Shown in pieces: positions 1-64,000 of a stretch of DNA of 64,000 nucleotides. The notes below the pieces were generated by a model. That model searched no databases, was not told the origin of the DNA, and saw only the letters and a program-made list of their open reading frames with translations. Source of the stretch: Cliona cf. orientalis. Lineage: Eukaryota; Porifera; Demospongiae; Clionaida; Clionaidae. The number at the start of each line of letters is the position of its first letter. The stretch's first letter is position 1. The position numbers and the translations under genes are program-made. The DNA lies in contig OZ005695.1 in assembly GCA_963930775.1 (NCBI GenBank), positions 6,076,001 to 6,140,000 of the forward strand, in the 5' to 3' direction.

Positions 1-167
1 CTTACATATCCAACATACGTACACTTAGGCAGCTTCTCAACCAAATAAAACTTTGTCATGCTTCTGGTGTATAATAGGTGTTCTGGGACCGAACAAAAGC
101 ATGCAGGATTTAGTTAGCATAGCACAGCACTACTGCATGGCATGGGGACTATATGGACACAGCTTAC

Positions 168-3100
168 ATGCAGTGTTGACGTCAAAAAGTTGTTTCTGGA
201 GACAATGTCAACAAAGAAATCTTCTGGAATTTCTTTGAGTTGAAAGTGGACAACAGCTGCAGATATAAACACCAGTTTGTTTTGTACATGGGACTTTGTA
301 ATAGAACAATATTATTCTAGTTACCAATAAAAGCAATAAACAGGTCTTTGTTGGTGGAGAGGGCATCCTCAGAACAGCAGATCAAATTCACTAGTTCCTT
401 CCAATGCTCAAATGCATCGTATACTACGTAGGAAATAAATTTAGTGTAGATAATAATTACATCCCTAGTAGCAATTTATTTTTCTGAGATAGTAAGGGTA
501 TCGAATCATGAAATTTGGCAGCACAGATACAGGTGAATATGGAAAATGGTTCTATAAATATTTTAAAGTTTATCATCTGTTTTCATTTTCAAGTTATGCC
601 AGTTTAAAACATTTGATGATTATGTAACATTGCATAACTTAAGTATGCGACTTACATACATGGTGACCCTTTACCATATATAATGAAGGGGATGTGGGCA
701 TATATACTAAAAGTAATTATAGCATAGTTGCCAACCTTATAAGAAACGGATGTGGGACAGATGAAGAAATGCGCGCGAAGCGCGTGCGAAATTTTGGGGC
801 CACGCCCATTTTTACATTGCCACACCCACTATTTCGGCAACGTCCACGACTATGCACAAAATCCACCTACCACGCCCACTAAATCTCGAGATATACGGAC
901 AAAAACGGGTAGTATACTAAGGTTAGGCTTTTGCCACACCCATTTTGTGCATTATACTTAGTGACGTACTATATATGATGTCAGCAGAGGGGGAATTCGG
1001 GACAAGAGCGGGACATATCCAATATTTTCGGGACTGTCCCGCCAGTTTTGGGACAGTTGGCAACTACGTTATAGAGTATGGATGCATGAACATACCATGC
1101 CCGAGCAAAAAGCAAACAAAACTAAATTGAAGTTCTCCCAGAATCTCTGAATATTCTACATGGAGAGAATATATATAAGCAGATAATCATAATTATAAAT
1201 TACCAACAAGTACATGTATGTTTAATGTCACAATCATGGGATAATGTGGCTATATAGCATGCATGATCATCTATTAACAGTACATGCTCACAAAACATAG
1301 AGACGTAGTTCATGCACAAACAGTACATGTATCCTGCCTGGGCAGATGGAAGCAGTTACAGAGGCCACACCCCTAATAGCAAGCAACTCCAACTAAGTGT
1401 GCAATGGCAACGTTCTCGCTCTGCTCAAATGTTGCTACCGGACTAACTACTGACAGGTATGATAAAGAACAACCCTCGCCTCTTGCTTTGCTCGAGGTTT
1501 GGTGGCTTGCACCAGCGCCTGCTTAGCAGGCCTTTTGAAAAGCGCGGCGCTTTCGCGCTGATCGTTCTACAATACATGTAGTCTCTAGCTGTAGCTATGG
1601 CCCGAGGCATTAAGGCCACTCTTCTTTGTGCACACGTCCCTACAGTTCTGACCAATCCTGAGCCTTGTAGTGCGGACTTTCTCTCCACCCGCGCTGCGTG
1701 TTCATAGCAACCGGGCGCATCCAAGATGCGTATCCATGCCTTCATGTAATGACACAGACTATATAAGAAAAATGACCGTCTGAAAAATGTTTTCGTTGTA
1801 TATAGTAAAACAATAGCAGGTTAATAGTACCATTGCGATACTGTGATGCCAATAGGGTTTCCAAGCAGTAACTAAGATCCATGTTGTGGTGAGAGATTTG
1901 AGCAGGTGTGGCATCAGAAGGATACTTTTGCTTGGGAATCTCGGAAAGTCTAAATACCACAGCAGTAAAGACTTGTGTATTACTAGTTGTCTACTCACCT
2001 TAGTGTTGCATCAGGTTTATAATGAATGGGTGGACACCTACTAGATTTAGGGTCTGGCTTGGGAGTTGGAGGGAAGTGGCCAATCCCTGCAAACACTCCT
2101 CCTTCAGTTACCCCACAGCTGGAAGCAGTAGACTTTGAGCTGGTGGGTTCTTGCAAGGAATCCACACATGGTTCCTCAACAACTGCATCATGAAAAGGAG
2201 CAGGTGGTCTTGTTCTTGATTCTTCAGATACAACTTGAGTCACTGATGAGATCTTGCCATTCAGAGGTTGAATCCTATATTATAAGATTACAGTTACACG
2301 TAGTTAGACAATAGCATAACTAAGAAACAATACCTTGCCACTAATGTTTCTGAGACATGGTTTGTGAGTGATACCCACCTCTTCAAGGAATCATACGGAT
2401 AAGCACCAAGGTTTGAGTCCAAATCTTTTAGTCCTGCAATAAACATGATGGCCAATGTGGCAAAGGTCACCATATTTTATATACATGTTTTTATCCTGTA
2501 CACACAGGATGAAAAAAATTCATCAATGAAAGCAGGGACAAACTTGGCAAATTTTTGGCTGTATGGTAATCTCTGCATACTGAGCTAAGCTAAGACAGAT
2601 AGGCTGTAGGCCAAAAGGCTTGGACAATACTATTCACCATACTAATCATTACTGAGACATCCATGCAAAGCATGCAGTTCCATCCATATCATAAATGTGC
2701 TACTTTTAATTTTGCAATACTATTAAACGCTACCAGGAGTACATTACTAGGAGTGTGCAACGCACACAATATTAATAGTAGTGCAAACATCTCTTTCCAG
2801 ATTTGACATCACAACCACCCTTGTACATGGGCCTGAATATCATTAGAAGGTACTTAAGTTGTAACCACTGAGTTACATTCTGTATAGCTGCAGCTGCAGC
2901 TAGTTACTGATAGGACAGTGCAGACATATCCTTCATGGCTTCATGGTTTTAGTGGTTGCATATTAATGATATTCTGTGATGTCAAATCTGAAAAGAGATG
3001 TTTGCACTACTATTGTGTGCGTTGCACACTCCTAGTAATGTACTCCTGACACTACTGATGAAGAATATTTGGAGTAAAGTATCACAAAGAAAGGTGATTC

Positions 3101-6100
3101 TATTCCCACATTATAAATTTAATAACCTGCAGTAATTCTTGTCACAGTTTGATCCGAGATACCATCCCCTGTAACATCTTCAGCCTCTGGGTTCCAAGAA
3201 CGAACCATAACCTAACACAGTATATGTGAAAAATTTCACTGGATGAAAATTTCACCAAACCCAGCTACTGTTGTATTACAGAAAAATTTGGTGGAAAAAG
3301 TTTCCCAATGTGGTAAGGCCATATCCTCTATGATAAAATTAGAGCAGGTGGTAAAATTTTTCTCCTGGCAAAAATTTCTATGCATACAATATCATCATCA
3401 AGTACACGTATATCTTGAAATGAAACAAACTAATAGTGCTAATAGTGCACAACATTTCTTGCACTAACTTACTTCCTGTTTCTTAAAGAAATGAAAAAAT
3501 CCAGTTCGAGGAGCCGATTGACCATATCTACTGACTGCACTATAGGAACAGTAAAAATTAATAAGTATTACTAGGGAAATGCACAGCATTGTGGGGCGAG
3601 CCTGAGTGTGCAACAGTGATTTATGTTGCACCACGCCAACTATATACTACCGTATAGCGGGAAATTTTCGTATGGTGCTAATTTTTGTATATTTCGTATG
3701 CTCCATCCCTTATACGAAAATAAAAACTGCGAAAATTTGAACGTACGAAATTTTTTTTCCCTTTCGCGAGTGATCTTTGACCTATACGCCTACCACGGCC
3801 GCACGCGGTCGTTAGCGGCTGGTGCTAAATGCAAGGCTAGCTCACTGAAAGATGTCTTTTTTTCGGTTCTTTGCCAAGGCGTCGAAACGGAGTGACCTTT
3901 CTGGTCCCAGTGGACCGCTATCAGTATCGATTACAATCAAGGAAGCCAGTGATGCTAGCGTTACTGTATATATACCGCGCATAAGTATGAGCGCTCTCAG
4001 CTGCGCATGCGCGCAATCTCCCGCAGCAAGCATACGAAATTAAAAAGTACGAAAATTTATTCTAAGGGTGTTTTGGTCAATCATACGAAAATTAGCACCA
4101 ACGAAAATTTCCCGCTATACGGTATGGGCTGCGGGATGCACGTTCGTAACCTGGCCTCTTTCTCTTCTGCCGACTCTGTGGCTAGTCAAATTCTGTCTCC
4201 TACTCTTGGCCACTGTTGAGCCGAGGCTCCGATTGATGATGAACTCTGTCTCACTCTTGCCTCCTACCCTCTGAAGCCTCAGTTCTGAGCTTTTCACTGG
4301 TTTATGCTTTGTTCAGCGTTCATATGATCATAGTGGTAGCCTAGCACACATGAATGTAAATTTGCAAGTCGTTGAATTAGAGCAGCATTATGTACAGAAT
4401 GATGGTCGTTGGGTGAGGCGTAACTAAGGAACGACGTACCATAATAATATATATACATGTATATATTTTTTATATATATCTCATTCACGCAGTTCATGCC
4501 CGTTTATGTGGGGCTCGCTCAGGCTCGCCCCAATGATACTGATAAAATGAAACCAAAGTTTCATGTGATAATTAGGTAGGGATCTGATGACAAATGGGTT
4601 GGTACATATAATGTTTTGTCAATACGGTGCACGTTGCGGCTTAGTCTCGTCCCCAGCCCCCTTTCACGCATGCAGAGAGAAGGGGTCTGGCCAAATGCGT
4701 ATAGGACCCGTATCGCCGAGGAATGTATGACGTCACGTATTTCTGGTGTGCGTGAATAAGAAACACAAAATTAAATTAACATTCCACTGTACTAGGGCTA
4801 TTTCGGGTACGATCGCGCACGCGCACAATCATTAATTTGCATTCCTTTCATGCCCGCGCAGTCATGTGACTTTATTCCGAGCATTTGATTGGCGCACACT
4901 ATACAGTGTGCGGGGACACAGGCCCTATAGGCATTTGACCAGACCCTTTCTCCCTCTTTGGGTAGGAGGGGCTGGCATGCGAGACTAGTTGTGGCTCTGC
5001 TAATATTGTGAATGTGTAAAACTAATATCCGTACATTCTTGAGTTGTCATGTCCTGTATACTATAATCTGAAAGTGACAACATTGCATCTAGTCAAAACA
5101 TCGGCAAGTTTTACCAAAGTTAAGTTGTGCGCAGAGAATCTTCGTTTATTACCCCGCGCGCATGCGCAAGGGGGTAAAGTAATTGGTCGTGTCGTCGTCG
5201 TTGTTGTCGTTATTGTTGTTGTCGTTATTGTTAGCACAAAAATCGCCATATCTCGAGATATAGGTGCCTAAGCGACTCGTAATCACAACGAATCAATCGA
5301 GTTCGGCGAAAAACTGGCTTCAGTCAAATCGAGGGATACGGTCCACGAGCGTCACAAATAGTGCCTTTTTGTAGGCCACCGTAGCCACGCCTATTGACAG
5401 TGCCCATCAATGCATATGCATACCAATAATTGTGCTTTCTGGTCATGCGCACAACTAAGTGGCCAAGCATATGACTGGTAAAGATCATCGATGTTCTAAA
5501 TAATTAATGCTCGTGATGTCTATACATCTATAGTGACTGAAATCTGGAACCAATCATAATGTAAGACAGCTATACTACTATTGTTAATTCACATCTTCCT
5601 AGTCTGGGCTAGGTCTGGGTGCAGAGAGCGCTTTTTCAAGTGTCACCGGAACCCCCAGTAGGCCAAGCAGCATTTCTATTTCTCTAAAGTTTGTAAAATT
5701 TAATTTATAGCCGTGCACCGAAAGTAAATCTATAGATTGCACAATGTGCGCGCGGGGTATGTGCTCTACAGAGCTCTAGTTTCATACTGTAATCTGATTG
5801 GTGCCTGGAAATGTGCACAATTCCCCAGACTCTTTCTCATGGGGTGCCTAGAAGGGGCTGGGTACGAGACTTAAATACCAATGGTTCTTGACATAACTGC
5901 AAAAGATATCGTATATGAATCTCACTAGAAATTAAGTTACGACTAAGTAATAAAACAGAGTTTTGTTCAATTACCTTGGCTTCTAGGCTCAATAGCTTTT
6001 GTGCTGTCTCATCAATATTGTGTGTGTGTGTGTGCGAGTCTGCAATGCGCATTAATTTTTATGCCTACTCCAGTTCATGCTGGAGTGTTTATGCTTGTGT

Positions 6101-6816
6101 TGTCAACTTGACTACATACAGATATTTGTGCTTAAGGTTTGCACAATACGATTAGTCTCGCGCAGCCAGACTCTTACACCTCGGGAGGGGGAGGGAGAGA
6201 GTCTGGTAAAGTGCTATACATCGAGTTGTCCCAGCGCCTCGTACGAGGTGCGACCAATCAGATTGCATCTTTAGTTTGCAGTGGCATATCCGATTGTGAA
6301 CGGAAAATAAATGCGCGCGCGCAATAGTATCTCATCCGTTCACAGTCAGATACGCCACCGCAAACTATGTAATACCATAAAGATGCAATCTGATTGGTCG
6401 CGCCTCATACCAGGCGCTGGGACAACTCGATGTATAGCACTTTACCAGACTCTCTCCCTTCCCCTCCCGAGGTGTAAGAGTCTGGCTGTGTGAGACTACA
6501 ATACGATAGTGTTTCATTGAGGTTCAGCTATTTGATTTGAAATTTCTTGGTGCACCATCCCCCCCCCCCCCCCCCCCCCCCACACACACATAAAATATTA
6601 TTATGTAAATACATAATCGGATGACTGGAAATCCCCTTCCATTGCGTACCTGTAAAAAATGAAGTGAAATCCAGGAGGGATCATTTTTATTCCTTTGAAC
6701 TTTGGACCGACATGCCAGCTGTTGTAGTCTATACCAAACTCTGTTCCCTCAGGCATATCAAGTAGGACTAACACGGCTCCTTCGGCAAACAATTGCCTTG
6801 CCACCTCCCGATCCAT
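168..6816 (-). CDS. AAR2: AAR2 splicing factor (U5 snRNP assembly), 3' end missing
   Basis: Nine coding exons on the minus strand: 6650-6816, 3473-3530, 3127-3211, 2334-2433, 1999-2274, 1831-1949, 1096-1146, 325-423, 168-256. All phases agree, giving about 348 codons. Exon 1 starts [14 protein letters not shown] and carries [11 protein letters not shown] and KMIPPG, the AAR2 N-terminal signature. Later exons carry [67 protein letters not shown] and [12 protein letters not shown], in the same order as human AAR2 (384 residues). Exon 5 holds a poorly conserved Ser/Pro-rich stretch longer than the human one. In yeast and human, AAR2 binds PRPF8 during cytoplasmic U5 snRNP assembly and keeps Brr2 away until nuclear maturation. 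The last exon or exons should lie left of base 1. Intron 1 (3.1 kb) and intron 6 are filled with repeats. Confidence 0.95.
459..697. repeat. Short inverted-repeat element (CATCCCTAGTAGC family), copy 1
   Basis: It starts at tacatccctagtagc and matches, in reverse orientation, the copy at 16406-16655, including the blocks around cataacttaagtatg and ttttcaagttatg. It lies in AAR2 intron 7. The right end is decayed. Confidence 0.6.
727..1068. repeat. Inverted-repeat element with GTTGCCAAC ends
   Basis: It begins gttgccaacc and ends gttggcaact, about 340 bp, inside AAR2 intron 7. The interior holds cacgccca motifs and gggac/gtccc inverted words. No coding capacity was seen. Confidence 0.5.
1195..1800 (-). 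repeat. Inverted, internally deleted copy of the 33560-34740 repeat
   Basis: Read on the minus strand it matches the plus strand of 33560-34740 at both ends. One end has the region translating as [14 protein letters not shown]; the other has the block around catgtactgttaatagatgatcatg. About 500 bp of the middle are missing here. It fills most of AAR2 intron 6. The open reading frame inside it is a repeat-borne frame, not a gene. Confidence 0.8.
2735..3047. repeat. Foldback element with about 70-bp terminal inverted repeats
   Basis: The left arm 2735-2812 (aggagtacattactaggagt...) is repeated inverted at 2975-3047 (...actcctagtaatgtactcct). The arms are nearly identical apart from a 6-base insertion in the left one. 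It lies in AAR2 intron 3. No open frame. Confidence 0.85.
3648..4124. mobile_element. MITE-like element with TACCGTATAGCGGGAAATTTTCG ends
   Basis: It begins taccgtatagcgggaaatt and ends aatttcccgctatacggta, so the termini are about 20-bp inverted repeats. Further inverted words inside (gtatggtgctaat / attagcacca) extend the arms. It is non-coding and lies in AAR2 intron 1. Related termini occur at 37912-38530 and 58580-58750. Confidence 0.85.
4642..4987. mobile_element. Foldback element, TAGTCTCG family
   Basis: It begins tagtctcgtccccagccccc and ends in gaggggctggcatgcgagacta. The arms also share the inverted pair ggggtctgg(cc) / (tg)accagaccctt. It lies in AAR2 intron 1. See the matching elements at 6153-6498, 50836-51170 and 60099-60544. 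Confidence 0.75.
5140..5795. repeat. Dispersed ~650-bp repeat, copy 1
   Basis: It runs from a GCGCATGCGC-containing head (near 5157) through atatctcgagatat (near 5250) to agagctctagttt near 5770-5783. The same order of blocks appears inverted at 13095-13737, and a shorter copy lies at 43265-43690. A GTC/GTT-rich stretch at 5188-5232 makes a spurious poly-valine frame. It lies in AAR2 intron 1. Confidence 0.75.
6153..6498. mobile_element. Near-perfect 346-bp foldback element, TAGTCTCG family
   Basis: It starts tagtctcgcgcagccagact and ends agtctggctgtgtgagacta. Almost the whole element is one palindrome with arms of about 150 bp; for example gaccaatcagattgcatct on the left is mirrored by agatgcaatctgattggtc on the right. 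The centre is near gcgcgcgcgcaatagt. It lies in AAR2 intron 1. Confidence 0.9.
6559..6591. repeat. Poly-C tract followed by (CA)n
   Basis: About 23 consecutive C followed by five CA units, some 60 bp downstream of the AAR2 exon 1 donor (on the minus strand). It is a simple sequence, prone to length error. Confidence 0.9.
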
Positions 6817-7032
6817 CGATCTCCAGCTAAGTTTTCGAAGAGGTCGCTATGCTGGGCGGAGCTAGCCAGCTAGCACCGCCCCTTGTGGCGTAATTAATTA
6901 ATTAATTTGCAGGCACTAATTGTTGCAGGTACGAAGACTGAAACTGAATTTATTGCAAGTGCAAAAAATATTGTAAGCTTATGACTGGTACGGGTTATCT
7001 GCGTTTCTACAAGCTACAAAAAAAAAGAAAGA
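6817..7032. promoter_or_regulatory. Divergent promoter region between AAR2 and the GABA-B receptor gene
   Basis: 216 bp separate two opposed start codons. It contains gggcggagctagc (6854-6866), accgcccctt and a taattaattaattaattt AT tract. The 13-mer gggcggagctagc recurs in the divergent interval at 27549-27710. Regulatory function is inferred from position. Confidence 0.6.
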
Positions 7033-10000
7033 ATGGTGGCATCAACGTGTAGATATCCAGTATTGATTCTGTGTTGTGTGATCATTGCCAGGAGTGAAGG
7101 AGCGAGCGAGTCCAAAGATGGCACAGTCCGAGTCTTGTATATTGGAGGACCCGAAGCGGTCAATCAAGCGCAAGCTGCACAACATTACATAAACAGCAAG
7201 TCTATATTACCTTCTGGATATCATCTGCAGATTATTGGTGGGGACTCAAAGGTATATGCTACGATGCTATATTATACATGCTATTATACATGCAACATGA
7301 TGCCATCACATCGCAACGAGTTAGCAGGGATCGGATACAGGGTTGAAGGAAATGTATCATGCATGTTAGCACAGTGTATAGTCCCTAATGCATGTTAGAC
7401 TGGGGTAGGAAGCATGGGTGTACCGTACGTGCTGATGCACCCATGAGAGTTTTGTACTATTTACTTAGTATAAACATAACAAATCATCTTCATATCCCAC
7501 TGAATTAATGAAATGGCCGTCCCAGGCTGTACTTGGTATTGATGGTGTGATGAGTGTAAATATAATATTATGCAAATTGAGGGCATTCCATTGTTAAATT
7601 AACGCTACAGTGCTGGTCAGTGCTGATTTTATAATAGGCTGCTGTGATTATTAGCTATAATTTGAGAGGAGGATACATCGATATACCCCACTTCACTTCA
7701 TTTGCAATAATTAAGTAGCATGATTTGGAGTTTGGGGACTACTTTAACTCTATTCTATTATAGGTGTGTAATCGGAAGCAAACATTGGATATATTTTACT
7801 CCAACCTCCTAAATGAAAGCTTCTATGCTGTTGTTGCCGGTGTCTGTCTGGCTGATACCGAGATATTAGCTGCTGTTTCCAACTATCACCACCTGACATT
7901 AGTAAGCAAGATACTTGCATTCATAACACTAGTTCATATCAATACGTTCTTATACAGATATCATTTACTACGTCATCAACGACACATCCAGATGAAATGG
8001 AACCTTATCCATACCACTTTCATATAGTGCCCTCTCATTTTTATATCGCGCAGGGAATTGCTAACTTTCTAAGCTTCAGTGGATTTAAATGGAAAAGGGT
8101 GGTCATTATCACTCAAGACCAGAAAAATTATAAGAAGGTAGCTAGCTATGCGATAGTGTCATCATAAATAGTGCTAGTGTAGTGCTGTACGTGCTGTGCA
8201 CTATTGTACATGTATTAATAACAGTAGGCTGCTTATTATAATTCTGAGATTTGTGTCAAAATTAATGGTGTGGTATGTGGATGGTTGATCCCATACTGTT
8301 GGTTTCATTATGCAGAAATAACTACAGTGTACTTCTGAAGTGAACTATAATATATGCATGATGCACATGTAAATCCACCTCACAGACCACAGAGCTGTTG
8401 ACTACTACACTTACTGACAGGAACTTTACTATCCTAGGCAATATTCTCTTATCTGAAGGTCTGATTTCTATCACAAAAGATGCTCTATTTGTAAGTAAAT
8501 GGTGGTGGTGATATTACCGTAGTGTCCCGGGCAAGCACCCACTCCCCATGTACCACATTTCAAGGGACTATACTGTAGCAGCTTCCGTATGGGATTTTGA
8601 TCCCGGGTAAGCGCCCATGGATCTGGAACACTACGGTATACTTTGATGCTATATTAATGTAATGATTATGCTTACATTCATTCGTCCCAGGTACCAGATT
8701 CCCGGATATATGTGCTCAATATGAATTCGACATTAGCTGAAATAATTTTCTGCCAGGTAAGACCATCTTGCTGTTTCTTTGGATAAGACGATATTTTTAT
8801 ACACTATCAGAGTTTTTACTACCATCGATAGCAGTTGTTTTCTGAGATTTGTATATCATAGTATTAATGCATGAGTAGCTCTGTGTACATTGAATCCTGA
8901 ATAAAGTGTATGTGTACAGAAAACCAAGCCAAGAGCTTTTACTAATTAGAGTTTGGAGTGATGCAATGAAAGTTATAACTGGATTAGCACTTACTATGTT
9001 CCAAAAGTGCATATTACTGTTATATGAATGTAGGCAATAGATGCAGGATTGCAGCAGTACAGTTATGTGTGGATCATTCCTGGAACATACAAAGAGGACT
9101 GGCTGAGTGAAAACATCACATGGATAAACTTTGATTTTGAGTGTCTGCACAGCATTGGTGAAATTAGTGGATTTGTTCATAAACAGCGCGTCATTGCTAT
9201 CAACCATTATCCTTCCCCTAACCCTAATCCTGATGCCACTGATGTTATGGTAATTGTGTTAAGAGTGTAGGTGTGCTAATGCTGTCGAAACTACTTCTGA
9301 GACCTGCACGTGCAGTAAAATTTATGAAGGTAGTCTGCTGATCCATATCACTTTCTCTTCAGCAATATTGCCATAGCGTTAGTGCCCATTCCTGGATATG
9401 TGCTATGTACCAAATTTCAGGGTCAGTATAGCAGTTACCACATGATCGTTTGTGGGCCGAAACAGTGAGTTTGTGGTCAACTGGTAACACATAACTAAAG
9501 CCACTTTGGTACCTTACCTTGTTATTCAAGGGTTTTGTAGGTGTATTGATTGATGGACTGGACTAGAGTAACAGTAACAGACTAGTGATCACCACTCTTG
9601 TGTATGACGAAGGAGTTCCATTATGTATGCATAGGTCCACTATTAATTGCCCCTGAAACTGTTCCCAAGGCTGTGATGTTTTGCAGTGGCTGGTGCCATG
9701 TTTGCAGCAGTATACAAACAGGGGTCAGATAAACCAACAGTTTTGGCCATCTTTGGCATGCTATGATCTATGTCACACTTTTAAGCATTCATTCAATGTT
9801 ACATAAGGAATACATGCATACCAGACATTTGCATGAACGCAAGTAATAACCAAAAATATCAGTTGACCAAGCAAGAAACTCACGTACTTAGTATAATATT
9901 ATTGTGTTTGCATCAGCTGCCATCCCAATATATGAAATCACTGCTGCACTAGACAGTTATCTGAGCTCTGGTTGAATGTAATTGGTTGTGTATTATCTTT

Positions 10001-13000
10001 GTTGCAGGGTACAGTGTCATGTATGGAAGAGGAGTCCATCACGGATGATGTCGTTGGTCTTGCCTATGATTCTGTGCATACTGTTGCTGAGAGTCTGAAA
10101 GATGTCTTAAGCCACTTCAACATAAGTGACTTTGATCCTTTTAATGATCTAGGAAGTAAACAGATCGCTGAAGCCATCAGGAACAGCATAATGAGTGTAT
10201 CATTTGATGGATGTTCAGTAAGATATCACTGACGATGATATACTTCATGAGATTAATATTTAGTTCTCCAGGGGCAGGTTACATTTGAAAATCAGTCAAG
10301 ATTGATAAACACCGTTAGGATATTGCAGTACAGAAATGGTAAGTTTAGCAATCACAGAAAATTTGCAAAATGAGGCTATTATTTAAGCAGAGTCCCGTGG
10401 AAGTTCACCGGATATAGTTGGTGTCATACATGTAAATCTGACAGTTGAGGATTTCAGGGAGTCAATAACGTTCCTCAAAGGAGAGTCAGTGGTCAGTCTG
10501 TGGCCAGAAGGTTTGCCAACAGATGGTCAACCAATCACCGAGATAAACTACCCACTGCTGCCGGTTGTCATCATATCATACATTTATGCTGCAGCCGTCA
10601 TCATTTGTGCTGTCCTCTGCCTCATGTTTACAGCAATGTTCAGGAAAAGAAAGTAAACAAATCTCAGAGAATCTTTAAAGTAGAGAATGTCAAGAGTATA
10701 ATGTGGTACTCGTGACAGTAGTAATGATCTTAACTGGGGAGGGGGGGGGGGACTGAGTCTCCATCTTGAAGCAAAAATGACAACAACAACAACAAAAAAA
10801 CAACAGTTGAAAACACCTAGGTATTGTTCTAGTCATTGTGCATACCCCTCTGAATTGCAAGCTCAGATGAAGTATTATAGAAAATGATATGATCATACAA
10901 CTGTGATAGGATCCATTGAATCATGGATTTCGCTTTCGAAGTGGAGCGATAACAATATCTGTTGTTGTTATGTATTGTTATGATAATCAGTAGCAGAGTG
11001 GGCAACAAATGACAGGCTTCTATCCTAAATGGCAAGTACGGCTGTATCAGACTCCGCTATAATGTAGCACATTGACTATGCAATGGATATTGTGTGTGTC
11101 CATCTTGTATGACCAGCAGACAACAATTTTGATTGAAACTATTTTATTGGATTTGATGAAACACAGGCACTTCTGTACATATATTATTGATCATAAAATT
11201 ACATTTGTATATTATGTACTGTGGTCATCTCATCTTTCTTTGTACTGCAGGCTGATCCGACTGACTAGTCCCAACCTCAATTACATCATTGGATTTGGGG
11301 TGATAATCTTCTCTAGCTCGGTGTACATGTTTGTGTACCCACCTCTGCCCAGTAATGTCTTGGTCTACCACTGTGGTGTAAGCTAGCATGTTCATGGTAT
11401 CTCAATCATTCTGCCTCTTATATCATAGCTTCTTGTACTTCCCCTTTGTTTAGATTCGTAGTTGGTTTGCTGCTATTGGCTACTCTCTGTGTTTTGGAAC
11501 TATCAACACAAAGATGTGGAGGGTATACTACATCTTCCATGATATTAAGCCTACCAGTAACAAAAAGGTAACTCTATGACTTACAGCTTATAATGGATAA
11601 GTTAATTATGCAGTATAGCTATCTATAAAAGGCTTAAAGCTCTTTGCATATCTAGTACAGTACTGCAGCTTATCAAGATGATGCTGTAGCCTCGTCCCCA
11701 GGCCACTCTTTTTCATGTTCAATATTTCTGCGTGTAACACTGAAAACGTAGTAATGGCCTAGGGATGAGGGTAGTGCTACTGAATGATCTTTGTACTAGG
11801 TAACCAGCTTTTATGCAGTAAGATATCCTCTTCTCCGGCTCCTTGTGTACTTCTTGGTGATAGCATGAGTTGGACCACTTAATGTGTGTACATAACTTAT
11901 CTGCTTTCCCAAACGACTGCTATTCCTAAGTTCAACAATAACAGATAATATAATTATAGAAACAAGTAATAATTTATAAACTTTCACTCTTAGTGCAAGC
12001 TTGGGAATAATAATTATTATCAGTGCTGTTGATGATTAATAACTGATATTTCTTTATTCTCCTTCATGCTTGTAGGCGATCAAAGACTTGCACCTGTTGC
12101 TAGTAGTGGGACTGTTTGTACTTGTGGATATCATCATCCTTACAGTGGCCACACCCCTCTCCTCCACAAGGCTTGAACCAGAGGTTGTCCCGGACAGAGA
12201 GTTTGGCAGCACTGTAAATGTAAATCGTCGTGAATGTGAAGAGTGCCATATCATATGATAGATTTGTAACTAATATTTTACTAGCCAAGCCAAGTTGAGA
12301 AATCATAAATTATGTTGGTCGATAATTACAATGTTTAAGGGAAACCTAGCCTGGACACATTTCAGTATATTTGCTTTTGATTGTGAATTTATAAAATAAG
12401 ATCGCAATCTGTAATCATTAGATTCTTGCTAATAACAATTTTATTATCTTTTGTGAATCCTTTTGCAGGAAGATGGAATAACTGTTAAGTATGAGGTGAT
12501 TCTGTGTGAGTCACGCTACAAGACACTTTGGCTGGTGGTGCTCTTTGGCTACAAGGTCATTATCCAAGTCATTGGCGTCTTTCTTGCTTTTAAAATCAGG
12601 AAAGTGAAGGTAAGCTTCATAATTAGTTGGGTTTGGCTGTGGATATGAATTCAGGCTAAAATGAATGCTTTTTACAGATTAAGGTCCTGAATGATTCTAA
12701 GGAGGTTGCTATTACCCTCTATATTACCAGCATCATCCTGGCTGCAGTTATCCTTATCACAGTGGTCTTTGATGAGTACCAGAATGTTTATTCAACTACA
12801 TACAGTCTTGGCATCCCTCTCTCCAGTTCTGTTGTGCTTGGAGTGGTATACATTTCCAAGGTATGTATTATACAACATAGAATACGAGTATGACTTGAGG
12901 GCTATGTGAATATTGGCATATATCTTAGAAGATTTTCTTGAGTTTATTCACATGCGCAACGTTGACTAATTTCAGTATGATCTTCCTGGATAAACTATTG

Positions 13001-15719
13001 TGTGTATTTTAGCAGGATAAGTCCTCCCTGATTAGCAGGTTTACGTAAACAGTGCATCAATATCATACCAACACGTGGGCATGCTAATAGAAAACTAGAG
13101 CTCTGTAGAGCACATACCTCCCGCGCACATTGCACTATCTATAGAGTTGCTTTTGTGTGCATGGCTATGATTTTGTGAACTTCAGAAAATTTGTGGAAAT
13201 GAATTGTACATAGCTACTGAAGGTCCCGGTGACAAAAGCACTTTCTCTGCACCAGCTCTAGACTACTAGGAGATATGAACTGATGCTTCCAATATTTTTG
13301 TTGTAATAGCTGTCTTACATTATGATTTGGACTGCAGATTTTAGCTCTGTCAGCGGATGCGGATAGACTATAGATTTTCCTTGATGAGCATTGTTAATTT
13401 CGATGATCTCTACCAGTCATATTCTTTGCTACTTGGTTGTGCATATGAGCAGAAACACACAATGGGCATGCATTATGTATTGAGTAGGTACTGTCGATAG
13501 GTGTGGCTACATTAGCCAACAAAAAGGCACTATTTGTGATGCCCATGGATGGTGTCCATCGATTTGACGCACATTGAAGCCAGTTCTTCGCTGAATTTGA
13601 TTGATTCGTTGTGCTTATGTGTTGCTCAGATGTCTATATCTCGAGATATGGCGATTTTTGTGCTCACGACAGCAACAACGATAATGACACAACCGATTAC
13701 CTTACCCCTTGCGCATGCGCGTGGGGTAATAATATGATTCTCTTGTTCCTATTCCTCAAGCTTGAATAGCGTAGTTCAGTGTTTTGGCCTAGTTGGATAA
13801 TTTTCAGCCATGCAATAGCTTCAGATGTAGTGGGATTGAGGGGGTGAGCACCATCACTTTAATAACACACAAGCATCGATTATTTCATTTTTAAGTGTTA
13901 TTCCACTGACAATAGCATTCACTTTGCTCTGAGGACTTGGGAGTATGACATATCAAACTGCCTGCTACATGAAAACATGTCCACTAACATAGTATGCGGA
14001 ATCTGTGGAGACCTTGGTGTAGTTTGTGTGGGGGGGGGGGGGGGGGGGGGTTTTACTATATCCTGTTTTGATTATCTAATATATAATAGATGTCGTGTTG
14101 AATGTATTCAGCAGCAACATCTTGTCACTAGTCCTCTCTCAAGTACGTGGCTGTAGGATATAATATAAGCATAGGAACCGGGGGACGGGGGCTGGGAGAC
14201 TATAGCCCCAAAATTTCTAGGAAGTTGATGGAACCTTCCCTTAATCTCCAGCCTCATTTCTTTACAATAAGGATTTTTAAGCTATACTAGGCCAGATATT
14301 TTAGGAGTCAATATATTAAAATTAGCATGATCACATAACTTTTTCGCACGCTAGTGCTATATTCAGCCCGTCCCCCCTCCCCCCCCCCCCAGCCTCCAAT
14401 ATCTTCTTACCTATATGCCTCTGTGATATCCACCCCCATACTGTGTTGCCAGGTTGAATAATGAGCTTTATCATTACTATAGTAGATGCTAACAAATGTA
14501 GGTACCGTATTTCTTCTCATGAAAATAATAATATTATTATTATTGCTTTAGCTTCGCCGAATTTTTAGAGGTTAATATTCAACATTCTGTCTGCGTGCGC
14601 GTTCTATTCCCGTTTATAGCATATACACGTGACGATCTTTGCCGAAGATTAGAGACTATTTTCAATCATTCGGTAAAGGGTGCCGAATAATTAGAAGGGC
14701 CGAAGTTTTAGGGCTAAGGCCACTGTTAGTAGTAAACGTGTTTCTGGTCCACAAATTCCCCTCCACTACATGCGGGCGGGCGGTCATTATTAGCCATTAT
14801 GTCATTATTATGACGTCATATCCTGTTCAATTTCCTCATTTAATAATTAAATTTACAACTGACCACTGGGTTTATAGACTTCAGCTGCGTATCGTACATC
14901 TCTTGAAACGTCCGAGTAGGAGGGTGTAGCGGAGAAATCTGCCATGGCAGCAAGGTACGCTTCGTTTTTAAGCTAAAAACGGTCAGATTCACAATGCATG
15001 CTCATGACGACTAGTGCCACCAACACGAAAAAGACGAACTTTCTGCCAGCCATGTGTGAACGCTTTCTAGCAATGTGGGCGGGGCTACATGCAATAATGG
15101 CATATGTCATCGATAATGGCGAAATTCACGCGGGGCCAAATATTGACGCGGGCGGGTGAGCAGAACTCGTTTACTACGAACAGTGGCCTAAGAGAAAGCA
15201 TAATATCTAGTCAGGTGGTGTATATGAAGGCCTGAGGCCTGTAGCATTCCCAGCAAGTGCATGAGGGTGCTGCTAATTAAAGTTTGTAAAGACATGATTT
15301 GCTGTCCTGGACATGGAATGTATCAAACTTAGTATCATTTTTACATAATTCTCATAATCACTGCAGATGGTGCGACTTTATAAGGATCCCAAAGGAGACA
15401 CCATCTTCACTCATGTCACTAACGATGCTACAGGGGCTGCTGGTACTGGATTTGCAACTGCTGATGACCATGATCGGGTTACTACCTTGGAGAAGAAAGT
15501 CAAGGAGTTACAAGCACAGCTTGCAGCTTGCGAGGTACTACAGTGCCTATAATACTTATAACCTCAAACTCAAGCTCAATATTTCTCGGAATTAAACTGA
15601 TCCTGGGTTCGAGGCTACAATAATACTATACCAGCATGTCTACTCTTTGGTTATTGCTATCTAGATAAGAATTTACGGTTAAACATTGACACTGCAACAC
15701 ATATTTGCAGCCAGATTAG
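7033..15719 (+). CDS. GABA-B-type metabotropic (class C) G-protein-coupled receptor
   Basis: Sixteen coding exons, about 780 residues: 7033-7251, 7764-7901, 7958-8137, 8386-8490, 8691-8756, 9034-9249, 10008-10217, 10272-10338, 10391-10652, 11251-11377, 11454-11567, 12076-12213, 12469-12609, 12678-12860, 15367-15534, 15711-15719. Most introns are phase 0. The start gives a hydrophobic signal peptide (about residues 1-25). Exons 1-9 form the extracellular bilobed ligand-binding region (GFKWKRVVIITQDQ; YSYVWIIPGTY). TM1 is in exon 9 and TM2 in exon 10. Exon 11 carries the TM3 stretch SLCFGTINTKMWRVYYIF, typical of GABA-B receptors. TM4 and TM5 are in exons 12 and 13, TM6-7 in exon 14. Exon 15 adds a short cytoplasmic coiled coil (VTTLEKKVKELQAQLAACE). 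The last exon (Pro-Asp-stop) is the least certain part. Ligand unknown. Intron 14 (2.5 kb) is repeat-filled. Confidence 0.92.
8515..8638. mobile_element. 124-bp MITE with TACCGTAGTGT ends
   Basis: It begins taccgtagtgtcccgggcaa and ends in aacactacggta; a second inverted pair is gcaagcaccca / gggtaagcgccca. It lies in intron 4 of the receptor gene. It is the short version of the element at 33480-34816; a third relative lies near 57606-57776. Confidence 0.8.
11694..11770. repeat. Short TAGCCTCGT inverted pair
   Basis: tagcctcgtccccaggcca is followed about 60 bp later by tggcctagggatgagg, a decayed member of the TAG(T/C)CTCG family, in the intron after exon 11 of the receptor gene. Confidence 0.4.
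13095..13737. repeat. Dispersed ~650-bp repeat, copy 2 (inverted)
   Basis: It is the reverse complement of 5140-5795 in block order, from tagagctctgtagagcac to tgcgcatgcgcgtggggta. It lies in intron 14 of the receptor gene. Confidence 0.75.
14030..14050. repeat. Poly-G tract
   Basis: About 21 consecutive G inside receptor intron 14. A C-rich tract (14373-14390) lies 330 bp downstream. Confidence 0.9.
14502..14716. mobile_element. TACCGTATTTCTTCT element, truncated copy
   Basis: It begins taccgtatttcttctcatg and shares ttctattcccgtttatagcat and tttcaatcattcggtaaaggg with the fuller copy at 53383-53725. The right terminus is not recognisable. It lies in receptor intron 14. Confidence 0.6.
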
Positions 15720-15814
15720 ACAGAGGGGATGTCCATAGCATTCATGTAGACAAACAGGCGATCAGTCATGTATATAGCTTAGGTGTAGATAGACCACTAC
15801 TGCAGCCTATAGAA

Positions 15815-15894
15815 TAGCCTCGTCTCCAGTCTCCCTGATCTTTGTTCAACGCACACAAGAAAAATAAAGATTGGGGAGACTGGGGACGAGGCTA
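15815..15894. mobile_element. 80-bp foldback, TAGCCTCG variant
   Basis: tagcctcgtctccagtctccc at the left is mirrored by ggggagactggggacgaggcta at the right. This is a minimal hairpin-forming member of the TAG(T/C)CTCG family. Confidence 0.8.
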
Positions 15895-16405
15895 GCTATT
15901 ATAGAGTGCTTGATACTTAATTTGCACACAGTTTTGTGAAATTATAGCTTAACACCTCTATCCAAATTGCCACTATACCCATGACTGTTACAGATTTTAT
16001 GCCCACATGTACAACTGTAATTGTGCCACACGCACAAACTATTATTATAGGGGAATGGAATTGCACCAAAGTCTGATGTGATTACATCATTAGCTTTTGA
16101 AAATGAGGATCACAAGAATGACCTTTCAGTTCAAGCCAGAGGGCATAAGAAGCAAGTGCGAATTAAGGGACACAGTGACACTGATAATAATCTCCAATAG
16201 AGCATTTCTCTTTCATAGTGTTCTATTACTGTTAATTTGCATCTTTGATCAGGTTTGCTCTTTTATATATTCAGTTGGCATGTCTTTCAGTCTTTTATAC
16301 TTCTGAATCATTGCATAGCAGGATGGGAAAGTCAGAAGCATGCATGTTGCACATAATTATGATCTGGCAAATTGACAAGTGTGTGATTAAGTATATGAAG
16401 CGATT

Positions 16406-16655
16406 ACCACATCCCTAGTAGCTTCATGGTAAAAGGTCACTATGTATGCAAGTAACATGCTTAAGTTATGCAATGTTATGTAATCATCAAAATTACTAGT
16501 GGCATAACTTGAAAATGAAACCAGATGACAAACTTCAAAAACCATTTTCCATATTCACCAGTCCTATATTTGTGCCAAATTTCACGATTCGATACCCTTA
16601 CTGGACAAATATTACTTGTTTCAGAAAAGTAAATATAGCTACTAGGGATGTAACT
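16406..16655. repeat. Short inverted-repeat element (CATCCCTAGTAGC family), copy 2
   Basis: Ends are cacatccctagtagc and gctactagggatgta, about 250 bp. It is the inverted counterpart of 459-697. Confidence 0.7.
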
Positions 16656-16912
16656 AATATTATTACATCATTAGCAATCTTGACAATAATATTTTTGTCA
16701 TCTACCTTGAGTACATGAGGAGACCACTATAATAATAATAATATTGCAGTACCCAGTATTAGTATCATGCATGGCACAATAATAATAATAGAGCTGGAAC
16801 AGCATGCTCTGGTACCATGAGTTGTTAGGTTGAAATTTTTGTTATACAATGTGATTCATATAAATAAAACTGGCAAAATGAAACTTAACAATGTCATGAT
16901 TGTGATGAACTA

Positions 16913-19900
16913 TCATTGATGAACTGTTAATAAAGTTTTGGGAACAAGAACAAGTGAGACATCATCTTCTGCTTGCTTCAAGTACTTGTCAGCTCTGTAA
17001 CAGAAGTAAAGGAGTAACCAGATTTCAGAATTAATTATTTCTATTAAAATTTAATTTTAATGTCACACATTAGAAAATCTGCTCCATCCAGCAGTTGTCC
17101 GTCAATAGCCAGAATTTGGTCACCACTATCCAGTAGGTTACATGTTTTTGCAGGGCTTCCTGGTAGCACTCTTTGAACGAATATCGCAGAGTCTCCACTC
17201 AATGGATCCTGCAATCAGAGATACAGTGTATGCTCATTCTCATTCTGCCAGTGTTGGTGTACGAGCATACTTGCTATGACTATTACCCAACCAAGAACCT
17301 CGACAATCCTACTGTTTTACTTAATAACGGGGATAAAATTATTATGGGTACTTACATTTCCTTCTACCATGATGAACCCAAATCCTTTATCTCCTCTAGG
17401 AATGGTAACTAACTTTGCTCCAGGCGGAAATTTTGCATTCAGCCATTCGCTATCAGTTTTGTCACTGCTCAGGTAGTCTGGAGAACCAACAATCAACTTC
17501 TCAGGAGTGTTAAAGGAGCGTGGTGCATGAAGTGAACGGACTCTCTCTATCCGTTCCTTTCCACTGGTCAAGCGAAGCGTAACTGACTGTCTTTCACTCG
17601 TCCCATCTACCTCCTGGCATTGCTCATACGAATTAATTATGTCTTCTCTTGATGCTAGATCAGTGTTTCTGAGCCTCTCACGGAAATTGCGTCGATTGTT
17701 TCTCCTGTCCTCCAGGAGATCTTCCTGAGACTCGGTGTTGCTACCAATGTTCCTCCGATTGCGTGGTGGTGACTCATCCAGCACTATCCTATCCAGCCCA
17801 CCTTGGGAGTGGCTCCCTTTGCGAGACACTATGCCAATATTCACAGCCCTCTTCAAAGGTGGTGTGATTACTGAAGTTGTTGTAGTGACAACGGATGTGA
17901 TGATGGTGGGAATTGAAGCACAAGGTCTGTTCTCTATCACAGGAATTATGTCCACACTGTCATAAAACAGTGAACATAATGAGATTTGTACTATTAACAG
18001 ACATCAAAGTACTTACCTTCCTATAATAATGGTGTATAGCCATCCATGAGACACACACATGAGAAGAATGTAGTAATTAATCAATAATTAGGATGTTGAT
18101 TCTAAATTATTATTGGATTTCTTACTTGTTGGTTTCTTGAGATTTCTTCTCAGACATTCTAGCTCTGCCTGAAAGTGGTCTGGTTCAGGAGGAGGCTTGC
18201 TCAGGTCAAGCGTGTATCCAGTCTTGGGAATGGTAAACCTTGGATGGTGCTCAAATGACTCCTCTACATTTTCTTTGGTGTGTATAGTTAGTGTGTATGC
18301 ATGTCAGGATAAAGGAAGGATAGTCTGCTTACCACTGAATGCAATGTTTGCCTCATCTTGAGAAGGAGTCCAGTGCCTCAGGGCATTGATCATCTTGGGC
18401 GGTAATAGATAGTGACTCACAACATGGTGCAGTTGAGCTGGATTGAGGACTGGAAACTCCTTACGAAGGTGGTACCAATTCAGCTATATTAATTATGCAA
18501 CGCTTATATATTAGTCAATAATACTAACTCGGAGTCTCACCTGCAATAACTGTTCTGAAGGTGTTGCTAGTAAGTCAATAGCGCTGGAAAACTTGGCCAA
18601 GTAGTGAAGAACTGCATCCTTGAAGCCAACCTGACATGCCCACCCCTCCAGCAGGTTCAAATTCGCTCTGCACATGGAAATATAAAATATTCTAAGGTCA
18701 ACTTAGAGTTTGTAGACACACCTTAGAGCTGTTCCGCACGAGTATTGATAGAGCTGAAGCTGAACTCCCTGGCCCAACAAAGAATTGAGCATAGATGCAT
18801 TAATGAAGAAAAATATGTTTGAATAGAACTGGGCAATCACCTATAAAAGTTGGAAATAGAAGTACACGTATATCATAACTAAAAGAAATAGAGAATATAC
18901 CTCCAAGTGTACATGTAGTTCAGTTAGTAGATCGAGAAGTGCTTGTAAAAAATCCACAGCCTGATCAATAACAATTGGCTCTGCCCCACCGCCTACCAAT
19001 TTGTAGTCAACACACCTTTCCAGCATCACAGGAAGGGAATGAAACAATACCTATAAAATAGGTGAAATCATATTGGTCAACCTATTAATTTCTTTATGAT
19101 TTCCTGATAATACCTTGCTGATGGGATAGAAGGCTTGTTGAAAGGTGTATATCATCACATTTTGCAAAGTTATAAGTGGATTTTCATCTTCATCTCTTGT
19201 CTGTTCATCTTCTTTGCTAGTACTTCTCTCCTCTTCACTGGTTTGTGAGGGCAGTGCTAGATGGAGGAAGGAATGATGTGTAGTGAGGAATTGGTAGAAC
19301 TCAAGGATGTTAGCAAGCCAAAAGAGAACTGGTTGAAGGAGTGAGAAAAGTTCATCCATCAACGACAAAGGATTCCTAGCCCTGTACAGTTTGATGAAAA
19401 TAGACAGTGAATAATTTAGCAATTATAGCTCTACAATTCAAGATAAATTGCTCAGGCTAACCTCTCAGGATTTGGCTGCCAGTCGGCTACTTTTGTTGTA
19501 CATTCCTGTAGGAAGAGACACGTGATTCAAGGCTGCTACTCCACTACCTAGTATACGCAAAATGCTGTAAAAGTCACAAACTCACCCATACAACTTCTTG
19601 AATGCGATCAGTAGCCTTCTGTACAAACCTCATGGTAGATTGTGGACCGTTACACATCATGCTGTATTCAATACACATGGCAAGGATGTACGATGGAGTG
19701 AGCTTGCATGCAGATGTCACGGTGGTATTCTTCATTATGACATGATCCAGAAGGAGGTCTTCTTCGCTTGGCATGAAAGAAAAGACAAGCTTTCGATCCT
19801 TTGGCATAGCATAAATTTGCTTCACTTTTGTTGTGTGAACCTTGGTAGGCAGTGCTGACTTGTTGGGTGGACTTGAAGTGGGGCTTGGTTCAAACACACG

Positions 19901-22900
19901 ATCATCAACGGACAGTTGCAGCATTGCTGAGTCAACACCGCCACTTCCCTGTGCAAGCTGATGAGCCGAGTTGGAGTGCGTAACTTTTGGATCTGTTTCA
20001 CTTCTCTGTGGAGGACCATCCAGTGACTCAATTCTCGGCAGGGATAAGCTCTTGGATTTGTCGTGTACTTTCCTCGTGTCAATCATGGAGATGGCTTTGG
20101 AGTCGGTGTCTTCTATTACCACACTGACTTCAGATTCTGAGGATAGTGATGCATCTTTCTGATGATGCCAGTGCTGTCGGGTCATACTCTCTCCACTCTG
20201 AGTAGAAGTTAATTGCTCACTCTTGCCCGTAGTGCTCATGCTCTGTTGAGCAACTCTGAGAGGTGGTTTTGCTGGTGAATTGGTAGCACTCTTCACACTG
20301 GCTCCTATATGCACTGGACTAGGAAGTGGCTTCCAGTTGTAGTTGGGTATGTACTCTCTGCTGACAGAACTGTAATCTTGAAACATGAACAAGTAAGTGT
20401 CACCAATTGAGAGTAGATCACCATGTCTCAGTAGAGCTGTGTCAGATGACAGTTTCTGCCCATTCATAAGCAGTGGTACAGTGGTGTTAACATTGCTGAC
20501 TATAAACTGCTGTGCAGTATCTTCTGAACTATGGCTACCATCTGTCTCTATGGGTCGACGACAAATACAGCAAATGGGATCTTTGTAGTCAGCCAGCCTT
20601 GGATGGTGAAGGATAATAGAGGACTCAGAGTTGATTCCTGCAATATTAGGGTTATCTATAGAGTCATAGGAATTGGTTGTCGATGTAATGATTGTCTTAT
20701 CACTTCCCAGTTTGTGTATGAGGTATTCCCTATCAGGACTGTACAAGTGAAGACTGAGAAGAAAGGCAGTGTTGAGTTTGGCCTTATAGACACCGCTATT
20801 GTCAGCCTTTTGTTCTGATTGCTCTGAACTGATTGAAGACTTTGCAGAGGAGGAGGGTACCTGTGTGGAGCTCTTTTGAAATGCCACTCCACTGTCAGGA
20901 GAAGAGCAGGTTAGCGTAGCAAAGTCGGGTGGATGGTGGGGGTTGACTGCAATAGCTATCTCCTCTGATTCACTGTGACCTAGGATCCTCAGTTGAGAAG
21001 TGTCATCTTTGTCACTACTCTCGATTCTGAATATTTGCTGAATGCCTCCTTCTCTCTTCCCATCATCTTCTAACTGCTTATCCAGTGAGGCACTGGAATT
21101 ACGTGGACCAAGAATTGAAGTATTTAGTAGTAAGGGTAGATCATCGGCTGCATCAGCAGAGTGCTGCGTCATGTGATTTCTCCTTGCTCGTCTTCGGTGT
21201 GCTGTCTGTCCAAAGATACCGTCATTCGTGTCATCAAATGACATGGCCTGATGTCTCAAGACCCTGTTGCTGCCTGCCGAAGCTGGATCACTGGCTGTTG
21301 ATGACTTATCTTGCAAGAATCCCGCACTTTCACTTCTGGTTTTATCTACTTTTGCCTTTGATCGAAGCTCAAAGCGTCGAGTGAATCCCTCTTGTGTTGT
21401 GAGAAAAAACTGAGCACTATAGGGGTGTTCGTTGGGACTAAGCTCTCTGGTATAACACTCCACAAATTCTTCAATTGATGTACACGTGCGGCGATTGACT
21501 GCAGGACTGGCTGATTGAAACCCCAAGCCAGGTAAGGAGGCCGTAGCTCCACTGACTCCGCTGGGGTGGTTGATATGAAAACTCACATTGGCAGGCAGAG
21601 TGCTGGTGATATCTTGCCATTTTCCAATGACTTCACAGAGAACAAAATCACTGGGATTCTTGAATTTCATGTTATACCTTTCTAGCGCTTGTGCAATGAC
21701 CTCCTGAGTTGTGGCCTTCTCTGAAACAAGAACACTTTTGTACACTTGAGTATGCTTTGCTTCAGTGAAGTAGATGTGCATGACAGCACTCATGGTGAAC
21801 CTTCTCTCCATGGGAAGAGGAGAAACAAGAGTGGACACCATATCAGCATCGTTGCTATCGTTGTCAGGTAGAAGAGCTGCATCTGAATCCGGTAGTGTAG
21901 GGGTGGCAGTTGGTGTTGGCCCAGGAGATGCAGCCAGTTTTGATTTCTTTCTCACCCTCAGAGATCTGGTGATGAAGTTGGACATGACTGACTTGGGTCG
22001 ACTCTGTTTCCTGTTGACTGGGCTTGCTGTACCGTGTGGTGCATGAGTGTGTCGACGTTGGTTAGGTGACAGCTTAGGCAGTGTTTCCTGGTTTGACCAA
22101 GTGTGGCTAAGGGGCTTTTTCGGTTTTAGGTTCAAGGATGATGTAGATTTTGATTTATTTGATGAAAGGCTAGCAGCACTGCCAAAGCTGTTCATGCTAG
22201 TTTGGTCTGGTTCAGCATCAATGACTTTGGAGTGTCGTCTGGAGGAGTTACAGCTCTCGGATGATGAGTGCACTGCTAGTGTGCCCACATATGAGGTGAA
22301 GCCATCAGTCCGATGAGATTCCCCATCCCTTGAAGGAGCTTGAGCGGTTAGAGATGTTTTGAAGACAAATTTTGGAGAAGCAATTCCCTTTGAGGAACAA
22401 TCTAGTGCAATCTGGAGGGGCTTCTCATCATTTTTCAGCTCTCTTTCCACTGCAATAAACAATGCACACATCAAAAATGCGACCATGAAACTGCTAATAA
22501 AAGTTTATGAGTGGACTATTTTCATTATGGGTGCTATTTCTGGGATTCAGTCAAAACCAGAGACATAGCTGACATTGCACAATACCAATCAAAGTGGTTG
22601 GCTACAAGAGTTGGTGGGCAGTGACGAGAACCAAACAACCTAGCTACAGTGAAATTAGTCAACTTACTGTCTCCCTGGACTAGCGCTATATAGGTGTGGT
22701 GAGAACCCTCGAGAGCATCAAGCCGAGACTCCAGACTGGGCAGGAAGCGATTCAGCAGCTCAGGAACCAAGTCTCCTGCAGTTGTTACACTATTAACATG
22801 GACATTCTCACTCACATCTTCCTGGCCATTGAAGTAGTTGAACTTCAGAAGACCGGAATACACTTGTTCCTGTATTTGAAAGAGGATGATCATTGTTAAA

Positions 22901-24344
22901 CACCATCACAATTTTATATACCTTATATGCATGAAACGATCAAAAGCAAGATTATTTGGTATTGGACTATATACCGAGTTAGAATTCTGTTCCTTGTGTG
23001 GGGTCTGTGTACAGCCAAGTATTTATTACCAGTAATGAAGCCAATCCAGCAGATAGGCGTGCTTATGCTTTGTGTGCAATAGGTTAGCTTGTGCCAAGTC
23101 TGGCATACATGTTCTCTTGTCACTTTGTACCGCCGTCCCTTGTAAGGAACAGGACTACATGTTTCAGTGTTAGCGAGCAAGACTGAGTCTATGGCCACAC
23201 TAGCATACATGACTCCTGGGCCAGGGAGCACTTGTACAAGTGGGTGTAACCAGTATTTATGCACAGACTCGATCGCAAAACTAGACTTGTGGGTGAGGGA
23301 GTATGTATGATGCATGACCAGACCAGGAGCAGCGCTGCTTACATGTACATGAACAAATTGAGATAGTATACACACAATACTACATATGAGCCTAGCATGA
23401 GTGTTGTTTGTTGGTGGACTTTTCCAGATATTGTATATATATGCTTTTCATAGGATTCCGGTACAATGTATATGCCTCGGATTACTTATGTACATGTACT
23501 GTATTAGTAATAGAGAGTGTAATAGACAGTTTCATACTGTGATGGCTGCCAAATGAGCGAGCCAAAGCACTTTCAGTGATAAGTATTGTTGGCCAAGACC
23601 TTGTTATGCATACATACTGTTGTTGGGTGGATAACAACCCTGGAGCTCACTACGTCAAGAGAGAGAGAGGAGGGAAACTTTATAGTCCAGATGCCATGCA
23701 AGGCTAAAGTGAAATTCCTAGTGGCCGTTGTCTAACATAATATGGCATCTTGTTCAGGAGTTTACAACATGACTATCAGGTAATCTACAGACTTTTAGCA
23801 TTAAACATTGTACACAAGGAGGGAAAAGGGAAGACTACACATCAAACATTATTGATGGGAGACAAAGGACGCACAGGCAGCTAGAAGGAGGCCTAGGGTG
23901 GAGAAGGAAGGACGACTACATCACACAACCAACGAGTAGAACTGCTAGATATATTGTATTCATGAAGTACTAGCTCATGATTATAGACAGCAAGGAAAAC
24001 ATTGTACACTAATAATGCCCTCCAGCTATCTTGAATAGTGATGTATTTAGTTATCTTTGGTAAGAGGGTAGTAAATCCGGATCTATAAATACAGTATACT
24101 TTATGGTATATATACGTACTGAATTTTGGTCTAGTTCAATGCCTAAGACAGCGGTATCGTCCATCCCTTGGGAATAATTTGAAGGTTCTGGATCTCCATG
24201 GCCCTGGTCATTTCGTAGAGAATCAAAATCATCAATTTGAAATCGATGGCGCAAGAGCAGGTCATTTGAAGTGCCTGGACAGTCAGAGAACACTATGGCA
24301 TCTTGTTTTGGAATACAGAGAGGAAAGTTTCCCATGTTCAACAT
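16913..24344 (-). CDS. RADIL/afadin-family junction adaptor: RA-RA-FHA-DIL-PDZ
   Basis: Fourteen coding exons, about 1707 residues: 24120-24344, 22668-22869, 19586-22449, 19462-19505, 19114-19381, 18901-19050, 18722-18840, 18541-18667, 18333-18483, 18126-18272, 18017-18020, 17356-17956, 17069-17208, 16913-16994. All phases agree. An in-frame stop just upstream of 24344 supports the start. RA1 (about residues 76-180) ends ERELKNDEKPLQIAL, like the afadin first RA. After a Ser-rich linker comes RA2 (about 360-510; YKSVLVSEKATTQEV, TRRFELRSK), then FHA (about 715-835; LRHGDLLSIGDTYLFMFQD), DIL (about 1030-1430; LTPSYILAMCIEYS, DAVLHYLAKF) and a C-terminal PDZ (about 1612-1705; RGDKGFGFIMVEG, LLDSGDQILAIDGQ). 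RADIL, RASIP1 and afadin are Ras/Rap effectors at cell-cell and cell-matrix contacts. FHA and RA2 resemble RADIL, whereas two RA domains is the afadin arrangement, so I give no symbol. Confidence 0.88.
18017..18020 (-). other. Putative 4-nt microexon of the RADIL/afadin-family gene
   Basis: On the minus strand, tatag precedes gaag, which is followed by gtaagt. The exon before it leaves one base over, and the exon after it needs two bases before its first full codon. The four bases supply the difference and give Arg-Ser. Direct splicing of the neighbours would run into a stop within three codons. Inferred; no transcript was seen. Confidence 0.6.
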
Positions 24345-27275
24345 CAATATAGAAACAGTTGTTCAATGATACTCTTCACATCAATGAAGACAGCAGTAGA
24401 GCATTACTGGTCTCTTACTCTCAGCAGACTTTTGACTATACTTATACTACCACTTCAATAAATACAAACTAGCAACTGAATCTCTGGGCTAAAAAAGGCC
24501 AGAGCTACAAGGAGACAAACACAGCCAAGCCAGAAAAGGAGGACTTTTAGGGTTGACTGACCCACCTTCAGACTTGGCAGTAACAGAAAACTATGTTAGG
24601 AATTACAGATAATAGGTACAAATTGACAAACAAACCACAACCGGCTCAAGTGTTGCTAATCTAGATACAGTACATTCATACCAAAGCATAACAGAGCTAA
24701 CTGGGCAATTGCTCCAATTGAGTGATCAACAAGTTATGCAGCAAGCTACATAGTTCATCAACTGGAGAGCTTGAGTATTAGCTAGCAGTGAAAAGGGTTA
24801 AGGTTTAGTTCATTTATAATATCACTATAGGAGAGCCCATAGTACTGCATGTTTACGTTCCAGGAATCAGGGTAAGGCATAGATAATTGGCTGAAGAATG
24901 TCTATTGGCAATGATGTAATGATCATATGTACCTACTGCATCTGTGCAGTACCTTACTCAATCTTAGTTCCACTCACACTATCACCACTCACAGTCCACA
25001 AACTATTACTGGGCTTCACTGCATATATATGTGGTCCTAAGAGGACTTTGACCTGTACCGCTATTAGACACGCTATTAGACACGGATAACCTTCCATTTC
25101 TATGTAACATGCAGCCACAGAGTAAATAATTTGGGGTACTAGTTCAATAATCCATTGCGAGGGTAGTGCATGGAGCATTTTGAATGGTCAAGCTGTAGAC
25201 AACTGTTATGATCACATTGTAATGCAATCATCATCACCTGCAGGTAGCCCAACAGCAACGAGTAGATATAATTACATAGGTACAGGCACAGAGATAAATA
25301 AACAAGACATCTTTTATGGAGTTGTGGACAAATGGATTAGTCTTGGTCCCTCCAGTTGTTTCTGCCATACCCAAACTTGTACTTGAAAATCAGTCTACAG
25401 TATTGCCTTAAGATATGTGCATATCTGCTTTGATTACCAGCGCCTGGATACTCATTATCAATACACATACAGTAAGTAGACAGAGGTACGAAGATGAGTG
25501 GGGGAGTGAGAAGGTGGAGGCCACTCAAACATGTAGCTCAGCATGAAACACCATTGTCTGTGTACACACTAGCATTCCTCTGGGTACAAGACTGGATTAG
25601 ATTGTGTGCACGTCACTCGGGCTATGCTAGCAAGTCCTAAATTTGCATAATCTGAATGCCAAGAACACTAGAGTATATCCGTATAGGATGGAGTTAATGA
25701 TACAATCCCACCATACATGCACACAGTAATAATCAGATACACTGTAATTACGTAAAAAGGAGTATTATACTCTTGATACAATTTACAACACATGTTGATA
25801 GTATCAAAATAACTTGATTATGCTCTAGCATTTTCTGTACAGCGCAGGATACTAGGACCAAAATGGATGACTCCAAGTCTGCATTAACGAGCCAGCTAGG
25901 TGTGAACATTTACCAGACACTACATTCACCATGTTATATTAGCGTGCATATCACATGTAGCCATATTATTATACCTCCACAGCTCTTCTCAATCTCTATT
26001 GCTTACAGGAAATGGGTGGAGCCTGGTGCAAGGCTTAAGCCGATTCATCTAGAAACATACGTACTTAGGGTAGCATGGTATAGTGTGGCGAGAGGAACTA
26101 TTGATAGCTCGATCCTTTGGACTTGAACTAATAAGATCATACTGAGGTGACCAGTTTAGCAGTGGGAGGGAACCAACACCCAGCTACAGTTACCAGTAGG
26201 AATTCCGTGCATGAGCAAGCATACACGTAAACTATCTGCACTTATTTTATCATGTGGATGATACGCAAGTACATGGCATATGTGATTTTGAAACAAAAGG
26301 AACTAGTTAGACAAGCTCAACTGTAAGAGAGTGTGCACATGAGTGCCTTTAGATGATAGGGATGCTTGCTCACTAAAACAAAATCTCTTACATAGTGCAA
26401 TGAGGCATGAATTTAGATATCTTATCCAAATGTTTCTAATGCTAACTAGGATCAATGCACTGAGATGTGATATGTAGGTAGGAGGTGCTGTTAAATGTTA
26501 ATGCCAGTCATATTTGGCTAATCCACATGACTAGATGCTCACCCTCCTTGTTGGTAAGCCAGACCCCCATCATACACAATGAATATCATTAAAGGGAGAC
26601 TTTGAATATCGCTATGAGAACTACTTGGTGTAGTAATTGCAAAGTCAGTGATTGAGTATGCTAGGCATTTGAAACTGTCTGCATCAATAACAAACCGTGA
26701 GATCAGGGGCAAACCATTGCAAGTGGAGAATAGAAGGTACCATTGGGTGTACAAAAAACGGCCTTCATGTACGTACAATGTTTAACACACACAGTAAATT
26801 ATTATGCCAAACTTCCTAGCCAGTAAATTAGGCAGGCAAGACAGGTTTTAAACCACACCAAAGGAGAAGTGGTTTTAGATCAAATGGGACATGATAGGTA
26901 TTCAATTGCTAGCATCAGCAATGACAAACAACAACTCAAGCGCAGCTGCAATACACTATAACCATACACATGCATAACATAATATTATGCAGGCATGCAT
27001 AATTTATACACAATGTACATGCAAGCATGCGTGCATACACACAAATTTATGCACACATAAGCCGAGATATTACCTACAAGGAAACAAAATTAAATTATAG
27101 TTTATTATGGAACTGATGGACAACATTACCATACACTCAATGTCTCCATATTAAACACAATCTATCTATGGGATGTCATTTGCTATAACATGATTAGAAG
27201 CAAGTTTGTGTGTACTGGATTGTATTATTTGTATATCTGGTACATGAATTAATAGTACAGAGCATGCAAACTCAC
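24345..27275. other. Gene-poor stretch upstream of the RADIL/afadin-type first exon
   Basis: About 2.9 kb with no convincing coding exon. It may be intron of a longer transcript starting at 27548. Open frames here, such as 26539-26778 on the minus strand, show no recognisable domain. Confidence 0.4.
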
Positions 27276-27548
27276 ATCTTCCAGGAGTCTGATGTGAAAT
27301 TGCTTGCTTTGCCTACGATTATAGGCAGCCACTTGCTCTGGAAGTTGAAGCTCACCAGCTATAGTGTTACTGAACGCTTTGGGGACACTCAGAGAGAGCG
27401 AGTGGTTCACGAAGGAGCCTGGACAGTTAAGTGTGACACGCCTCCTTTCCGAAGATGGTCCACCTTTTGCTGTCTCTTGTCCATCTCTAGAGTTCATCAG
27501 CTCATTGAAGAGTGACTGATGCGATTCCTTGACTGTCGTGATGTCCAT
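27276..27548 (-). CDS. Unrecognised first coding exon (possible alternative start of the RADIL/afadin-type gene)
   Basis: A 91-codon open frame begins with accATGGac, a good start context (MDITTVKESHQSLFNEL), and runs to LLED directly before a consensus donor (gtgagt) in phase 0. It lies head-to-head with BRIX1. I do not recognise the protein. The phase-0 donor is compatible with the phase-0 acceptor of the RA1 exon at 22869, so it could be an alternative N terminus replacing exon 24120-24344. It could instead belong to a separate small gene whose other exons I cannot identify. It is rich in Ser, Arg and Gln, with no signal peptide or membrane segment. Confidence 0.45.
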
Positions 27549-27710
27549 GGTAGCATTATAAAACACCTGGCTGCCTAGTGTTTTGTTATTCTCCTGAATC
27601 TATTTTGCAATTGGGCGGAGCTAGCTGAAACCAGGTGGCTAGCTGCCCATACCGCGTATGCCGCAGCTATGCGCATGCGCACCTCGCTAACTCCGACACG
27701 TGGTCGTAGG
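27549..27710. promoter_or_regulatory. Divergent promoter region upstream of BRIX1
   Basis: It contains gggcggagctagc at 27613-27625, identical to the 13-mer at 6854-6866. It also contains tgcgcatgcgca at 27670-27681, which fits the NRF-1 consensus. An in-frame ATG at 27669 overlaps that site; the BRIX1 start at 27711 is preferred. Confidence 0.55.
27670..27681. promoter_or_regulatory. NRF-1-like palindrome TGCGCATGCGCA
   Basis: A perfect palindromic NRF-1 core 30 bp upstream of the chosen BRIX1 start codon. NRF-1 sites are typical of housekeeping-gene promoters in animals; binding here is inference. Confidence 0.5.
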
Positions 27711-30700
27711 ATGGAATCGGGAGAGCTAGGGAGTACGAGTGTGGACGCTGCAACTGGCCAGAAACCTCCAAAAAAGGTGGGGAGAAAGAGAAAACGTTCC
27801 GAATTGGATGGAGAAAGTCCTGAGAGAGACGAGGAACGTATGAATGTTGAAGTAAAGGATCCAAAGAGAAAGGTAGGCAACCATAGATTTATATAATCTA
27901 TGAGCAACCAATCCTTCGAGTGCGATAGGCACGACACTCCACCCACCCCTGCAGCTACCACAAACCACAATCTGTTAAAGGCAGTGAACGTTCTGAGCTA
28001 AGAGGCCTGCTAACTGCAGGCGTAGATAGAGGAGGGGGGATTAGGAATGTGCGTAAAGCTCTATGGTTAGTCTCAGGGGCTGGCCTGCAAGACTACCGTA
28101 GCTGCATGTAGAAAAGTGAATGAATGTAGAAATACTGTGTGCTGGCTTAGGCTAAGCAACAAGATGGTGACTTCAACTGTGTATTATTGATCGAAGCTTT
28201 TCGTCACATGTGATGTGACTCATCAGGATGAGAAATACAGAGAAATCACAAAGCTTAAATAAAAGGAGGAATAGACACAAGGGCTCAAAAAAATGAGACA
28301 AAAGGCTCAATGAAATGAGACCACGTTCTTTGCAGTCAAGGCACAGGTAAGTAGCTCTCCTGATGCCTGCCCCATGGTCCACAAAAACGAAAAGCAAACC
28401 TGCCACTGTCTGTCTGCAAGCGCGGGTAAGTTTTGCAATTTTCTGCGTCAGTTTTTGCGAAGGTAAACAGCTTCTATGTAATGACATACAAATGAAATGA
28501 TAGCTTACGAGTCTCTACAGGGCCAGGTATAGCGTTTGAACTCTGTCGAGTTATACGAACAGAAAGCGAACATAAAAACTTGCTGCTCAGCTGCCATGTG
28601 ACTCGCTTAATGGTGGCCCTCCAGGACAAAACCATGCCTGACAACTCACCATCGAAAAAGTGCTATACTTGGCCCTGCTCCGATCGATGGACTATCGTGA
28701 ACGACAGCAAAAGTCAGTTTGTTCGAGTCTCTGGTCTTCAAAAGTTGATGCAGGAACTTGGACTTTGTTTACATCTGGAAATGGTTGACGTTCGTTCGCG
28801 TTTCTGACTAAACCGCATTAAAACATGTGAATTGTGTCCGTGCGCAATCATTTATAAATTGCGCGTCGAATACTATCCCGTAACCTTAACGGATCAGTAG
28901 TGACTGCTACCAAAATAGTTAGATGTTGGTTTTGCAATTCTATTCGTGGCATATAAAATGCTAGCCACATTGACTACTTCTGTTCACAGGAGGGTAATGT
29001 TTTAATTATAACACCCCAGCTGCATAGAACTCAAGGGTGAATCAGGATAGTATACCGTAAAGTCTGGTTAATAAGCGCATGCGCTTATCACTCTCGGTGG
29101 TAAGGAAACGTGCGCCTATTAGACGATGTGCGCTTAATAGAGAGTGAAGTTTTGGCCCCGCCCACTGCCAGCACGTTCGAGCGCTCAGTCACAAAGCTAG
29201 CAAGTTATGAACACAGCGATTCTTGGCATAAGCTCCGTAATAGTTCATGGGAGTATGATCAGAAGCCATCGCTGGAAGAAAACCGTGGAAAAATAGCCAA
29301 CTTCTTTGGTAAGACTTGCTTTGAAATCGAGGTCAAGAGTCGAACCCATCTCAGTGGAACATCGCAGTGTTGAGTATAGCCGATCTCGTGCAGCTGGCTA
29401 TCCGAAAATAGGTTTGTAAAATATTTCTTCCATGGAACACTCTTGATCGAACGGTGAATGTTACTGTCGTCTTTATTGGGTCCATGCGCTTATTAGACAA
29501 TGCTTAATAACAGGAAAGAAGCATGCGCTTATTAAAAAATATGTGCTTAATAAGCATGTGCGCTTATTAACCAGACTTTACGGTATTCTAGCAAGATGGT
29601 AATAATAGTCATAACAATATTATGCATACAGGTAAAGAAATGGAAAAATAAGCAGAGAGTATTGGTTTTCTGTGCAAGGGGAGTCACGTACAGGTACATG
29701 TACATGTATATGTAAAATTATTATAGATACTATCATAGGTGTTGATGCCTGAATTTTTGCGGGTACTAATGTTTGATAGTTCAGCGGATAGGCTCAAAAA
29801 TGCTAAATTCACTTGAATGCTTCTACTTCTTGCAAGTACTATTAATTTAGAATGAGCACTTGAGCCAGTGAAATTGATCATGAACAGTTGACATGATATA
29901 GCTTCACTGTACAATCAACAGAATCAGGTCATACAGGATTTTCTGCATAGGGCCAAGAGGGGTAACTCCCCCCTTCATGGCTGTCTCCCCCCCCCCCTTT
30001 CAAAGTTTGTATGTTGGTATTTACGTGCATGTACATGTACACAATCAACTGGCCAACATCCACGATTTTCCAACAATGTTGATTTATTTATGAGGTCTAG
30101 AACATTTTTTGATAGATCTTCCCCCTAATTTCTAGAAAAGACCCTGTCATAGTAATAAGCGAGTTTAACAAACATCACTACATGCTGAGGCATTACTACT
30201 GAACGTTGAGAATACTTAATAAATAAGGGCGTATTAACCTCTAGCCTGTTAAACATACATGTACAATAATGGTATGGGCATTGATCATGATAGCTTTCGT
30301 TTGTGGTGATTTCAACTAAGTTTCTTCAGTAACTGCTGAATTGTCAGCAATACCAGCTCGAAGACAGGCATTTGATTATACATTCGACACTTGACTTGCA
30401 CCACAGCTTTGCGGAAGTGTTTTCTGGACACAGATCACGTCTTTATAGCATCGTACACTCATACTTAGAGTACCTTCCAAGAGGTGGGGAAGCTCAATAT
30501 TAGGTTTGCATTGTCAACACAAATGATACATGCAAGTGTCTTGTAACACTGCAACAATCACTGCATTCCTAATCAATTTGTCCTGTAACCACTATTACAT
30601 TCTATCACTTTTCCACTTGTCTTGGGTGAATATCTTTCAACATAGACCAAACTTGATACCGGCAAATTCTGACAGCAAATTGTACAGGGTGCAGTAAGCA

Positions 30701-33700
30701 CTTTCATTCCATTCCAATGTGTTGTTTGTCTCTTTTACTCGAGTCGAAATTTGTCTGCAAAACTTTACAGATCACAATATGAAACAGAGTAAAGGGGAAA
30801 GCCAGAGGGACCTTTGAGCTTTTGAGGCTCAGAGGAGTCCTTTCTCCTATACTACAGCACAAGTATTGTATGTATAATAATTAACCCTCAGTGCATGTGC
30901 GAGGGTTACGGTAGTCATTCTGTGTGTCTGTCTGTTACCAAACTAGCAGCTGCGGCTACATACCTTATTTGCGAGCCCAAAGTGCAGTGTTATAAGGTTC
31001 CTTATGGTGTTCCAAATGCATGTATTGTGTGGATTTCGCCGAAACTGCTTCGTTTGCTGCCATTATTTAATTGGAACAGGATCAAGGATCACAATTATTG
31101 GATTCGCAATTTAGGGGTGGATTGACAAATGGGGACACTTGGAAGTAGTGACGTTTTTCAAAGTGTCACCATTTCAAGACAGCAAGGATCTTGGCTTTAG
31201 CTCTTGGTTTATACATGTACATATAGCAGGTTCAGGCTTAGTATAGTGCTGCCAGCATTAATGTCACCCAACTTTTTTGAACTTTATGGATACGATTGGC
31301 TCTGAATTAACAGTATACATTAAGCCCTCACTTTTGCCTGATTGTGGAATATGATTTAGTAGTAACCACTAATTATGTGATCTTGCATTTGTGGTGCTTT
31401 GCGCGTGCGCCGCGCCATATATTATAATGTATCGGCAATGCCCACACTTACTCTTTGTGACGTCACACGGTCCTGAGGCCGGCCAGAAGCAAGAGAAAAA
31501 TGGTCCTGGTCGACATTTTGCAAGTTCATATTCAACACGAGCAAGGGATTTAGCCAAGGATATGTGTGAGTCTGCTAGTCTACAGAGCTGTTTATACCAT
31601 GACAGTACGTTATTGAATGTACAAATTATTTTCATTTTTCATGATCTTATAATTCAATATATACATGTACAGTAAATATTACTTAGTCAAGCAAATATAC
31701 TACTGCTAGTGGTACTCTCCTTCCAGCTGAAGTATGAAAGCCTCAGTAGTCTTTGCATTAGGTTATCCAGAATGTTGAAAATGAGTCGGCCAACATTTAG
31801 GCCGATATTCAGCCGTGTATAGCGAGGTAGCTACGCTTTGGACACGAACTGGATGTGCCCATATGTTGTTTAGCTAGTCTTCTTACAGTCTGCTGTGTTT
31901 CAAAAGCCAGGAATATACCAGTAGCCAGAAACTAAACTTTTTTTGTCGTGCATGTTGACCACGATCGCGGCCTCCATATGTTCAATACAGTAACCGCAAA
32001 CTGGAAGTGATCAGGCAAAAGCGAGGGCTTAGCGTATACTGTAAGACGTTGCTCATTGGAGACCAAATCATCCTCATCATAAAGCATATTCAGGGTTATA
32101 GCCAGAACAAAATAATAGAGTGGTAGTGGTGGATCTAGGATTGATAGGAGGGATACGTGTGCGAAAATTTTGATACCACACCCCTTAAATTGCTGTTAGT
32201 GCTAATCGATATGAAGTGGCTCAGTAACAGTGGGTGGATGTGCCACCAAAGGTGGATCGAAGTACATTTTTAGCTTTATACGTACTTATTTTCAAGTGTT
32301 GAAACTTTTGGATCATTAATATTGATGTCAAAATGATTTTACATGCACACAAAAATATTACTATTACATTTGGATTCTTCTCTGTCTCTGGTTACCCCAT
32401 GAAGTAGCTGCTTTGAGGAAGTCAAAGTTCTGGATGATAGGGCCATTGATGCTTATGCGCATTAAGTGATCCAAGTTTGCTGTGATTAGCCTATTACGGA
32501 GGGCTGTCTTGACCCATTTCTTGTCGAAAACGCCCTCTCACGTTCAGCTGTGCTCACTGGCTGAATAAGAGCAATTGCTGCTAGTTTTCGTAGTTGAGGG
32601 TAGAGATGGGATATGGTTCTGTCTTCCACTAGGATCTAGAGAACTTCTTTTGTGGTATTTTGTGAGTAATTTTGTAGCATTAAGAACCTGAATCCTTCCT
32701 ATTCTGCTTTCAAGGCAGCTACATCAACATCTGGTGTATCCCCTTGTCCGTAAAGGTCACACAGCACTTCCAGTTCTTCATCACCGTAAGTTCCAATGTT
32801 GGTGTGCTCACTAGGGAGATGAGAAGGATCAAAGTGGCTAAACGATGCCAATTGGTCAACATGTGGAAAGCGTTGCCTGAGCTGTGCTATCACATTGTCC
32901 ACATACTTCTTCTGAACTCTTTCCTTAAATTCATCTTCCACTGCATGAGAAACAATATATCAAATGCAGAAAGCTCATGCATTCTCAATAGCTCCAATAT
33001 CAGAGTTTCAATAGCATGAATGGTAGCATTCAAATTTGGTCGAATTGCTGAAAGATCAATATCTTCACGCTGGAATAGAAGGGACAGCCGATTGATATGG
33101 GGAAGAACCTTACTAAGTAATTTACAACAGGCTACAAAATAGTAGGTTTTTACAAACTTGACTAAGCCAACAGCTGCCGGTTCACCTCGTTCACTACCCT
33201 CTCTCTCTCTCGAGGCTTGCAACCAATGACTGGAATGTGCGGAGAATAGACGAGATCGCTGATTTATGAGAGAGCCACCTGACATCTTTAGCTTGTTTTA
33301 GCTTTATCACAGGATCATCAAGCACCTCTTGGATTACATGCAAGTCAGCCATACGTACAGCACTATTCTGGTAGAAGAGGAATCAAGTTTGTAGCCCCCC
33401 CTGCTTGTAGTAATTATATTTTTATTATGGTAATATTCAATATTCCATCTGCATGCACATTCTATTTCCATTTATGGCGTACCGTAGTGTCCCGGGTAAG
33501 CGCCCATGGGCGCTTGAACATAACTTTCAATTTTGGCCCGCATGGGTACTGATTATACTACATGTATATGCAACGAAAAATATTTTTCAGACAGTCATTT
33601 TTCTTATAGTCTGTGTCATTACATGAGGGCATGGATACGCGTCTTGGATGTGCCTGGTTGCTATGAACGAGCGGCGTGGGTGGAGAGAAACTCCGTACTA

Positions 33701-36700
33701 CAAGGCTCAGGATTGGTCAGAACTGTAGGGCTGTGTGCACAAAGAAGAGTGGCCTTAATGCCTCGGGCCATAGCTACAGCTAGAGACGCATTGTCGAACG
33801 ATTGGCATGAAAGCGCCACGCGTTTCGAAAGGCCTGCTAAGCAGGTGCTGGCGCTAGCCACCGAGCCTTGAGCGAAGCGAGAGGTGAGGTCTGTTCATAC
33901 TTGTCAGTAGTCTGGTAGCAACGTTCGAGCAGAGCGAGAGCGTCGCCATTGCACACTTAGTTGGAGCTGCTTGCTATGAGTTAACTGTTCGTCGGCTTTC
34001 CATGTACAGCCTAGCAGAGGCATGCGAGCTGGCTAGCCAGGGTTGTTGTTTGGAGGGTGTACCCAATCTGAGGCGTGGCTTGTTGTGCACTAATGGTGGA
34101 AACCTTACTGGTGCTATGGATTACAGGTTTACGGTGTATTTGCAGCTAAGCATTTGTGGGCTGAGTGTGGCCAGGCCTCTGAGTTTATTAATCTGCATCT
34201 TTTTCCTTGGAGATACTGGTGATGGGGATGCGCTATTATCCCCATCCCCCTCCACAAATGGGTACTGGTCACAACTGATTCAGCATCACGATCAGTTGGA
34301 CAGTGGTAGAAAAGCCAAGGCTAGGGGTGGGAGGGTGGGAGCTTTGGTTTGAACTGGCAGCTTCGCTGTTATCAAGGCCCTTTTGTTTGATTAAGACAGA
34401 GCAGTGTTGTTGCAGCAGCCGCTTTTATAATTTAAGGGTCCCTGTTTGGCACCCTTCGATATGCGCATGCGCGTAAGCCATGCCTAGCTGATCACACCCT
34501 CCTCCAGTTAACTCAGGTTAAACTATGCGTTGAACCCCTATGGGTGTGGCCTCTGCAACCGCTCCATCTGTGCATGCGCACGGTACTAATAGGCAATCTT
34601 GCCCAGGCAGGATACTGTTGTGCATGAACTACGTCTCTATGTTTTGTGAGCATGTACTGTTAATAGATGATCATGTATGCTAGCCACATTATCTCATGAT
34701 TGTGACATTAAACATACTTGTATACCCAGGATCAAAATTCCATACTTTTGTATAGAAGCTGCTACAGTGGCCCCTTGAAATATAGTACATGGGTGCTTGC
34801 CTGAGACACTATGGTATACACATGATGATCTTTGCCGAAAGTTGGAGATGACTGTAAAGCAACATTTTTACGCAAAAGTTTTATTTATGGGAATTATGCG
34901 AGTCAAGCGGCGGTTGCATAAATTTGCATCGCATAAATTTTTGTTGTGTTATCATTACAGCACATGTACATGAAACATACGCGTATGGATAAGTAAAAAT
35001 TGTATAAAGTTTCAAGAGCCCTGTTTTGACTGATTTGCATAATTTTTTCATGCACATAAAAATGTCACTGTTATTTTCAATCATTCGATAAAGGGAGCTG
35101 AATTTTTAGAAGTATGGTATCAAGTATCAATAATTATAATAATAATTCCCATAAATAGATTAATTTACAATGCTTGTGTATAATATCACGGTACTACGTG
35201 GATGTATAATATTATGCATGATGAATCTTCTCTGCTGCTCTTTAAATTCTCTATGAGTTTCATCAATTATTTGCAGAGCCAGGCATTTGATGACAGATGT
35301 AAGGATGCTTCTTCCACATTCAAGAGCAGGTATACATATATACTATAATAAAATTAATAATGAACACTAGCAGATACCATATAGCTCCAAATTTTTGTGG
35401 CACAATATTTTCGTGAATTTTGTGATTTGAGTTCTGATCACAAAAATTTTCCTCATGAAAATTTGGTATTATTGTGGGTGTGGCTACGTTCTGTGTGCAC
35501 ATGCGCATCGCAAGCGCAATCGAATCATGCGTACGTGTACGCATGCGATACTAGTCAGGACTGTATAAGTTTTATCTAGTTTCTTTTCTCTTCACTCTAG
35601 CATGCAGCCTAACGCCAAGCCACATGCAATTGTGGGCAGAGCGACAACGTGAATTGTCCGCACGGATGCCGCGGCGCTGTGGTAATCATGAAAAATGTGG
35701 CAATCACGAAATGTTTATCACGAAAATTTTCAATCATGGGATTTTCAGCAATTTCACGAAAATTTTGAACCACGGAAATTTGGAGCTGTACGGTAGTGAA
35801 TATTTCTGGTACGAAAGTTCATTCGAACCCTGCTTATTAATGCAGATACTAAAATGGATAGAAAGGATAAATTACCTGTAATCAATGAAGTAAGTTACAA
35901 TAATAGTGTTTATTCCTGTTAAATGGTATTTTATCGTGACAGATTTGTGAAATGAAGAACTGTACGAAGTGTATTTTTTTTGAAATGCGGAAAAAGAAAG
36001 ACTTATATATGTGGTGAGTGCTTGCAACACAGGTCCTTGTGTATTCCATTGGTGTACATGTAATTGGCCGGATGCAGGATATCTAATGTGCCTCATGGAC
36101 CATCAGCCAAGTTCCTAGTGGAGAATGGTAGGTAACTGCTTCCAGCCAATAGATTGTCCAAATATATTATTATTAGAGACAGTAGACTCTTATGATGCTT
36201 TATGAAACACCAAAAACCTCAGAAGAGATAAACTTTGAAGTCTTAATCTTTCCTTTCTAACACCTGAGCCACATAATTATGTTAAAATTAATTTTGTCCA
36301 ACCTCAACCTTTCTCATGGTCTTCACTCTTATGAATCAACTTTGTTTCTTTATGTTCTCCCCAAGCAAAATTCAAGGCATGATAGGAGAGCATGGTGTGG
36401 GTAGAGCCTGTAGCCACAGCAAAGCTTTTGGGTTATCCATTCCCCACATCAAAGAGAATTTGTACTGAAGGCTTATTGGGCCGACATGGTTTAAGGTATG
36501 CTAGGGAGAACACTGTCTGTCGTACCTTGGTTTCTACCAAGCATTGAGTATTCTCCTCAGACTTTTTGGTACATTTTGTTGACTACCTTCATCAAGAGTA
36601 TTTGCCTTCATTTAGGCACAAAATGTGTGTGCTCAAATCCTTTTGTGCTGCATAGTGTTTTCGCCTCTTCACCACACACTACATCGATTGGATTTGCTCA

Positions 36701-39700
36701 TTGTCAGCAAGCTTGTGGATCTTATGTAAATGTTGAACTAGCAAGCCACACTCTCCAAGGCCTTTCCTGTGAACGGGTGAGCAGGGATGGTGGTACAAAA
36801 AGTATACACACAAGGATAGCACCTTCCCTGCTTATGGTCTCATTTGAAATGATTGTTTTTAGTTGAAATTATTTGCTCAAACCATTTTGTGACTATTTGG
36901 GAAACCTTCCGTACTGGACCAATGCGCAGTGAGCGTTTATAAAAACTTATAGACTCGCTTGGCCTTTAGGGTTCATTTTAGATAGCTCTGTGTAGTATAT
37001 GGATTCACCATACATGTACATTGTACGTGTAATGCCTTTAGACCGTCGTCTTTGTGGGCATGGCGCAAAGCGTACTAGCTCCTAAGCAAAGCATGCCTTG
37101 TGGGTGACCCAGTATAGTATTGATTTCATGCAGTTCACACAATGGATGAGCTAAAGTTGACTGGCAACTGTCTTCTTGGATCAAGACCTCTTCTCTCCTT
37201 TGATGCGGTATGTCTGGCTGATTGATTGTACTGCAACTGTGGTAATATGATGAGTCCACTCTAGTTAATCGCATCACAAGCTATATAGGTGCTTCGTTGG
37301 TTATAAAGTGATTTATTCTTATCACTGTGCAACCACCTGTCCACCCACTTACTGTATATTGGCAGATGATAGCACTGCTTAGACACTGAAGCCAAGGGAT
37401 CTACAGGATTTAGAATACTGAAGACACTAATATAAAATCCCGAAGGTGAAGCCTGAGGGTTTTATAAGTATCTTAAGTATTCTAAAGACTGTAGTTCCCA
37501 TTGACTGTGAAGTATCTAACTTATTTAGACTCTAGCATGGGGTTGCTAAGTAACATATGATGTAAGTTGTCCTAGGTATCAGAAACTGGATTTCTAAGTT
37601 GTAGGTGTTAAGTTGTAAGTTTTCGAAGTGACTTAGATACCAATGAAATGATAACCAGGATTTGTTATAACTAGAGTCTAACTGTTATTTATGTCACTCC
37701 TGTATTGTACTTCTATAGCAGGAGAGTTTTGTAAGTGCAGTTTTGCAAAGTTGCCTCCTAGCTATTCAGAGGAGAATAAATTTTGTCTGCAAGACCACAC
37801 TCACCATTAGTTCTAGCAATGCGCAAATGAATTCTTTATGTTCTTGCTTTTATGGCAGTCATTGTACATGTATCTGCAAACAATACAAATTTTTTTGTAT
37901 ATTTTTAGCTATGCCGTACAGCGAGTAATTTTCGGGGGGGGGGGGGGGGGGGGACTAATTTGGAAAATCAGAGTAAGCCCTAGGAATTAATTTCGTGATT
38001 TAGATTTCATGACAGCAACCCAGTCGAGGGGTCTGGTGCTTCGTAATCGATGTAATCGATACACGCGCTTAAACTTGCTTGTTAGTTTAAGCCTCATTTG
38101 CAGAGAGACTGGGACAAATAGCACGAGATAGAAGAACATTAGCATCAAAGACCAGTGCCTCCAAGCTATTCTTCTGTCTTTCAGTATAAATATCAGCATT
38201 TTTCAGTATTTTGCATACATTTTCAGTATTTTATAAAGATCTCCATATATGATGTGTGTACTGAATTCCCCATTTTTCAGTATTTTTGTCAGTATTTAAG
38301 GTCAGAATTCAGTTAAAATACTGACAAATCCGTATACTTGGAGGCACTAAAAGACTCTGTCAGCTGGATGACAGTAGCGATTGTTAACACTGAGAACAGT
38401 TGGCCACGCTGCCATGATTTTTTGGCCACGCCCATCATCTATCCACTTGCATACGTAGGCATTGGGTAATTTTCGTGACTCCCAAAATAATGGAAATTAG
38501 CACCCCACAAAAATTACCCGCCATACGGTATAACCCTTGTGTATCCAAGGTCCCAGGAAGCTCAGTTTTCACCACTTCTTGTCCCTATTGATGTTTTATC
38601 TATTAATTTTGGTATATCTAATGCAGGCATTTGGTGGCTTTCCACACTTGGAGGTTTTAAAGGAGCTATTTACACAGGTAAATAAGTACTTACTCTCTGG
38701 CTAGGCACCTACATGTAGATAACTCTGCATATATTTAAACGTGGCTTTGCTTGAGCAAATGCTGGAGTTGTTGCCAATAATTGGTTGTGAAGATGCATCT
38801 AAAATTTTATTTGAGTTCATCTTTTGATGAAAAGAATGTTGACACTCATCCCAATTGTAGGTCTTTAGTACACCATACTGTCATCCAAAGAGTAAACCCT
38901 TCATCGATCATGTTTTTCATTTTGGAATACTGGATGGTAGAGTATGGTTCAGAAATTACCAGGTATGTTTAGATGGCATGTAGATGCTTTTATTATTCTT
39001 TTCAACTGCTCCAGATGGTTAATGATGGCTCTTCACTAACCGAAATAGGTAAATTTGCTATATATGTAGCCAATTAATGATTATGGATGTCACTGGGTTT
39101 AGAATGCTAGTAAAGAGATGAAATATTCATTATGATTGACATGCTGACAGCTAGCCTGTAGTAAACTGCTTGACAGGGTATAATATCATTTTAATTCAGG
39201 ACCACGATTTGTGCTCAATCTGATCAAAGTATTTGAAGGTAGCTTTGGTGGTGCCACACTATACGAAAACCCCAACTACATTACTCCAAATGCAGTAAGT
39301 GAATCTTTTATTTTACTCAGGATAGCAGTCTTTAAGTTAGTGTATGTAGGTGGCACGAATATGAGTAGTACTGTTGAATGATGTCCCACTAAAGCCATAC
39401 CTATTCAATATGTTGTTGCTCGGACCCGACCGACCCTATCCTTTTCATATTGCAAAAAAAAAAGGCGTGTCCACACGTTGCGCATGCCGTGCGCTTGGCT
39501 GGCCAGCCCATCTAATTAAATTAAGCTAACCTCGTGTGCGCGCTCTTTTCAGCTCTGTGATAGCTGTTCTGGATCGACAACGAGGTAGAGCGAGATCAAG
39601 CTGAGCGCAAATGGCAACTGCTTCATGTGCTTGGCTATCAGTCTTGGTAAAGCGCGGTGACAATATCATGAATATATTTAAGTAATTAATTTTTTTCCCC

Positions 39701-40863
39701 GACTGACCGACCCTTGTTTGCATTGATCAATGTCCGAGCAACAACATATCAAATAGGTATGGCCTAAATTGTCATGAAATATAATCTAGTAGTGTGTATG
39801 TGGAAATTTTCACCAAGAGAAAATTTTGCCAGTTTCACTATCTGATCTTATTGGTGAAATTTTTATCACGCTAATTTTCGTCCTATGGATATGGCGACCT
39901 TTACTGCATTGGGTCATTCCACCAAAATTAATGTTTCTGCAATACAAAGATAGCTGGGCTTGGCAAAATGTTTGTCCAGTGAAAATTTCCATACATACAG
40001 TATATTAATGTGAAGGTGAATATAATAATGTACAGTTAATTAAGATTATATACATACAGTATATCAATGTGAAGGTGAATATAATAATATACAGTTAATT
40101 AAGATTACTGGATAGTGTTTGATATGCAATTCATAATGATTGCACACTGAGCAGCTGCCACGTACCTCCGTTTATAGCTGCTATCCAGGACTTCGACTGA
40201 CAGCTTGCCATCTGACTTTTAGAAAAGGTGCTATACCTGGCTCTGCGCCAGTTATCTGACTATCGTGATAACAGCAAAGTATGGTCTTCAATAATTAATG
40301 CAAACACTTGAGCTTCACTTGAGGTAGAAATGGTCAACATTTGTTTGTGTTTACATTAGGGGACTCCGCTGGCAAGTTTTACATTTCATTTGTAACGTGA
40401 AGAGTATACTTGGTCCTAAATTAGCTATTGTTTCATTCAGAATATAGAATATCATTATGTATACAGCAGAAATTTACCGTACTAATCTGTATGTTCAGAC
40501 CGACAGTGGCTTGGTTTTGTGGTACATAGTAGAGATATCAGGAGAGGTACTTTCCTGTGCATAGTGTACAGAGCAGCACACAAACTGGAAAGTAAAGCTC
40601 TCATTATTTATGTGAACTTAGATGTTGGGTGGGATACTATTGTAGCCTTGACACAAACTTGATGATGTACTCAATTTCGTTTGTGTGTACTGAATGTACA
40701 CGTGTATCAATCACAGCACCGGCATCTTATGAGGCTGTCAGTGGCTCACAAGTACAAGAAGCGAGTGGATGCAAGACGCTTGCTCGCCAAGAGGAGGCAG
40801 GAACAGGAAGCTCTAATGACCTCTGACCCTCTAGAAGATATGTTCAAAACATCTCAAACGTAA
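27711..40863 (+). CDS. BRIX1: BRIX1, 60S ribosome biogenesis factor
   Basis: Twelve coding exons, 314 residues: 27711-27872, 29632-29693, 35277-35329, 35846-35889, 35943-36013, 36078-36127, 37134-37207, 38627-38677, 38861-38962, 39015-39048, 39200-39294, 40717-40863. Phases agree throughout. A basic N-terminal exon (GRKRKRSEL) precedes the Brix domain: KNKQRVLVF, RHLMTDVRMLLPHSRAD, MKNCTKCIFFE, NVPHGPSAKFLVEN, LTGNCLLGSRPLLSFD, HPKSKPFIDHVFHF, VWFRNYQ, GPRFVLNLIKVFEGSFGG. The order and length match human BRX1 (353 residues), with a shorter C-terminal tail. Brix proteins act in the nucleolus in pre-60S assembly (Brx1 pairs with Ebp2 in yeast). Intron 2 (5.6 kb) contains a hAT relic and nested elements. 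An AATAAA overlaps the stop codon. Confidence 0.96.
28190..28500. repeat. Probable repeat fragment in BRIX1 intron 1
   Basis: The A-rich segment beginning gatcgaagcttttcgtcacatg resembles terminal pieces of retroelements in wording only. A minus-strand frame (YLCLDCKERGL) matches no family I can name. Low certainty. Confidence 0.25.
29053..29585. mobile_element. 533-bp MITE with TACCGTAAAGTCTGGTTAATAAGCGC ends
   Basis: Left end taccgtaaagtctggttaat; right end attaaccagactttacggta. Inside are repeats of (at)gcgctta(tt) around aagcgcatgcgctta. It lies in BRIX1 intron 1, immediately upstream of exon 2 (29632). The internal open frame (29110-29373) is of unknown meaning. Confidence 0.9.
29986..29998. 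repeat. C-rich tract
   Basis: Uninterrupted run of about 13 C in BRIX1 intron 2. Confidence 0.7.
30889..31110. repeat. Dispersed repeat beginning ACCCTCAGTGCATG, copy 1
   Basis: accctcagtgcatgtgcgag then gttacggtagtcattctgtg. The same wording occurs at 42376-42600 and in weaker form at 41920-41975. It lies in BRIX1 intron 2; the frame in it is a by-product. Confidence 0.65.
32390..33420 (-). pseudogene. Decayed hAT-superfamily transposase (C-terminal half)
   Basis: Minus-strand translation in three frames gives an ordered hAT/ZNF862-like protein: LKQAKDVRWLSHKSAISS, then EREGSERGEPAAVGL, VKTYYFVACC, VLPHINRLSLLFQREDIDLS, VQKKYVDNVIAQLRQRFP, YPQLRKLAAIALIQPVSTAE, RAFST, ALRNRLITANLDHLMRISIN and GPIIQNFDF. 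The last blocks are the hAT C-terminal dimerisation region. At least three frame breaks separate them. One sits in a ctctctctctctcgag (GA-repeat) tract near 33202-33215; another falls between FST and KKWVKT near 32522. The N-terminal half and terminal repeats were not found. It lies in BRIX1 intron 2 on the opposite strand. Confidence 0.85.
33407..35119. mobile_element. TACCGTATTTCTTCT-type element split by the 33480-34816 insertion
   Basis: The left part (33420-33479, ...ttctatttccatttatgg) and right part (34817-35119, gatctttgccgaaag ... attttcaatcattcgataaag ... agaagtatggta) together match the family at 53383-53725 and 14502-14716. Another insertion of unknown kind appears in 34870-35060. 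Confidence 0.7.
33480..34816. mobile_element. 1.3-kb element with TACCGTAGTGTCCCGGG ends, inserted into another element
   Basis: Left end taccgtagtgtcccgggtaa; right end aggcaagcacccatg in inverted form, closing with gacactatggta. The host sequence resumes immediately: tttatggcg before it and tacacatgatgatctttgcc after it are contiguous in related copies (14600-14640, 53610-53630). The interior (33560-34740) is the repeat also found inverted at 1195-1800. Frames inside (33533-33871, 34002-34352) do not resemble a transposase, so it looks non-autonomous. Confidence 0.85.
35375..35795. mobile_element. 421-bp MITE filling BRIX1 intron 3
   Basis: Left end taccatatagctccaaattt; right end aaatttggagctgtacggta. 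Internal inverted words include tttcgtgaattt / aatttcacgaaa. It takes up most of the 516-bp intron between exons 35277-35329 and 35846-35889. Confidence 0.85.
37912..38530. mobile_element. MITE with GCCGTA(C/T)(A/G)GCG(A/G)GTAATTTTCG ends
   Basis: Left end tgccgtacagcgagtaattttcg; right end aaattacccgccatacggta. A 20-G run (37934-37953) interrupts the left arm. It lies in BRIX1 intron 7. A related copy is at 53748-54211. Confidence 0.75.
39391..39765. mobile_element. 375-bp element with 34-bp inverted ends
   Basis: Left end aaagccatacctattcaata followed by tgttgttgctcgga; the right end is the mirror image, tccgagcaacaaca then tatcaaataggtatggcc. It lies in BRIX1 intron 11. No open frame of note. 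Confidence 0.8.
39794..40000. mobile_element. Short inverted-repeat element with GTGGAAATTTTCAC ends
   Basis: tgtggaaattttcaccaaga at the left and gtgaaaatttccatacat at the right. A sequence with similar gaaaatttcac wording lies at 3222-3395 in AAR2 intron 2. Confidence 0.55.
39991..40108. repeat. Two tandem copies of a 59-bp unit
   Basis: Unit starts atacatacagtatattaatg and ends taagattat. The two copies differ at only a few positions. The first unit overlaps the right end of the preceding element. Confidence 0.85.
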
Positions 40864-40867
40864 TAAA
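40862..40867 (+). terminator. Polyadenylation signal AATAAA of BRIX1
   Basis: AATAAA overlaps the TAA stop codon (40861-40863), implying a very short 3' UTR that would end before or inside the convergent reductase gene's 3' UTR. Confidence 0.55.
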
Positions 40868-40969
40868 ATTAATATTTAAATAATCATCTTGTGGTAATCA
40901 GCAAACTTATATAATTATAATCATTATATCAACTTCTTCAAAATGGAATCTAGAAGTGTGTATCCACTT

Positions 40970-46813
<5,844 letters not shown>

Positions 46814-46886
46814 GGCAAACTCTTGACGACCCTTACCGCAATAGACAGGATTTGGCCCATATGACAAATAATATGCAAACTTTTAA

Positions 46887-47887
46887 GGTACCATTAAATT
46901 GCGTGGGCGTGAGGTGGGGATATGACACCTAAACCACATCAAAGTCATTAGTGAGGTGCATGTTGTGTAACCACGCCCTTTTAATTGCACAGGTCTCAGG
47001 GGTGTGGCTGCTAGAGCCGGAAGTGTTCATTTAATATCCTCCATGGACCGGAAGCCGAGCCGGAAGGGAGGGGCCAGGCCACGCCCAAAACAGCCCCACC
47101 CTGTTCCCCAAGGACCACCATTCTTAATCAAGTGCCTACTAACCACCGGATGTCCACCGGAAGCCCACAATCAATCCCAATTAAAACACACAGCTTCCTC
47201 AAGGCCAAAACACACACAAACACTTGGAGGCCGTTCTGCCACACCGCCCACGCAAGAGCTCACCTCATTTCCTGTGTGGGCGGAGTAACAACACGTCATC
47301 GCAACCACATCCGCTTCAAACCATCGTCAGCTTCCGTCCAGCCGTACGGGCCCCTCGATCGCACCGCCGTACAGTGCCTCATTAACAGACATGGCCTCAC
47401 CTTTGACCTCCTGCCACGCCCCCAAAGCCTCCTCGCGGGGTTCAAAGGTCACCACCGCTTCCGGGACACGCCCACCTATCGCCGAGGCCAAGTCCCAGGT
47501 GCCGATGTCCAAGCACTGGCCCGTGAAGCCACGCCCAATCGGAAGCAATAAAACCTGCATTAACGCACACGCACACACTCCACACAGTGCCAGGAACACG
47601 CCCACATGCTTAATTAGGCCTAATAAGCTTTTTTTTTTTTTAAGTCGTTGCGGTTAATAGTTAAGAAAGAATGCTTTGATCTTGCTTTGATGTGGGCAAT
47701 TACCGGCCTTTTCTTCAGGGGCCACTTCCGGTCGCTAATTACACGCGCATAATCATCCCTGGCCGATTCTGGACACGCCCATCTTCGACCAAAAGCACTC
47801 GTATGGCCTCTTCGGCCACGCCCCTTCACGATTCGCTAATTGAATTAGCCATTCCTGACGCTCACGCCCACGCAATTAAATGGTACC
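46887..47887. mobile_element. 1001-bp TTAA-flanked element with 27-bp inverted ends and GC-rich interior
   Basis: TTAA occurs immediately outside both ends (46883-46886, 47888-47891). The left end starts ggtaccattaaattgcgtgg and the right end is its mirror image (one mismatch in 27). TTAA duplication is typical of piggyBac-type insertion. The interior is strikingly GC-rich compared with its surroundings. It holds about ten cacgccc words, all on the plus strand, and several ccggaag/cttccgg words. Overlapping frames (plus 47004-47288, 47132-47551, 47391-47657) match no transposase I know. It lies between the two reductase paralogues. Confidence 0.85.
47132..47551 (+). other. Open frame inside the TTAA element, coding status doubtful
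   Basis: 139 codons, Arg/Pro/His-rich, with some protein-like stretches (LDRTAVQCLINRHGL, LLPRPQSLLAGFKG). No family was recognised. High GC makes long open frames likely by chance in several frames here, so this is recorded only as a possibility. Confidence 0.15.
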
Positions 47888-47960
47888 TTAATAATAAAAC
47901 GGAATTACTATAGTAATAGGATCCGAAACAGTAATATAATTATTATTAATATGCATGAAG

Positions 47961-50116
47961 TCAGCATGCTAGAAGTCCTCCATCAATGGGTAGTGTGGCA
48001 CAATTGATCATTTCACTCTGGTCACTCAGAAGAAACAGGATGGGATAGACAATGTCTTTCACTTCTGTAGAACCAAAGAATAGTTACATGTATATAGCCG
48101 AGTGCCCTCTTATGATATTACTTTCAACTGCTGTGCATTAATTTTATTGAGTCTGAGCAGCCATAGTCAAACAACAGTACCGTATAGCAGGAAACTTCAA
48201 GAGAAATAAACCTTCCATCCATGAAAGTTTTTTTGAAACTTTAGAGAACACAAATGATTGTTTCAAGCAATCCATGAAAGTAGCTAGGTGGGAAGCCAAA
48301 AATTTTGACTCGATAAAATTTATCGTGCCCCACTATCTTTATTATTTCACTACTATGGTCTATAAATATAAAATCATTACTCAAAAACTTCACGGATAAA
48401 AACCTTGCCAATGAGAGCAAGTGGCAAAAATCTTCACCTAGCAGCACAAATTCAGGCTACACCATATACTCCATTGTAAATGCTCCTCCGCCACCTCATT
48501 TCACCATGTCATGCTTATTTAGGAGTGTATTATGGTGTGTAAATCTCACCTGCAAACTGCTTCATGGGTATCCTTTCAAGCATTGGTCCAGATTTCTTTG
48601 GATCAGACAATATTACCTTTCCCATATCTGTCATTACCACAGTTGGGTTCACAGCATTCACACGAATCTGAGTAATAGACATACACTATCACGGATATTA
48701 AGTGTACGGATATTAAGGGTATAACAATAGGGAGATCGCAATTATTATGATAAGGATTGCTAAGTTCTTCTAACCCTGTCACCTTGTGAGGTCCCAGCTC
48801 TAGTCCCATGACCTTAGTGAGCATGTCCAGACCTCCTTTAGAAGCACCTGAGAAAGAGACGGGAAACAATTAGAAATATATACAAGGCCTTTGTACTCAC
48901 AGTAGACGGCATGCTCTTTCAGTGCACACTGTGAGGCTTGGCTGGATACATTGACTATTGCTCCTCCTTCTCCTCGCTCCACCATACCCTTGGCAACATA
49001 CTGCAGTCACACAAAATCAGGTATTACAGACACTTTGTTAGAGATAATGCTAATAGCTTGCCTGAGAAAGGAATAGTACTGCCTTTAAATTGACGTCCAT
49101 TATTCTAAAGGCATTCATACAACAGATTCCTCATTCATCAATACACATACCGGTAATATAATCACCACTATCATGAATATAGACACCTCCTGGACTTACT
49201 TGTCGTATGCTTCTGGAGTGACTTCAAGAATATGCTGCAGTTGAGTAACACCAGCATTGTTGACTAGAAGGTGGATAGGGGCCAATGACTCCACTGCCTT
49301 CCTCACAGCATCCAAATCAGCCACATTGATACACTCTATGATCACACCAGGAACCTGCATAGTTTAGGTTGTGTTGATCTAACTGCTTCCTATGTAGTCC
49401 AGTATCCAAGCCCAGCTAATCTTTAGTAGACCTTGGAAGTACTCCAAGGCTACCTTACATGCAATGAATACTGTTATTATTTGTTCTCCACCAAAAGAGT
49501 ACCAGTATGTGAAATCTGGCTGCCTGCATAATTACAGTGCTTGATATATTCTGAATTCCTGCTGTTTAATAGCCTTTCAGCTCCCAGGAACCCTACTGGT
49601 ATCCCCTCTGTATGGCACTGTGGTAAATTGAAGGTCACCACTGGAGTTGGTGGGAGGGGCTGGTATGCCTGCCACACCTCACAAAGAACAAGGATCCTGG
49701 GAAAATGTGTCCATTTCTGCAGTTTAAATGTTGCACGGTCCAGTTCAACTGTTGTGGAGTGATCCAAGGGGACCAATTAATGAGGTGTGCTATGATTCTG
49801 CTAAGGCAATATTACGATACAGTCTATAGTGTGGAGATCTAGTCTAAGCCAACATTAAATTTATGATCTTCTTGCTGAATCAGTAACTGACCTCTTCCTT
49901 TAGTGACTCGAGGTCAGATTGTGTCCTACTGAAAGCAATGACCTCAGCTCCACATTGAGCCAAGGCCTTCACTACGGCACGCCCTATGCCTGCATTAGCA
50001 AACAACGTTATAATTTACCAAAAATTATCACTGGTTGAGTTTAAATGCTCAGCGCGATGGATACCTTTCCCTGCTCCGGTAACAAGGGCTCTCTTTCCAC
50101 CAAAATCGTAGCTCAT
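47961..50116 (-). CDS. DCXR-type short-chain reductase, copy A
   Basis: Eight coding exons, 244 residues: 50065-50116, 49892-49989, 49200-49354, 49062-49104, 48901-49000, 48783-48847, 48550-48667, 47961-48064. It starts [20 protein letters not shown]. It keeps NNAG (82-85), Asn107, Ser136, Tyr149 and Lys153 (KEHAVYCASKGG), and ends [10 protein letters not shown]. The predicted fold and active site are those of DCXR, an NADPH-dependent cytosolic tetramer. Every exon is the same length as in copy B. Intron 4 starts with GC instead of GT (ctcag then gcaagc), where copy B has a normal GT. It is divergent from the HAUS2-like gene, 182 bp away. Confidence 0.93.
49060..49061 (-). other. Non-canonical GC donor site, reductase copy A intron 4
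   Basis: The exon ends ...ctttctcag and the intron starts gcaagc. The homologous junction in copy B is ctttcacag followed by gtaaaa. GC-AG introns are a known minor class, and the surrounding bases fit the strong consensus such introns need. Confidence 0.75.
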
Positions 50117-50298
50117 TTTCCAGTAGAAATAATTTAATATTGCGCGGAGCTGGAGACTGGCGGATCGTAGTCTCGCGCAGCCAGACTCTTAGTATAGTCT
50201 GGCCGCGCGAGACTATATAGGCGGATCGCGGTGACGACCCTTTCCTGAACCTCTTGTTTTGGCGGCAAACAGGAGAAACTCGATGAGTAAATGTCTCG
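50117..50298. promoter_or_regulatory. Divergent promoter region between reductase copy A and HAUS2-like gene
   Basis: 182 bp between opposed start codons. It contains gcgcggagctgg, loosely like the gggcggagctagc word of the other two divergent intervals, and a 48-bp hairpin element (50168-50215). Confidence 0.45.
50168..50215. mobile_element. 48-bp hairpin, minimal TAGTCTCG-family element
   Basis: tagtctcgcgcagccagact, a short loop, then agtctggccgcgcgagacta. It is the two family termini almost back to back, inside a promoter interval. Confidence 0.8.
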
Positions 50299-53200
50299 AT
50301 GAATCCTTGGTCGACTCAGGACAGCTTGCTTGGGATGAGGCTTGGTGATCCACAGAGTGGGTTGGCCCTGGCTAGGAGGCATGGTCTGCTAGGTATCACA
50401 CAAGTAAGTCGGGCAGGTGGCCTTCCTAGCCTCGTAGTCAGGCCTGCTACGAGGCTAGTGGCCTTCCATGCCCTGTCGGTCCACAACTTGACAGCCACTT
50501 CACTGATAATTTTACAATTTTTACCATCATAGGATATTGATGAGGAAGCTGAACTCAGGTTATCAAAATGCACTTCAGTGAGGATGATTAAAGCACTAAA
50601 GGAGATTTCACAACTAAGCAGTGAATTACACGAGGTCTGTTATACAGCACCATATGTGAAGTTGGAAATTAGTAGTCATCCGATGCAGTACTGACACTCA
50701 CAACTAGTCTCGTGAGCCAGACCCTCACACTCCACGGTGTTTGCTTTTTCCAGGATAAATGCGCAGAGGGAGGGTCTGGCCCACTGCCCATTTAGATCAT
50801 GTTAGATCCAAGATGTCAACTGGTGTGCATTTGCCTAGTCTCGTGCCCAGCCCCCTTCATGCACGCGCGAGAAAGGGTCTGGTCAAAAGGGTTGCACTAA
50901 CGCGTCCGGCTGGAATGCAATAATTGGCAATTATGGTGTGCGTAAAACAGAAACTAACCTCCACTTCCGCGATCCATGCCGTACCATATAGACGGAGCGC
51001 ACGCGCATGCGTACGGACCACGCATAATTTATACATTCCACTAATGTCATGTGACCATGGTTCTGCAACCTGATTGGGCCGCAATATACGTACCTCGAGG
51101 ACAAGGAAGTGCGATCCTTTTGACCAGACCCTTTCTCGCGCGTGCATGAAGGGGGCTGGGCACGAGACTAGCACTTGCCTGGGACGCTATGGTAGTTATA
51201 GCATGGGCCAGGAATTAATAACCGATGATCATGTTATGATATATTGCCATAAAGGGTGATGGGCATACTCTAGTGTATGCCTACAAATACTATATCTAGA
51301 GCTTAAATCCATTTAAGTAGCTCATCTGCTTCGTCATCTTCGAAATATGCAGGCTCTAGACATAGGCACAGAGCACGCACGTCTCAACACCATACGCGAC
51401 CCCTCCCATATGGGTGTGGCTATCATTCATGCAACTCATTCTATGGAAAACCCATGATATTCAGAGCATAAGACGTATATACCCTGGATAAAAGCAGCAA
51501 GAATATAATGTGTGCTGTAACTGTGACTTACATGTATACTCCAGCAAATCCTGTAATTACATAAACCCAGATCCTATTAGTGGAGGCTTGCAAGACAGAT
51601 TGTTACTGTATAGGTGTGTGGAGTATGATACACATAATTACTGTTTCATCACAGTTATTTCTTTATTTTAGCTTGAATTAGAAATCCATAGACAACTTCT
51701 TGATAAAGACATGGCTGATTTTATTCACATTGATGTACTTGGTAAGTCTAAACAGTACAGTAGGCAAGAAATAGCTAATTCTGTATGTGGTTGATGTTTC
51801 AAGCATAATATACCATATTTATTTGAATAGAAGCCGCACCCCGGTTAGTAGCCGCCCTCGAATAGCAGCCGTACATAGAGCTCTGCGAAAGGAATAGTAT
51901 AGCCGCATGCATGCACAAGCACAATTAAGTAGGTGTGGCCATGATCTCAAGCAATGAACGGTCATTAGTTCGAGAAACATGGCAGAAAATGTCCTTGGCT
52001 TGGTTCTGCTGCTTATTTCTTGATCATGTACATTGTAGAAAATCAATCCTGAAAAAGGTGTCTATCGTGTCAATATCACCAACAGGTATCGTTCAAAATT
52101 AAAACTCACCCTCGATTAGTAGCCGCACTCCAGCAAGGCTGAAATTAATAGTACTAAGTAGCCGTGGCTAGTATTCAAATAAATACGGTATTCCTAAATC
52201 ACTGATACAGCTATAATTTGATTTGCAGTCTATAAGCTACGTGTATGAGCTATTCCACTCTGCTTCATAATTTTTTATGCTATGTGTACTGTTGGATGGA
52301 GTGAGAATGTCGATCAAAAAGCAACTAAAAAAATTGGTCGTGTTGCCCCATACATAACACTATACAAAATGTAAGTCACTATCTACACGTAAAAGCCTGG
52401 TAGACAGTTTTAAAAGTGAAAGCAAGTTGAAATTCATGATAATAAGTATCCAGCACCATACCCTGTCCGTCCACCCTTCACACTTCTTGCAAATCGAGAA
52501 AACTCATTCCTCAGAATGGCAACATCATTTTTCAATTGCAGTCGGTTGTAGATCTACACGATTCATCTCTGTTTCAGCTTCAAATTTTGCCATAGTTCAC
52601 GCACGCAAAAATTTAGCTACCAACTACACTCGCAAATGAAATTCTTTTGAACGCATGACAGCATAAGTGCATACCAAGGTCATGTGATTATGGCGTAAAT
52701 GTGCATTAAGTCCAATCTCCTCTGGGCGTTTACTAGTGGAATCAGGATCTGGAGGCATACTCTGGTCTCTAGATGCTTTATTATCTCACATGACTATGAA
52801 AAATATGCACTGTACTTGAGCATTAATGAGGAGGAGAGGTAACCTAGAGTAGCAAGTGGCATGGTAAGAATAAGTGTGGAGGTTGAGGTATCTTTATTGG
52901 GCCCTAGCCTGATATATAGCTATACACCATGGCTGTTTGTAGGTATTGGTATATGGCTAACTGTGTGGAATTTTGGGTAGACTAGTGTCTCTCTTGTGAT
53001 TTCTGTAGAATCTCGTTTAAGAAGAGTGGATACTTTATTGAATCACTTAACAGAAGTTGTTAGTGAAAAGGACAAGATTGTCGGCAGACTTCAGAGCAGA
53101 GAAGCTGAAAACTCACTCAAGATTGAAGCACCTTTTCAGAAGTATGCCTTTAGTGTGAACTTATTCACCACCTAATCCTTAACAGTACATAGAACAGGCA

Positions 53201-54530
53201 CGTTATTTTCCGTGATCCTGTTGTTTCTGTCGTACTTTATCCGCTACCGGTATAATATTATTATGATCCTAAGTTTCTAAGCATTAATATATTATGGGCC
53301 AAGCACCTGTACATTCATATCTAGTGGGAAAGATATAACCAGCATGATTTGTGCCTTTGCTAATGAGCTAAGTATTCTAAAGTATTGTATTTCTTCTAAA
53401 AGTTTGGCATGCTAATAACGATACTGTTCAAGCTTTACCAAATTTTAGAGGTTACTGTAGTTAATTGAATACATATGATCTAATTTAACGTAAGAAATTA
53501 GCATTCTACGAATTTTCATATGCGTAGAGTGATTGACGAAAAGTGTGCATTTTCAAAATTGATTTTCAATGTGTTCTATCCGCGTGCGCATTCTATTCCC
53601 ATTTATAGCATAAACGCACGATGATCTTTGCCGAAAAAAGTAGAAACTACTTTCAATCATTCGGTAAAGGGTGCTGAATAATAATTATTATATAGAAGGA
53701 CTGAATATTTAGAAGAAATACGGTAGTTTCTATCTGTTAGATCTAGTGACGGGTAAATTTCAGGGGTACTAATTTTCATGGAAGTCAGAGAAGGCCCTCA
53801 GATCTAGAGTTAATTTTTGTGGTTTTAAATTTCGTGACAGTTATATAGCAACCCAGTCCAGGGGCATGGCACTATATAAATTGATACATGTGCTCGATCT
53901 CACTCACGACTTTCCTCGTATTGTCACAAAGCTGCATTTGGATCTGCAGAGACTAGCACAAATAGCATGAGATAGAAGAAGAATTGGTGTTGAGGATGCC
54001 ATTAGCCGGATGACAGTGGCTACTGTTGCTTGCTATTATACTGCAAACAATTAGCCGTGCTTCCACGATATTTTGGCTACGCCCATCATCTATCCACTTA
54101 CTGCATGTATAATAATATCACTATAGGCATTAAATTCTGTGGGTGGAAAATTTTATGACTGCCAACCCAACCACGAAAGTTAGCACCCCACGAAAATTAC
54201 CCGCCATACAGTATCTAATACTCTTTACTTTCTTTGCTTCTCAGACATGCCAAGTCAGTTTTGAGTTCTCTCGGAGGGGATGTGACCCACATAGCTTCTC
54301 ACTGTAGGCAGTTGGAATGGCTCTCAGAACTTGATCTGCTCAACAATACTTCACTTGTATGTTACAAATTTACCATACTATACCGGTACCATTGCATTGG
54401 TTCTTTGCTTTTTTATACACAGAGTGAGAAACTCTCCAGTGGTACCCAAAGTCTGGTCCAGTGCAGGTCAATGTTTCAGCAGTGCCAAGACTTGCATGAT
54501 GCAAAGAAAGAACATCTGACTCAACAATAA
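50299..54530 (+). CDS. HAUS2-like augmin complex subunit
   Basis: Six coding exons, 209 residues: 50299-50403, 50533-50634, 51672-51741, 53009-53141, 54245-54356, 54423-54530; phases agree. It starts MNPWSTQDSLLG; an Asn-Pro-Trp motif near the N terminus is also a feature of HAUS2. The rest is predicted helical and coiled coil: LELEIHRQLLDKDMADFIHI corresponds to the Glu/Leu-rich, Asp-Val-Val segment of HAUS2, followed by LLNHLTEVVSEKDKIVGRLQ and an N-S-L-K-I-E-A segment like HAUS2 N-L-P-I-E-A. Human HAUS2 has 235 residues. Augmin recruits gamma-tubulin for branching microtubule nucleation in the spindle. The match is weak in sequence but consistent in order, length and helicity. An ATG in another frame at 50283 was set aside because it cannot be spliced in frame. 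Confidence 0.65.
50836..51170. mobile_element. 335-bp foldback, TAGTCTCG family
   Basis: tagtctcgtgcccagccccc at the left and gggggctgggcacgagacta at the right; the arms continue (gaaagggtctggtcaaaag / ttttgaccagaccctttc). It lies in intron 2 of the HAUS2-like gene. A partial member precedes it at 50705-50790. Confidence 0.9.
51811..52190. mobile_element. 380-bp MITE with TACC(G/A)TATTTATTTGAATA ends
   Basis: Begins taccatatttatttgaatag and ends ctagtattcaaataaatacggta. Repeated tagtagccgc words occur on both arms. It lies in intron 3 of the HAUS2-like gene. Confidence 0.85.
53383..53725. mobile_element. TACCGTATTTCTTCTAAA element, fullest copy
   Basis: Left end ttgtatttcttctaaaagtt; right end tatttagaagaaatacggta. 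Interior words ttctattcccatttatagca and tttcaatcattcggtaaagg identify the family. It lies in intron 4 of the HAUS2-like gene. Confidence 0.8.
53748..54211. mobile_element. Copy related to the 37912-38530 element
   Basis: Right end gaaaattacccgccatacagta. It shares ggccttcactct-like and cccatcatctatccactt blocks with 38400-38460. The left terminus is decayed (acgggtaaatttcaggggta). Confidence 0.65.
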
Positions 54531-54571
54531 TATTAAACATGACATTGTTTCAATTCTCAGTGGCATGAACT

Positions 54572-54583
54572 TGCGCATGCGCG
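54572..54583. promoter_or_regulatory. NRF-1-like site TGCGCATGCGCG upstream of the F-box gene
   Basis: In the 108-bp gap between the HAUS2-like stop codon and the F-box gene start, about 56 bp before the ATG. Function is inferred from motif and position. Confidence 0.45.
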
Positions 54584-54638
54584 CTGGTAGTATGTAGCGG
54601 TTTATTAGTTAGTTGTGGGTGTGTCAAAAGAGCGCTAA

Positions 54639-56579
54639 ATGGCTCAGAAGCGCCCAGCGCCCACTAGGGGGAGATTTCAGCTAGTAAACGATGAGGGACC
54701 ACGACCAAAGAAGAGAAAAATCGGACGACCAAAGCTCGAGGTTGTTGGTAAGGGTGTTTTCTAACCGTGCAAATTACCCTGTGTTACTGCAAATTCAGCC
54801 CCCCAGGCTTCACTTGATGGCTTACCAGACAATATACTCTTGACAATAATGGGTTTACTGGATGTTCACTCATTGATAACCCTTTCTCGTGTTAGTCGAA
54901 GGTTTCATCACCTCCACGGAGATGAGTCTATTTGGTCAGATGTGGATCTAACTCTCAGATCGCTTGGAAGACGATTGGACACTCGAAAATTGAAGAAGAT
55001 CATCCACACCTACTTACCTTCTTCGCTATGGAGGATAAACCTTTCATCCAATTCACAGTCTATTTCATCAAAGAATGCCATTGTGACAGAAGCTCTACTG
55101 AATGACCTCTTTACCCGGTGCCCCACAATTGAAACACTCACTCTCCAAAGATGTGATCTTACTAATGTAAGCCCCACCCTAACCACCCCCTCACGAAATC
55201 AACTACTCCTTCTGTATGTATACGGCTGCACAGTTCTATTGAAAACCTATGTGCATGTTCCTCACTGAGCCTTTCAGAGGTGAATAGTCTCAGATTTTGT
55301 TGCAACTTGCATACTCAAGATATGGGAGGTTATGTCTGACTGTGCATTAGAAGTTTGAGCAAGGTAGTCCGTGAATGGCAGTCATGGCACTAGCTACAAA
55401 ATTTAAATTTGTTGTATAAAATAATTTACATTGATTTTCATCCCTGCCTGTCCCAATTTTTATATGCTGCCTCTATAAATTTTTGCTATTGCATGTGTGC
55501 AGTGGCAACTCTACCAAATATGTATGCCCCAGATTACTGCAAATACTACTCTTGCTAGTGTCTTGATGAGTAAAAATAAAAATAAAATGCCTCCTCCTGC
55601 CCCAATTTTTTGAGAAGAGGTGGATGAAAATCAAGTAAGCTATTTTTATGGCCTAATAATTATCATTATCATCAATTTATTATAATAATATTATTGCTGT
55701 TGGTCATTTATTATCACAAAGTTTCCGCTATATATTATTTTCCAGCTACATGCCATGACATATTTACCTACATTATAGTATTTCATTCCATTGATAATAG
55801 TTTGTTAGAGTCACTCATTTTTCTTGTTTGTAGTTTTCTGGTGACTGCAAACTATTCCATTCTTCTTCCCTGGAGAGCATGAGCTTAATCGAGTGTCATA
55901 CAAATGTGCAGTGGATGGAAGATATCAAACCTTCTTGGCCAAATCTACGGCATCTTTCATTTCATGAAACTGTCAAGACCAGTGACTTCGAACTGAAGTA
56001 TATTGCAGGATGCAAGGACTGGAGTACATCACTAAAGTGAGTCCTACACCACTAGTTGTGGACATGAATACATTAGATTCAACTTCGTCCTACATGCCTA
56101 AAAATTCCTTCCTGTCTGTTTGTATTCATGCGTATTATCGATCACGGACTCAAAGTCAGTCTTTCTGTATTCGTGAATCAAAATTAAGTATTCTGACCAG
56201 CATGCCTTATCCCCATGGTCCCACCCCTCGAGCTTCATAATAATTATGAAACTCGCTGGAGAGCTATAATCCAGTCCATTGTATGCTATGCTCTGTTTAT
56301 AGAGTGATTATGGATACATGTAGGGCAACAAGGAAGTAAACCCTGAGACAAAATTAGTGGATATGATAGCCACTGAAACGGGTATTACAATAATAATATT
56401 ATTATACTTGCAGGTCTTTGGTACTCCAAGGCTGCTATAGGATTACTAACACAGGAGTGCAGGCCGTGTGTAGTGATTTGAAAAGTCTGAGGGAGCTGGA
56501 TATTACAGGGTGCCCACAAGTATCTCGTGAAAGTTTGGACTTGAATGACCATTTGCAGTTGATTTGTTCTTCCTCTTAG
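54639..56579 (+). CDS. FBXL12-like F-box/LRR protein
   Basis: Four coding exons, about 281 residues: 54639-54747, 54799-55166, 55834-56036, 56414-56579; phases agree. A basic N terminus (PRPKKRKIGRPKLE, a likely nuclear signal) precedes an F-box at about residues 43-85 (LPDNILLTIMGLLDVHSL, SRVSRRFHHL, SIWSDVDLTLR). After the F-box the order DLTLR...LLNDLFTRCPTIETLTLQ follows human FBXL12 (326 residues). C-terminal leucine-rich repeats are of the cysteine-containing type (LVLQGCYRITNTGVQAVC, LRELDITGCPQ). F-box proteins bind SKP1 in SCF ubiquitin ligases and the LRRs choose substrates. Substrate unknown. It starts 108 bp after the HAUS2-like stop on the same strand. Confidence 0.8.
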
Positions 56580-57127
56580 TATTCATTGAAAGGACCAAGA
56601 CCACCAGCCAGAGATAAATATAATATTATTATTATCACTGATCTAGAACTTATAATATCAATGTAGTCATGCAGGCATGATGTTCATCACAATTATTATT
56701 CAGGAGGATCAAGTAACAACTTAGTCTCATTCCCATATGCATGCAATTCCCAATCCCACAGTATGTCTAGATCTGGGTCTGCACTGCTCTGCAGGGGACA
56801 TACGAGAACACAGCAGTGCATCGACCCTTGATAGTCATGAATATTGGCCAAAATTAATGATCAGTGGAGTAATTGGTGGCCAGGGAGCTAATATTATACA
56901 CCCATTCCTAGTTTTTTTGCATAATTATTAAATTTTTTATAACATGTACACAAACATGCATGATATAAGCAGGAGAATATACATCCTACAACACACTAAC
57001 TATTTACAAGCAAAGTATCTAGCCATGACTAAAACTGTAATAAGACAACGCACTATGTATAACTATGTAGCAAAGCACAATGTCATGCTCTGCTCTGCTG
57101 TTACTGCCAATTTTGCTGCTTTAGTTG
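56580..57127. other. Intergenic stretch between convergent genes
   Basis: AT-rich with several taataatattattat tracts; no exon, RNA gene or clear inverted-repeat element was seen. Confidence 0.5.
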
Positions 57128-60100
57128 TCAGTCCTCATCATCGTCATCGTCACAGTCTGGAGGATGATGTGCCTGATCAATATTCTCATAACCATGTGAA
57201 GTAGTACTCTAAAGTGAGGGAACGTTACAGCAATAATTATTATTTTACTTTCCGCTAGTGATGTGATTGTATATCAATCCCGTGAGGTATTCCATGTTAC
57301 TCTAAAAAAGAGTGGTGATTATACTCATCCACAATAATAATTAAGCTGACAATGTCTAAAGCTAGAGCCCATGGGCTCTCTATTGAGTAAGCAACCATGC
57401 ACCACGTGTTCCTGCTTAATAATTATTAATGCATTATTAATTTTCTTAGATCATCAATCTGAGACATAAATGGACTTCTGCATGTAACATATATACGTGG
57501 CATTGTTTCATAGAGCAATCCGGGCACATTTTGGGTCTACACAGGCTAGAGACTTCAAATTTACAGGAGAAATAATTCAAAGAGGTTGTATATAGTTGGT
57601 AATACTGTTGCAGTAGTGTCCTGAGTAAGTGACCACGAGTGCTTAGATATAACTTGCAATTTTGGCCTGCATCGGCACATACCCGGGATATAAATTGCAT
57701 ACATTTGTATAGAAGCTGCTAAATTAATTAAGCCCATGACATGAAGTGTATGGGTGCTTGTGTGGGTCACTACGGAGTGGCCTTGACTCAAAATTGGTTG
57801 TCAGTGCATTATGCTTAATTTTGTCATGGAGGGTACAATTATTATTATACTCACACTCATATTATAGAGATACATAGCAAGATCATCATCAATACTCCCT
57901 CGACGTCTCAGAGCTTTCTTTTTCTGCATCTGTAATAATATTGTCATGAAAGACAATTTTTACAGTGGATCATATACATAAAACAGTCAAATGGCCAATG
58001 AGTTTACTTTCTTCGCTGGTCGAGGTGGTAGGTGGGTAGCTTCACTGGCAGCTTTGCGTGGAAGTCTTGTGGCGGTAAGCTCTGACTCGGCCCTCTCGTA
58101 CATCTCTTCTTCTCCTGAATCATCACTGTTCTGACGACCAAACCGCATCACCTCTGACTAATATACCGTATTACAGTGAAATAATTATCCCAATCAACCC
58201 ACAGAAGATAATATAATACTAACGGTCTGCTTCCTCTGCAGTGCATTCTCCATGGGAATAAGGTCCACCATCAAATTGGTGTACTGTACTCTGTTCTCAG
58301 GATTGAAGTGACTAGATATCATGTTAGGAAGTTGTCATTAGACCACATAGTTGGATGGATGGTGATAGTGACATACCTAGTCCTCTGTAGGAGTCTCTGT
58401 TTGGAGAAGGCATTGACCCTGGCCTCTGTGTACTCCCCCTCCATGGCCAGCTTAGCAGAGGTGTGGGCAGCATGACTACCAACAACAGCAAGGTGGATGT
58501 CTATATGCACATACATGTATAACACATGTAAGTGAAGTATAAATTTATTTAAACAAGCTGTAGTGAGTCTAATGATGATTACCGTATAGCGGGAAACTTT
58601 CAAGGGAGAAAACGTTCGCAGAATGTTAAACTGATTGCATAGATGGGTGTGGCATGCCTAAACATTTCGTGGAGAAAACTTTTGTGGGTGACCATCAAAT
58701 TGCGAAATTCGTGAAGGTTTTCTCACTCGAAAGTTTCCTGCTATACAGTACGTCTTCACATAATACAAAGGAACCCTATTTTTGGTGGGATGTACATGTA
58801 GTACTAAGAAAATTTGCTGTATTTAGTGGAAGTTTCAATCGAAAACTGATCGAGTCAATAAGGCAAGTACTTTCTCTCTGAAATGATCAAAAATGGGTGT
58901 GGTTTGTGGGAATGGCTTCCAAAATCTTCACCTCTTACAGCCTCAATTGCAAGATGAGGCTACCAGATAACAAGTTCTATAGACCTCTACTTTAAGAGAG
59001 CCCCCATACCTCTTTCAGCAACCTGTCTTTCATTGGTGGTAGGTTTGGCATCTGTTATGACTCTCCTGTTCCTAGAGCCATCCTGGGCAGTGTACTCAAT
59101 CTGCAGCTGGAAGGGCAGGTGGGGCTTCCCATCTATGCTCAATGGAGGCACTTTAGCAGAAACACTAGTGGCACTTGCTTCTGCTGTGATTGTATACAAA
59201 TTATATACAATATTCATAACAGTCAGTCAAACAGAATATGCATGTAGGTTGATCTATGGAGTGATTGTATAATGTCATACAATAATATCATAGTTGTGTG
59301 ACATCTCACCTTTATCTTGATCAGTGGCAGGGGTAGCTGGACTCTTCTTGTCAGTCCTTACTCCATACTCATAGGTCAGCTCTGTGTCAGCTGTCACGTT
59401 TCCAACTGGAATAATGAGAACACTGTCTCCTGTCTCTTCAGTACGAAAATACCTGAGTATACATGTACATGCATGCATTTAAGTGATTATATAGCATCTA
59501 GTAGAGCTACGAGGATGCATAGTTGAGCGACTAAAGGTTCAAGGTCATGGCCAATGAGTATTTTACTTACTCGTGTCCCCAGGAATCCACACTTTTTGGA
59601 GGAAGCCTAGGGACAAGGCTGCATTTCACCCCCAAACTATCATATTATTATACATGTATGCCATACCAGGCCATTATTAACACAATTGTCATAATTTGTG
59701 GTTGCTATGGTTGCCTGCTTATCACATGCACTGTGGTCAGCAGAGAGTGGGTGGCCATATACACCAGGGGCGGATCCAGAGGGGGTTCGATGGGCTCGGA
59801 CGAACCCCCCTTCACTGGCATAAGAAGCAGGGGGGCTGGGGGGCTCTAGCCCCCCCCCCCCCCCATCTTGTCAGCCAAGTGGGCCTAAACCTAGGAAGTT
59901 ATTTATTCTACTAGGCCTTGACGTTACCAGATTTGTGATGTAAAGTCTACTTGACAGTCTTAGCATAATAATGGGCATGGTTAGGCGCATCGTGTGAACC
60001 AAAAAAATTTTTTGCGCGCTTTGCACGCAATTTTGTTTACAGCCCCCCTGTTCAAAAACATCTTCTTACGCCACTGCGCCTTTCTGACTAGCTGTCTATA

Positions 60101-63100
60101 GTCTCGTGAACCAGACCACTCCCTCTGTAGCCCTGGATGTATTGCATCACCAGCACTCGGAGGGAGGGTCTGGCCACTCTGGCACAGTTTTTGTGACCCA
60201 TGTTGGAATGTGAACATGACCAATCAGATTCAAGCTGGAGCAGTGATTAGAAATTTTGAATGCACCTGGAGTAGAGATCAAAGTATGGTTATCAATAGCC
60301 TCGTACCCAGGCCCTTTGATCGAGGGGGAGGAGAAAGGGGTACGAGGCTAGGTTATCAAAATTTGTAGGTGTGTGGAGTAACATCAATGCACCATCTGCA
60401 GACAGTGGTGACCACGCTACAAGCTGTTATGCCCACATCCCAGCCAGTTGCAGTCCACTGTGTCACAAAAACTAGTGGCCAGACCCTCCCTCCGCGTGCT
60501 GGTGATGCAGCGCTGTGGAGGGAGTGGTCTGGTTCACGAGACAATAGCTGTCTAGTGCTTAGCCTGTATAGTAGTGTAAAATCTAGGCTTCATAGAACCC
60601 CCCATGCCTTTAGCTAGCTACAGTACTAAAGCCTCTGTCTTTAGCTCACCTACTTGGACGTTTCTTAGTGAATATTAAATTTTGGTCGATTTGAAGTCTT
60701 GGAGCGCATCACACAAGACCTCGAACACGCAATCTAGCGAGAAATGGGCGTGGCTTAAAAATTCGCGCGCGCTTTGCGCACATGCTATGATTAGACTAAG
60801 AACCCCCCTCCTGGATCCGCCCCTGTACACTCAGCAGTTTTTCATACCAAGCTACAAACCTAGCTAGCTGTCAGCCATGTCACAGCATCCCCCTATGATG
60901 AAGATATTCAAGGGACTCCTTGTGCCTCCTTTCGTGAGCGAGGAGTGGATGGAAGAACTGAACACCTTTGAGTTAAGTCCTGATGATGTCTGGATTGTCT
61001 CCTACCCCAAGTCAGGCACTACTTGGACACAACAGATTGTTAAACTGATTCAAAATGGAGGCAAGGACGATGGCAGAAAGATTACTGATGCAATTCCCTT
61101 CGTGGACATGGTGACAAAGGACCCCACCTTCTACTATCAAGTCAATCTGCAAGAGCTTCCCTTTCCACGAGCCTTCAAGAGCCACTTCCCCTACGACCTC
61201 ATGCCCTGTGGACTACCAAGCACAAAGCCCTGCAAGTATATCTATGTAGCGAGGAACCCCAAGGATATAGCAGTGTCACTCTTTCATTTCTTAAATGCTC
61301 ATAAACTCTTTCCAGCAGATTGGAAATTCAGTGATTCTCTTTCCATGTTCATGAAAGGCGATGTTGGTTATGGAAGCTGGTTTGATCATGTGCTGGGCTG
61401 GTGGGCTCATAGGGATGACCCTAACATCCTCTTCCTCAAATATGAAGATATGCAGAAGGACCTCACTGGTTCAGTACAAAAGATTGCTACATTCATTGGA
61501 AGTACCATCAGTGAAGAACAGCTTCAAGATGTTGTCAAGCAGTGTGAATTCAAAAGCATGAAGAGCAACCCACAGGCCAACTACTCGTGGGAATCAGCTC
61601 ACCAGGCCAACCCCTTCATGAGAAAGGGAGTGGTGGGAGACTGGAAGCACCATTTCTCTGATGAGGAGTCAGCTCAATTTGACACTCTCTATGCTAAGAA
61701 AATGGAGGGAACTGGCCTAGTGTTTGACTTTTCACTCTAGTTACCTAGAATAGAATTTAATACCATTAGGCTATATATTTTGTCTTCCATGACATAGTTT
61801 CTTATTGCAATCATACAATCGCTCGACTGTACACTGTACAGCTTGGTATCATCCAGTCAATGGGTATACATGCTGTAGATAATAATTGTTGGTTTAATTA
61901 TCACCATACCACAAAAGAATGCTATTTACCTGCCCATTTAATAAAAAATTAAATGTACTGGTAAATGGGAACAAGATAGAAAGGAAGGCTACATGTATAC
62001 ACCCCAATTATGGTAGAGGCATAGATAATTATTATAGTGAGGTATAACAAGATTTCATGGACTTGTACCATGGCCACTGCGCACAGAGGTGCTAATGAAC
62101 CGTTGAATGTTGAGCCACACTCACTAATTGCACACACGCATGGTGTGGGAACTATTCGAGGGTGGGGTACCGTAATTTGCAAAAATTTTGTATTAGAAAT
62201 TTTTGTGCAACAATATTTTCGTCAATCTCAAGCACATGCCATATATTCGCTAGCTGTTTAAGTTAGTGAAAAATTTTTAACGATGAAAGGTTCACAATTT
62301 ATGGTATATTTTTTGGCCTAGGCCAGATCATCAGTGCAGGAATAATTCAAGGAAATACATGTACTATACGCACTCATGATGTACAGGAGAAATTCACTTA
62401 CAATCCACTGTGTAACACTATTCTTGTTCTGACATTTGTTGCAATGATGGGATTGGCCAGAATGCTGGAGAACTCTTTGGTGATGTTCAGAGGATCAACA
62501 ATTGTAACCTGTACAGTAGGAAACATATTAGTTGGTGTGACTATAATGAAGGCACTAAGTGCAAAATGCCTAGTGAGCTGAAATGAAAGTTGCACGCTGC
62601 ACTTCTTGGGATTGTACATGTACATGTAGTATAAATCTTGTAAGCCGCTTACATACAGCAGAGACACACACAAAATAAGTACTGTAACTGTCCTGCTGTG
62701 CTATGTGTGCTGAGTGTTAATTGGTGCTGCATAGGACGGTTGAGTAATTGACATTGTCTAAGTTTTTGGTGAAAAAAAGTAGCCTATTATATGTAGATTG
62801 TTATAGCATACTACTATTAACTACCAACTGCAGATTGTGAATGAGAACATGGTTATCAAGTTGAGAAGCACCACACATTTCCTCTTACAATTACTGTACT
62901 TGCTCTAATTATCCAAAAATAATTATTAATATCACCATTCGGCGTTGAATAGAAAGTAAATGAAGTCACTGCAGCCAATGGCTCGTTCAAGTGTAAATAG
63001 AACAGATCTGAAAAAAATGGAGAAAGCTCTAGCTAGTGCACTAGCAACAAAGAAACATCATGCAGTTGATGTCCAACTGCAAAGGTCTGGTTCGCGAGAC

Positions 63101-63852
63101 TAGTGTATACGTTCGAATGAGAAAATTTGAGATTCAGCAAGTTCAATGAATTAGGAAGGAAATAAAATAATTAAACTAGGCATTCGGGCTATTAGAATAA
63201 CTAGAGCGAGTACGGTATCTACAGCCCTAGCCTTCTTTTCTAAAAGTCTGGTTATGGGGCTACAATTATCTTTTTTGTGTACCTGTCCTCCAGTTTTATT
63301 TGATACTTGTCCCAGCTCCACAGCTTTGCAGTCAGTGCCCTTTATCCTCACCAGGGAGACGGTCACACTGAAACCAAAATAAAACAATAGCTACAGTGCA
63401 CGAGTTGGAAATTGTGCCTTACTTTTGCTCCAGAGCAATGTCACCCATGTCTTCATAAAATGACTGAGCCTTATCCTTGGTGTCTTGGGTAGCTAAGCCT
63501 GGAATAATAATTCAGTAGTCATATACATGTAGTATACTCCTGGAAATCAATGACAAATTGGGGAGGGGATTAAACTAGTATGATCAATACGCCAATTCAT
63601 ATAGATCACCAACATAATAATAATTATTGTTTTCAGAAGGTTGGTTAGGGCTAAGAATATTGGCCATGTTAGTACTTTTTGCTTACCATCAAGATTCCCC
63701 ACTCCTTTATTAGCTAGTCCATCTGTGCAGATGATGACCTGCACAGATATACACAACAAGCAGAGATAATACGTTAGGCTCTTTTCAGATTATCAAAATA
63801 CATATAATTATTAATACCTGTTGTGGGACATGTACATGCATTACATGACATT

Positions 63853-63897
<45 letters not shown>

Positions 63898-63986
63898 GTC
63901 ATACCTTTGATCCAGGAACCCTTGAAGCTATTGAGATGGATACTAAGAGAGCAGGTCCCAGAGCTGTTTGACCACCTTCCTCAAGA
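57128..63986 (-). CDS. VWA / Sec23-trunk-like protein (circularly permuted Ras-like family?), 5' part missing
   Basis: Twelve coding exons, gene continuing past the right edge: 63905-63986, 63687-63738, 63423-63498, 63283-63367, 62402-62508, 59310-59452, 59010-59183, 58377-58500, 58224-58311, 58008-58157, 57855-57929, 57128-57208. Phases agree. The visible N-terminal part is a von Willebrand A/Sec23-trunk fold: LEEGGQTALGPALLVSI, VIICTDGLANKGVG, YEDMGDIALEQ, VTVSLVRIKGTDCKAVELGQ. A beta-rich middle follows (RTEETGDSVLIIPVG, LPFQLQIEYT), then a helical part (LAMEGEYTEARVNAFSKQRL) and an acidic end (DCDDDDDED, stop). This order recalls proteins annotated as circularly permutated Ras protein 1, which join a permuted Ras domain to VWA and Sec23-like modules. 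The Ras part would lie outside the window, so that name is inference. Confidence 0.6.
57606..57776. mobile_element. Decayed TACCGTAGTGT-type MITE
   Basis: tgcagtagtgtcctgagtaa at the left and gtgtgggtcactacgg at the right. The central gtatagaagctgcta is also present at 34750-34763 and, as gtagcagcttc, at 8576-8586. It lies in the last intron of the VWA gene. Confidence 0.6.
58580..58750. mobile_element. 171-bp MITE, TACCGTATAGCGGGAAA family
   Basis: taccgtatagcgggaaactt at the left and aaagtttcctgctatacagta at the right. It lies in an intron of the VWA gene. A related single end occurs at 48180 (accgtatagcaggaaactt). Confidence 0.8.
60099..60544. mobile_element. 446-bp foldback, TAGTCTCG family, nested
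   Basis: tagtctcgtgaaccagacca at the left and gtggtctggttcacgaga at the right; the arms extend through gaggg and the ccagcac/gtgctgg words. It sits inside the 59765-60825 element and itself contains a 55-bp hairpin (60296-60350). Confidence 0.85.
60296..60350. mobile_element. 55-bp hairpin, TAGCCTCGTACC
   Basis: tagcctcgtacccaggccctt and aaggggtacgaggcta with a short loop. It is a third level of nesting. Confidence 0.75.
60877..61740 (+). CDS. Cytosolic sulfotransferase (SULT family), intronless
   Basis: Single open frame of 287 residues, full length for a cytosolic SULT (about 285-300). PAPS-binding signatures are intact: YPKSGTTW at 43-50 (5'-phosphosulfate loop), Arg126/Ser134 in ARNPKDIAVS (3'-phosphate) and RKGVVGDWKHHF at 249-260. 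The catalytic base is His103 in FKSHFP. No signal peptide or membrane segment, so it is cytosolic. These enzymes move sulfate from PAPS to hydroxyl or amine groups of small molecules; the acceptor cannot be told from sequence. The gene lies within an intron of the VWA gene (between exons ending 59452 and 62402) on the opposite strand. Lack of introns, unlike every other gene here, suggests a retrocopy or loss of introns. AATAAA-like words occur near 61941. Confidence 0.95.
   Translation: MSQHPPMMKIFKGLLVPPFVSEEWMEELNTFELSPDDVWIVSYPKSGTTWTQQIVKLIQNGGKDDGRKITDAIPFVDMVTKDPTFYYQVNLQELPFPRAFKSHFPYDLMPCGLPSTKPCKYIYVARNPKDIAVSLFHFLNAHKLFPADWKFSDSLSMFMKGDVGYGSWFDHVLGWWAHRDDPNILFLKYEDMQKDLTGSVQKIATFIGSTISEEQLQDVVKQCEFKSMKSNPQANYSWESAHQANPFMRKGVVGDWKHHFSDEESAQFDTLYAKKMEGTGLVFDFSL
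62168..62306. mobile_element. 139-bp MITE with TACCGTAATTTGC-type ends
   Basis: taccgtaatttgcaaaaatt at the left and ttcacaatttatggta at the right. It is weakly inverted inside and lies in the same intron of the VWA gene as the sulfotransferase. Confidence 0.5.
63855..63895. repeat. (AC)n microsatellite flanked by an inverted 9-mer
   Basis: About 20 AC units, preceded by tgacattgt and followed by acaatgtca. It lies in the first visible intron of the VWA gene. Confidence 0.9.
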
Positions 63987-64000
63987 CTGTGAAACAATAA

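Follow-up and report, generated by a model that had tools for sequence, protein, structure and literature searches.

The Passer family belongs to the pogo superfamily and carries DD35D in almost all of its members (Gao et al., 2020, PMC7386202). Its transposases combine BrkDBD with HTH_Tnp_Tc5 or contain HTH_Tnp_Tc5 alone, according to the text of the same paper. The CCGTA tip considered below is not found in that text where Passer is described; the end motifs are tabulated in the supplement, which stands apart from it. As for MITEs, those of the Stowaway type in rice have been described as mobilised in trans by the mariner-like Osmar transposases (PMC3660474), and the Stowaway end in carrot has been given as CTCCCTCC... 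(PMC6881990). In Blepharisma, the abundant BogoMITE has been derived from a pogo/Tigger-type transposon (PMC9942856). A literature search for the motif itself returned nothing relevant among the matches listed.

Here we describe elements from the sponge Cliona cf. orientalis, found in a stretch of 64,000 nt (assembly GCA_963930775.1, contig OZ005695.1, 6,076,001–6,140,000, forward strand), which is referred to as the window. With a probability of about 0.9, most of these elements are short non-autonomous derivatives of a large, diverse resident clade of CCGTA-ended pogo transposons, from which the tip came by descent. In anatomy the clade comes nearest to the Passer family, with which it has in common duplication of the TA target, short inverted ends, DDE_1, DD35D in several copies and BrkDBD plus HTH_Tnp_Tc5 in some sponge copies (compared with the text of PMC7386202). 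It differs from Passer in including DD34D and DD36D members and in having one subclade without a DNA-binding domain visible to Pfam. A second group, labelled here "Tigger-like" from the DD29-36D range in the text of PMC7386202, is likewise characterised by DDE_1 and TA-bordered ends in the same genome, but it ends in TACAGT instead of TACCGT, has DD29-34D in the copies read and lies on the opposite side of a branch supported at 100/97. Stowaway and Osmar resemble the sponge system in that MITEs are mobilised by transposases of related elements and in that orphan families lack a cognate parent (PMC3660474), whereas both the transposase family and the end sequence are different. BogoMITE, although also pogo-derived and abundant, duplicates TAA or TTA, forms one main family and occurs in a germline-limited ciliate setting (PMC9942856).

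End motifs and elements in the window

Exact counting over the whole window gave 13 TACCGTA and 10 TACGGTA, 23 motifs in all, whereas 200 dinucleotide shuffles yielded 3.6 on average (sd 2.1, maximum 10). Seven convergent exact pairs lie 60–1500 bp apart, compared with a shuffle mean of 0.045 and a maximum of 2, and no divergent exact pair occurs in the window. The excess of paired motifs over chance that the original prediction called for is thus real. True inverted-repeat elements account for three of the seven pairs (starting at 3648, 8515 and 29053, Table 1). In two more, the right end (8638 or 29585) belongs to one of these elements; a further pair runs from 62168 to a terminus of a different element, and in the pair 41981–42407 the ends are unlike each other. 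TACCGTA is composed of the TA target duplication and the five-base tip CCGTA, and several elements carry the variant tips TACCATA, TGCCGTA, TATTGTA, TACCGTG or TACTGTA on one or both sides.

Of the 13 positions listed earlier, ten mark the start of an element whose other end is its inverse; for 14502 (where the motif actually begins at 14503), 57606 and 62168, no such terminal partner was detected within 2.5 kb. The lone end at 62168 looks by eye like TACCGTAATTTGC of the locus L050. An element absent from the earlier list, at 62892, has the ends TACTGTACTTGCTCTAATTAT and TACCGTACTCGCTCTAGTTAT.

Behind the tip, about six subterminal groups could be sorted by eye. They comprise the GGGAAATTTTCG type (3648, 58580, 37912, 35375), the CTGGTTAATAAGCGC type (29053), the CTTGCTCTAATTAT type (62892), the TTTATTCTAAT type (41257, 51811), the TTTCTTCTAA type (53383, 14503) and the GTGTCCCGGGTAAGC type (8515, 33480, 57606). 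The elements are MITEs in being short, with inverted ends and with no transposase coding sequence in a search with pogo-type proteins. None of them is matched by the catalytic region of pogo-type transposases, and their link to transposases therefore rests on their ends.

Table 1. Elements and element remnants with TACCGTA-type ends in the window (positions counted from its first base).
Feature	Position	Strand	Group and ends
477-bp MITE	3648..4124	.	GGGAAATTTTCG group; TA + CCGTATAGCGGGAAATTTTCGT, inverted ends 24/24
124-bp MITE	8515..8638	.	GTGTCCCGGG group; inverted repeat only 14 bp
TTTCTTCT-type relic, left end and interior	14503..14655	+	no right partner found
533-bp MITE	29053..29585	.	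CTGGTTAATAAGCGC group
1337-bp non-autonomous element	33480..34816	.	GTGTCCCGGG group; inverted ends
421-bp MITE	35375..35795	.	diverged AAATTTT group; TACCATATAGCTCC / TACCGTACAGCTCC
619-bp MITE	37912..38530	.	GGTAATTTTCG group; tips TGCCGTA / TACCGTA
152-bp MITE	41257..41408	.	TTTATTCTAAT group; tips TACCGTG
380-bp MITE	51811..52190	.	TTTATTTGAAT group; tips TACCATA / TACCGTA
343-bp MITE	53383..53725	.	TTTCTTCTAA group; tips TATTGTA / TACCGTA
Degenerate left end, GTGTCC-type element	57606..57680	+	no partner
171-bp MITE	58580..58750	.	GGGAAACTTTCG group; tips TACCGTA / TACTGTA
Lone TACCGTA end, AATTTGC type	62168..62204	+	no partner; not above control
326-bp MITE	62892..63217	.	CTTGCTCTAATTAT group; inverted ends

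The repeat that hosts the 33480 insertion is akin to the interiors of the 14503 and 53383 elements, and the empty sites of the 33480 element hold a single TA in all three cases. Two of the empty copies lie within the window, one TA each, at 14561–14655 in the 14503 relic and at 53562–53636 in the interior of the 53383 MITE. For the transposons L017 and L064, a single dinucleotide was present at the empty site in 12 of 12 fetched copies (drawn from 40 scored), being TA in 10. When the flanks of further window elements were searched over the retrieved loci, no empty site was found; the earlier statement that several elements differ from their empty context by TA thus holds for one window element, 33480–34816. 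In addition, 40 genome copies of the 3648 element were scored among 424 candidates (89–100% identity, window copy included), and TA is common to the 21 whose unlike flanks were read, namely the window copy and 20 others. With these flank statistics and with TA duplication in all three families having readable empty sites, the tip is supported as an element border with a TA target, as in pogo transposons.

Paired motifs had also been recommended as a cheap border finder genome-wide. Two controls were used for pair enrichment, the reversed pattern genome-wide and the window shuffle count. In one 31-base size slice of the genome, the exact pair occurs 297 times and the reversed pattern 109 times. 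A pattern that allowed just five bases between the two motifs gave 0, compared with 4 per strand when reversed, and is uninformative, as such elements would be impossibly short. However, two abundant pair classes were checked in 10 copies each; the right "border" of one and both "borders" of the other are internal to longer repeats. The recommendation thus holds in part, as the paired seven-base motif on its own yields false borders.

Transposases with the same ends

A DDE_1 search of the genome gave at least 150 matches (150 scored among 210 candidates), and a Passer-like catalytic exon as query gave 87, of which 34 were retrieved with flanks. Transposase genes were indeed found within transposons bearing the same ends as the window elements. 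These encode DDE_1 with a D-D-D triad, of which the last two D were read: DD35D in L040, L041 and L042, DD34D in L045 and DD36D in L051, with hand-counted last spacings of 34 in L046, 36 in L052 and L060, and 35 in L050. Pfam recognised BrkDBD, HTH_Tnp_Tc5 and DDE_1 in L026 and L060, HTH_Tnp_Tc5 with DDE_1 in L023 and L052, and HTH_Tnp_Tc5 without BrkDBD in L017. Four proteins of the subclade having AAATTTTCG-type ends were scanned (L050, L055, L059, L066), and Pfam recognised no DNA-binding domain in any of them. One transposase was compared with solved structures, with no match at E 0.01.

A scan for inverted repeats that was blind to the motif provides the unconditioned test of the tip. An inverted repeat scoring at least 17 was detected at 16 of 30 Passer-like loci, and in 15 of the 16 TACCGTA marks the border, no more than five bases from where the repeat starts. 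Among the other DDE_1 loci, 7 of 27 reach this score, all seven with TACAGT. Near-copies (L066–L068, L001/L002, L003/L005) were each counted singly. Lowering the threshold to 15 gave TACCGTA in 15 of 17 Passer-like loci and TACAGT in 8 of 8 others; the Passer-like locus thereby added, L064, owes its repeat to a palindrome that belongs to the surrounding MITE. No repeat reaches 17 at the remaining 14 of 30 Passer-like loci, and 7 of 30 Passer-like and 13 of 27 other loci have no inverted repeat whatever. Exceptions include L048, a Passer-like locus with a long inverted repeat whose border lacks CCGTA, and the deviant tips CCATA (L058, at one end), CGGTA (L112) and CCCTA (L111). A psq-type DDE_1 group among L016–L030 had been considered as owner of the CCGTA tip and was dropped, as the scan showed no strong inverted repeat around its copies and as the CCGTA-ended short elements beside L018, L020 and L021 and in L027–L029 look like separate insertions common to the copies.

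A transposase tree was built from 44 of 60 loci after removal of near-copies, duplicate entries for one place and matches that were short or weak; 23 of its rows carry end labels, and the 100/97 branch splits the 16 CCGTA-labelled from the 7 TACAGT-labelled ones. The CCGTA-ended transposons thus neither bear TACAGT ends nor group with the TACAGT-ended DDE_1 elements. Across 36 ends of 18 elements, positions 1–7 are identical in 35 or 36 and positions 8–22 are variable, the fixed first bases being partly a product of the search, which required TA and two near-identical ends. DDE distance correlates with subterminal distance (Mantel r 0.84, 18 elements; r 0.69 for 15 elements without near-copies), with 0 of 9,999 permutations as high in either case. 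Near-copies aside, transposases of nearest relatives are 36–76% identical in the DDE region.

Seven of the 12 paired window elements match transposase-associated ends at both ends above the 99% control. The 3648 element ends match those of the L061/L064 transposons. The 29053 element shares 80% identity with L062 at both ends (left, 91 bp; right, 66 bp), and L112 has similar ends. Identity is 91% over 47 bp between the 37912 element and L064, 91% over 33 bp between 53383 and L046, and 71% over 87 bp between 58580 and L061. The 62892 element matches L042 at its two ends (79% over 81 bp and 75% over 106 bp). For 41257, the match is a single end near the transposase L045. The control is not reached at both ends by 8515, 33480, 51811, 35375 (where a single end exceeds it) and the paired element at 39790, which has variant tips; 51811 stays below it at both ends, with 75% identity to L060 over 71 bp.

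Origin of the shared tip

The preferred reading, descent from the resident CCGTA clade, may be pictured as follows. The catalytic domain of the clade would act at the CCGTA tip, which would keep the tip fixed, and the 15–20 bases behind it would be read by the N-terminal DNA-binding domains of each transposase. Subterminal bases read by their own transposase are expected to diverge together with it. Every subterminal group would depend on a transposase of its own or on a close relative, and excision with reinsertion at TA would create the TA duplication. Mobilisation in trans, past or present, and the assignment of protein domains to bases are inferred; the domain argument rests on the transposases in which Pfam shows a DNA-binding domain, outside the AAATTTTCG-type subclade.

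The CCCGGG group (8515, 33480, 57606) fits least easily. It counts 1,256 ends genome-wide with up to three mismatches (control 0), and no transposase-bearing parent was found among the loci examined, by a pattern search with eight loci, four further Passer-like places and a search of the window for pogo-type transposases. Comparison of its ends with the transposase loci also found no such parent for the 8515 element. The best subterminal match of the group, L062, falls below the 95% control (7.5 against 8.0, left end of 33480). It is possible, albeit doubtful, that orphan groups, chiefly this one, rely on cross-mobilisation by transposases from other groups, with which they have in common no more than the tip and a weak subterminal likeness. 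This would be compatible with descent and would add to it for some groups. The missing parent, the weak match to L062 and the precedent of rice Stowaway and Osmar (in the text of PMC3660474) point this way. Nevertheless, flanks were examined for 34 of the 87 Passer-like matches, so that a parent may lie among the others or have been lost. A more speculative proposal, somewhat less probable still, is a recognition-code series, in which a fixed five-base tip is combined with about ten subterminal specificities that changed in step with their transposases, the CCCGGG orphan being cross-mobilised via the tip and its weak subterminal likeness.

The original prediction had explained the common end by one transposase recognising it in all groups, which is now improbable. 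The tip is common to the groups and three families show the same TA duplication, as it would require, but several groups possess their own diverged transposase genes with matching ends. Moreover, subterminal sequence tracks transposase divergence, which is unexpected if the tip alone mattered, and the seven-base pair carries little information, given 109 reversed against 297 exact pairs. Slightly less plausible again is convergence of unrelated transposon families on TACCGTA. The interiors of most window groups do not align with each other, which would favour this idea; however, the transposases of several groups fall on one side of the supported branch, so that the shared tip is most simply inherited and the families can no longer be regarded as unrelated. 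No non-pogo transposase with a CCGTA tip was seen either, in searches that covered the pogo type. Finally, chance or base composition can practically be dismissed: the motif is seven bases long, four of the seven exact window pairs are not elements and, genome-wide, certain abundant pairs sit inside longer repeats, but the 23 motifs against 3.6 expected, the lack of divergent pairs and the same-ended transposons speak against it, and for elements with empty sites and transposase-associated ends it is already contradicted.

Meaning for pogo transposons

Descent from a CCGTA-ended clade replaces the picture of unrelated families that converge with one transposase clade, a fixed tip and co-diverging subterminal sequence. 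The sponge elements offer an ordinary but unusually clear example of ends that have the tip in common and differ from family to family behind it. In practice, it offers a rule by which orphan MITEs of the sponge genome may be assigned to a transposase clade; should the recognition-code series be true, the tip (CCGTA versus CAGT) would diagnose the transposase clade from the end sequence alone. The paired transposases and ends also form a ready set on which the division of labour between tip and subterminal sequence in pogo transposases may be studied.

Ends and borders of the elements in the window

The sequence TACCGTA, a TA target duplication followed by the five-base tip CCGTA, occurs 13 times in the window (G000:C7:6076001-6140000; genome of 216.8 Mb in 149 contigs) and its inverse TACGGTA 10 times, 23 copies against a mean of 3.6 in dinucleotide shuffles of the window. 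Seven exact pairs are convergent (shuffle mean 0.045) and none is divergent, indicating that the motif marks ends, in line with the predicted excess of paired motifs over chance. Only three of these seven pairs are inverted-repeat elements proper. A scan for TA-bordered inverted repeats, together with local alignments of the window, gave borders for 10 of the 13 elements originally listed (named here by start position), motif variants standing at several element ends; for 14502, 57606 and 62168 neither search found a partner end. The ends described in the original prediction are real and were well read. No matching inverted partner was found for the palindrome-type ends. Two open frames carry a Ras-association and a sulfotransferase domain, respectively.

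Features of the window and of related loci (positions are in the window unless a locus is named)
Feature	Position	Detail
Unlisted element	62892-63217	inverted-repeat scan and local alignments
Twelfth pair, doubtful	39790-40002	tips TAGTGTG and TACTGTA
Palindrome-type ends	30913 and 42407 (right ends); L065:1323	TACCGTA, then CCCTCG...CGAGGG-like palindrome
Exact pair	41981-42407	joins palindrome-type end to unlike end
Long inverted repeat, another MITE-like type	6153-6498	arms 121 nt at 95%; bordered by TAGTCTCG
Long inverted repeat, another MITE-like type	50835-51171	arms 73 nt at 92%; bordered by TAGTCTCG
Element in host repeat	33480-34816	
Empty copies of that host repeat	14561-14655; 53562-53636; L002:666-715	one TA
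Insertions in one MITE family	L017:449-2798; L064:135-3132	same TA
Passer-like locus	L048:117-163	long inverted repeat, border without CCGTA
Tandem array	L039, G000:C1:31565730-31568700	period about 375 bp; adjoins DDE_1 copy

Transposases with CCGTA ends

The DDE_1 search of the genome scored 150 matches, and a search with the catalytic exon of the CCGTA-ended locus L026 gave 87. When the best inverted repeat was sought in the flanks of 30 such Passer-like loci by a motif-free scan, 16 had one with a score of at least 17, and TACCGTA stood at the border in 15; transposase genes with these ends, as originally anticipated, thus exist. The sole exception is L048, whose tip may be a variant or whose end may have been lost. 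Among 27 other DDE_1 loci, seven reached this score, all with TACAGT. Lowering the threshold to at least 15 gave TACCGTA in 15 of 17 and TACAGT in 8 of 8. A tree built from 44 catalytic domains places all 16 rows labelled CCGTA on one side of a branch with 100/97 support, the seven TACAGT rows and an unlabelled psq-type group lying on the other; a smaller earlier tree (30 rows, three of them CCGTA) was concordant. The families had been called unrelated, which this branch contradicts.

Pfam assigned BrkDBD, HTH_Tnp_Tc5 and DDE_1 to L026 and L060, and the latter two domains to L023 and L052. The last two catalytic residues are spaced by 35 (L040, L041, L042), 34 (L045) or 36 (L051), and by hand count from the alignment by 34 (L046), 36 (L052, L060) or 35 (L050). 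In domains and catalytic spacing, the CCGTA-ended transposases are near the Passer family of the pogo superfamily, as far as part of PMC7386202 describes it. The CCGTA tip is shared by a subclade whose ends are of AAATTTTCG type, and in the four of its proteins that were scanned Pfam detected no DNA-binding domain. The transposase genes appear to be split by introns, which together with the genome size points to a eukaryote. A DGHSSH-like motif occurs in the DDE_1 proteins of L018, L020, L021, L022, L025 and L027-L029, with HTH_psq in L018 and L027; some have open frames of 900-1,100 codons, and the repeats compared (L018/L020, L027/L028) are alike over about 5-6.5 kb. The searches, the motif-free scan among them, found no terminal inverted repeats around this group.

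Across 36 ends of 18 CCGTA elements, the TACCGTA letter is present at each of bases 1-7 in 35 or 36 ends, and bases 8-22 are variable. Subterminal distance over bases 8-30 correlates with catalytic-domain distance (Mantel r 0.84, n=18), as it does after removal of near-copies (r 0.69, n=15), no permutation of 9,999 being as high in either case. This pattern would be expected if cleavage takes place at a tip that stays fixed and each transposase binds a subterminal site of its own, tasks putatively divided between protein domains.

Target duplication and use of the motif as a border marker

Of 40 scored copies of the 3648 element, 21 were compared at their borders, the window copy among them: all 21 have the TA on the left side and 20 have it on the right, and the ten bases outside are unconserved. 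L017 and L064, elements of different groups, are inserted at the same dinucleotide in copies of one MITE family, apparently by independent insertion; the 444-bp rejoined copy holds 42 TA. Twelve insertion-free copies were read (of 40 copies scored); each has just one dinucleotide at this place, which is TA in 10 and altered in two. Insertion sites common to different Stowaway families are reported in carrot, in part of PMC6881990. The host repeat of 33480 likewise has empty copies with one TA. For L061 against L004, the fourth case, the site falls within a TATATA run that permits no exact reading. Since the duplication is TA in all three readable families, which belong to different groups, the possibility of a different duplication for each group is answered.

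The motif pair had also been proposed as a genome-wide border finder. Exact convergent pairs with 105-135 bases between them number 297, against 109 for the reversed pattern. Two abundant classes among the pairs listed were sampled (10 copies each, conservation judged by eye): in one, left flanks differ (2 of 10 alike) but conservation continues past the right end, and in the other it continues past both. Hence the pair alone overcalls borders, and calling one also requires that the tip be followed by an inverted repeat. For the CCCGGG group (8515, 33480, 57606), 1,256 ends lie within 3 mismatches of the 26-base end, and none matches the reversed pattern. Another abundant repeat (L114-L123) has the left end TACCGTAGGTCGGGTTTTAATTGCG, its right end lying beyond the stretch examined.

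Origin of the window families

Each end of the 12 paired window elements, tip excluded, was compared with 37 ends that belong to transposase genes or lie beside them (16 two-ended elements and five single ends); for control, 1,500 TA positions were drawn at random from the window (99% level 9.75). Both ends exceed this level in seven: 3648, 29053, 37912, 41257 (resting on a single end near L045), 53383, 58580 and 62892. One end does so in 35375; against these 37 ends, 51811, 39790, 8515 and 33480 do not have both ends above control, 51811 matching L060 by 75% over 71 bp. The likeness reaches inward in 29053 (L062, 80% over 91 bp), 62892 (L042, 79% over 81 bp and 75% over 106 bp) and 58580 (L061, 71% over 87 bp). 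When 246 open segments taken from the 30 Passer-like loci were searched for in the window, six matches resulted, placed by position in element ends or flanking repeats, none in a catalytic domain.

No description of the TACCGTA tip was found among the literature matches listed, which did not cover the end-motif supplement of PMC7386202. The nearest precedent found is Stowaway/Osmar of rice, where related transposases serve MITE families in trans, according to part of PMC3660474. One transposase recognizing all ends had originally been suggested; no single transposase need serve all families. The best explanation for most of the window families is descent from a single diversified pogo clade in which the tip has been kept fixed.
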